Origin: Leisingera sp. JC1
GTDB lineage: Bacteria > Pseudomonadota > Alphaproteobacteria > Rhodobacterales > Rhodobacteraceae
Length of the DNA: 40,787 nucleotides
Direction: 5' to 3'
Assembly: GCF_001679925.1 (NCBI RefSeq)
Contig: NZ_LYUZ01000013.1
Location: forward strand, 79,640-120,426
This document shows, in pieces, positions 1-40,787 of this stretch (the stretch's first letter is position 1; every line of letters starts with the position of its first letter). The notes below the pieces were generated by a model. It was not told the DNA's origin, did not search any database, and saw nothing but the letters and a program-made list of their open reading frames with translations. A program made the position numbers and the translations under genes.

Positions 1-1
1 G

Positions 2-115
2 TTCGCCGCGGGTGCCGACAGCGCGGCGGTGGTGACAGACATCCAGCTGGCAGACGACCCCGAGGCCCGGACCCGCGAATGGGTGCAGGCCTGCCGGATC
101 CGGGAGGACGCATGA
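2..115 (+). CDS. thiE: Thiamine phosphate synthase ThiE, C-terminal end (partial)
   Basis: The first 37 codons of the window are open in frame 2 and end at the TGA at 113-115. They encode a tail with the segment AAGADSAAVVTDI, which matches the last strand and phosphate-binding loop of thiamine phosphate synthase, a TIM-barrel enzyme joining HMP-pyrophosphate and thiazole phosphate. The stop overlaps the ATG of the next gene as ATGA (112-115), so translation is probably coupled. The following thiF- and thiD-like genes support the assignment. Only about 37 residues are visible, so the identity rests on this motif and on context. Confidence 0.72.
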   Translation, partial: FAAGADSAAVVTDIQLADDPEARTREWVQACRIREDA

Positions 116-1080
116 GCCGCTATGCGCGCCAGATGATCCTGCCGGAGGTGGGTGCGGAGGGTCAGTCGCGGCTGGCCCGCGCCCATGTGCTGGTGGTTGG
201 TGCCGGGGGGCTGGGCTGTCCGGTGCTGCTATACCTGGGCGGTGCGGGTGTCGGGCGGCTCACCATCATGGATGGCGACGTGGTGGAGGAGAGCAACCTG
301 CACCGGCAAGTGCTCTACTCCATGGCGGACATCGGCTTGCCCAAGGCAGAGGCGGCACGGCAGCACTTGCTGGCCGCCAACCCAGGTCTACAGGTGACAG
401 CGCAGGCTGCACGCCTTGATGCGGCCAATGCGGTGCAGACGGTGGCAGCAGCTGATCTGGTGGTGGATGCGGCGGACAGTTTTGCGGTGTCCTATATCCT
501 CTCTGACGAGTGCCTCAGGCAAGGCAAGGTGCTGATTTCAGCCTCCGCATTGGGGCAATCGGGCTATGCCGGGGGCTTCTGCGGCGGTGCGCCATCGCTG
601 CGGGCGGTGTTTCCGGACCTGCCGGCGCAGGCCGCGACCTGCGCAACCGCCGGTGTGATGGGGCCGGTGGTGGGCCTGATCGGCGCCCTGCAGGCGCAAC
701 TGGCGCTGAAAGTGCTGCTGTGGCATCAGCCCTCACCGCTGGGGCAACTGTTTGTTTTCCGCCTCGGAGAGCTCCAGGTGAGCACTTTCCGTTTTGACGA
801 AGCCGAGGAACCGGAAGATGCCCTGCCCTTCATAGCCGCCAGTCACATCACGCCCCAGGACACGGTGATTGAACTGCGGGACGCGGCAGAGGCACCGCAG
901 CCGGCGGTGCCACAGGCCTTGCGGGTCGCCCGCGCGGATCTTCCGGCCGCCGGGTTGCCGCGTGACAAGCGGGTCGTGCTGTGCTGCCGCAGCGGGCTGC
1001 GGGCCTGGGGTGCGGCACAGGATCTGCGGCAAGCCGGGTATCGCAACCTCGCCCTGCTCGCCGCCGGGAACAGCGCATGA
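112..1080 (+). CDS. thiF: ThiF/MoeB/HesA-family adenylyltransferase with rhodanese-like C-terminus
   Basis: This is an E1-like protein of 322 residues that would adenylate the C-terminal Gly of a sulfur carrier (ThiS type) in thiazole synthesis. The ATG at 112 is chosen because it overlaps the thiE stop and begins MSRYARQMILPEVG, the usual family start; an upstream in-frame start at 79 would lie inside thiE. Seen: nucleotide loop GAGGLG (about 30-35), the D-x-D...SNLHRQ segment (54-66), and Cys177 in CATAGVMGP. A short C-terminal rhodanese-like loop CRSGLR lies at 292-297. The zinc CxxC pairs of MoeB/ThiF are not visible: the first is PSLRA at 161-165, with Ser and Ala in place of Cys. The stop overlaps thiD as ATGA. 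Position in a thi operon favours ThiF over MoeB. Confidence 0.8.
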   Translation: MSRYARQMILPEVGAEGQSRLARAHVLVVGAGGLGCPVLLYLGGAGVGRLTIMDGDVVEESNLHRQVLYSMADIGLPKAEAARQHLLAANPGLQVTAQAARLDAANAVQTVAAADLVVDAADSFAVSYILSDECLRQGKVLISASALGQSGYAGGFCGGAPSLRAVFPDLPAQAATCATAGVMGPVVGLIGALQAQLALKVLLWHQPSPLGQLFVFRLGELQVSTFRFDEAEEPEDALPFIAASHITPQDTVIELRDAAEAPQPAVPQALRVARADLPAAGLPRDKRVVLCCRSGLRAWGAAQDLRQAGYRNLALLAAGNSA

Positions 1081-1781
1081 CGGTGATCCTTGCCATTGGC
1101 GGCACCGACAGCAGCGGCGGCGCGGGGCTGACGCGGGACACAGCCATGGCCGCAGATCTGGGTGTGACTGTCCGCCCGGTGGTGACAGCCGTCACCGTGC
1201 AGACCGATGCCGCGGTTCTGGGTGTTCACCCCTGCCCGCCCGAAGCTGTGGCGGATCAGATCCGCGCGGCCCTGGCAACAGCCCCGGCGCCGGCTGCTGT
1301 GAAGATCGGCATGCTGGGCTCCGCTGAGGCGGCAGAGGCTGTGGACCATGCCCTGCCAGCCGGGCTGCCCATTGTGCTGGACCCGGTTCTGAAAGCCAGT
1401 TCCGGCGGCACGCTGATGGACGCAGGCGGGTTTGGCACCTTGCTGCGCCGCGCGGCGCTGATCACGCCGAACCTGGCGGAACTGGAAGTGCTCGCCGGTA
1501 TTGACGGCCCGCTGGAAGCACAAGCGGCGGCCCTGCTGGCCCAAGGCATGCAGGCGGTGCTGGTCAAGGGCGGGCATGGTACTGGATCTGAAAGCACCGA
1601 CCTGTTGTTCACGCCGCAAGGGTCAGTCAGGCGGTACACGGCGCAGCGGCTGCCTGTGTCGAAACGCGGGACAGGATGCAGCCTTGCCACCGCAATCGCC
1701 TGTCACATGGCGTTGGGTGCTGATCTGGACGGCGCCTGCGGCCAAGCCAAGCACGCCGTCCACCGCTGGCTGCGCCGCTGA
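1077..1781 (+). CDS. thiD: Hydroxymethylpyrimidine/phosphomethylpyrimidine kinase ThiD
   Basis: This ribokinase-fold enzyme phosphorylates HMP and HMP-P to supply the pyrimidine half of thiamine in the cytoplasm. The start at 1077 is used because ATGA overlaps the thiF stop and the protein then begins MTVILAIGGTDSSGGAGL, the typical ThiD opening; longer starts lie inside thiF. At 234 residues it is slightly shorter than the usual 260-270. VKGGHGTGS (about 161) and the C-terminal anion-hole region GTGCSLATAIA are present. The segment after the opening reads LTRDTAMAADLGV rather than the common IQADLKTF form, so it is a divergent ThiD. It is the last gene of the thi operon; no strong terminator was seen before the amidase gene. 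Confidence 0.85.
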   Translation: MTVILAIGGTDSSGGAGLTRDTAMAADLGVTVRPVVTAVTVQTDAAVLGVHPCPPEAVADQIRAALATAPAPAAVKIGMLGSAEAAEAVDHALPAGLPIVLDPVLKASSGGTLMDAGGFGTLLRRAALITPNLAELEVLAGIDGPLEAQAAALLAQGMQAVLVKGGHGTGSESTDLLFTPQGSVRRYTAQRLPVSKRGTGCSLATAIACHMALGADLDGACGQAKHAVHRWLRR

Positions 1782-1897
1782 ACGGCGCAAGGTCGCAGGC
1801 AGGCCGCTTTCAGGCCGGTTTCAGGACGGAGCGAAGCGTTCAGGCTCCTTAGGGTCACGGCAGCAACGCCGCCGCCTCGACCGGGAGACCTGCCAAA

Positions 1898-3256
1898 ATG
1901 ACCGATATCACAGCGCTTACCGCCGAGGAGATGGCAGGCAAACTGCGTGCGCGGGAGCTGAGCGCCAGCGAGGTGCTGGCGGCCCACCAGGCGCAGACCA
2001 AAGTGCAGGAACCCACGGTCAACGCATTCATCACTCTGGACTGGGAGGCGGCAGAGGTGCGGGCGGCGGAGCTGGATGCGATGGCCGCACGCGGGGAATT
2101 TGCCGGCCCGCTGCACGGACTGCCGGTTGCCATTAAGGATTGCTTTGAAACCAAGGGCCTGCGCACCACCTGGGGATCGAAGAGCTTTGAAACGCTTGTG
2201 CCGGACTACGACACGCTGCATGTGGCGCGGCTGCGCGAAGCTGGTGCGGTGATCACGGGCAAAACCAATACGCCAGAGTTCACCCTGTCCGGCCAGACAA
2301 CCAATCTGGTGGCAGGCACCACCCGCAACCCGCTGGACCCCACTAAATCGGTTGCGGGAAGTTCAGGCGGAGCGGCGGCAGCGCTGGCGGCAGGCATGGC
2401 AGCGCTGGCGGACGGCTCCGACCTGGGCGGCAGCACCCGAACGCCAGCGGCCTGGTGCGGTGTAGTGGGGATGCGCCCCTCCTCCGGCCTGATCCCCTAT
2501 GGCCCGAACCCGTCTCCCTTTGACGGGCTGTCAGTGCCAGGACCGATGGCGCGGACTGTGCGGGATCTGGTGCTGATGCTGGAGGTTATGCAGGGCAATT
2601 GCACAAGCCAGCCGCTGGGGTTCTGGCAGACGCTGCCGCGGCTGGCGGAGCAGGAAGAGGCCCCTGCCCGCGGCGCTGGCCGGGTGACTCTGTCTCTGTC
2701 GCCGTTCGGGGCAAGCGTCGAGCCCTCGGTGCAGGCGGCGATTGCCCCGGTGGATGCGCTGTGCCGCGAGCTGGGCTGGCAGGTCGCAGAAGACACGCCG
2801 CCGCTGGAGCCGCTGATGGTGCATCAGGACATCATCCGGGGCCAATGCGCGCTGCAGCTCCGTGCTGCGCTGAAGCCGGACATGGCGCTGGCAGGCGAAA
2901 GCTACCGCACCGCCTGCGCCCAGGCCGAGGGGCGCAGCCTGGCGGAGCTGATCGCTTATCAGACAACCCGCGCCAAGGTCTGGGCAGATGTTTGCGCCTT
3001 CTTCGAGCGTTACGACTTTGCCCTCTGGCCCACGGCGACGGGGATGCCGTTCTCCGCAGACCTGCGCGACGGGGAGATCACCGAGGATTGGCGCACGGTG
3101 ACGCTGACGCCGCCGATGGAGCTGCCCTCGGTCTCGATCCCCTTTGGGCAATCCGCTGACGGGATGCCAGTTGGGCTGCATATCACCGGGCCGAAAGGAT
3201 CTGATGCGCGGCTGCTGCAGTTTGCCCGCAGCATCGAACGGGCGCTTCAGGGCTGA
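1898..3256 (+). CDS. Amidase-signature family amidohydrolase
   Basis: This 452-residue amidase-signature protein hydrolyses a C-N amide bond by a Ser-cisSer-Lys mechanism. All three catalytic positions are visible: Lys80 (GLPVAIKD), Ser155 in AGSSGG and the nucleophile Ser179 in DLGGSTRTPAA. The length is normal for the family. The ATG at 1898 is preceded by GGGAG about ten bases upstream. Substrate cannot be told from the sequence; family members include acylamidases, allophanate hydrolases and GatA, and the absence of gatB/gatC argues against GatA. It stands alone after the thiamine operon (116-bp gap) and converges with the glycosyltransferase-like gene, only 6 bp away. Confidence 0.85.
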   Translation: MTDITALTAEEMAGKLRARELSASEVLAAHQAQTKVQEPTVNAFITLDWEAAEVRAAELDAMAARGEFAGPLHGLPVAIKDCFETKGLRTTWGSKSFETLVPDYDTLHVARLREAGAVITGKTNTPEFTLSGQTTNLVAGTTRNPLDPTKSVAGSSGGAAAALAAGMAALADGSDLGGSTRTPAAWCGVVGMRPSSGLIPYGPNPSPFDGLSVPGPMARTVRDLVLMLEVMQGNCTSQPLGFWQTLPRLAEQEEAPARGAGRVTLSLSPFGASVEPSVQAAIAPVDALCRELGWQVAEDTPPLEPLMVHQDIIRGQCALQLRAALKPDMALAGESYRTACAQAEGRSLAELIAYQTTRAKVWADVCAFFERYDFALWPTATGMPFSADLRDGEITEDWRTVTLTPPMELPSVSIPFGQSADGMPVGLHITGPKGSDARLLQFARSIERALQG

Positions 3257-3262
3257 CCCGCC

Positions 3263-4252
3263 TCAGCGCATCCAGAAGCCTTCGGATTTGATCCGGTTGC
3301 GGATCGCCTGCTCGCGCCGGGGCAGGTTTTCGCGGTCAAACAGCGCCCGCACCTTCTCGCCGCGGCCCTGGTAGACCATGCGCTTGATCGGCTCGTAGCC
3401 CTTCAGCACCTTCTTGATCCGGTTCGGCGCGGCCACTTCGTGCAGCACCTCTACCACGCGGTCGCTTTCGCGCGCGTAGAGCAGCGGGAACAGCCGGTAA
3501 TGGCAGCTGGTTTCACCGTCTAGATAGCCTGCGGGCAGCGCATCGCGCCCGCCGCCAAAGGAATGGATCACCAGCGGCAGCACGACCTGATCCAGCCAGG
3601 GATCCAGGCTTTGCCCCACCAGCTCCGGCGGGGGATCGTTCCTGACTGACTGCGCATATTCCAGGAACCGCTTGCCGAATGCCTGCGGGCAGGCACCGTA
3701 GAAGAAGCCCGCGTTGAAATAGAGGTAGCGCTTCCAGTATTCATCCGGCTGGCTGAGGTCGAGGCTGGACTGGAAGTCGAGACTGAAACGGCCATAAAGC
3801 GACTGCCAGATGCCCGCGTATCCCGGCCCGTAGAGCGTCGGCTTGGGCCAGGTGCCCTCGACCCGCAGCGACGCCGAGGGGCGGGAGAAGTCAAACGGCA
3901 CCTCGGCCAGCTCACCAATGATCAGCGTGTCAGTGTCGAAGAACACAAACGGCTCCCCCTCGGGCAGCGCCAGCAGCGCCTCGATCTTATTGCCATAGGG
4001 ATAGGCGGTTCCGAACACCTTGCTTTCAAATAGCAGGATCTCCGCATCCAGATCCGCAAGGGCCTGCAGGACATCCGAGTTGCGGATGCCGGGATCCTTG
4101 TCCCACAGCGGCCCCGGCTGCGGCACCGCAACGAACAGGCGCCCGGCAAACCCCGGCGAGCAGCGGCGCAGCGAGGCTGCAAACAGCAGCGCCTCATACT
4201 GCAGCCGGCCCGCCTGGCCGACGATCATCACATTGAAGGGGGCATTTGCCAT
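3263..4252 (-). CDS. Glycosyltransferase-like (GT-A fold) conserved protein
   Basis: This 329-residue cytoplasmic protein has an N-terminal strand pattern (FNVMIVGQAGRLQYEALLFAASL) and an acidic DTDT motif (residues 106-109, in FVFFDTDTLIIGEL). Both resemble nucleotide-sugar-dependent GT-A glycosyltransferases, where DxD binds the metal-sugar nucleotide. No signal peptide or membrane segment is evident. The neighbours are not polysaccharide genes, so donor and acceptor are unknown. The start is the ATG at 4252, preceded by GGGGA. I recognise the fold-level motif but not the family; a Roseobacter-restricted conserved protein is likely. Confidence 0.6.
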   Translation of the reverse strand: MANAPFNVMIVGQAGRLQYEALLFAASLRRCSPGFAGRLFVAVPQPGPLWDKDPGIRNSDVLQALADLDAEILLFESKVFGTAYPYGNKIEALLALPEGEPFVFFDTDTLIIGELAEVPFDFSRPSASLRVEGTWPKPTLYGPGYAGIWQSLYGRFSLDFQSSLDLSQPDEYWKRYLYFNAGFFYGACPQAFGKRFLEYAQSVRNDPPPELVGQSLDPWLDQVVLPLVIHSFGGGRDALPAGYLDGETSCHYRLFPLLYARESDRVVEVLHEVAAPNRIKKVLKGYEPIKRMVYQGRGEKVRALFDRENLPRREQAIRNRIKSEGFWMR

Positions 4253-4418
4253 TGTTTTCCCCGTTTTCCGCCCCTGCCGGGCGGTTAGGACTGCGCGTTA
4301 AGGCCGCAAAGAGACTTGCCTGCTAAGCTAGCTATAAGCCGGCAAACTGCCACGCAACCGGCCATTGGAATTTCGGGACGCCTTGTGACGCAAAAGGCTC
4401 CGTATTTGGAGAGAGACG

Positions 4419-4910
4419 ATGTTTGATGTGATCCTGGCCATTGTTGCCGCCTCCGCGCAGCCCGGGACGGACGGCGGCTCACCGGAAACCGCGGCTGCCG
4501 CGCCAGCACCCGCCGCCGTGCAAACCGCCTTGGCCGCAGAACCGCAGGAGGCCACCGGCCGCTTCACCACCGCACTGGAGGTCAAACCGATCCTGGCCGC
4601 GACCCAGGCCAACTGGATCCATGTCCGCGAATTCGACGGCCAGGACCTGCTGTATGTGACCCACCTGTGGTCCTGGCGCTGCGGCCTGGTGCAGGTCAAG
4701 CTGGGGGTGAATGGCCAGACGCCGGAAATCTGGCCGCTTCCGGACTGCCATCTGGAGGAAGGCTTTCCCAACATGATCAAAGAAGAGGACGGCCTGCCCT
4801 ACCGCAGCTATCCGCTCGGCTCGATTGAGCAAATCGCGGTCGAAGTGACCTATGACGACCTGAGCACCGAAAGCCTGACCTTCAGCCGCAACGGCCAGCC
4901 CCTGCAGTGA
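4419..4910 (+). CDS. Hypothetical protein
   Basis: This is a 163-residue open frame with an ATG at 4419 preceded by GGAGAGAGA. The N-terminus has a short hydrophobic stretch (about residues 2-12) followed by an Ala/Pro-rich linker to about residue 45, then a compact, probably beta-rich domain with many Trp, Tyr and Asp residues. The start could be a weak signal peptide with a flexible tether, which would put the domain in the periplasm, but this is inference. I do not recognise the family. The reading frame is supported by normal GC-rich codon use and the good ribosome site. Confidence 0.6.
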   Translation: MFDVILAIVAASAQPGTDGGSPETAAAAPAPAAVQTALAAEPQEATGRFTTALEVKPILAATQANWIHVREFDGQDLLYVTHLWSWRCGLVQVKLGVNGQTPEIWPLPDCHLEEGFPNMIKEEDGLPYRSYPLGSIEQIAVEVTYDDLSTESLTFSRNGQPLQ

Positions 4911-5370
4911 TCCGGCGGCTCCTGCCCCGCTCCAGCCTGTGGACTGCGGCAGTTAAAAGCGGCCGAGGAGCATGCTAGGGTTGCTGAACCGGACACACCT
5001 GCTTGTGCTGATGCAAGCAGTTTCGCGAGGTGGAACCGTCCAGCTCAAGCGGCTGCGGAAAGGGAACTAGCGGTGACCTCGGCGGAACGGCAGTCCTGTG
5101 CATTGCGCCACATGCCTTGCATTGGAAATGCTTTCTAGGCGTTTTCAAACACTGAAAATCTGCCGCCTGTGTTCACGCCAAGAAACAATGTTCTGGAAAC
5201 TTTTTGGGGCTGGGATATCCAGCGACTTCAGCGTCAGGATCCATTGATTTCGCTTCACTACCGCCAAAAGCTGAAATCGCAATGTCACAGCTCACATGAC
5301 TTAGGCACGGTTGCTGACCAGGCAGCGAGGCGCTGCCTCAAGCGCCCCTGCTGCAGCGCGCATGCAGAAC
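4911..5370. other. Gene-poor interval with one small hairpin
   Basis: No convincing gene is visible in these 460 bases; open frames here lack ribosome sites and family-like sequence. A 7-bp inverted repeat CTGCTTG/CAAGCAG (4999-5005 and 5014-5020), followed by TTT, may be a weak terminator for the gene ending at 4910. Confidence 0.4.
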
Positions 5371-5658
5371 TTACTTGCCGGAAGGCTGCCGTAACGCGCC
5401 AGCCCAATCCTCGACGTGATAGGACTGCGCGATCACACCGTCCTCAAGCTTGTGAATGTCAATCGTCAGGATATCAATTCCGCGGCCCTCGCCGTCAACT
5501 CCGAACAGGAGGCCTGCGGGCGCGCCGGTGGCGTGGCGGCGGACAACCACAGTGTCGCTATCCTGGTGCATATCCTGTACTGCCCATTCGAGATCGGGGA
5601 CGAGCTTGGCAAACCCTCCCCCGAATCCCGGAAATAGCCCCGCTGCCGGATCCGAAGC
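5371..5658 (-). pseudogene. Remnant of a SnoaL-like / ester-cyclase family gene
   Basis: The minus-strand frame from 5658 down to the stop at 5371 encodes 95 residues that look like the C-terminal two thirds of a SnoaL-like cyclase. Seen: LVPDLEW, RRHATGAPAGLLFGV, DILTIDIHKLEDG and a closing HVEDWAGAL. Upstream the frame is closed by TAG at 5659-5661, and no start codon with a ribosome site precedes the conserved part. The only ATG in frame (5571) would remove about 30 conserved residues. Intact relatives are about 130-150 residues. I read this as a decayed, 5'-truncated gene; a sequencing error near 5660 is the alternative. Confidence 0.6.
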
Positions 5659-5797
5659 CTATACAGGATGCGGCGGGACGTTGCCGACTTGCTGATCCGT
5701 GTCCTGTTTTCGGCGCAAACTGCCAAAACAAGCCACCGCTCTCTGATGATCGCCGTAGCTCGCTTCACTCAACCTCAAATCCAAGGTTCCTGCCGTA

Positions 5798-6820
5798 TCA
5801 ATCTGGCTGCAGCTCCTCCTGATAGCCAAACAGAGCAGGCTGACCGCCGGTGTGCAGCATGACGACCTTTTGCCCCTTGCGGATCACCCCCTCCTTGAGC
5901 AGGCCCAGAAGCCCGGCAAAGGTTTTGGCGGTGTAGACCGGGTCCAGGAAGATGCCCTCGCTGCGGGCCATCAGGGTCAGGGCATCCCGGGTGCCGCTGC
6001 CGACGCGTCCGTAGCCGGGCGCCAGCGCGCCATCCCAGACGTTGATGCTGTTCATAACCAGCGCCGGATCGAACTGCATCAGATCCGCCAGCTTGCTGAG
6101 CACCTTCTGCATCCGTGCGTGCTGCTGGTTCCGATCGCGGCGCACGCAAATGCCATAGACCGGCGCGGTTTGCCCTGACAGCCGCAGGCCGGTCAGGAAA
6201 CCGCCATGCGTCGAACCGCTGCCCGACGGAACCACGGCCGCATCGAAATCTCCGATCTGTTCATTCAGCTCTGCCCCGCCAGGCACATACCCGAGCGCAC
6301 CAAGCGGCGGGTGATCAATTCCCAGATGGATCACATAGGGCTTGCGCCCTTCCGCCCGCAGCTGCTCGGCCCGTTCATGCAGCGCATTGTCGGCTCCGGC
6401 TTCATCCTTTCCCAAGGGGTAGCTCATATGCTCAGCGCCCAGCAGCTGCGCCAGCAGAACATTGCCAGACCGGTAGTAATGCTCGCCCATGCCTGGCACG
6501 CGCTCCTCCAGCTGCAGCACCGATTGCATGCCCAGCTTTGCAGCCGCAGCGGATGCAGAGCGGACATAGTTCGATTGCACGGCACCGGTGATTAGAATGG
6601 TATCTGCCCCCTGCTGCTGCGCTTCACCGAAATAGAACTCCAGCTGGCGGGTCTTGTTGCCGCCAAAGCTGAGGCTTGTGAGGTCATCCCGCTTGATCCA
6701 CAGGTCGATCCCAAGGCGGTCCGACAAGCGCTCAAGCCGCTCAACCGGCGTTGCACCGTACATCAGCCTGGCACGCGGGAACTCCGCAAGCTTTGCATCA
6801 ATGTTCATCGGGTCTGTCAT
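5798..6820 (-). CDS. PLP-dependent D-cysteine desulfhydrase / L-cysteate sulfo-lyase family enzyme
   Basis: This 340-residue fold-type II PLP enzyme belongs to the ACC deaminase/D-cysteine desulfhydrase family. The PLP lysine is Lys56 in FGGNKTR, and the substrate-carboxylate loop is VQSNYVR (81-87), where relatives often have QSNHVR or QSNQTR. Family chemistry is beta- or ring elimination releasing pyruvate or a keto acid with ammonia and sulfide or sulfite. The gene starts 6 bp after a TauE/SafE exporter and is followed by no other enzyme; a LysR gene diverges. The same three-gene set (cuyA, cuyZ, cuyR) serves L-cysteate desulfonation in Ruegeria pomeroyi, so cysteate lyase is my favoured role, with D-cysteine desulfhydrase the main alternative. 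The start at 6820 lacks a strong ribosome site; ATG at 6808 is possible. Confidence 0.78.
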   Translation of the reverse strand: MTDPMNIDAKLAEFPRARLMYGATPVERLERLSDRLGIDLWIKRDDLTSLSFGGNKTRQLEFYFGEAQQQGADTILITGAVQSNYVRSASAAAAKLGMQSVLQLEERVPGMGEHYYRSGNVLLAQLLGAEHMSYPLGKDEAGADNALHERAEQLRAEGRKPYVIHLGIDHPPLGALGYVPGGAELNEQIGDFDAAVVPSGSGSTHGGFLTGLRLSGQTAPVYGICVRRDRNQQHARMQKVLSKLADLMQFDPALVMNSINVWDGALAPGYGRVGSGTRDALTLMARSEGIFLDPVYTAKTFAGLLGLLKEGVIRKGQKVVMLHTGGQPALFGYQEELQPD

Positions 6821-6826
6821 GTCTTG

Positions 6827-7555
6827 TCATCCGATCAGATAGGCGCGCCGGAACAGGGCGGCACAGGCGAAAATGGAAACCACCCGGATTGCGAGCGAGA
6901 TCGCGGCTTGCGGCAGATACGGGCAGGTCAGGCGGCCCAGCAGGCTGCCGAGAACGGTCGCTGCCGTGAACTGCCAAAGCCAGGGAGCGCGGGCGAAAGC
7001 TGCCCAGTCCGACAGGTAATGCAGTGTGAAGGCCGATCCATAAGCAACCAGCGCCACAGGCTGCACCAGCTTGCGCGCTTCCCCGGCGCTCCGTCCGGTG
7101 GCCAGCAGGCCGAGAACCATCAACGGCCCGGGTGTCGCAGCCCAGACTGTTGCCAGCCCCGACAGGCCTGAAATTGTCCGGAACCCATGTCGGCCGACAG
7201 TGTTCCTTCGCGGAATCAGCGACGAAGCGACACCGATCAGGAGCAGCACAGCAGTTAGCGACAGGACCGCCCGCTCTGACAATAAGGGATAGATCAGCAG
7301 CCCCAAAACGATCCCTGCGAGGCATCCGGACACGGCATTCCGGACCAGGGATTTGTCCCGCAGCCAAGCCTGTCGGTCGGTCGCCAGAGCCGAGACCACC
7401 GTGTTCAGCATAAGCAGCACCGGAACAGCCGTGGCGGTCCCCAGCAGGACCATCATCACTGGAGCAACCACGATGCTGAAGCCGATCCCGACGCCCGCCT
7501 GGAGCCCGGCGCCAGCAGTGATGGCAAGCAGCAAGAGAGCGAGTTCACCGGGCAC
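6827..7555 (-). CDS. TauE/SafE-family membrane exporter (putative sulfite/anion export)
   Basis: This is a 242-residue, strongly hydrophobic protein with about eight predicted membrane segments and the glycine-rich opening (AGLQAGVGIGFSIV) typical of TauE/SafE (COG0730) permeases, inner-membrane proteins that move sulfite or related anions. It uses a GTG start at 7555 with AAGGA seven bases upstream. It heads the operon with the PLP lyase, 6 bp downstream. If the lyase releases sulfite, this protein would expel it, as proposed for CuyZ beside CuyA in Ruegeria. The anion itself is inferred from context, not from the sequence. Confidence 0.75.
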   Translation of the reverse strand: MPGELALLLLAITAGAGLQAGVGIGFSIVVAPVMMVLLGTATAVPVLLMLNTVVSALATDRQAWLRDKSLVRNAVSGCLAGIVLGLLIYPLLSERAVLSLTAVLLLIGVASSLIPRRNTVGRHGFRTISGLSGLATVWAATPGPLMVLGLLATGRSAGEARKLVQPVALVAYGSAFTLHYLSDWAAFARAPWLWQFTAATVLGSLLGRLTCPYLPQAAISLAIRVVSIFACAALFRRAYLIG

Positions 7556-7623
7556 AGCAGTTTCCTTTTGCAGGTCGCAGCCCGAAACTTAATGCCGTCC
7601 ATTCGGGAATAAAAATCATCTTA

Positions 7624-7658
7624 TTGGATTTTTTGATACCCAAATGTTATCAATCCAA
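7624..7658. promoter_or_regulatory. LysR-type dyad operator
   Basis: Two nested inverted repeats lie between the exporter and LysR genes: TTGATA/TATCAA (7633-7638, 7648-7653) and TTGGATT/AATCCAA (7624-7630, 7652-7658). The inner one contains T7637-N11-A7649, the LysR T-N11-A box. It is the obvious binding site for the adjacent LysR protein and covers the first possible start of that gene (7644), ending directly before its second ATG at 7659. Confidence 0.65.
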
Positions 7659-8531
7659 ATGCGTATCACAGCCCGCCAGATCGAGCTTTTCCAAGAAGCC
7701 TACCGCCATCGTTCCACCCGCAAGGCTGCGAACGCGCTGCACATTTCGCAACCCGCGATCAGCAGGGTTGTGGCCGAACTTGAAACCGAAATGGGCGTGA
7801 CGCTGTTTGACCGGTCAGGGCGCAAATTCGAACCTACGGCAGCCGCGCACAGCCTGCAGCAGGCCGTACAGAAGCACTATCAGGGTCTGGAGAGAATCCG
7901 TGAAACCGCCTCGCAGATTGCTTCTGGCACGGGCGGCCACCTTCGCGTCGCAACGGTGCCCGCCGTGGCCGACACACGGGTTGCTGTTGCCGCCGGAAAG
8001 CTCATGACGGAGTATCCCGCCTTGCGGATAGACGTGGATGTTTTGAATGAACGCGCCGGACTGGCCGCGCTGCGCGAAGGCCGCGCCGATTGTGCAGTTG
8101 TATCATCTGATCCCGGAGATCCCAATCTGACCTGCACCAGGCTGGCCGACATTCATCCTGTCGCTATTCTGCCCCCGGGGGATCCGCAGGCCGGAAACCA
8201 GACAATTTCTGCTGCGGAACTTGCAGAGAAGCCACAAATCATGCTGCCCCCGCTCAGCCCTTTCCGCCGTGCGGTCGAAAACATGTTCGATCGGGAAGGA
8301 GTGGCATTTCAGATCCGCGCAGTAGGCCGAACGCAAACGGCCGTTGCAGGAATGGTCGCGCAGGGGGCCGGCCGGGCCATTGTCGACAAGAGCATATTGG
8401 CCGCGGCCAAAGGTGTTGATGTCTCAGCTGCAGCTCTGACATCAGAGCTGAGCTGGCCGATAAGGCTGATAACCCTGTCAGCTTCTCAGGACATACCAGG
8501 GCTTCGAAGATTTACAAAAGAACTGCTGTAG
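7644..8531 (+). CDS. LysR-family transcriptional regulator of the lyase/exporter operon
   Basis: This 295-residue LysR protein has an N-terminal winged helix-turn-helix (residues about 6-65, ITARQIELFQEAYRHRSTRKAANALHISQP up to FDRSGRKF, given here only by its ends) and a periplasmic-binding-protein-like effector domain to the end. It diverges from the exporter/lyase operon with the dyad operator between, so it probably controls that operon and itself. Starts at 7644 and 7659 (both ATG) are possible and neither has a clear Shine-Dalgarno. The operator ends just before 7659, which favours the shorter 290-residue form. By position it would correspond to CuyR if the cluster is a cysteate pathway. 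Confidence 0.85.
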   Translation: MLSIQMRITARQIELFQEAYRHRSTRKAANALHISQPAISRVVAELETEMGVTLFDRSGRKFEPTAAAHSLQQAVQKHYQGLERIRETASQIASGTGGHLRVATVPAVADTRVAVAAGKLMTEYPALRIDVDVLNERAGLAALREGRADCAVVSSDPGDPNLTCTRLADIHPVAILPPGDPQAGNQTISAAELAEKPQIMLPPLSPFRRAVENMFDREGVAFQIRAVGRTQTAVAGMVAQGAGRAIVDKSILAAAKGVDVSAAALTSELSWPIRLITLSASQDIPGLRRFTKELL

Positions 8532-8556
8532 ATCCTGCACCCGCACAAAGGCATTT

Positions 8557-8601
8557 TGCCGGCCGCAACAGAGCTGTTGCCCCTGGTATCTGCGGCCGGC
8601 A
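8557..8601. repeat. Large perfect inverted repeat downstream of LysR gene
   Basis: TGCCGGCCGCA (8557-8567) is repeated in inverted form as TGCGGCCGGCA (8591-8601), an 11-bp perfect stem with a 23-base loop. The loop starts with a smaller hairpin, AACAG-AG-CTGTT. It lies 26 bp past the LysR stop and 160 bp from the permease stop on the other strand. No T tract follows on either strand, so it is not a textbook terminator; it may end or protect transcripts from both sides. Confidence 0.5.
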
Positions 8602-8763
8602 TCAAAACCTTGCACAGCTTGTTCGGATTTCTTTCAGACGGTTGGAGTGACGGCCTGTCTCCGAACTGAAATATTGCGCGGGTCCAATCCCTCCTTCTGG
8701 ATGCCTTTCCCGCAAACCACTTATTCGTTGGCAGGTTTTCCTCACTCAACCAAAATTCTGTTG

Positions 8764-10779
8764 CTAACGGCTGCGCCAGGCTTGTGTCCTCCTCAGAATA
8801 CCGCGGGACGCCAGCAGGTGAATGACCCGGGCCAGCGCATTGGTGTAGAAGATCATCATCCCCATCGCCGCTGCCGGGGCGATGTCGCCTGCGTCATCCA
8901 TGTTCAGCACCGCAATCGAGGCCAGCGTGGTCTTGGGCGAATAGAGGAACACCACCGCCGACACCGTCGTCATCGCATTGACGAAGAGGTAGATTGATAT
9001 GTCCAGCACCGCAGGCAGGCAGACCGGAACCGTCACGCGGGCAAACAGTTTCATGGTCGGCTGCTTGAGCGAGGCCGCAACCGATTCAAACTCCCGATCC
9101 ATTTGCTTGAGGGCGGTGACCGCCGTCAGATGCGACACCGTGTAGAAGTGGGTGACGGTGCAGACCACCAGGATCGCCATGGTGCCGTAGATCGCATTCA
9201 GCGGGTTGGCGGGGTTGTTGAAGAAGAAGATGTAGGCCAGCCCCAGGACCATGCCCGGGATTGCCATTGGCAGCATCGCGAACATCTGGAAGATGGCGCG
9301 TCCGGTGCGGAAACCTTTGGATTTCTCCACCAGATAGGCACCAAAGAACACCACCGCGGTGCCGGCCACAGCCGTCATCAGCGCAAGCTTGATGGAGTTC
9401 ACGTAGGAGCCCCAGCCGCCGCCGTCCATCTTATCGAACTGGTAGTTGTTCAGGCTGAGACTGAGGTCATAGGGCCAGAACTTGATCAGCGCCGCAAACT
9501 GGCAGACTGCCAGCAGCCCGGCGATGAACAGGCCGATGAGTGTGCAATAGGCAAAGAAGATACGATCCATCTTCTTGTTCGGCTGCGGCTCATACGGGAC
9601 CGAGCGTGCCGACAGCAGCGCCACCTGCTTGGACTGAACCATGCGGTCGATTGCAAAGGCGAGGATTGCGGGGATCACCAGCACCACGGAGACCACCGCG
9701 CCCATTTCAAAATTCTGCTGGCCGATCACCTGCTTGTAGATATCCACCGCCAGCACGTTGAACTGGCCGCCGATCACCTTAGGCAGGCCAAAGTCGGTGA
9801 TCACAAGATTGAACACCACAAAGGCCGCCGAGATCAGACCGTAGCGCGCACCCGGCACCGTGACCGTCCAGAAGGTGCGCCAGGGGGTAGAGCGCAGGCT
9901 GGCCGCGGCCTCGTAAAGGCGCGCGTCAGAAATCGCCAGCGCGGTTGAGATGATGATGAAGGCATGCGGAAAGGTGAAGAAAACAGAACCGATCACGATG
10001 CCTATGGGGCCGTATATGCTGGCGCCGAACAGAAGTTCTTTGATCATGCCCTGGTTGCCGAACAGGTAGACCAGCGCGATACCCGGCAAAAGCGACGGCA
10101 CTAGGATCGGGGCCATGGCAATGAGGCGGAACACACCCTTGTACTTCATGCAGCTGCGGTTCAGCGCGTAGGCGAACCAGAAGGCAAGCGAGACGGTGAC
10201 GACGGTACTGAGGACCGCGATCCACAGCGAGTTCTTGATCGAGTTGAACAGCGCAGGCGTCGAGAAATAGGAAACGAAGTTGTCCAGCCCCCGTGCCTGC
10301 ACGGGGCGCAGCTGCACCCGGCGGAAGGTGTTTGAGTCGAGTGTGACCCACTCGGTGCCAGTTTGCAGATTCGAGCCGATCAGGAAGCGGCCTGTGTCGG
10401 AGGTATTACGGATCTGGTACATCACCGGGCTGCGGAAGCTGAAGTCGGGGAAGAAGCCGGTGACCGGCAGCCGCCCGTCAGCACCGGTGGACAGATCGGC
10501 ATCGGCAAAAGTGGCGCTGCGTGCGTTCAGGTCTGCGCCGGTCAGGACGCTGCCATCGAACTGGCCCGCCTCATCGCTAACCTGGAATTCGTATTGCGAC
10601 AGCTCCACCCGGTAGGTGGAGAAGGATTTCGACAGCATCGCATAAAGCGGAAAGACCAGCGACACGACCAGGTAAAGCGCGATGATGATCATACTGCCGC
10701 GCATGATGATATCGTCGCGGCTCAGCTTGCCCTTGATCACTGGTCCAGCGGGCATGACGGATTGCGAGGTGTCAGTCAT
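8764..10779 (-). CDS. ABC transporter permease, two-domain, putative 2-aminoethylphosphonate type
   Basis: This inner-membrane permease of 671 residues contains two BPD-type permease domains in one chain. Each carries an EAA-like loop that contacts the ATPase (for example EAAASLRSTPWRTFWTVTVPGA in the first half). An extended non-membrane segment of about 120 residues, between the first membrane helix and the first domain, probably faces the periplasm. The ATG at 10779 is 4 bp past the ATPase stop and has GGGGG upstream; a longer TTG start at 10809 would overlap the ATPase. Fused permeases of this layout belong to the iron/AEP-type importers (PhnU2-like). It is the last gene of the binding protein-ATPase-permease operon. 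Confidence 0.8.
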   Translation of the reverse strand: MTDTSQSVMPAGPVIKGKLSRDDIIMRGSMIIIALYLVVSLVFPLYAMLSKSFSTYRVELSQYEFQVSDEAGQFDGSVLTGADLNARSATFADADLSTGADGRLPVTGFFPDFSFRSPVMYQIRNTSDTGRFLIGSNLQTGTEWVTLDSNTFRRVQLRPVQARGLDNFVSYFSTPALFNSIKNSLWIAVLSTVVTVSLAFWFAYALNRSCMKYKGVFRLIAMAPILVPSLLPGIALVYLFGNQGMIKELLFGASIYGPIGIVIGSVFFTFPHAFIIISTALAISDARLYEAAASLRSTPWRTFWTVTVPGARYGLISAAFVVFNLVITDFGLPKVIGGQFNVLAVDIYKQVIGQQNFEMGAVVSVVLVIPAILAFAIDRMVQSKQVALLSARSVPYEPQPNKKMDRIFFAYCTLIGLFIAGLLAVCQFAALIKFWPYDLSLSLNNYQFDKMDGGGWGSYVNSIKLALMTAVAGTAVVFFGAYLVEKSKGFRTGRAIFQMFAMLPMAIPGMVLGLAYIFFFNNPANPLNAIYGTMAILVVCTVTHFYTVSHLTAVTALKQMDREFESVAASLKQPTMKLFARVTVPVCLPAVLDISIYLFVNAMTTVSAVVFLYSPKTTLASIAVLNMDDAGDIAPAAAMGMMIFYTNALARVIHLLASRGILRRTQAWRSR

Positions 10780-10783
10780 CTGC

Positions 10784-11890
10784 TCACGCCCCCTGCCCGT
10801 CTTGCGCAAAGGCCATCAGCCGGTTGTCAGGCAGTTCGATTTCCATCTGGCAGCCGGCCTCCAGACCCAGGCGCCGCACCGCGTTGATGGAGAAGTCTGC
10901 GATCAGTTCCTTGCCGCCGAAACGCTCACTGGTCAGGCGGCAGCGCCAGAAGGAGCCGAGGAATTCCATTTCCGCCAATTGAACGTCGATACAGTTGCGG
11001 TTGCCGCTGCTTTCAAGGTATCCGGCCTCATGCGGGATCACGTCCTCGGGCCGGATGGCGGCAATGACCGGGGTGCCATCGGCAAAGTCATGCGGCAGGC
11101 AGGCAAAGGTCTTTTCCCCCACAGCCAGACGTCCGCCCTTGGCAACTGAGGAGCTGATCTGGTTCATCTCGCCGATGAAGTCGGCCACGAACAGATTGGC
11201 CGGCTCGCGGTAGATTTCTGTGGGGGAGCCGACCTGCTCAATAACACCGTGGTTCATCACCACGATGCGGTCGGCCATGGCCAGCGCCTCTTCCTGATCA
11301 TGGGTCACCATGATGGTGGTAACACCCAGCTTGCGCTGCAGTTCCTTGATCTCGTGGCGCAGGTGGACGCGCACCTTGGCATCCAAGGCAGACAGCGGTT
11401 CATCCAGCAGCAACAGGCCGGGATTGGTTGCAATGGCCCGCGCAAGGGCGATCCGCTGCTGCTGGCCGCCGGACAGCTGTGCCGGGTACTTGCGGCCCTG
11501 ATCCGGCAGGCCAACCAGTTCCAGAAGTTCAGCGACGCGCGCATTGATTCCCTGTTTGCTGCGGCCTGCGTTTTCCAGGCCGAAGGCAATGTTCTTCTCA
11601 ATGGTGAGGTTCGGAAACAGCGCATAGGACTGGAACACGATACCGAAGTCGCGTTCGGACGGCGGCAGGTTGGACACGTCCTGACTGCCCTGTGTCACGG
11701 TGCCCTTGGATTGCAGATCCAGACCCGCAATGGCGCGCAGCAGGGTGGTCTTGCCGCAGCCGGACGGGCCAAGGAAGCAGATGAATTCACCCTCCGTCAC
11801 GTCCAGGGAGATGTCCTTCAGCGCGATGAAGCTGCCGAAGGCTTTCCAGAGGTCGCGGATGCTCAGGTAGGTTTCTTTTGGCGGGGTCAT
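10784..11890 (-). CDS. ABC transporter ATP-binding protein, putative 2-aminoethylphosphonate type
   Basis: This 368-residue nucleotide-binding subunit has Walker A GPSGCGKTT, signature LSGGQQQRIALARA, Walker B LLLLDEPLSALD and the switch histidine in MVTHDQEEAL. A C-terminal TOBE-like regulatory region of about 120 residues follows. It energises the two-domain permease next to it. The ATG at 11890 is preferred because the protein then starts a few residues before the first strand; a start at 11956 would add 22 residues unlike the family. The ribosome site is weak. It lies 136 bp after the binding-protein gene, with a hairpin between. Confidence 0.85.
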   Translation of the reverse strand: MTPPKETYLSIRDLWKAFGSFIALKDISLDVTEGEFICFLGPSGCGKTTLLRAIAGLDLQSKGTVTQGSQDVSNLPPSERDFGIVFQSYALFPNLTIEKNIAFGLENAGRSKQGINARVAELLELVGLPDQGRKYPAQLSGGQQQRIALARAIATNPGLLLLDEPLSALDAKVRVHLRHEIKELQRKLGVTTIMVTHDQEEALAMADRIVVMNHGVIEQVGSPTEIYREPANLFVADFIGEMNQISSSVAKGGRLAVGEKTFACLPHDFADGTPVIAAIRPEDVIPHEAGYLESSGNRNCIDVQLAEMEFLGSFWRCRLTSERFGGKELIADFSINAVRRLGLEAGCQMEIELPDNRLMAFAQDGQGA

Positions 11891-11994
11891 TTGAAGCACG
11901 TCGTTGGTCCTTGCATATGCCAACGCGGCACCCTGTCTTTTGTCAACGGGCGGCATGGCTCAGGGCATGGGCAGTGAGAATGGGGAAGGCAGAA

Positions 11995-12018
11995 GGGCGG
12001 AAGGCTACCCCTCCGCCC
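11995..12018 (-). terminator. Intercistronic hairpin after binding-protein gene
   Basis: GGGCGGA (11995-12001) pairs with TCCGCCC (12012-12018), extended by two more pairs and a 4-base loop. It sits 9 bp past the binding-protein stop and before the ATPase start, with no T tract. Such structures commonly keep the binding protein more abundant than the membrane subunits by stabilising its mRNA or causing partial termination. Confidence 0.5.
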
Positions 12019-12026
12019 CCGAAGGC

Positions 12027-13046
12027 CTATTTCGCTTCCGACTTGCCGTCGTAACGGGACTGCCATTCCTTGAGGATGGCAGCGCGGTTGTTGGCCGCGA
12101 ATTCGAAATCATTGTCGATCATTGCGTCCAGCAGCCCCTCGGGGAAATGCTCAACCGGCTTGGCGACGCCCGGGTAGGCCACCACCGCATAGCCGGTGTT
12201 GTACATTTCGTTGGCTTCCTTGGTGACGGTAAAATCGACCAGTGTCTGCGCGGCCTCCAGGTTTGCAGTCCCAGCGACAATGGCAGTTGCTTCCATGTCC
12301 CAGCCAACACCCTCCGATGGCACGATAATTTCCAGCGGTGCGCCTGCAGCCTTGGATTTGGCACCACGGAAGGCGAAGGAAATGCCGATCGGGATTTCGC
12401 CGGCCGCTGCCAGCTTGCAGGGTTTGGAGCCGGAATGGGTGTAGCGCGCTATGTTCTCATGCAGCGCGTCCATGAACTTCCAGCCTTCCTCCTCTCCGAA
12501 CATCTGCAGCCAGCTGGAGACATCCAGGAAGCCGGTGCCGGAAGAATTCGGGTTGGGCATGATCACATGGCCGGCATACTGCGGATCGGTCAGATCCTTC
12601 CAGGACGCGGGCGGCGTCAGGCCCAGTTTCTCTGCCTCAACCGTGTTGTAGCACACCGAGGCCACCCAGGCGTCCATGCCAACCCAGCTGGGCGGGCTGT
12701 CGCCATCAACGAACTTCGGATCCAGCTGATCCACACCGGCAGGCGCATAGGCTTCCAGCATGCCTTCGGATTTCAGCAGCAGCAGCGAGGTCGCCGCAAG
12801 CCCCCAGACCACATCCGCCTGCGGATTGTCACGCTCGGCCAGCAGCTTGGCGGTGATGATCCCGGTCGAGTCCCGCACCCAATTGATTTTGATGTCCGGA
12901 TGGCTCTGATTGAAGGTTTCGGCATAACGGGCAAGATCTTCGGCCTCCACCGCAGTATATACGGTCAGTTCCGTTTCGGCGAAGGCCGCGCTGGCAGCCG
13001 TCATAGTAAAGGCCAGAGCGGTTAAGAAAGACGCTTTCTGTGTCAT
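12027..13046 (-). CDS. Periplasmic substrate-binding protein, putative 2-aminoethylphosphonate ABC importer
   Basis: This 339-residue secreted protein has a signal peptide (residues 1-23, cleavage near AFA/ET) and a type II binding-protein fold starting ELTVYTAVEAEDL. The motifs NWVRDSTGIITAKLLAE, MPNPNSSGTGFLDVSSW and the Trp/Asp-rich middle are those of the PhnS2 subfamily. These proteins look like iron(III)-binding proteins but are annotated for 2-aminoethylphosphonate. The ATG at 13046 has GAGG seven bases upstream. It heads the importer operon. No phosphonate-degrading gene is near, so substrate assignment rests on subfamily resemblance only; Fe3+ or another small phosphonate are alternatives. 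Confidence 0.75.
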   Translation of the reverse strand: MTQKASFLTALAFTMTAASAAFAETELTVYTAVEAEDLARYAETFNQSHPDIKINWVRDSTGIITAKLLAERDNPQADVVWGLAATSLLLLKSEGMLEAYAPAGVDQLDPKFVDGDSPPSWVGMDAWVASVCYNTVEAEKLGLTPPASWKDLTDPQYAGHVIMPNPNSSGTGFLDVSSWLQMFGEEEGWKFMDALHENIARYTHSGSKPCKLAAAGEIPIGISFAFRGAKSKAAGAPLEIIVPSEGVGWDMEATAIVAGTANLEAAQTLVDFTVTKEANEMYNTGYAVVAYPGVAKPVEHFPEGLLDAMIDNDFEFAANNRAAILKEWQSRYDGKSEAK

Positions 13047-13599
13047 GGGTTTCCTCTGTTGGTTGGATGTTATTATTGGTCACCCTCTAACGGGGCTTTC
13101 TGGTCTTAGTTTTTTCTTCGACTGGCAGTTTGACAGGTTTGCTCATCAATAAAAATCGGTAATACCCATCACATCATAGGCAGTGCTTATACATATTGCT
13201 CACCTGGAGGGGCTGGCTCAGCCCGGCCGCATACGTGGCAAGTGCCTAGCATTTGACACACGCAATTCAGTCCGAAGCAGAAATGCTCACAGTAATGAGG
13301 CATGGAAGCCGTTTAATCGGCCCGCCGAAGCGAGGGAATTTGAGCGCTAATCAGCAGGATTGAAAGGTATTGCCAGGAATACTGCCCAAATCGCCAACTG
13401 GGCGTAAATCTGACACTGGAGGCTGTCCAAGCAGCAGCCACGGTGAATGGCGGCACCGGGCTCCAGCGGCAACGGAGCCAAGAGGCACGTTGAAAATCTT
13501 CTGCCAGTGCGCACCACGGTTCCAGCCCTAGAACGAGAAGCGCAGCGGACTTTAGCCGCTGCGCCCTTTACGAGTGGCTGCCTCTAACCAGAAGCAAAA
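13047..13599. other. Gene-free interval upstream of the importer operon
   Basis: These 550 bases hold no supportable gene. The part nearest the importer (13060-13200) is AT-richer and should contain its promoter, but I could not fix -35/-10 boxes. A hairpin GCGCAGCGG/CCGCTGCGC (13540-13548, 13556-13564) lies downstream of the DsbA-like gene. Confidence 0.5.
13540..13564 (-). terminator. Probable terminator of the DsbA-like gene
   Basis: A 9-bp perfect stem with a 7-base loop (13540-13548 and 13556-13564) lies 36 bp past the stop of the minus-strand DsbA-like gene. On that strand it is followed by TTCTCGTTC, a broken T-rich run, so termination is plausible but not canonical. Confidence 0.5.
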
Positions 13600-14271
13600 T
13601 TACTGCAGACCTTTACTGGCCGGGCTTTGAGCCAGCGCATCAGTTATAACTGAACCCAGCTCTGAGCGCATTTGGGCGAGAGATCCGTGGCGCAGCTGCC
13701 ATTTACCGTTGAAAACCGCAAGCGAAGGCACAGCGCTGATCCGCCAGAAGGCCGCCAGCTTCCGGTCCTGGGAAACCAGCCGCGCAACTTCGGCACTGTG
13801 CATGTCCATGCGCAGACGGTCGGTGTCCAGCCCGCAGGTTCGGGCCGTATCCAGCAGCACTGTGTCATCGGCGATATTGCGGTTCTCCGTCAGATGCGCC
13901 GCCTGCACCGTATCGAAATAGTCCCAGTGCCCTGCGTCCCCGGCCTGCAGCTCCGCTGCCTTGCAGGCTTTGGCGCTCAGCAGTCCAGTGGGATAGGGAA
14001 AGCGCTGGCGGCGCATACCTTCCACATTGATGCGGCCGCTTTCGTCATGTTCGGCGCATCGCTCCCAATGGCCCAGGATGGCATCCTTGGCTTTTTCAGC
14101 CGAGCCGAAGGCGGCGGCCAGCTTGGCGGGCGAGTCTTGCAGGACAAACGTGCGATGGCGCACCCGGATTGGAAATTCAGCTGCCAGTTTGCGCAGCTTT
14201 GGAGACATCACAAAGCACCAGCCGCAGACCGCGTCATGGAAGAAGTCAATGGTAAGAACGGGGGATTTCAT
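13600..14271 (-). CDS. DsbA-family (FrnE-like) thiol oxidoreductase
   Basis: This is a 223-residue thioredoxin-fold protein with the active site CGWC at residues 16-19 right after the first strand (TIDFFHDAVCGWC), a helical insertion, and a cis-proline region near VPSLAVF. This layout is that of FrnE/2-hydroxychromene isomerase-type DsbA proteins rather than classical periplasmic DsbA. There is no signal peptide, so it should be cytoplasmic, acting on disulfides or as a glutathione-linked isomerase. The ATG at 14271 is used. It lies 64 bp after the secreted-protein gene upstream on the same strand and may be cotranscribed. Confidence 0.78.
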   Translation of the reverse strand: MKSPVLTIDFFHDAVCGWCFVMSPKLRKLAAEFPIRVRHRTFVLQDSPAKLAAAFGSAEKAKDAILGHWERCAEHDESGRINVEGMRRQRFPYPTGLLSAKACKAAELQAGDAGHWDYFDTVQAAHLTENRNIADDTVLLDTARTCGLDTDRLRMDMHSAEVARLVSQDRKLAAFWRISAVPSLAVFNGKWQLRHGSLAQMRSELGSVITDALAQSPASKGLQ

Positions 14272-14335
14272 CAGGTCACCGGGATGAGGGAGGAAGGGAC
14301 TGTCGGCGGGCGGGCCGCCGACAGCCGCGTAAGTG

Positions 14336-15148
14336 TCAGTTGCCGGTCAGCGGCGCATCCAGAAGCAGAGGCTTGTCCCCGGACATGTCGATCCAGGCAT
14401 TGGTGCCATTCAGGCGGGAACCGGCCGCATTTTCCGCGCCAAAATGGATCTCGAACTGCTCCGGCCCGTGCGCATAGGCGACAACCAGGCCATACTCCGG
14501 GTCCAGGAAGCCGCCGTGCGGGCGGATGCCGGGGTAGCTGATGCGCCAGGCTTCGCCTTCCGGGCCGACATGGCCAAACGTCAGCTTGCCGATGACATCG
14601 CCGGGCAGTTCGAAGAACCAGACCCAGGGGCCGCCGGAGACGATGGTCATCACCTCATCAATGCCGGTGCCGTCTTTGGCGTGGTTGATGTGCAGCGGGC
14701 CGAATTTCTTGTGGACCCAGATCCGGGTCGCCGCGTCCATCTTGTTCATGTCATAGACCTTGGGATAAGGCGCGACGCCCGGCTCGGAGGTGGTGAGCGA
14801 GCCGCCGTTTTCGACCGTGGGCTTCCGTCCCGCGGCGGCGATCTCTGCCAGCAGGTCTTTGCGGCTGAGGGCAAAACCGGAGATCAGCTGCACCTCCTCC
14901 TCCGCGGTGATGGCGCGGCTGCGCGAGGCCTCAAGGATGGGCCGTGCCTGATCCGGGATCGCAACTGTGCTGACGCGGACCCCAACGCTGTGCAGCACCG
15001 TGTTCACATCCTCCACACCGATCGAGGCGGGACGTCCGTCGGTGTATTCGAGTTTCAGGAGGCCGGCGGTATCCTCAGCGCCGGCAAGACTCTGGGCGGG
15101 CAGCCACAGCACAGCGGCGGCGGCAGCAAGTTTCGAAAGCAGTTTCAT
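14336..15148 (-). CDS. Secreted protein of unknown function
   Basis: This 270-residue protein has a clear signal peptide (MKLL...AAAAAVLWLPAQSLAGA, about 22 residues), so it is exported. The mature part shows a helical region (about 40-115) and a Trp/His/Gly-rich C-terminal domain (about 130-265) with many aromatic residues. I do not recognise the family. It precedes the DsbA-like gene on the same strand and follows the glutathionyl-hydroquinone reductase gene by 62 bp, so the three could form one transcript. The ATG at 15148 is preceded by GGAGAGTTCC. Confidence 0.65.
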   Translation of the reverse strand: MKLLSKLAAAAAVLWLPAQSLAGAEDTAGLLKLEYTDGRPASIGVEDVNTVLHSVGVRVSTVAIPDQARPILEASRSRAITAEEEVQLISGFALSRKDLLAEIAAAGRKPTVENGGSLTTSEPGVAPYPKVYDMNKMDAATRIWVHKKFGPLHINHAKDGTGIDEVMTIVSGGPWVWFFELPGDVIGKLTFGHVGPEGEAWRISYPGIRPHGGFLDPEYGLVVAYAHGPEQFEIHFGAENAAGSRLNGTNAWIDMSGDKPLLLDAPLTGN

Positions 15149-15210
15149 GATGGAACTCTCCAGTTCTGTTTCCGGGGAAGCGGCCCCAGTCCGGTTGCGG
15201 GGTGAGAGGT

Positions 15211-16176
15211 TCAGGTGCGCGGGGCTGTGCCCTCCCGCCCGTGCGGGCGGCTCAGATCCTGTTCCGGACCAGCGGAGATGATCCCGTGCGGGTTGATGTG
15301 CCGGTGGCTCAGGAAATAGTGCTGGCGGATCGCTTCCATATCGATCGTGGCGGCCACGCCAGGCACCTGGTAAAGGTCGCGCAGATAGGGGCCGAGGTTG
15401 CGGTAGTCGGTGATCCGCTTGCGGTCGGTCTTGAAATGGGTGGCATAGACCGGATCAAAGCGGACAAGGGTGGTGAACAGGCGCCAATCCGCCTCGGTGA
15501 TCCGGGCCCCGGTCAGGAAGCGGCGGGTGCCGAGCAGGGTGTCCAGCTCGTCCAGCTTGCCAAACAGGGCGGCGATGGCCTCATCATAGGCGGCTTGGGT
15601 GGCGGCAAAGCCCGCGCGGTAGACGCCGTTGTTAACCGGGCCGTAGATTTCCGCGCTGATGCGGTCGATGTCCTGCCCCAGCTCCGGCGGATAGAAGTCC
15701 GGGGCGGCACCCGTCAGCCCTCCGAAGGCCGAATTCAGCATCCGCATGATTTCACCGGAATCATTGCTGACAATGCGGCCGGTCTTCTTGTCGAGCAGCA
15801 CCGGCACCGTGACCGGCCCCGTGTGGCCGGGATCTGCCCGCTGATAGACCTGATAGAGGTACGCGTCCAACGGCACCCCGGCTGCCGGATCATGCGCTGC
15901 GGTGTCGATCTGCCAACCATCAGGGCCTGCCAGCGGCAGCATCTGGGTGACGGTGATGATCTCATCCAGCCCCTTCAGCGCGCGCAGGATCGTGGTGCGG
16001 TGACTCCACGGGCAGGCCATGGAAACATAGAGGTGATAACGGCCTTTTTCAGCCGGGAACCCCGCATCCGCCCGAGGCTCGATCCATCCGCGAAAACCAC
16101 TGCTCATGCGGCGGAAAACGCCGTCTCCCGGTTTCGGCTTTTCGGTGAGCACACCGTCGATCAGCATCTTTGCCAT
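15211..16176 (-). CDS. Glutathionyl-hydroquinone reductase (Xi-class GST, YqjG/ECM4-like)
   Basis: This 321-residue cytoplasmic enzyme reduces glutathionyl-hydroquinones back to hydroquinones. The catalytic cysteine is Cys55 in the ACPWSHR motif, which in most relatives reads CPWAHR. The N-terminal thioredoxin-like domain is followed by an all-helical GST domain (about 180-300) with the late RFDPVYATHFK segment typical of the Xi class. The ATG at 16176 is fixed by AAGGAG eight bases upstream; a longer upstream frame has no ribosome site and would run through the divergent promoter. It diverges from a LysR gene 110 bp away, which probably regulates it. Confidence 0.87.
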   Translation of the reverse strand: MAKMLIDGVLTEKPKPGDGVFRRMSSGFRGWIEPRADAGFPAEKGRYHLYVSMACPWSHRTTILRALKGLDEIITVTQMLPLAGPDGWQIDTAAHDPAAGVPLDAYLYQVYQRADPGHTGPVTVPVLLDKKTGRIVSNDSGEIMRMLNSAFGGLTGAAPDFYPPELGQDIDRISAEIYGPVNNGVYRAGFAATQAAYDEAIAALFGKLDELDTLLGTRRFLTGARITEADWRLFTTLVRFDPVYATHFKTDRKRITDYRNLGPYLRDLYQVPGVAATIDMEAIRQHYFLSHRHINPHGIISAGPEQDLSRPHGREGTAPRT

Positions 16177-16286
16177 GGCTCGTCTCCTTGATGACCCGGC
16201 AAAGGTAGGCGGTTTCCATGTGTGCGATAATCCGTCTAAAGTGAAACCAGATGTTGAGAAAAACTCACCCATAAGGAAGAAGGCTG

Positions 16287-17204
16287 ATGGAAGGAATGGG
16301 AGATATCCCGGTGGTCGTGGCGGTTGCCGAAACCCAGGGTTTTGCTGCGGCGGCGCGGCGGCTGGGAGTGACCAAGTCCGCGGTCAGCAAAAGGATTACC
16401 CAGATCGAGAAGCGGCTGGGGGCACAGTTGTTTCACCGCTCCACCCGCAAGGTCAGCCTGACCGAGGCAGGCGAGCATTTCTATGCCCATGCGGTCCGGG
16501 CGCAGGAAGCGGCGCAGGAAGCCGAGGACAGCGTGCTGGCGCTGCAGGAGGCGCCCAAGGGGCGCCTGAGGGTGAATGTGCCGATGGCCTTCGGGCGCTT
16601 GCATGTGGCTCCGCTGATTTCCGCCTTTCTAGAACGCTATCCCGGCGTATCGGTGGACATGGTGATGGACGACCGGGTGGCCGACCTGTTCGCCGGCGGA
16701 TTTGACCTGGCGCTGCGCGGCGGAACGCTGGCGGATTCCGCGCTGGTGGCCCGCAAGATTGCGCCATTGCACAATATTCTGGTTGCCGCCCCGGCATATC
16801 TGGAACGCCACGGCGTGCCGGAAACGGTCAGCGATCTGCGCCGTCACAACTGCCTGCAGTATTCGTACAGCAGGGATTTTCAGGAGTGGGTCTTCAACTG
16901 CGGCGGTGCGATGGAGACTTTCCGGCCCGGCGGCAGCTACAGCGTTAACAATGGCGAGGCACTGCGTGAAGCGATCCTGGGCGGCACAGGCATCGGCCGG
17001 CTGCCGACGTTCACCGCCGGGCAGGATCTGGCAGCCGGGCGGCTGGTGCGGGTGCTGCCGCACTGCAGCCTGCCATCGCAGACGCTCTACGCCATCTATC
17101 CTGAACGCCGGTATCTGCCTGAAAAGGTGCGTGTTTTCATTGATTTCATTCTGGAACGCCTTGGCGGCGGAATACCGCCCTGGGACCAGGGCACGCCGGA
17201 GTAA
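16287..17204 (+). CDS. LysR-family transcriptional regulator
   Basis: This 305-residue regulator has an N-terminal HTH (residues about 5-60, including FAAAARRLGVTKSAVSKRI) and an effector-binding domain. The VFNCGGAMETFRPGG region and the overall pattern match the DmlR/AaeR-like LysR group. The ATG at 16287 has AAGGA eleven bases upstream. It is divergent from the glutathionyl-hydroquinone reductase gene and likely responds to a quinone or electrophile; the inducer is unknown. Confidence 0.85.
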   Translation: MEGMGDIPVVVAVAETQGFAAAARRLGVTKSAVSKRITQIEKRLGAQLFHRSTRKVSLTEAGEHFYAHAVRAQEAAQEAEDSVLALQEAPKGRLRVNVPMAFGRLHVAPLISAFLERYPGVSVDMVMDDRVADLFAGGFDLALRGGTLADSALVARKIAPLHNILVAAPAYLERHGVPETVSDLRRHNCLQYSYSRDFQEWVFNCGGAMETFRPGGSYSVNNGEALREAILGGTGIGRLPTFTAGQDLAAGRLVRVLPHCSLPSQTLYAIYPERRYLPEKVRVFIDFILERLGGGIPPWDQGTPE

Positions 17205-17633
17205 AGGCCGCCGCTGGACTTTGTTGCGGCAATCGGGTTCTGAACGCAGGCTCATCGGCCCAGGCGAACCTCCCCCGCAGGCTTTGCGGCAGATATGCCA
17301 AGAGCAGTATCGCGGCTGAGCGCGGCGATGCGGATTTGGGTAGCCGCACCCTGGCACTCAAAGTCCCCGCCACGCGGGGTTGCCCGATTAGGCTAACGCA
17401 GGCTGCGCACATTGTTTGGGGCAGGCAGGATGACAGCTGGAACAGAAGTTCACTGCAGCCATTTACGAGTCCAGAAGCAGGAAAAAATGCCGACTACTAG
17501 AACCGGCACTTGGCCTGTTGCTGCTCAGCAGGGTGCTGCCCGAGCAGTGCGGCGGCGCTTACTGGCCGAACCTCTGAAATTTCCAGGGGGAAGCTCGCTG
17601 ACGTGGAAAAGTTTTGTCAGGCTGCCGACGGGT
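17205..17633. other. Gene-free interval
   Basis: These 429 bases separate the LysR gene from the convergent TetR gene. I see no gene, tRNA or clear terminator; the short open frames lack ribosome sites and recognisable sequence. Confidence 0.5.
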
Positions 17634-18308
17634 TTAACTGCCAGCCTTTGCCTGGAAAGCCTCCGCATGGCCGGGGAACAGTGTTTGAAGGAAGTTCAGC
17701 GTCTGCTCCAGCGCCCCTTCCCGGGTGTAGATGTGCGGGAACAAATGCAGCTTCTGCCAGTATCCGTCTGTCAGAGAGTCGATCCACCCGCCGGCCCTGT
17801 CCGCCTTCGCGGGATCCTCCGGTATTAGCTTGTGGCAGATCTCGGCAAGCATCTGAGACCTTTTTTCCTCAAACTCACCGGTGATCTCGGCATATTGCGG
17901 GACGAAATTCTGCTCCCCGAAGAAGGCAAACCAGATGGCGAGCGCGCTGGGATTGCAGATCTTGGGGCTGAAATCCGCCTCGATGATCTTGCGCAGCCGG
18001 GCTGCGGGGGCCTCGGGCGCCTTTTCCAGCGCCGCCTGCCAGTGCGCCTCATAAGTCTGGTACTGGTCCCGCAGCGCCTCGGTCAGGATGCCGGTCTTGG
18101 ACTTGAAATAGAAGACAGCAACGCCCTGCGACAGCCCGGCCTCGTTGGCCACGGTGGCCAGCGTCGTCTTGGCCAGCCCGTTGGCGACAACTGATTTCAG
18201 AGTCGCATCCAGAATCTGCCGCCGCCGCATGTCGGCGTTTTCCTTGCGTTCCTTGCGCGGCTTCTTGCCGCTGCCCTGCGATGCCACCATGAGAAATCCA
18301 AACTTCAA
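17634..18308 (-). CDS. TetR-family repressor, BetI-like
   Basis: This is a repressor of about 224 residues. Its N-terminal TetR HTH (MRRRQILDATLKSV to SQGVAVFYFKSK) closely resembles BetI, the choline/betaine repressor, and a helical ligand domain follows. The start is uncertain: TTG at 18308 has AAGGAGG just upstream and is used here; ATG 18290 and GTG 18326 are in frame but lack ribosome sites. A basic stretch (GKKPRKERKE) precedes the HTH. The palindrome TTGAGCGCTCAA lies 52 bp upstream, in the interval shared with the divergent four-gene operon, so it probably represses both itself and that operon. The same site recurs at the other promoters of the 18-34 kb cluster, which makes it the likely master regulator. 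Confidence 0.85.
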   Translation of the reverse strand: MKFGFLMVASQGSGKKPRKERKENADMRRRQILDATLKSVVANGLAKTTLATVANEAGLSQGVAVFYFKSKTGILTEALRDQYQTYEAHWQAALEKAPEAPAARLRKIIEADFSPKICNPSALAIWFAFFGEQNFVPQYAEITGEFEEKRSQMLAEICHKLIPEDPAKADRAGGWIDSLTDGYWQKLHLFPHIYTREGALEQTLNFLQTLFPGHAEAFQAKAGS

Positions 18309-18360
18309 TTTTCCTCCTTGTTCCACAATTCCCTGCGCCTGTCAGCCTCATTATTTTTAT

Positions 18361-18372
18361 TTGAGCGCTCAA
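18361..18372. promoter_or_regulatory. Operator TTGAGCGCTCAA, copy 1
   Basis: A perfect 12-bp palindrome lies between the TetR gene and the divergent FAD oxidoreductase operon. Identical copies are at 26548-26559 and 31957-31968. It is the likely TetR binding site for autoregulation and control of the 18440-24235 operon. Confidence 0.8.
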
Positions 18373-18439
18373 AAAAACTTTACGCGGAAAATCTTCTCTA
18401 CTAGGCTCCGGTCAGCAACAGCCGAACCTGGAGAACCTC

Positions 18440-20077
18440 ATGGGGCAGCACGACAGATATGACGCCATCGTGGCCGGCGCCGGGCATAACGGCCTGACAG
18501 CGGCCTGCTACTTGGCCAAGGCCGGCCTGAAGGTACTGGTGGTCGAAAAGAACGATTGGATCGGCGGCGCGGCAGTCAGCCGGTCGCTGCACGAGGGCTG
18601 GACCTATTCCAACTGCTCCTACGTCTGCTCGCTGCTGCGCCGCGAGATCGTCCGCGATCTGGAGCTGCCGAAATACGGGCTGCAGGTGATCCCCTACGAA
18701 GGAGGCGCCAGCTTCAGTCGCGACGGCGATTACTTTGCCTATATGTCGGACCATGACGCCCTGCGCCGCGAGATTTCCCGCCACAGCGCGCATGATGCCG
18801 ATGCCTATGACCGGTTCAGCCAGACGGTGATCCGCCAGTGCCGCTTCATCCGGCCGTTCCTGCTGCGCAACGCGCCGGACCCGACCTCGCTGAAGCCGCG
18901 CGACATCGGCGAGCTGCTGTTCCTGGTCAAGCAGGCGCACGGGCTGGGCAAGAAGGAGCTGGGCGAGACGCTGCGCTTCTGGTCGATGTCGATCGGCGAC
19001 TTCCTGGACGAGCATTTCGAAAGCGATCTGATCAAGGCGCATATCGCCGGAGCAGGCATCATCGGCACAGGGCTGGGCGTCTACTCCCCCGGCACCGCCT
19101 ATGTGCTGCTGCACCACTACATGGGTGATGTGGACGGCGCGATCGGCGCATGGGGTTTTGCCCGCGGCGGCATGGGGGCGATTTCCAACGCGCTGGGGGC
19201 CTGTTTCGAGGACGCAGGCGGCACCATCGTCACCGGCTCCGGCGTCGACCGCTTCCTGGTGGACAATGGCAAGGTGACCGGCGTGGCTCTGGACAACGGC
19301 GACGAATACCACGCGCCCATCGTCGCCTCCAACATGGATGTGAAACGCACCTTCCTGCAGCATACCGGCCAGCAGCATCTGCCCGGCGATTTCGTGAAGG
19401 CGGTCAAGCGGTTCAAGATCCGCGGCTCCTCGGGCAAGCTGAACATCGCGCTGGATGCCCTGCCCGAGTTCCCCGCCGCCCCCAAGGGCGCGCCCTTCCT
19501 GCGCGGCGATCTGCACTGCGCCGAAAGCCTGAACGAGCTGGAGCGCGCCTACGACGACTGGAAGGAGGGACGCTGGTCGTCCAATCCCTATTTCGACATG
19601 CTGATCCCCAGCCAGATCGATCCGACCATGGCACCGCCGGGCAAGCACATGATGACCGTCTTTGTGCAATACGCGCCCTATGACCTGGAGGTCGGTGGCG
19701 TGCGCGCGGGCACCAACTGGAACGGCCAGACCCGCGGCGCCTTTGCCGACTGCGTCTTCGACAAGCTGGAGCAGGCCTGCCCCGACATCCGCAGCAAGAC
19801 CGTGCATGCCGAGGTCCGCACCCCCTGGGACATCGAGCAGGAAGTGGGCTTGACCGAAGGCAACATCTTCCAGGGCGAGCTGACTTTTGACCAGCTGCTC
19901 TTCAACCGCCCCGTGCCGGGCTACGCGCAATACGACACCCCCATCAACGGCATGTATATCGTCGGCTCCTCGGCCCATCCGGGCGGCGGGGTGATGGCGG
20001 CACCGGGTGCGAATGCCGCCCGGGAAATCCTGCGCAATATCGGCCGCGGCGGCGCCATGACCGGCTATGCGGCCTGA
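18440..20077 (+). CDS. FAD-dependent oxidoreductase, phytoene-dehydrogenase-like (COG1233), copy 1
   Basis: This 545-residue flavoprotein has an N-terminal dinucleotide-binding motif (VAGAGHNGLTAACYL, Gly13-x-Gly15-x-x-Gly18) and the C-terminal FAD motif region MYIVGSSAHPGGGVMAAPG. It belongs to the phytoene desaturase/PYROXD2-like amine-oxidase superfamily. The reaction is unknown; in this context I infer dehydrogenation of an amine or alkyl chain of the imported compound. The ATG at 18440 has GGAG seven bases upstream. It is the first gene of a four-gene operon and is followed after 10 bp by a second member of the same superfamily. Confidence 0.85.
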   Translation: MGQHDRYDAIVAGAGHNGLTAACYLAKAGLKVLVVEKNDWIGGAAVSRSLHEGWTYSNCSYVCSLLRREIVRDLELPKYGLQVIPYEGGASFSRDGDYFAYMSDHDALRREISRHSAHDADAYDRFSQTVIRQCRFIRPFLLRNAPDPTSLKPRDIGELLFLVKQAHGLGKKELGETLRFWSMSIGDFLDEHFESDLIKAHIAGAGIIGTGLGVYSPGTAYVLLHHYMGDVDGAIGAWGFARGGMGAISNALGACFEDAGGTIVTGSGVDRFLVDNGKVTGVALDNGDEYHAPIVASNMDVKRTFLQHTGQQHLPGDFVKAVKRFKIRGSSGKLNIALDALPEFPAAPKGAPFLRGDLHCAESLNELERAYDDWKEGRWSSNPYFDMLIPSQIDPTMAPPGKHMMTVFVQYAPYDLEVGGVRAGTNWNGQTRGAFADCVFDKLEQACPDIRSKTVHAEVRTPWDIEQEVGLTEGNIFQGELTFDQLLFNRPVPGYAQYDTPINGMYIVGSSAHPGGGVMAAPGANAAREILRNIGRGGAMTGYAA

Positions 20078-20087
20078 GGACCAGAAG

Positions 20088-21659
20088 ATGACCACACCAA
20101 CCTACGACGCAATTGTCATCGGCGCGGGCCACAACGGGCTTGCCGCTGCGGCAACACTGGCCCGCAAGGGCAAATCCGTCTGCGTGATCGAGAAGAACGC
20201 AACCGCCGGCGGCATGGCCCGCAACACCACGCTTGCAAACGGGGTACAGGCGCCGGAAATCGCGCATCTGCTGTATAATCTGCACCCCAAGGTGAAGAAG
20301 GAACTGGGCATTGGCTCCGCCCGCGCACCGCTGCAGGTGCGCGACCTGCCGGCGGTTTCGCTGTCGGAGACCGGCAACCATGCGGTGATCCGCAACGGCA
20401 AGGCAGAACTGGCAGACGGACGGCCCCACCCGGAAGCCGCGCCCTTTGCCGAACTGATGCGCCGCCTGACGCTGTTTGCCGGGCTGCTGGGGCAGCTTTC
20501 CACAATATCCCCGCCCTCGCTTGACGGCGGCCTCACCAGCCTCGGCGCACTCACGGAGCTTGCCGGGCTGGCCAAGCTGGGGCTGGATCTGAAACGGATG
20601 GGCAAGAAGGACATGCGCGAATTTCTCCGCGTGCTCCTGTCCAACGCCTATGACCTGATCCTGGACGATCTTGAGGACGGACCGCTGGCCGGTGCACTGG
20701 CAGCGGATGCGGTGCGCGGCGCCTATGCCGGGCCGCGCTCACCCGGAACCGTGTTCACCCTGATGTACCGCCTGGGCCAGGGCGGCGGCGCGCAGTTGCC
20801 GATCGGCGGCATGGGCGCGGTTGCGGCTGCATTTGAGGCCGCAGCCCGTGCGGCCGGGGCTGAAATCCGCACCGGCACCGGCGTGGCCCGGGTCCGGGTT
20901 GAAAACGACCGCGCAGCGGGCGTGGTGCTGGAGGACGGCACCGAGCTGTCTGCCCGGGCTGTTCTGAGCAACACCGGACCGATGCCCGCGATGATGCTGG
21001 CAGGCGCCGGGCACTACGACGTGGAAGCAGTGCGGCGGATGCGCAACCAGCGCTGCAAGGGCGCCGCCGCCAAGGTGAACCTGGTTCTGAGCACTGCGCC
21101 CGTGTTCACCGGCCTCAGCCCCGAGCTGATGGCGGGCCGGCTGCTGATCGCCCCCAGCGCCACCTATGCCGAACGCGCGTTCAACCCGGCGAAATACGGG
21201 GAGATGCCCAAGAACCCGGTGATCGAAGCCGTCATCCCGAGCCTGACCGATCCGGCGCTGGCCCGCGGCGGTCAGCATGTGCTGTCGGCGGTGGTCAGCT
21301 CCGTTCCCTACGCGCTGGAGGGCGGCTGGGATGAGGCAGCCCGCGAAAAACTTAAAGCCATCACGCTCGAAACGCTTGAGAACTACGCCCCCGGAATCAG
21401 CGCGCTGGTCACGGAATGCCAAGTGCTCAGCCCTGCCTGCATCGAAGCTCGGACAGGCGCGCCGGGCGGCCATTGGCACCATGCGGAGATGGGCGTTGAC
21501 CAGATCCTCACCGTGCGGCCTGCCAACGGCATGGCGCATTACCGCTTCGGCCCCGAGGGCTATTATCTTTGCGGCGCGGGCGCTCATCCCGGCGGCGACG
21601 TGACCGGGCTGGCCGGCCGCAACAGCGCGCTGCAGCTTCTGAAAGACGGGGTTCTCTGA
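20088..21659 (+). CDS. FAD-dependent oxidoreductase, phytoene-dehydrogenase-like (COG1233), copy 2
   Basis: This 523-residue flavoprotein is of the same superfamily as its upstream neighbour, with VIGAGHNGLAAAATLARKG at the N-terminus and YYLCGAGAHPGGDVTGLAG at the C-terminus. The two proteins share layout but differ strongly in the middle, so they look like old paralogues that could form a heterodimer or act in sequence. The ATG at 20088 is used (GAGG twelve bases upstream); a start at 20067 would overlap the previous gene. Its TGA overlaps the next start as TGATG (21657-21661), so translation is coupled. Confidence 0.85.
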   Translation: MTTPTYDAIVIGAGHNGLAAAATLARKGKSVCVIEKNATAGGMARNTTLANGVQAPEIAHLLYNLHPKVKKELGIGSARAPLQVRDLPAVSLSETGNHAVIRNGKAELADGRPHPEAAPFAELMRRLTLFAGLLGQLSTISPPSLDGGLTSLGALTELAGLAKLGLDLKRMGKKDMREFLRVLLSNAYDLILDDLEDGPLAGALAADAVRGAYAGPRSPGTVFTLMYRLGQGGGAQLPIGGMGAVAAAFEAAARAAGAEIRTGTGVARVRVENDRAAGVVLEDGTELSARAVLSNTGPMPAMMLAGAGHYDVEAVRRMRNQRCKGAAAKVNLVLSTAPVFTGLSPELMAGRLLIAPSATYAERAFNPAKYGEMPKNPVIEAVIPSLTDPALARGGQHVLSAVVSSVPYALEGGWDEAAREKLKAITLETLENYAPGISALVTECQVLSPACIEARTGAPGGHWHHAEMGVDQILTVRPANGMAHYRFGPEGYYLCGAGAHPGGDVTGLAGRNSALQLLKDGVL

Positions 21660-22837
21660 TGACCAAACATGTTCCCATCGGCCTGATCGAAACCCCGTTC
21701 CAGTCGCGGCTGGACACGCACAGCACCGCCAAGAGCTGGACCAACTGGGCCGGCTATGCCTCGGCTGCGATGCTGGACACGGTGGAATTCGAATATTTCG
21801 CCATCCGCAACCAGACCACGCTGTTCGACATCTCGCCGATGCACAAATACCGCATCACCGGGCCGGACGCGCTGCGGGTGGTGAACCGGCTGGTGACCCG
21901 CGACGCTGCCAAGCTGCGCGACGGGCGGGTCGGCTATGCCCTGTGGTGCGACGAAGAAGGCATGGTGATCGACGACGGCACCCTGTTCCGCTTTTCCGAG
22001 ACGGACTTCCGCCTGTGCTGCCAGGAACCGATGTACACTTGGCTGCTCGATACCGCCTGGGGCTTTGACGCGGAAATCACCGATGAAAGCCACGATATCG
22101 CGGCGCTGTCGCTGCAGGGGCCGACCTCCTTCTCGCTGATGCAGGACGCGGGCCTGCAGGCCGTCGCGGAGATGAAGCCCTTTGACTGGCGCGAGATCGA
22201 GCCGGATCTCTGGGTTTCGCGCACCGGCTTCACCGGCGACCTCGGTTATGAGCTTTGGGTGCCGAACGGCAAGGCGCTGGAGCTGTGGGACCGGCTGTGG
22301 GCCAAGGGCGGCCACTGGGGCCTGAAGGCGATCGGCTTCGACGCCCTCAACATATGCCGGATCGAGGCCGGGTTCATCGCCGCGGGCTTCGACTTCCAGC
22401 CGGTTCACACGGCCATGCGGCTGGGCCGCGGCCGCAGCCCGCTGGAACTGGGGTTCGGCAAGATGGTCGATTTCACCAAGGGCCATTTCAACGGCCGCCG
22501 GGCGCTGCTGGACCAGCAGAAGAACGGCCTGCGCTACCACCTGCGCAAGATCGAGATCGGCGGCTTCAAACCGGCGGACGGCGCGCTGATCTACCACAAG
22601 AAGAAGAAAGAGGTGGGGCATGTGACCTCGGGCGTCTGGTCCCCGACCACCAAGCGCAACATCGCGCTGGCCGAGTTCAAGGCGCCCTTCGGCGACGGCA
22701 TCACCGATGACCTGTGGGCCGAAATCTATGTCAACGAGGAAGGCCAATGGAACAAGCGGCTGGTGCCGGTCACCATTGAAGACAAGCCCTTCTTCATCAA
22801 CAGCCGCGCGCGGACGACCCCGCCGCGCCCGTTCTGA
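21659..22837 (+). CDS. GcvT-family aminomethyltransferase (folate-dependent)
   Basis: This 392-residue protein belongs to the T-protein/DmdA/sarcosine-oxidase-tail family, which passes one-carbon units from N- or S-methyl substrates to tetrahydrofolate. Seen: TLFDISPMHKYRITGPDA (55-72), the MVIDDGTLFR loop (102-111) with the family's acidic residue pair, GFTGDLGYELW and a C-terminal barrel domain with TSGVWSPT. It is not DmdA by sequence. In this operon it could collect methyl or formaldehyde-level carbon released during demethylation. The start is fixed by the TGATG overlap with the previous gene; an apparent longer frame from 21569 runs inside that gene. Confidence 0.85.
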   Translation: MTKHVPIGLIETPFQSRLDTHSTAKSWTNWAGYASAAMLDTVEFEYFAIRNQTTLFDISPMHKYRITGPDALRVVNRLVTRDAAKLRDGRVGYALWCDEEGMVIDDGTLFRFSETDFRLCCQEPMYTWLLDTAWGFDAEITDESHDIAALSLQGPTSFSLMQDAGLQAVAEMKPFDWREIEPDLWVSRTGFTGDLGYELWVPNGKALELWDRLWAKGGHWGLKAIGFDALNICRIEAGFIAAGFDFQPVHTAMRLGRGRSPLELGFGKMVDFTKGHFNGRRALLDQQKNGLRYHLRKIEIGGFKPADGALIYHKKKKEVGHVTSGVWSPTTKRNIALAEFKAPFGDGITDDLWAEIYVNEEGQWNKRLVPVTIEDKPFFINSRARTTPPRPF

Positions 22838-22855
22838 ACCGGATCAGGTGCTTTA

Positions 22856-24235
22856 ATGACCAAGATGAAACCGAACACGTTTGCAAACGAACCCAGCCCG
22901 GAAAAGCTGCATGAGTGGGACCGCACCCACCAGCTGCATCCCTGGATGGCGATGGATGACTGGCGCGGCTATGACAACATGCTGGTGGAGACCGCTGAGG
23001 GCATCCACATGTGGGACAGCGCAGGCAAGCGCTATATCGACGGCCCCGGCGGCATGTGGTGCACCCAGATCGGCTATGGCCGCCAGGAGATGGCCGACGC
23101 CATCGCCGCGCAGGTGATGAAGCTGCCCTATACCTCCCCCTTCACCAACACCACCGAGCCCTCGGCGGTGCTGGCCCGCAAGATCGCGGACATGGCGCCG
23201 GGCGATTTGAACAACGTCTTCTTCACCACCGGCGGTTCAACCGCGGTGGATACCGCGCTGCGCACCATGCAGTACATGAACAACCGCCGCGGCGAGCCGC
23301 AGAAAAAGACGATCATCGCCCGCGAGAAGGGCTACCACGGCTCCACCTACCTGGCCCATTCGGTGACCGGCAAGGAGCGCGACAAGAGCCATTTCGATTT
23401 CGAAACCCGGCTGGTGCATTTCCTGCCCGACGTGAACCCCTACCGCCGCCCCGCCGGGATGAGCGTCGAGGACTGGTGCGATGCCAAGGTCGCGGATCTG
23501 GAAAACGCCATCGCGGAAATCGGCGCGGACAAGATCGGCGCTTTCATCGCCGAACCGATCCTGTCCTCCGGCGGGGTCATCGTGCCCGCGCCCGGCTACC
23601 ACAAGCGCACCTGGGAGCTGTGCCGCGCAAATGACATCCTCTACATCTCTGATGAGGTGGTGACAGGCTTTGGCCGCCTCGGCCACTGGTTCGCGTCCGA
23701 GGAGGTCTTTGGCATCCAGCCCGACATGATCACCTGCGCCAAGGGCCTGACTTCCGGTTACCTGCCGCTGGGGGCCTGCATCATCTCCGACAGGGTGATG
23801 GAGCAGATGAGCCATCTGGGCACCCCCTCTTCCTTCACCAACGGTTACACTTATTCGGGCCATCCGGTGTCCTGCGTCGCGGCGCTGAAGAACATCGAGA
23901 TCATCGAGCGCGAGGGCATTCTTGAGCATGTCCGTGCCGTCACCCCGCATTTCCAGGCGCGCCTGCGCGATCTGATGAGATTCGATATTGTTGGTGACGC
24001 ACGCGGCGAGGGGCTGCTGGGCTGCATCGAATGCCAGGCAGAGGATCTGGAGGCCGAACGCAGGCTCGGTTCAATGATTGATGATGCCTGCGAGGAGATG
24101 GGCCTGATCGTGCGCCCACTGATCAACATGGCGGTGTTTTCGCCGCCGCTGATCATCACCCTGGACCAAATCGACGAGATGTTCGACATCCTGGAGCGTG
24201 CCATCCAGCAGGTTGAGGCGCAGCTGGCAGCCTGA
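22856..24235 (+). CDS. Class III pyridoxal-phosphate aminotransferase
   Basis: This 459-residue fold-type I aminotransferase has PLP lysine Lys296 in CAKGLTSGYLPLGA and the pyridine-nitrogen Asp266 in ISDEVVTGFGR. The GGSTAVDTALR segment (127-137) replaces the more common GGSEANE. Class III enzymes act mostly on omega-amino groups (beta-alanine, GABA, taurine, diamines) with pyruvate or 2-oxoglutarate. Its place at the end of the operon suggests the pathway yields a primary amine that is deaminated here to a semialdehyde. Gap to the previous gene is 18 bp; a strong terminator follows at 24279. Confidence 0.88.
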   Translation: MTKMKPNTFANEPSPEKLHEWDRTHQLHPWMAMDDWRGYDNMLVETAEGIHMWDSAGKRYIDGPGGMWCTQIGYGRQEMADAIAAQVMKLPYTSPFTNTTEPSAVLARKIADMAPGDLNNVFFTTGGSTAVDTALRTMQYMNNRRGEPQKKTIIAREKGYHGSTYLAHSVTGKERDKSHFDFETRLVHFLPDVNPYRRPAGMSVEDWCDAKVADLENAIAEIGADKIGAFIAEPILSSGGVIVPAPGYHKRTWELCRANDILYISDEVVTGFGRLGHWFASEEVFGIQPDMITCAKGLTSGYLPLGACIISDRVMEQMSHLGTPSSFTNGYTYSGHPVSCVAALKNIEIIEREGILEHVRAVTPHFQARLRDLMRFDIVGDARGEGLLGCIECQAEDLEAERRLGSMIDDACEEMGLIVRPLINMAVFSPPLIITLDQIDEMFDILERAIQQVEAQLAA

Positions 24236-24278
24236 AGCGGACCCGGGTGGCACAGGTTCCCGTCACCCCTCCCGAACT

Positions 24279-24317
24279 GGCGGGCGCAAACGGTGGTCCC
24301 GGCGCCCGCCCTTTTTG
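24279..24317 (+). terminator. Rho-independent terminator of the four-gene operon
   Basis: GGCGGGCGC (24279-24287) pairs perfectly with GCGCCCGCC (24302-24310) around a 14-base loop, followed by CTTTTTGTT. It lies 44 bp past the aminotransferase stop. Confidence 0.85.
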
Positions 24318-24464
24318 TTCCCGGCGCTGCCCCGCCGCCGGGCATGGGGCCATCCTCGCACTCCGCAGTCCAATTGGCGCGCCACTCTTCTCCCAGTTAC
24401 CTACGGAAAATCCCCAGTTCCGAGGCCACTGCCGCGAAACCGGAACCTTATGAAGTAAGCCCCC

Positions 24465-26504
24465 TTACACAGTGTGCTCTCGGCGCCCGTACTTCTTGGC
24501 CAGATCAACCTCCTGCCCCAGGTCCATCGCCGCGCGGTAGCCGCTTTGCACGGCGGCGGCGATAATATGCGGGGCCTCGGCATCGCCGATCCGGGTCACC
24601 GACTTGATCCCGGCTTCCCCCAGCCCCTCCCCCATTGCCTTCAGCCCTTCGTACAGGCCCAGAACCGGCAGGCGGCGGGTGAGCGGAATGATGGCATCGC
24701 AGGCAAGGGGGCTGCGCGCGTCCGAGAACATGCACGCCAGCACCGCTTCGCCCTGCTGCGCGGCCACCAGCATCCGGTTGGGCACCACCGCAACGCCCGC
24801 CTCGATCAGCGCCGCATTGGACTGGTAGACCTCCGTGGTCCACTGCCCCCAGTCGCAGGGGCGGCCTGCAGGCGTCACCAGGGTGACCCGGTGCCCTTCC
24901 TTGCGCAGCTGCAGCGCCAGGACCGAGCCGAGGTAGTAGTGGTCATCGTCATAGATCAACACATGACCGGCATCGAGCGGCTCCCCGTTCAGCACGGTCT
25001 CGGCAGACACGATCATGCCGGGCACTTCTTCTTCCAGCCCGGTGTCGGAGTGCCGCCCGATGGTATCCGTTGCCCAGACCGCCCCGGTAGCGGCAATCAC
25101 ATGCGAGACACCCAGGTCCAGCACATCCGCCGCCTCCAGCGGGCTTTCCGGGTAGACCTCCACATTGGTCAGCTTTTCGATCTGCCCGACCCGCCAGTCG
25201 CGCACGCGGGCCCATTCCATCATCCCCGGCAAGCGGGATTCGCGGGTGACGCGGCCACCGAGGACACGGCGCGCCTCGGCCAGCATCACCGAATGGCCGC
25301 GCTCGCCCAGCACCCGGGCAGCCTCCAGCCCGGCGGGCCCGGCGCCAACCACCAGCACCTTCTCCGGCGCCTCGCTGCGCCCGGTCTTTTCCGGGTGCCA
25401 GCCTTGGCGCCATTCCTCGCCCATGGTCGGGTTCTGGGTGCAGCGCAGCGGCACCCCCAGCGAGTCATGCGCGTAGCAGATGTTGCAGCCGATGCATTCG
25501 CGGATGTCCCCGCTGCGCCCCTCTTCGATCTTCTTCGGCAGGAACGGATCAGCAATCGACGGCCGCGCCGCGCCAATCAGGTCCTGCCCGCCCTGGCGGA
25601 TCACCTGCGCCATGGTGTCCGGCGAGGTGTACCGCCCCACCGCCACCACCGGTTTCGAGGTCAGCGATTTCGCCTGCGCAATGCTGCCGGTGAAAGACGC
25701 TTCCTTTACAAACCGGCTCGCGCCCATCTCGACGCTGTAGTCCGGCACCACCAGATCCCACAGGTCCGGCAGGTCCGCCAGCATGGCAAAGGCGTCATAG
25801 CTTTCCGCATCCTCGAGCCCGACGCTGAACCGGGTGGCGACGGCGCATTTGTGGCCAACCGCCTCCTTGGTTTCCTCGATCAGCTCGCGCACCAGCCGCA
25901 ACCGGTTTTCCAGGCTGCCGCCGTATTCATCGCTGCGGGTGTTGTTCACCGGGTCGAGGAATTCCGACAGCAGGTAGCCATGGGTGGCATAGACATAAAC
26001 GATATCAAACCCCGCCTCGACCGCCCGCAGCGCGGCATCGCGGTGCCAGTTGCGGATGTTCCGGATGTCCTCCCGGTCGATCTTTCTGGCCTGCCCCGGA
26101 TGCAGCACTGTAGAATCCGTCTGCAGCCGATTGCGCATGCCCAAGGGCGCCAGCCGGGTGCCGAAATTGGTCACCATGCCACCGCCGATCCACAGCTCCA
26201 CCCCGGCCAGCGCGCCATGCTCATGCACAGCGTCCGTCATCAGCCGGTTGGCGCGGATGTCATCCTCATCCCACAGCGCAGCATAGGGGTAATAGTCGTT
26301 GTCCGAGGTCGGGTGGATCGAGCAGAACTCGGTATTCACCACCCCCCAGCCGCCTTCCGCCTTCATTCCGCGCATCGCCGCCACCGTCCGCGGCCGCCGC
26401 CAGCCCATTCCGGCACAGTGCGGCACCTGGTAAAACCGGTTCCTCGTCTCCACGGGACCGATTTTCAATGGCTGGAACAGGATGTCATGGCGGGGATCGC
26501 GCAT
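24465..26504 (-). CDS. Trimethylamine-dehydrogenase-like Fe-S flavoprotein (N-demethylase candidate)
   Basis: This 679-residue protein has an FMN TIM barrel (about 1-370), a four-cysteine 4Fe-4S site (Cys337, 340, 343, 355) and a C-terminal dinucleotide domain (VLVVGAGPAGLEAARVLG from 383). It is strikingly like trimethylamine/dimethylamine dehydrogenase: NRFYQVPHC keeps Cys30, the residue that forms 6-S-cysteinyl FMN there, and Tyr172/His175 match catalytic Tyr169/His172. The aromatic cage that holds trimethylammonium is changed: Tyr60 is Phe60, and the regions of Trp264 and Trp355 lack Trp. A different methylated amine is therefore likely; dimethylglycine-demethylase DgcA is a related case. 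Divergent from the binding-protein gene with an operator between. Confidence 0.85.
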   Translation of the reverse strand: MRDPRHDILFQPLKIGPVETRNRFYQVPHCAGMGWRRPRTVAAMRGMKAEGGWGVVNTEFCSIHPTSDNDYYPYAALWDEDDIRANRLMTDAVHEHGALAGVELWIGGGMVTNFGTRLAPLGMRNRLQTDSTVLHPGQARKIDREDIRNIRNWHRDAALRAVEAGFDIVYVYATHGYLLSEFLDPVNNTRSDEYGGSLENRLRLVRELIEETKEAVGHKCAVATRFSVGLEDAESYDAFAMLADLPDLWDLVVPDYSVEMGASRFVKEASFTGSIAQAKSLTSKPVVAVGRYTSPDTMAQVIRQGGQDLIGAARPSIADPFLPKKIEEGRSGDIRECIGCNICYAHDSLGVPLRCTQNPTMGEEWRQGWHPEKTGRSEAPEKVLVVGAGPAGLEAARVLGERGHSVMLAEARRVLGGRVTRESRLPGMMEWARVRDWRVGQIEKLTNVEVYPESPLEAADVLDLGVSHVIAATGAVWATDTIGRHSDTGLEEEVPGMIVSAETVLNGEPLDAGHVLIYDDDHYYLGSVLALQLRKEGHRVTLVTPAGRPCDWGQWTTEVYQSNAALIEAGVAVVPNRMLVAAQQGEAVLACMFSDARSPLACDAIIPLTRRLPVLGLYEGLKAMGEGLGEAGIKSVTRIGDAEAPHIIAAAVQSGYRAAMDLGQEVDLAKKYGRREHTV

Positions 26505-26547
26505 CAGTCTTTACCCTTCGATAGGCTGGCCTCACTTCTCAATTTAA

Positions 26548-26559
26548 TTGAGCGCTCAA
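26548..26559. promoter_or_regulatory. Operator TTGAGCGCTCAA, copy 2
   Basis: This is an exact copy of the 12-bp palindrome, flanked by AT-rich sequence. It lies 44 bp upstream of the flavoprotein ATG (minus strand) and about 112 bp upstream of the binding-protein ATG (plus strand), so it can serve both divergent units. Confidence 0.8.
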
Positions 26560-26671
26560 ATAATTCTTGAGTCAAGCCGGTTTCCCTCCTAACCTTTTCC
26601 TTATCACGGCCATGCCCGTGCCGAAGAGGGCAAAGACGGGAAAACAGGGCCGCGGCAACAGGGAGACTTTC

Positions 26672-27733
26672 ATGAAAATTTTGAAAACAGCCACTGCGCT
26701 TGGCATGGTTTTGTCGCTTCAGGCAGGGTCCGGCCTGGCCGCCGATGCAGACCTGACGGTGTTCGATTGGGCCGGTTACGAGGACCCGGAGTTCTTCGCC
26801 GCCTATATCGACGAACACGGCGACAGCCCGACCTTCGCCTTCTTCGGCGACGAGGAGGAGGCCTTTCAGAAACTGCGCTCCGGGTTCCGCGCCGACGCAG
26901 TGCACCCGTGTTCGCAGTCGGTGCCGAAATGGATCGAAGCCGGCCTGCTCGCGCCCCTGGACACGTCCAAGATCGAACGGTGGGATGAACTTGAGCCCAG
27001 CTTCCGCGACATTAAGGCATACACCAAGGACGGGCAGAGCTACTTCATCCCGGCGGACTGGGGCAACACGGCGGTCACCTATCACAGTGACCATCTGAGC
27101 GACGCGGACGTGGCCTCCTTGCACGCCTTCGCGGACCCCAAGCACCAGGGCCGCATCTCGATCGGTGACAATGTTGACGACGCCTATGCGCTGGCATTCC
27201 TGGCCACCGGCGTCAAGGACTGGACAAATGCCACGGATGAGCAGTTCCAGGCGGCCTCGGAATTCCTGCGCGCCGTTCACCAGAACGTTCGCACCTACTG
27301 GTCCGACGGCGCCTCGCTGGCGCAGCTGATGCAAAGCGGCGAGGTCTACCTGGCCTGGGCCTGGAACGAGACCTATTCAACGATGAGCTACGAAGGCCAC
27401 CCGATCGCGATCAAACGCGATACGGATGAGGGCGCGTCCAGCTGGGTCTGCGGCTATGCCAAATTAGCCGATGCACCGGGGTCCGAGGACAAGTTCTATG
27501 ATTTCATCAACGCCTGGCTGGAACCGAAGACGGCAAACTACCTGGTGAACAACTGGGGCTATGGCCACGGCAATGCCAAGGCAATGGCGGAAATGAACGC
27601 CGAGGACCTTACCGCAATGGGGCTTGAGATCAGCGAAGACCTGAAGACCAAAACCCTGTGGCAAGCGCCGGTGCCTTCCGAACTGCGCGAGAAGATGATT
27701 GCCGAATTCGAGCTGATCAAAGCCGGTTTCTGA
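26672..27733 (+). CDS. Periplasmic binding protein, PotD/spermidine-type, of the catabolic cluster
   Basis: This 353-residue secreted protein has a signal peptide (residues 1-23, ending GLAADA) followed by LTVFDWAGYEDPEFF and a type II binding fold of the PotD/PotF family, whose members bind polyamines and related cations. Tryptophans and acidic residues (WNETYSTMSY, YWSDGASLAQL, DWGNTAV) could form a cation-pi cage, but I cannot map the site. The ATG at 26672 has GGGAG seven bases upstream; the longer frame from 26567 would add 35 residues ahead of the signal peptide. Its ATPase and permeases are encoded convergently from 28959 to 30648, so the importer is split between two promoters with the same operator. 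Confidence 0.85.
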   Translation: MKILKTATALGMVLSLQAGSGLAADADLTVFDWAGYEDPEFFAAYIDEHGDSPTFAFFGDEEEAFQKLRSGFRADAVHPCSQSVPKWIEAGLLAPLDTSKIERWDELEPSFRDIKAYTKDGQSYFIPADWGNTAVTYHSDHLSDADVASLHAFADPKHQGRISIGDNVDDAYALAFLATGVKDWTNATDEQFQAASEFLRAVHQNVRTYWSDGASLAQLMQSGEVYLAWAWNETYSTMSYEGHPIAIKRDTDEGASSWVCGYAKLADAPGSEDKFYDFINAWLEPKTANYLVNNWGYGHGNAKAMAEMNAEDLTAMGLEISEDLKTKTLWQAPVPSELREKMIAEFELIKAGF

Positions 27734-27761
27734 CTCCGGCTTACGGCTCCCGGTGAACATG

Positions 27762-27792
27762 AAAACGCCCCGCCAATCCGGCGGGGCGTTTT
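27762..27792. terminator. Bidirectional terminator
   Basis: AAAACGCCCCGCC (27762-27774) and its exact inverse GGCGGGGCGTTTT (27780-27792) flank a 5-base loop between the convergent binding-protein and ATPase genes. A-run and T-run make it functional from both sides. Confidence 0.9.
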
Positions 27793-27855
27793 ATGAATGG
27801 GCTTCTCTGACAGCCTAAACTTTGCCCGCACCGCCGCAGAGGCGCGGACCCTGCT

Positions 27856-28959
27856 CTATTGGAACAGCACGATCGAATCCGCGCCCCAGCCAACCGGCAC
27901 TGTGCTGCCCGCAGGCACGATCGACCGGCCCGCAGTGTTGCGCATCGAGATGGTCACATCCTCGGCATGGCCGGGCAAGCGCACGCTGTAATAGGTCATA
28001 TCGCCGTAATAGGCGGTGCCGGTCACCTCTCCCCTGGCCACCTGTTCGGCGTGCTCATTGCCGTCAAACAGAATTGTCAGCATCTCCGGCCGGATGCCGA
28101 TTGAATTCAGCCGCCCCGGATCCAGCCCCTCGGGGATCTGGGCCGACGGCAGCGCAATGCTGCCTAGCGCAGGAATGTCGAGCGCCAGATGGCCGTTGAT
28201 CGGCCCGGTGGCGCGGGCATCGAGGAAGTTCATAACCCCGATGAAGGAGGCGACGCGCCGGTCGACAGGACGGCGGTACAGCTGTTCCGGAGTGGCGAGC
28301 TGGGCAATCCGGCCTTCGAACATCACCGCAATCCGGTCGGACATCGTCAGCGCCTCCTCCTGGTCGTGGGTCACCAGGATGAAGGTGATGCCGAGCTTCT
28401 GCTGCAGCTGGCGCAATTCGACCTGCATCTGATCACGCAGCTTCTTGTCCAGCGCCGACAGCGGCTCATCCAGCAGCACCACTTTCGGCTTCATAACCAG
28501 CGCCCGGGCCAGCGCTACCCTCTGGCGCTGGCCGCCTGACAACTCATGCGCAGCGCGGGCGCCCAGGCCGCCCAGGTCCACCATATTCAACGCCTGCTCC
28601 ACCTCGCGGGCAATTTCCGCCTTTGGCAGCTTGCGGGTCTTGAGGCCATAGCCGACGTTCTCTGCCACAGTTAAATGCGGAAAAATGGCATAGGACTGGA
28701 ATACCATATTGGTGGGGCGCCGGTTGGCCGGAACCCCCGCCATGTTCTTGCCGCCGATCATAATGGTGCCGCTTGACGGCATCTCAAACCCGGCGATCAT
28801 CCGCAGCAGGGTGGTCTTGCCGCACCCCGAGGGTCCCAGCAGGGAGAAGAACTCACCCTCGTTGATGGTTGCGTCGATGCCTTTCAATGCCTGAAAGGTC
28901 CCGAATGACTTGGTGATGCCTTTCAGATCGATGATAGGCTTGGGGAGCGGGGACGTCAT
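27856..28959 (-). CDS. ABC transporter ATP-binding protein, PotA-like
   Basis: This 367-residue ATPase has Walker A GPSGCGKTT, signature LSGGQRQRVALARAL, Walker B VVLLDEPLSALD, the switch histidine in LVTHDQEEALTMSDRI and a C-terminal TOBE-type domain. It belongs to the polyamine/opine/quaternary-amine importer group. The ATG at 28959 follows the permease stop by one base and has GGAGG about twelve bases upstream; the TTG at 28968 is too close to that ribosome site. Last gene of the Rieske-permease-permease-ATPase operon. Confidence 0.9.
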   Translation of the reverse strand: MTSPLPKPIIDLKGITKSFGTFQALKGIDATINEGEFFSLLGPSGCGKTTLLRMIAGFEMPSSGTIMIGGKNMAGVPANRRPTNMVFQSYAIFPHLTVAENVGYGLKTRKLPKAEIAREVEQALNMVDLGGLGARAAHELSGGQRQRVALARALVMKPKVVLLDEPLSALDKKLRDQMQVELRQLQQKLGITFILVTHDQEEALTMSDRIAVMFEGRIAQLATPEQLYRRPVDRRVASFIGVMNFLDARATGPINGHLALDIPALGSIALPSAQIPEGLDPGRLNSIGIRPEMLTILFDGNEHAEQVARGEVTGTAYYGDMTYYSVRLPGHAEDVTISMRNTAGRSIVPAGSTVPVGWGADSIVLFQ

Positions 28960-28960
28960 G

Positions 28961-29794
28961 TCAGGCAAATCCTCCGGTGGCTGAAGCTTCGATACCCTGT
29001 TTTCTGGCGGACCGGCGGCGGAACCACTCGGCCAGGATCAGGAGCAGGACGGACAGGACCAGCAGGATCGTCCCCAGCGCCATCACTGACGGCAGCTTTC
29101 CAGGGAAGCGCAGCTGGCTCCAGATGTAGACCGGCAGCGTGACTTCGGTGCCGGTCAGGAAGAACGCGATGATGAACTCATCGAGCGAAATGGTGAAGGT
29201 GATCAGCAGGCTCGACACCACTCCCGGCATCACTAGCGGCAGGATCACCCGCCGGAACGTGCCCCAGCGGGTTTCACCCAGATCAAAAGATGCTTCTTCA
29301 AGGCTTTGATCAAGCCCCTGGAAGGCCGAGCTCAGGATCGCAATCGCAAACGGCGTGCAGATCAGCACATGGCCCAGGACCACAGTCACCAGCGACAGCG
29401 GCATGCCCAGCTGCATCAGCAGGACCAGCAGTGCCACCGCCACGATGATTTCCGGCAGCACCAGCGGCAGCAGGATGAAGCTCATGATGCCGCGCTTGAG
29501 CGGAAACCGGTAGCGGGCGGCGGCCCGCGCGGCGCAGGCGCCCAGCACGGTGCTCAGCACCGCCGACGACAGGCCGACCACCAGCGAATTCCGCACCGCG
29601 CCATGCAGCGCTTCGGTCTGCCACAGCACGCCGAACCACTTTGCCGTGAACCCGGTCAGCGGAAAGGAGATGACCGTCGCATCGTTGAACGCGAACATCG
29701 GCAGCAGGATCACCGGCGCATAGAGAAACACCATGTAGGCAACCGCGTAAACGGCCAGCCATTTGGACGGGAGAGACTTCAGTGCGGACTTCAT
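28961..29794 (-). CDS. ABC transporter permease, PotC-like
   Basis: This 277-residue inner-membrane permease has about six hydrophobic segments and the cytoplasmic EAA loop (EEASFDLGETRWGTFRRVILPLVMPG, here noted by its ends). It is the second permease of the polyamine-type importer. Its ATG overlaps the stop of the first permease as ATGA (29791-29794). The C-terminus is basic (RRRSARKQG). Confidence 0.9.
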   Translation of the reverse strand: MKSALKSLPSKWLAVYAVAYMVFLYAPVILLPMFAFNDATVISFPLTGFTAKWFGVLWQTEALHGAVRNSLVVGLSSAVLSTVLGACAARAAARYRFPLKRGIMSFILLPLVLPEIIVAVALLVLLMQLGMPLSLVTVVLGHVLICTPFAIAILSSAFQGLDQSLEEASFDLGETRWGTFRRVILPLVMPGVVSSLLITFTISLDEFIIAFFLTGTEVTLPVYIWSQLRFPGKLPSVMALGTILLVLSVLLLILAEWFRRRSARKQGIEASATGGFA

Positions 29795-30648
29795 TGAACT
29801 TTGCCCCCGAACCGTTTGCCAAGCAGGAAGATGACCGCGCTGATGCTCGCCACGATCAGCATTGACGACAGCGCCAGCGCGGCGCCCAGCGGCGCGTTAT
29901 TCGCCTTGCCGAACTGAATCTGGATCATGTTGGCGATCATCAGCCCGTCGGTGCCGCCGACCAGCTTGGGGGTGATGAAATCGCCAATAGTCGGGATCAA
30001 TACGATCAGCGTGGAGGCGACCACGCCCGGCATTGCCAGCGGCAGAGTGATCCGGAAGAACCGCCGCACCGGGCCGTCGCCCAGGTCCTCGGCCGCCTCC
30101 AGCAGCGAGCGGTCGATTTTCTCCAGCGCCACGAAGATCGGCAGGATCGCAAACGGCGCCCAGGCATGGGCCAGCGTCAGCACCACGGCGTTGGCGTTGT
30201 ACAGCAGGAAGGTCAGCGGCTCCTCAATGATGCCCAGCCCTTTCAGCGCGGTGTTGAGCACGCCGTTGTAGCCCAGGATCACCTTCCACAGGAACACCCG
30301 CAGCAGATAACTGGTCCAGAACGGAACCGTGATCAGGAACAGCCACAGCGCTTTGCGCTGCTTGACGTGGAAAGACAGGTAATAGGCAATCGGAAAGGCC
30401 AGAACCACGGTCACCAGCGTGACGATCAGCGAGATCTTCAGCGAGCGGAAGATCAAGGTGCTGTAGATCGGCTTGCTCCAGGCCTCCCGGTAATTATCCA
30501 GCGTGAGAGTGGTATCGAGCTCCAGATAGTTCTGGGTCCAGAAGCTGAACGTCAGCACCATTATCAGGGGTGCGGCCAGCATCAGCAGCGAATAGAGCAA
30601 AGTCGGGCTGATCAAAGCGAGGCCTTGGCGCCTCTCTCCTGTTAACAT
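29791..30648 (-). CDS. ABC transporter permease, PotB-like
   Basis: This 285-residue inner-membrane permease has about six hydrophobic segments and the EAA loop (EAAEDLGDGPVRRFFRITLPLAMPG, here noted by its ends). The ATG at 30648 is chosen because GGAGG lies nine bases upstream; a start at 30711 would precede the hairpin and overlap the Rieske gene. It follows the Rieske oxygenase gene by 59 bp, which contain the hairpin at 30675-30702. With the PotC- and PotA-like genes and the binding protein at 26672 it forms one importer. Confidence 0.9.
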   Translation of the reverse strand: MLTGERRQGLALISPTLLYSLLMLAAPLIMVLTFSFWTQNYLELDTTLTLDNYREAWSKPIYSTLIFRSLKISLIVTLVTVVLAFPIAYYLSFHVKQRKALWLFLITVPFWTSYLLRVFLWKVILGYNGVLNTALKGLGIIEEPLTFLLYNANAVVLTLAHAWAPFAILPIFVALEKIDRSLLEAAEDLGDGPVRRFFRITLPLAMPGVVASTLIVLIPTIGDFITPKLVGGTDGLMIANMIQIQFGKANNAPLGAALALSSMLIVASISAVIFLLGKRFGGKVQ

Positions 30649-30674
30649 TCCTGGGTCCTCCTGCCCCGTTAATA

Positions 30675-30702
30675 GGGCGCCGCCAGTGCCTTGGCGGCGC
30701 CC
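30675..30702 (-). terminator. Intercistronic hairpin between Rieske and transporter genes
   Basis: GGGCGCCGCC (30675-30684) pairs perfectly with GGCGGCGCCC (30693-30702) around an 8-base loop, 5 bp past the Rieske stop. On the minus strand it is followed by TATTAAC, not a T run. It is probably a partial terminator or 3' protection element that raises Rieske mRNA over transporter mRNA. Confidence 0.65.
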
Positions 30703-30707
30703 TCCAT

Positions 30708-31913
30708 TCATGTCTTGTCAAGCTGCGCAAGCAGTTCCGCGTTGCGGGCCTTCAGCTGCCCGGGTTCCGGTTCGTCATGGTCGAGAACCGGGAATATCTT
30801 GCGCAATTCATCGTGGTAGCTGCGCACGCCATTCTCCAAATCGGAAAGGATAACCCCATCATAAGCACTGGAGAACGCCGCCTCCCAGCACCATTCGATC
30901 AACTGCTCGTCCTCTTTCGAGGTGATCCGGTCGATGCGCCCGCTGAGATAGCGCGCGGCGCGCATCAGCCGGTCTTCGCCAGGCCGCTTGTAGCAGGCGC
31001 TGCGCTGGATGGTGCGGCCGTTTTCAACCGGGAACTCGTGGTAGAAAATGACCGAATCCGGGTAGACTCCGAACACAAGATTCGGGAACAGGGCGAGATA
31101 GAGCCAAGTGGTCTCGGCAACCCCGTCAGGCATATCCGTCTGGGGCAGCAGAGATTTGTACTTCCGTACACTCCAAAGGCGCCCGTCGCCGCCGCGGAAG
31201 CCCCCGTAGGAGCGCGCAACTCCCTCGCTGAAGGATTCATCGGCGTAATTGCTGCCGAACAGGTCGTGCAGGCCGGGATGCGCCAGCGGCACATGGTAGC
31301 CCTCATTGTCGACGTCACGCACGCATTTCCAGTTTGCCTCGATTTCGGTCAAGGCGATCCCCGCTCCGTCCGGCAGGATGGTGTCCAGGCCATAAGGCGC
31401 GACCTCCTCGTCGAAACGTGCCATGATCTCCGAGACCGGAGGCTGCGGCCCGGGCTTGAAACGGACAAAGACAAACCCTTGCCAGATATCCATTTCCACC
31501 GGCTTCAAGCCCCATTCCACCGGGTCCAGATCCGGCAGCGTCTCGGGCCGGGCAGCTCCCCGCAGGGTGCCGTCCAGATTGTAGACCCAGCCGTGGAACG
31601 GACAGATGATCGCATTTTTACACTGCCCCTTCTCCTCGGCCAGCACGCGGCTGCCGCGGTGGCGGCACAAGTTGTGGAAAGCGCGGACATTGCCGTCCTT
31701 GCCGCGCACAACCAGCGCCCGCTCGCCCACGAATTCGGCGGTCATGTAATCGCCTGGCTCCGGCACGTCGTTCACGTGGCACACAAGCTGCCAATGCCGA
31801 CGGAACAGGTGCTCCTTTTCTTCCTCCAGCAGTTCCGGATTGAAGTAGCTCCAGGCGGGCAATCCGGTGCGGCCGGCTCTGGGATCAGACTGAATCAGCA
31901 CTTCGTCCTTCAT
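30708..31913 (-). CDS. Rieske non-heme iron oxygenase, alpha subunit (quaternary-amine demethylase type)
   Basis: This 401-residue oxygenase has a Rieske centre Cys83-x-His85 (NLCRHRGSRV) and Cys104-x-x-His107 (ICPFHGW). The mononuclear iron motif DVDNEGYHVPLAH carries His207 and His212. The architecture matches GbcA/CntA/stachydrine-demethylase-like enzymes, which hydroxylate an N-methyl or N-alkyl group of quaternary ammonium substrates and release formaldehyde. No reductase gene is adjacent, so electrons must come from elsewhere. The ATG at 31913 has GGAAGGAG eight bases upstream; ATG 31949 lacks a ribosome site. It heads the operon with the importer, so uptake and first attack are co-expressed; an operator lies 44 bp upstream. 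Confidence 0.85.
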   Translation of the reverse strand: MKDEVLIQSDPRAGRTGLPAWSYFNPELLEEEKEHLFRRHWQLVCHVNDVPEPGDYMTAEFVGERALVVRGKDGNVRAFHNLCRHRGSRVLAEEKGQCKNAIICPFHGWVYNLDGTLRGAARPETLPDLDPVEWGLKPVEMDIWQGFVFVRFKPGPQPPVSEIMARFDEEVAPYGLDTILPDGAGIALTEIEANWKCVRDVDNEGYHVPLAHPGLHDLFGSNYADESFSEGVARSYGGFRGGDGRLWSVRKYKSLLPQTDMPDGVAETTWLYLALFPNLVFGVYPDSVIFYHEFPVENGRTIQRSACYKRPGEDRLMRAARYLSGRIDRITSKEDEQLIEWCWEAAFSSAYDGVILSDLENGVRSYHDELRKIFPVLDHDEPEPGQLKARNAELLAQLDKT

Positions 31914-31950
31914 ACGGGTCTCCTTCCCTCTGACGGGAATCAATAGCATT

Positions 31951-31974
31951 TTTTATTTGAGCGCTCAAATAAAA
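31951..31974. promoter_or_regulatory. Operator TTGAGCGCTCAA, copy 3, within a 24-bp perfect palindrome
   Basis: The 12-bp core (31957-31968) is extended symmetrically by TTTTAT on the left and ATAAAA on the right, giving a perfect 24-bp palindrome between the divergent Rieske and MttB-like genes. It is the most symmetric of the three copies. Confidence 0.8.
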
Positions 31975-32026
31975 TATTTCCGCCGAGAGTATTCTGCAGG
32001 CTGGACAAACCCGGATTTCCGCGCCA

Positions 32027-32048
32027 AGTTTGAGCGATCACTCAAACT
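32027..32048. promoter_or_regulatory. Variant operator with wider half-site spacing
   Basis: AGTTTGAG (32027-32034) and CTCAAACT (32041-32048) are exact inverse arms around CGATCA. The half-sites TTGAG/CTCAA match the operator but stand four bases further apart, centred on GATC. It ends 15 bp before the MttB-like ATG at 32064, so it may control that gene specifically. Confidence 0.55.
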
Positions 32049-32063
32049 CAAAGGATGGACATA

Positions 32064-33566
32064 ATGCGCCGCGCCAGAAGCCGCAGAAGATCTCCCCTTT
32101 CGACTGACATTCCCGCCAGCAAAGGCCCGCACTCCCTGGCCACGCCAGCCTACACGCCGCTGACCCAGACACAGGTGGACAGGATCGTGGACACCGCGGT
32201 TGAATTGCTGGCCACCTCCGGTGTTGTGTTCGAGCCGGGCGGCGAGGCCGACAGCCTGCTGCGCAACGCCGGCTGCAGCCAGTCGGACGATGGCATTGTG
32301 ACAATTCCGGAAACCGTGACCCGCCGCGCGCTGGAAACCGCGGCCCGCAATACCATGCTGTGGGACCGCAACGGCGAAAACCCCATCACGATCGACTGCA
32401 ACCACACCTGGTTCATGCCCGGCATGACCTGCATCGCCGTTTACGACGAGGACACCGGAGAGCCGCGCCCCTCGACGCGGGAAGACCTCGCCCTGATCAC
32501 CCGGATCGCGGACAAGCTGCCGAATGTCGACGGCGTCTGCATCGCCGTGAAGAATGTCGAGGAATCAAACCAGTTCGGCGAAATCGACGAGTTTGCCTGC
32601 TTGATGGAAAACACCATCAAACCGCTGGAATACCTCTGCGAACACCCCTCATCGCTGGAGGCAGTGATCGAAATGGCGGCTGCTCTGCGCGGATCGCCTG
32701 AGGCGCTGCGGGACAAGCCCTATTTCCTGCATCTGATCACGCCGCTGCCAGTCAACCTGGCGCGGATCCACTCGGAACAGATCATCACCGCCGCGCGGGC
32801 GGGCATCCCGGTCGGTGTCGGCACCCTGCCCATCGGCGGCGCATCCTCCCCCATCACCCTGGCCGGCTGCATCACCCATGCGCTGATGACGGATTTCGCG
32901 GCTATCGTCCTGGGCCAGCTGGCCGCCGAAGGCAGCTTCTGCGTAGGCTGCTCCGACGTGAACTTCATGGAACCGGCCACCGGCGCTATCGGCAGCTTCT
33001 CCCAGACCTCGGTCGCCGACATGGCGATGTGCCAGGTGCGCCGCTCGCTGGGTTTCCCCTCGCTGACCGGCATCGGCGGCTGTTCGGTCGCCCGCCGCTT
33101 CAACCAGGATGCGGTCTGGGAAATCTCCTCGAACATGACCCAGATGTTCTACAACCGCCCCGCCACGATCGATTACATGGGCTCCCTCGATCAGGGCCTG
33201 ACCTACTCGCCGCATGCGCTCTTGCTGTGCGACGACCTTGCTGGCCTGCTGCGCAAGATGTGGCAGGGCTTGGAAATCTCGGCCGAGCAGATGGCCGTCG
33301 ATCTGATCCGCGAGGTCGGCCCCACCGGCAATTTCCTCGCCCATCAGCACACCGTCGACAACTGCCGGACGCAGGTCTGGAACTCCCGCTATTTCGGCCC
33401 GAACATCCCGCTGAGCAACACCGGGCTGGCGGATCAGGACCTTCTGGAGCGCATTGACGGCGACCTCAAGGTTATGCTGGCAGAACTGGAGCAGCCGGAC
33501 CTGCCGCCGGAAACCAAAGCAGCTGTATCCGCGATTTCAAACAAGTACCGCGGCCACGCGCCCTAA
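32064..33566 (+). CDS. Trimethylamine-methyltransferase (MttB)-family protein, copy 1
   Basis: This 500-residue protein is of the MttB superfamily (COG5598), TIM-barrel enzymes that move a methyl group from a quaternary or tertiary amine to a corrinoid protein. No in-frame TAG is present, so it is a non-pyrrolysine member like the glycine betaine (MtgB) and proline betaine (MtpB) enzymes. Segments GTLPIGGASSPITLAG, EISSNMTQMFYNRP and EVGPTGNFLAHQHT are typical. The ATG at 32064 has AAGGA eight bases upstream; ATG 32055 overlaps that site. No corrinoid-protein or activator gene is in the window, so it may use a distant partner or do other chemistry. Divergent from the Rieske operon with two operator-like sites between. 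Confidence 0.82.
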   Translation: MRRARSRRRSPLSTDIPASKGPHSLATPAYTPLTQTQVDRIVDTAVELLATSGVVFEPGGEADSLLRNAGCSQSDDGIVTIPETVTRRALETAARNTMLWDRNGENPITIDCNHTWFMPGMTCIAVYDEDTGEPRPSTREDLALITRIADKLPNVDGVCIAVKNVEESNQFGEIDEFACLMENTIKPLEYLCEHPSSLEAVIEMAAALRGSPEALRDKPYFLHLITPLPVNLARIHSEQIITAARAGIPVGVGTLPIGGASSPITLAGCITHALMTDFAAIVLGQLAAEGSFCVGCSDVNFMEPATGAIGSFSQTSVADMAMCQVRRSLGFPSLTGIGGCSVARRFNQDAVWEISSNMTQMFYNRPATIDYMGSLDQGLTYSPHALLLCDDLAGLLRKMWQGLEISAEQMAVDLIREVGPTGNFLAHQHTVDNCRTQVWNSRYFGPNIPLSNTGLADQDLLERIDGDLKVMLAELEQPDLPPETKAAVSAISNKYRGHAP

Positions 33567-33845
33567 TCAGCGAGGCAGCTTTGGTTTTCTCAGGGAACGC
33601 CACAAACGCTGGCTTCCTGCCGGGTCCATCCAACAACCGCGATAAACCGCCGCTTGGCGGCCATCCTCTCCAGGATCTTCGGACACACTGCCAGCAGACA
33701 CAATTGCTAGAGCGATTGTCCTGCTTGAGGGATTTCACTGTGGTGCTCGTCATCTTCATTACCCGACTGTGCAGGTAAATAAGTATGCCGCTCAGAAATA
33801 GAAGGCTGCAAACCTCTTATATTTCAGCACTTTATATGAAATAAG

Positions 33846-33921
33846 TGGTGCCCCCACACGGACTCGAACCGCGGACCTACTGATTACAAATCAGTTGCTC
33901 TACCAGCTGAGCTATAGGGGC
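33846..33921 (-). tRNA. tRNA-Thr(TGT)
   Basis: On the minus strand the cloverleaf is complete: acceptor GCCCCTA/TGGGGGC, D arm GCTCAGCTGGTAGAGC, anticodon loop TTTGTAA (anticodon TGT) on stem ACTGA/TCAGT, T loop GGTTCGAGTCC. The CCA end is encoded (33846-33848). Its 3' end faces the catabolic cluster. Confidence 0.95.
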
Positions 33922-34512
33922 GCCGAGCTGTGAAACCGCGCTTACCATCCTTCGGCAGTCCGTCGCAAGAGGTCTTTTGAGCAAAATCGCAGACCAGCCG
34001 GTAATTGGTACCGCCCTTGCAATACTCTTGCGGGCAACGGATTCGGGAGTGACTGCATATCCGAATATGCCCTCCGCTGCAGGACTGCCTGAAACCGGGC
34101 GCCCAATTGGCCCGCAGTCCCCGGCAAGTGCGCAAACGGGTAATCAAGTGAAGCTGTTTCTGCAAATGCGCAGTGTGCAGCGGATCCGTCTTCGGATCTT
34201 CCGCCAATCCCCGGAGCCAGGCCGGACGCAGTCCTTGCAACAGCGCGGCACCAGCTGCGAATCCGCAATTCATCAAAATCCCGAAATGGCACTGCTCCAT
34301 CACAAGCAACCCCGGAAAACCGCCGCCAGAACAGGAAATTCAGCACCGCCTCAGGCAACGCGCCTTTACAGTTGACCTGCAGTAATGGTGTTTTTTGTTT
34401 TAATATATGGGCTTATCCTGCCAGCCCGGCAGCTGGAAAATCTTCGCATTTCTGCAAAAAGCCCCTTGCGCCCGCGCGGTGCAGTCAGTAAACAGCGCCT
34501 CACACACAGAGT
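33922..34512. other. Interval between the two divergent tRNA genes
   Basis: I see no supportable gene in these 590 bases; the open frames have no ribosome sites or family features. An AT-rich patch at 34385-34410 (TTTTTTGTTTTAATATAT) lies about 105 bp upstream of tRNA-Glu and may be part of its promoter. No integrase, insertion sequence or direct repeat was noticed. Confidence 0.5.
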
Positions 34513-34587
34513 GGCCCGTTCGTCTATCGGTTAGGACGCCAGGTTTTCAACCTGGAAAGAGGGGTTCGATTCCCCTACGGGCTGCCA
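34513..34587 (+). tRNA. tRNA-Glu(TTC)
   Basis: Acceptor GGCCCGT/ACGGGCT (G-U first pair), D arm TCGTCTATCGGTTAGGA, anticodon loop TTTTCAA (anticodon TTC) on stem CCAGG/CCTGG, T arm GGGGTTCGATTCCCC, discriminator G and encoded CCA (34585-34587). Confidence 0.95.
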
Positions 34588-34806
34588 CTTCTTCCGCACA
34601 ATTCAAATACACTCGCCTCCGGCAGGAAGCAGGTGCGGAAATTACCTGATTAAGCTCTATGCTCCGTTTTGGCGCCCCCGGCAAACTGCGGCAAAGGTCA
34701 CCAAGCGGTCATGAGCCGGAGGCACTACGCTGCCGCAAACCTGCCCTGCTCAGCAAAAGGGCAGAACTGCTGCGCCGCCCCCTCCGCAGAACATCCGCAG
34801 CCTGTG

Positions 34807-35859
34807 TCACTTGGCAGGGCCACGGGCTGCAAGTTGACGGGCAGACGCCTCAGCCTCCGCAGCTGTTCCGCCGGTTTTCTCCATACCCTCGCGGTAGAAG
34901 CAATGCTGCGCCCGCCCGGCGCGCTTGGCAGCGTAAAGCGCGAGATCAGCCTGGTTCAGCAATTCCTGGGCATCCGGCACCTTTTGCCAGGTGGACATCG
35001 TCGTGCCTGCACTGGCGGAAATCCGGCAGCTCCGGCCGCCGAACGGCACTGGTTCCTCCAGCCGCTGAATCAACCGCTTGGCAATCGCGGCAAGCCTTCC
35101 GGTATCCAGAACCCCCTCGAGGATCATCACAAATTCATCGCCGCCGACACGGGCCACCGTGTCGGACTGGCGGGTGCATTCCACCATGATCCGCGCCGCC
35201 TGCTGCAGCACAGCATCCCCGGCGGCATGGCCCAGCGTGTCATTGACCTGCTTGAAGAAATCCAGATCCAGATGCATCAGCGCGAACTCGCGGCCGCTGC
35301 CGATCAGCCGGGCCAGGATGTGGTCCATCGCCCGGCGGTTCTTGAGCCCGGTCAGCGTATCGGTGAAGGCCTGTTCTTCGGCGGCGATTTTGGCCCCCTG
35401 CAGCCGCAGGTTCAGCTGGCGCGATGCTTCCATCGCGGCTGATTTCGCCTCAACCAGATACAGCATCTCGATGGTCAGGTCTGTGGGGGAAAAATCGGCG
35501 CTTGTCAGGTCGTAGTCGCGCACCGCCTCCAGCACCGAAATACCGAAGGACAGATTCAGAAAGGCGCCCTGCCCGTCCGGCAACGGTGTGCACACCCCCT
35601 TGAGGCCCGTCTGCGGCGCATCCCGGAAGTGCAAATGCAGTTTGCTGCCGGCGGTTCCCAGCAGATCCTCGACTGACCGGACCGAGCGGGGCCGGGACAG
35701 GTCAAACACCCGGAAAAACCGCCGCCCTTCCCATTTCAGCTGCGGGCGCAGCTTCTTCAGGGTTGGCCCGGCCGAAACGATCCGGCCCTTATGGTCAACG
35801 ATCACAAACATCGGACAGACGACATCTGCCATTCCGGTCAGCTGCTGGAGTGTCATCAT
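34807..35859 (-). CDS. Diguanylate cyclase with H-NOX-associated (HNOBA/PAS-like) N-terminal domain
   Basis: This 350-residue protein makes cyclic di-GMP. The C-terminal GGDEF domain is intact: GGDEF at 239-243, DLDFFKQVND substrate segment (198-207) and an inhibitory RxxD site (Arg230-Asp233) exactly five residues before GGDEF. The N-terminal 1-115 region looks like the PAS-like domain that accompanies H-NOX sensors, followed by a helical linker (about 126-165) that should dimerise. No membrane segment is seen. Its ATG overlaps the stop of the H-NOX-like gene, so the two are co-translated and the sensor probably tunes the cyclase. Confidence 0.87.
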   Translation of the reverse strand: MMTLQQLTGMADVVCPMFVIVDHKGRIVSAGPTLKKLRPQLKWEGRRFFRVFDLSRPRSVRSVEDLLGTAGSKLHLHFRDAPQTGLKGVCTPLPDGQGAFLNLSFGISVLEAVRDYDLTSADFSPTDLTIEMLYLVEAKSAAMEASRQLNLRLQGAKIAAEEQAFTDTLTGLKNRRAMDHILARLIGSGREFALMHLDLDFFKQVNDTLGHAAGDAVLQQAARIMVECTRQSDTVARVGGDEFVMILEGVLDTGRLAAIAKRLIQRLEEPVPFGGRSCRISASAGTTMSTWQKVPDAQELLNQADLALYAAKRAGRAQHCFYREGMEKTGGTAAEAEASARQLAARGPAK

Positions 35860-36443
35860 AACGTATGAGCCCCCAAGTCAAACTCCCGCCCGGCGGCGAA
35901 TTTTGTTTCCACCAGGGTGATGGAAATCACCTCTGCGCCGCCGTGGGTGCCGCTGTGATCCAGGAAGACCAGATCGCCGTAATCATCCGCCATCGCCCGC
36001 AGAACCCCCATCAGGACATGGGCGTATCCAGGCAGCCCCGGCTGGCAGATCAGCTCAAACTGATCCGGCGCCTGTTCCAGCAGCTCCAGTCCCGGCAGGT
36101 GCAAATCGGACACCGCCAGCCTGGCACGGTCCGGCAGGTCATCCAGGGAGTGCAGGAATTCCACATAGTTCACGCCGCCAAAGCGCAGCAGCCGCCGCAG
36201 CGCTTCCACCTGCGGGTTCGACACCAGAAAGGTGCCCATGTCTTCCAGCATTTCGGGCAGCGGCCGGGCCAGCACCGTCTCCATCGCCGTCAGCATGCTG
36301 CCGGACTGCTCCTCGGTGTAGTACAGCATTGCTTCGAACTCGGTGAAACCGAGTCCGGCCTGCTCCATGACCTCTTCCCAGCGATCCGCCCCGTAGGTAC
36401 TCGTCACAAAAGCCTGAATCGCCCTGTTGATCAGACCGTGCAT
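35856..36443 (-). CDS. H-NOX-like (heme-NO-binding fold) sensor protein, ligand residues altered
   Basis: This 195-residue protein follows the H-NOX pattern from MHGLINRAIQAFV (1-13) through YGADRWEEVMEQAGL to the C-terminal strands. H-NOX proteins bind heme and sense NO or O2. Aligned without gaps to the proximal-histidine region (Shewanella numbering His103), this protein has Pro104 in LDDLPDRARLAVSDLHLPG. The YxSxR heme-propionate motif is also absent (ELICQPGL at 130-137). Heme binding is therefore doubtful, or uses another residue such as His98 or His115. The ATG at 36443 has GAGGGG seven bases upstream. Overlap with the diguanylate cyclase gene indicates a two-protein signalling unit. 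Confidence 0.78.
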   Translation of the reverse strand: MHGLINRAIQAFVTSTYGADRWEEVMEQAGLGFTEFEAMLYYTEEQSGSMLTAMETVLARPLPEMLEDMGTFLVSNPQVEALRRLLRFGGVNYVEFLHSLDDLPDRARLAVSDLHLPGLELLEQAPDQFELICQPGLPGYAHVLMGVLRAMADDYGDLVFLDHSGTHGGAEVISITLVETKFAAGREFDLGAHTL

Positions 36444-36763
36444 GCAATGGCCCCTCTTTGCCTATGCCACAGTCTTGACGCCTGCTGGTTAAGAAAGGCA
36501 CAACAAAGCAGACCAGTTGAGCGTCCAGCGTCTGAAAATCCCGCTTTTTCTTCCCCTAGCACGAAACCTGCACTCTCAATCTCACCAACCAATTCTGCGC
36601 AAAGCCCGGCCATTATAATCCAACCGGAGTGCCGGCCAACCTCTTCCGGCGCTGACAACTGCCTGTATTACTGTACCCGCCCGCCCGCAGTGGCAATCCC
36701 GCGGCACAATCCGCCGGCATGCCCGGCGGATTTTCACCACCCGGCCGGCGTCCGCAAAAAAAA
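36444..36763. other. Gene-free interval with two hairpins
   Basis: No gene is visible. It contains the upstream region of the H-NOX-like gene, a perfect 10-bp hairpin AATCCGCCGG/CCGGCGGATT (36708-36717, 36723-36732) followed by TTTT in the plus direction, and the T tract of the terminator for the MttB-like gene. Confidence 0.5.
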
Positions 36764-36782
36764 GCGGAGGCCCGGCCTCCGC
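36756..36782 (-). terminator. Rho-independent terminator of the second MttB-like gene
   Basis: GCGGAGGC (36764-36771) pairs with GCCTCCGC (36775-36782) around a 3-base loop. Eight A residues at 36756-36763 become a T8 tract on the minus strand. It lies 24 bp past the stop at 36806. Confidence 0.9.
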
Positions 36783-36805
36783 TTCAGCAACCACTGTAGT
36801 TAATT

Positions 36806-38365
36806 TCAGAAGTCGGTGGGCGCCCCGCCCTCAGCCTTGCGCCGGGCCACGAAATCCGCCAGCTCTTCCCGGATTGCCGCATCCATTGGCGGCTCCTCGA
36901 AGGACCCGATGATTTCCTTGAACATCTTGTGGGCGCGCTCCGCGGTCCAGGTGGCGCCTGCGGCCTCCCAAGCCTCAAAATTGCGCCAATCGCTCAGGAA
37001 CGGCTGATAAAACGCCGTGGTGTAGCGGTCTTGGGTGTGCTGGATTCCAAAGAAATGGCCGTCGTTGCCCACCTCCCTGATCGCATCCAGGGCGATTTCC
37101 TCCGGTCCGGTGGCGTTGACCGCCGGGTCCATGTAGCGCTGGATCATTTGCAGCACTTCGCAGTCCATGATGAACTTCTCGGGGCTTGCGATCAGCCCGC
37201 CCTCCAGCCAGCCGGCCGCGTGATAGATCATGTTGGCGCCAGACTGCACCGCGGACCACAGCGAGTTGGAAGTCTCCCACATCGCCTGCCCGTCCGGAAC
37301 ATTGGCCGCGCAGACGCCGGAGGCCCGCATCGGCAGCCCGTAAAAACGCGCCATCTGGCCGGTCATCTGGGTTGAGCGCATGTACTCCGGGGTACCAAAG
37401 GCAGGCGCGCCGGATTTCATGTCCACATTGGAGGTGAAAGTGCCGATCGCCACCGGGCAGCCCGGTGCCACATACTGGAACAGCGCGATTGCGCACAGCG
37501 ATTCCGCGATGGATTGCGCCACTGCCCCCGCCATGGTCACCGGCGCCATTGCGCCTGCCAGCGTGAACGGCGTCACCACCACCCCCTGGCCGCGGCGGCA
37601 CAGCCTCAGCGAGCCGTCGATCATCGGCTCATCATGCTTCAGCGGCGAGGTGGAGTTGATGTTGGTGTACATCTTCGGGCTGGCGTCGAACTCCTCATGG
37701 CTGTGGCCGCCCGCGATGCGGACCATCTCCATCACGTCCTCGACCCGCTCCTTGCCCAGGCTGTAAGCATGCATCGCCTTGTCGGTCAGCGTCAGCTTGT
37801 CATAAAGCACATCCAGATGGCGCACAGAGGCATGGATGTCCACCGGCTCCACCGGATAGCCGCCGGCAAAGTGGATGCAGTTGAAATACTGGGTCAGCTT
37901 CAGAAGGTTGCGGCATTGCTCACGGGTGCCCGCTGTCTTCTTGTTCTGCTCCAGGTCCCAGTAGTTCGGCGGTGAGGACACGTTTCCGAACAGCATGACG
38001 TCGCCGCCGACGGTGATCTGGCGTTCCGGGTTGCGTGGCGTGAGGGTCCACTGCCGCGGCGCCTTCGCCACCATTTCCATGACAAAGTCCCGGTCCATCC
38101 GGACCAGGTCGCCCTCAACCTTCACGCCCGCCTGCTTGAAGATCCCCAGCGCTTCCTCGTTGAAAAACTGGATGCCGATCTCTTCGAGGATGCGCATGGC
38201 GCCATCGTGGATGGCCTGAACCCCCTCTTCGCTCAGCGGTTCAATGGGACGGTCGATGTTGCGGGGCGGGTTCCAGGGCATCTGTTCCAGGACTGCACTC
38301 CCGCGCCGGGCTGCCGCGCCTGCCCTTCCCCCGCCGCGCCGTTTGCGTGTGCCTGTCTCTGCCAT
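36806..38365 (-). CDS. Trimethylamine-methyltransferase (MttB)-family protein, copy 2
   Basis: This 519-residue MttB-superfamily protein is clearly paralogous to the one at 32064 but distant from it. It has no in-frame TAG, hence is of the non-pyrrolysine type. Features include a basic N-terminus (RKRRGGGRAGAAARRG), TLAGAMAPVTMAGAVAQ, and EVGNDGHFFGIQHTQDRY near the C-terminus, which parallels EVGPTGNFLAHQHT in copy 1. The ATG at 38365 has GGGAGG five bases upstream. It stands alone with its own terminator. No TTGAGCGCTCAA site lies in its promoter region, so it seems regulated apart from the cluster. Substrate and corrinoid partner are unknown. Confidence 0.83.
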   Translation of the reverse strand: MAETGTRKRRGGGRAGAAARRGSAVLEQMPWNPPRNIDRPIEPLSEEGVQAIHDGAMRILEEIGIQFFNEEALGIFKQAGVKVEGDLVRMDRDFVMEMVAKAPRQWTLTPRNPERQITVGGDVMLFGNVSSPPNYWDLEQNKKTAGTREQCRNLLKLTQYFNCIHFAGGYPVEPVDIHASVRHLDVLYDKLTLTDKAMHAYSLGKERVEDVMEMVRIAGGHSHEEFDASPKMYTNINSTSPLKHDEPMIDGSLRLCRRGQGVVVTPFTLAGAMAPVTMAGAVAQSIAESLCAIALFQYVAPGCPVAIGTFTSNVDMKSGAPAFGTPEYMRSTQMTGQMARFYGLPMRASGVCAANVPDGQAMWETSNSLWSAVQSGANMIYHAAGWLEGGLIASPEKFIMDCEVLQMIQRYMDPAVNATGPEEIALDAIREVGNDGHFFGIQHTQDRYTTAFYQPFLSDWRNFEAWEAAGATWTAERAHKMFKEIIGSFEEPPMDAAIREELADFVARRKAEGGAPTDF

Positions 38366-38524
38366 GCCGCCCTCCCCTGGGTCCGAATTATCACGTGCTG
38401 ACAGGCAAACACTGCGCCATTCCCGGGTGCCTGAACCTGTCCGTTCACGACCCCCCTTGTCGCTTTCTCCGCATCAAGCGCCGGGCCGGAGTATTTCTGT
38501 ACACTTGTGCCTAGCCTGGCACAT

Positions 38525-38557
38525 AAAAAAGCCGGCGCACAAGGGCAGTGCGCCGGC
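38525..38557 (-). terminator. Rho-independent terminator of the HAD phosphatase gene
   Basis: GCCGGCGCAC (38531-38540) pairs perfectly with GTGCGCCGGC (38548-38557) around a 7-base loop; A6 at 38525-38530 gives a T6 tract on the minus strand. It lies 54 bp past the stop at 38612. Confidence 0.9.
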
Positions 38558-38611
38558 CGAATGCTCACTTCCCTGTGGAATTGCGGGAATCAGCAGCGGA
38601 ACTCCAGGGAC

Positions 38612-39301
38612 TCAGCGGTCCAGCCAGCCGGGAATATGGCCGATGTCCGGCAGCACGATATCCGCGTGCGGCAGCAGCTCCTCGCGCAGGGCCATTCCGG
38701 TCAGCACAGCAATCCGCTGCATCCCCGCCGCGGCGCCTGCTTCCATGTCATGGCGGCTGTCACCGACCATGGCGGTCCGGTCCGGGGAAACGCCCGCGGC
38801 TTTGCAGAACGCCAGCAGAGGGTCCGGGTCCGGCTTGGCGCCGTGGCCGCTGTCGCAGCCCGCGACAAAGGCAAAGCGGTCCAGCACGCCGGCCCGCTGC
38901 AGCTGGCTTTTGGCTGAGACCTCGGCGTCATTGGTCATCACCCCCAGCACCTTGCCGCGCGCCAGCAGGCCATCAAGGAACGCTGCCAGCGGCACCGCCG
39001 GTGCCAGATCTGCAGCTGACGCGCTCTGAGCAAGATAATCTGTAAGCTCGGCAAGGCTCATATGCTCGACATAAGGTGCAAGCGCCTCTGCCACCTCATC
39101 GTTGGAGCTGGCAATTACCAGGCTGTCCGGATTGAACGCCGCACGCTCCAGATCATAGCTGATCGCCTTGGCCATCGCTTTCTTGCAGGAAATGTTCCCT
39201 TGCGAGAGGGTTTCAAGCAAGTCCGCCGCCCAGCTGTCCCAGGTGGCGGCGAAGTCGAACAGGGTTCCGTCCTTGTCGAACAGGAAAGCATCTACCGGCA
39301 T
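38612..39301 (-). CDS. HAD-family phosphatase (phosphoglycolate-phosphatase-like)
   Basis: This 229-residue hydrolase has all HAD motifs: nucleophile DKDGT (9-13), the Thr of VMTNDAEV, the Lys of KPDPDPLLAF and the acidic MVGDSRHD. The helical cap between motifs I and II marks subfamily I, like Gph. Substrate is probably a small phosphate ester such as 2-phosphoglycolate; the sequence alone does not decide. The ATG at 39301 opens MPVDAFLFDKDGT. It is followed by its own terminator and stands 56 bp from the DUF3572 gene upstream on the same strand. Confidence 0.85.
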   Translation of the reverse strand: MPVDAFLFDKDGTLFDFAATWDSWAADLLETLSQGNISCKKAMAKAISYDLERAAFNPDSLVIASSNDEVAEALAPYVEHMSLAELTDYLAQSASAADLAPAVPLAAFLDGLLARGKVLGVMTNDAEVSAKSQLQRAGVLDRFAFVAGCDSGHGAKPDPDPLLAFCKAAGVSPDRTAMVGDSRHDMEAGAAAGMQRIAVLTGMALREELLPHADIVLPDIGHIPGWLDR

Positions 39302-39357
39302 GGCGGGTCCTCATCCGCTGAAATTTGAGCCGAACCTAGGGCCGCTCCGCGCCATTC

Positions 39358-39642
39358 TCAAGTCCAGTTCACCTGTTCTCCGCCCGGAAGCGACATCCGC
39401 GCCTGCATCGGCATCTCATAGGCCAGCCCTTCGGAATCGCAGAACTGCATCACCCAGGCGTCGTCCATCGTCAGAAAATCAAGCACCGAGCCCAGGAAAG
39501 CCGGTTCCGCCGCTTGCGCCCGCAGATCCGCTTCGCTGGCGCCGGTGGCACCCAGAAAGACCGGTAAAAGCTCGTCATTTCCGGCCAGCCAGGCCAAAGC
39601 CTTCAGCGCCAGTGTCTCTGCCCCATCAGCGGAAATCCGCAT
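39358..39642 (-). CDS. DUF3572 family protein
   Basis: This small protein of about 94 residues has the DUF3572 pattern ALKALAWLAGNDELLPVFLGATG followed by FLGSVLDFLTMDDAWVMQFC (both shown by their conserved parts). It is a mostly helical, cytoplasmic, alphaproteobacterial family without known function. ATG 39642 is used because GGAG lies just upstream; the GTG at 39651 is too near that site. In this family the gene usually sits beside response-regulator/PleD genes, as here, where pleD diverges 115 bp away. Confidence 0.8.
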   Translation of the reverse strand: MRISADGAETLALKALAWLAGNDELLPVFLGATGASEADLRAQAAEPAFLGSVLDFLTMDDAWVMQFCDSEGLAYEMPMQARMSLPGGEQVNWT

Positions 39643-39757
39643 GTTCTCCACACTCCTGCCGCATTGCAGCCAATTTAGTAAAAATCTGAAAGGTTTTTTT
39701 AACCAGTCTCAGCAAAATTGGAAATCATAGGATTTGCAAGGGGCGAAAGGATACCGC

Positions 39758-40787
39758 GTGCAAGGCACTATCCTGGTCATCGACGGCGTCTCCACCAACC
39801 GCATCATGCTGAAGGTGCAGCTGGCGGCTGCCTACTACGATGCCGTGCAGGCCGGCAGCGTGGCAGAGGTGCTGCAGGCCGCCCGCAACTGCCGCCCCGA
39901 CCTTGTGCTCACAGCGATGTCGCTGCCCGATGGCACCGCTGCAGATGTCAAACGCACGCTGGCAGCGGATGAATCGCTTGCCGATCTGCCGGTGATCGCG
40001 GTTTCCGACTGGGAGGGCCACCAGGCCCGGCTGCAGGCACTGGCCGCAGGCATTGACGATGTGCTGCAGCAGCCGGTGGACGACGTGATCCTGCAGGCCC
40101 GCATCCGCAGCCTGCTGCGCGCGCGCAGCGCCAGCGAGGAGCTGAACCTGCAGCGCGACGCCTCGCAGGGCTTCATCCTGCCGCTGTGCGACCGTGCTGG
40201 CGCCGAGAGCCTGCGCAATGCCACCGTTGCCCTGGTGGCCGAGGACCCGCGCACCGCCATGGCTTGGCGCGACCGCCTGTCCTCCAGCCTGCCCTATGCG
40301 CTTCGCAGCCACGCCATCAGCGACATTCAGGGCCTGATGCAGGCGCCGGTGGCAGATGCCATCATCATTGAACTGAACGAGGCGTCGGCCGGCCCCGGCC
40401 TGCGCCTGCTGGCCGACCTGCGCGCCCGCGCTGCCACCCGCAAATCAGTGGTCATTGCCGTGCCCAATCCCGCCGATCCGCATATCGCGGCAGAGGCGCT
40501 GGACCGCGGCGCCCACGACGTGCTGCAAACCGGGTTCGATGTCGAAGAGCTTGCCCTGCGCCTGAACATGCAGCTGCAGCAGAAAGCCCGCAACGACCTG
40601 ATGCGCGACAGCGTCCGCAATGGCTTGCGCGCAGCCAACCTGGACCCGATGACCGGCCTCTACAACCGCCGCTACGCCAAGCCTTTCCTGGACCGGGTGG
40701 CGCATTCAGCTTCCGAGACCGGCGAAAAATTCGCCGTCATGCTGGCCGATCTCGACCACTTCAAGCGGATCAATGACCTCTATGGCC
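39758..40787 (+). CDS. pleD: PleD-like two-receiver diguanylate cyclase (partial, runs off window)
   Basis: The frame opens with GTG at 39758 (AAGGA seven bases upstream) and is still open at the end of the window after 343 codons. The order is receiver 1 (about 1-120), degenerate receiver 2 (about 155-280), then the start of a GGDEF domain (LDPMTGLYNRRY, MLADLDHFKRINDLYG). This is the PleD layout. In receiver 1, counted against Caulobacter PleD, Asp53 is Ala53 (LVLTAMSLPDG), the acidic pair Asp-Asp is Asp9-Gly10 and Lys105 is Gln105, so ordinary phosphorylation is unlikely. The GGDEF signature itself lies outside the window. Confidence 0.85.
   Translation, partial: MQGTILVIDGVSTNRIMLKVQLAAAYYDAVQAGSVAEVLQAARNCRPDLVLTAMSLPDGTAADVKRTLAADESLADLPVIAVSDWEGHQARLQALAAGIDDVLQQPVDDVILQARIRSLLRARSASEELNLQRDASQGFILPLCDRAGAESLRNATVALVAEDPRTAMAWRDRLSSSLPYALRSHAISDIQGLMQAPVADAIIIELNEASAGPGLRLLADLRARAATRKSVVIAVPNPADPHIAAEALDRGAHDVLQTGFDVEELALRLNMQLQQKARNDLMRDSVRNGLRAANLDPMTGLYNRRYAKPFLDRVAHSASETGEKFAVMLADLDHFKRINDLYG

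Follow-up and report, generated by a model that had tools for sequence, protein, structure and literature searches.

The window, i.e., the whole stretch of 40,787 nucleotides analysed here from Leisingera sp. JC1, contains a cluster of twelve protein genes and three divergent promoter regions (Table 1). The products comprise a TetR-type regulator, two FAD oxidoreductases (FAD1 and FAD2), a GcvT-like protein, a class III aminotransferase, a flavoprotein of the histamine-dehydrogenase/TMADH (HDH/TMADH) type, a Pot-type ABC importer, a Rieske oxygenase and a protein of the MttB superfamily. No published description of this gene set was found in the open-licence PMC literature, in agreement with the initial annotation, which knew of no pathway with exactly these genes.

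Table 1. Features of the cluster, in positions of the window; starts called probable come from our reading of the sequence.
Feature	Position	Strand	Basis and remarks
tetR, BetI-type TetR repressor gene	17634..18326	-	TetR_N and TetR_C_6; helix conservation
Operator 1, TTGAGCGCTCAA	18361..18372		Between tetR and FAD1; exact match, conservation
FAD1, CrtO/CrtI-like FAD oxidoreductase, amine-oxidase-type fold	18440..20077	+	Domain and fold search
FAD2, FAD oxidoreductase, 29% identical to FAD1	20067..21659	+	Domain matches
GcvT-like folate-dependent C1 acceptor	21659..22837	+	GCV_T 181.7 bits; probable start 21659
Class III aminotransferase	22856..24235	+	PRK07036 663.1 bits, cut-off 618
Histamine-dehydrogenase/TMADH-type flavoprotein	24465..26504	-	3k30 635.4 bits
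Operator 2, TTGAGCGCTCAA	26548..26559		Between HDH/TMADH-type gene and binding protein
PotD-like solute-binding protein	26672..27733	+	Domain matches; probable start 26672
PotA-like ABC ATPase	27856..28968	-	potA subfamily 360.8 bits, cut-off 355.6
ABC permease	28961..29794	-	Annotation of 82% relative on Parasedimentitalea plasmid
ABC permease	29791..30711	-	Annotation of 75% relative on same Parasedimentitalea plasmid
Rieske oxygenase, CntA/GbcA-like	30708..31913	-	Probable start 31913, not 31949, to which the ORF reaches
Operator 3, TTGAGCGCTCAA	31957..31968		Between Rieske and mttB
Secondary inverted repeat TTTGAG-N6-CTCAAA	32029..32046		Just before mttB
MttB-superfamily protein, divergent subfamily without Pyl codon	32055..33566	+	MTTB 184.9 bits; probable start about 32064

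The exact copies of the palindrome TTGAGCGCTCAA in the window all lie in intergenic DNA between divergent genes (3/3), one per promoter region as had been noticed initially, and every transcription unit named at that stage has one. They are also the only exact copies in the genome (3 in 5,190,966 bases, 5.19 Mb); the palindrome is therefore not a common element genome-wide, and the reversed pattern, used as a control, has 0 copies in the whole 5,190,966-base genome. When up to two mismatches are allowed, the window holds 5 matches against 2.06 expected, a count that 5/100 shuffles reach, so that the signal resides in the exact copies. Directly 5′ of mttB lies an inverted repeat related to the operator, TTTGAG-CGATCA-CTCAAA, which the first reading of the DNA had overlooked.

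Within the family, the exact palindrome is present in 31/248 genomes, and its distribution follows that of the regulator: it occurs in 12/16 genomes that encode a TetR orthologue (at E of 1e-55 or lower) versus 19/232 others (Fisher p = 2e-9). Around the palindromes of the latter 19 genomes, 27 loci (L095-L121) were inspected, and only two of them hold cluster orthologues, namely L120 (TetR 46%, aminotransferase 65%, binding protein 59%) and L100 (a TMADH-type gene, 65%, 5 kb from the palindrome). The other sites in these genomes are taken as chance occurrences or as sites of other regulators. A stray site (L122) was also seen in a genome that does have the TetR.

The twelve cluster proteins were located in 80 loci retrieved with the TMADH-type protein as query and in further genome stretches retrieved with FAD1 or through the palindrome. 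Start sites were counted in 29 loci, using gene positions from tblastn (matches below 40% of the query length were ignored) and the palindrome with up to 1 mismatch; duplicates with identical TetR DNA (L132, L148 and L127) had been dropped, and the counted set includes two loci, L120 and L123, that had been fetched because of the palindrome. Palindrome and gene set, whose joint search in related genomes had been proposed beforehand, recur in these 29 loci, with the palindrome at the genes that lead units. It is found at the starts of the HDH/TMADH-type gene in 17/17 cases (12 exact), of the Rieske gene in 14/14 (8 exact), of the MttB-like gene in 10/10 (3 exact), of FAD1 in 23/24 (16 exact) and of tetR in 26/27 (19 exact), and at those of the binding-protein gene in just 13/19 (12 exact). 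Inner genes have none (FAD2 0/23, GcvT 0/22, ATPase 0/17, PermC 0/16), and 0/62 sites in the 29 loci fall within a cluster gene. The aminotransferase (2/25) and PermB (1/15) carry the palindrome where they lead units (L023, L120, L006); in L006 the transporter operon starts right at the operator, in place of the Rieske gene. The same operator is thus found at every unit and at none of the inner genes. The closest named relatives found were Leisingera and one Ruegeria lacuscaerulensis record, with TMADH-type proteins 93-95% identical.

The presence of the palindrome also goes with how closely the regulator is related. Among the TetRs that reach 46% identity, all (31/31, or 28 after de-duplication, L120 and L123 again included) have an upstream palindrome with at most 2 mismatches, against 0/28 rows below 42%. 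In a later set of loci, selected for their similarity to TetR, Rieske or FAD1 (L154 was left out as lying on the same contig as L023), the palindrome stands at 7/8 TetR genes (49-67%) and at 8/8 Rieske genes of at least 60% identity, and at 0/5 Rieske genes of 52-56%. A TetR orthologue of 49% identity (L159) lacks both the palindrome and the cluster. The Rieske-transporter unit has a 1-mismatch site even where it is distant from tetR, as in genomes G024 and G004 (L163, L164); both were already known to carry an exact copy elsewhere.

Further evidence comes from the recognition helix of the TetR protein. Its sequence, SQGVAVFYF, differs by at most 2 changes in every aligned TetR of at least 46%, and distant TetRs have SHGLVNFHF and similar helices; SQG[VI]A.FY[FY] accompanies the palindrome, and other helices occur without it. 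Nine sister clusters have a different site before their tetR, [CT]TGACTG-N3/4-[TA]GTCAATCA, which occurs 9 times in the 2.68 Mb of compared sequence, every time 5′ of a sister tetR, a descriptive count given that the motif was derived from the same loci. This sister motif is absent from two Rhizobiaceae clusters. The pairing of the palindrome with the SQG-type helix, and of another site with the sister TetR group, indicates that operator and helix change together. The palindrome behaves as a conserved operator, the cluster TetR is strongly supported as the reader of TTTGAGCGCTCAAA-like operators, with binding as the inferred mode, and on comparative grounds the regulon is real; the single-repressor regulon of the initial annotation gains strong support from this conservation and co-variation. 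Its description of the TetR as BetI-like holds for the C-terminal domain, which is of BetI type, but not for BetI itself, since the protein scores 104.5 bits against an equivalog cut-off of 201.3, about half, and it also differs from BetI in the gene set that accompanies it.

Both FAD proteins have amine-oxidase domain matches, and their best NCBIfam model is CrtO, far under its cut-off. The predicted fold of FAD1 (pLDDT 83.6) would place it nearest to carotenoid desaturases, followed by nicotine, putrescine and monoamine oxidases; Rab-GDI chains rank between these matches. The nearest PDB chain to the GcvT-like protein is the C-terminal part of TMAO demethylase, and that to the aminotransferase is 3i5t; the structural neighbours of the latter give no clue to its substrate. 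As in the dimethylglycine/sarcosine oxidases and TMAO demethylase, a predicted demethylase would be coupled to a GcvT-type folate domain; unlike in those enzymes, the two CrtO-like FAD proteins are separate from each other and the GcvT is a protein of its own.

The flavoprotein resembles both histamine dehydrogenase and TMADH in keeping the FMN and Fe-S cysteines. The label of TMADH-like given to it at first was right as to the family and less so as to the closest member: the protein scores 635 bits to histamine dehydrogenase versus 524 to TMADH, and Phe, Tyr and Asp replace Tyr60, Trp264 and Trp355, which we take to be the aromatic bowl of TMADH. The best sequence match and the Asp at the Trp355 place would together assign it to the histamine dehydrogenase type; no literature on the specificity of histamine dehydrogenase was found in open-licence PMC. 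The binding protein is PotD-like and retains the aromatic cage residues. Where PotD has what we take to be its acidic amine ligands, the protein has N in place of D168, C in place of D257 and D in place of E171.

These assignments make it probable, in our judgement, that the cluster serves the repressed import, three demethylations and transamination of a quaternary N-trimethyl compound, and the pathway logic of the regulon is likely. The BetI-type TetR would repress the genes of the three divergent promoter regions and release its operators when the compound or a breakdown product is present. The compound would be taken up by the PotD-like ABC importer, and the first methyl group would be taken off the quaternary nitrogen by the Rieske oxygenase or by the MttB-like protein. 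The second would be removed by the HDH/TMADH-type flavoprotein, and the third by FAD1-FAD2 with the GcvT-like protein, which would hand the carbon on to tetrahydrofolate. Conversion of the freed primary amine into an aldehyde would then fall to the class III aminotransferase. Family assignments, operators, conservation and gene swaps are read from the sequence, and from them we infer the order of the steps, the repression and the inducer.

The composition of related clusters was compared in 54 chosen loci of 168 (with tblastn matches below 35% of the query length ignored). In L023, L153, L154 and L155, FAD1, FAD2 and GcvT are missing, the TetR, operator and aminotransferase remain, and further HDH/TMADH-type and Rieske genes are present. 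Gammaproteobacterial loci (L032, L040, L051) combine TetR, aminotransferase, Rieske, two HDH/TMADH-type genes and a Pot-type transporter, and L158 and L120 have TetR and aminotransferase without the FAD pair or an HDH/TMADH-type gene in the stretch examined. What the loci have in common is a predicted enzyme for quaternary nitrogen, one or two others for less methylated amines and a transaminase for the primary amine, and this suggests a reading as three demethylations followed by transamination. Import, stepwise demethylation, one-carbon capture and transamination, as originally envisaged, would agree both with the families to which the proteins were assigned and with the exchange of genes from genome to genome.

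The Rieske oxygenase has both its Rieske and catalytic domains and keeps the Glu of carnitine oxygenase at what we take to be the iron-bridging place; no cognate reductase was found among the regulon genes or the 10 flanking ORFs scanned. The MttB-like protein matches PF06253 over nearly its full length (184.9 bits, cut-off 25). Its label is thus correct at the superfamily level and has to be qualified below it, as the protein scores lowest among the genome's 11 family members (the ten others reach 334-774 bits) and keeps 14/24 positions that are invariant in these ten paralogues, 10/24 being changed. At 3 of the changed positions its residue is common to 16/16 orthologues, and at the rest it is found in 9 to 15 of them. 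The genome has a single PF02607 match. Among 10 genomes reached through loci, 7 have the MttB-like gene and no Rieske match above 39% identity, several of the MttB-only genomes being MAGs in which gene absence is uncertain. Conversely, 15/16 family genomes with a Rieske of at least 60% have no MttB orthologue at E 1e-120, the exception being the window genome. The orthologue is also absent from the genomes of L016, L020 and L023, of which the last seems to be identical with G327, one of those 16. This frequent replacement suggests that either protein can serve the same step. The exchange is not strict, since Leisingera-type genomes and L017 carry both genes, and G319 combines two MttB-like genes with a 51% Rieske.

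An alternative that we regard as somewhat unlikely is that the Rieske and MttB-like proteins differ in their substrates or in the steps they serve, with the MttB-like protein perhaps being no methyltransferase. The loss of 10/24 invariant positions means that the reaction of the MttB-like protein may differ, and relatives far beyond the present group, e.g., in Steroidobacterales, as well as the retention of both genes in Leisingera-type genomes and L017, point the same way. So does the extra repeat, which would suggest separate control of mttB: TTTGAG-N6-CTCAAA lies between operator 3 and mttB in 5/5 Leisingera-type loci (window, L004, L007, L018, L024), with conserved halves and a variable spacer, is absent from 8/8 other MttB loci examined, and may be a second repressor site. 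On the other hand, the two genes use the same promoter slot and alternate frequently, and ranks 1-10 of a fold search with the predicted MttB-like structure are all MttB/MtgB family members, the model (mean pLDDT 68.7) being too low in confidence for reading the active site.

As for the nature of the substrate within the favoured scheme of a quaternary N-trimethyl compound, a methylated lysine or polyamine-like amine, with FAD1 and FAD2 acting like human PYROXD2, is an unlikely candidate. The common family membership of PYROXD2 and FAD1/FAD2 is an assumption, which weighs against it, as do the change of two of PotD's three presumed acidic amine ligands, with Asp for Glu at the third, and the fact that no lysine-pathway gene was recognised in the window cluster. 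Its attractions lie in the amine oxidases among the FAD1 fold matches, in the histamine-dehydrogenase-type Asp of the flavoprotein, in the PotD-like importer and in an AmaA/pipecolate-oxidase-like gene beside tetR in L134 (328.7 bits, cut-off 600). In humans, it has been reported that a PYROXD2 variant accounts for about half of N6-methyllysine variance and that the locus is likewise a marker for dimethyl- and trimethyllysine and for N-methylpipecolate (PMC8109053 and PMC5780481). A literature search for trimethyllysine with Rieske enzymes gave no trimethyllysine among the matches listed. A bolder version, which we find quite unlikely, would have the oxygen-dependent Rieske enzyme and the cobalamin-type MttB relative as interchangeable first steps of an undescribed aerobic pathway under one repressor, acting on an N-trimethylated compound that resembles lysine or a polyamine, with the CrtO-like FAD proteins doing the suspected methyl-lysine work of PYROXD2.

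That the substrate is instead a known one, i.e., glycine betaine or carnitine/choline, served by a redundant gene set, is very doubtful. The Rieske enzyme shares its bridging Glu with CntA, GbcA and Stc2, the last of which we take to be a stachydrine Rieske demethylase, and its nearest PDB match is CntA; the similarity of the TetR to BetI would fit as well. Unlike CntA and GbcA, it scores low (129 bits to CntA; 137 to GbcA, cut-off 670), has no cognate reductase in the regulon and is followed by other genes, and the TetR too falls short of BetI. Glycine betaine use, as far as general knowledge goes, needs no class III aminotransferase, the importer is of Pot type, and the genome encodes ten further MttB proteins with higher scores. 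In favour of such a substrate, roseobacters do have a known route, as MtgBCD of Ruegeria pomeroyi demethylates glycine betaine aerobically (PMC12478193), the structure of MttB being among the subjects of PMC9842639. The window cluster is predicted to share with MtgBCD a PF06253 MttB-superfamily protein acting on a quaternary amine in an aerobic roseobacter, with transfer of the one-carbon unit to tetrahydrofolate. In contrast to MtgBCD, the MttB-like protein here is a divergent one, its gene having a promoter region in common with that of a Rieske oxygenase, while the available part of PMC12478193 describes no Rieske partner in one regulon and MtgB genes that are not colocated in R. pomeroyi. 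Homarine was also considered and rejected: no gene-level match was found in the literature, including the available part of PMC9038784, and a methylpyridinium would need no flavoprotein and aminotransferase set.

Finally, that another factor recognises the palindrome, or that it recurs by chance, as its presence in 19/232 genomes outside the TetR set might suggest, is highly improbable given its conservation at promoters only, its co-variation with the TetR helix and the sister operator of the sister TetR group.

The cluster thus represents a defined and testable gene set for the predicted uptake and demethylation of a methylated amine in marine roseobacters and their relatives, and its readable operator helps to locate the regulon in other genomes. 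Natural genome pairs with the Rieske gene in place of the MttB-like one offer a way to ask what the divergent MttB subfamily does, and the FAD proteins are a possible bacterial handle on PYROXD2-like enzymes. Sister clusters are found on Rhizobium and Shinella plasmids, which suggests that the compound class is not solely marine. On an Ensifer plasmid the FAD1 match alone was seen, and a Shinella plasmid has a 37% FAD homologue next to gcvT in a catabolic cluster that we read as carnitine-like.

Nine related loci (L138-L146) form sister clusters in which the FAD1 and FAD2 oxidoreductase genes and the GcvT-like gene occur together with two Rieske genes. Their TetR protein differs from that of the cluster and is predicted from sequence to recognise an operator of its own, and some of them also contain a DMSP-lyase-like cupin. 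In addition, a SAM-dependent methyltransferase gene accompanies the cluster at locus L017 (7895-8695) and at 20 other loci, where the protein shares 50-74% identity with the L017 copy; it has no match in the window.

In Parasedimentitalea marina, the cluster itself is plasmid-borne. Of the four Rieske-related genes there, two carry the annotation dioxygenase alpha subunit and the other two are labelled SRPBCC proteins; no MttB-like match was found at this plasmid cluster. On a Shinella sumterensis plasmid, a FAD1 homologue (37%) adjoins gcvT, surrounded by CoA-ligase, hydroxyacyl-CoA dehydrogenase and 3-keto-5-aminohexanoate cleavage genes, a set that looks similar to a carnitine pathway.

At another locus (L159), the TetR orthologue has its recognition helix altered to SQGIAVFYF, and both the palindrome and the cluster genes are absent there.

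Other genes of the window
Feature	Position	Strand	Score
Further ABC system, similar in type to that of the cluster (binding protein, 681-aa permease, ATPase)	8764-13046	-	
HNOB (haem-NO-binding) gene and adjoining GGDEF diguanylate cyclase gene	34807-36443	-	
Typical MTTB-family gene, second in the window	36806-38365	-	753 bits

The ATPase of the further ABC system is 48% identical to that of the cluster. The typical MTTB-family gene lies 3 kb off the cluster, and the genome holds 11 MTTB genes.
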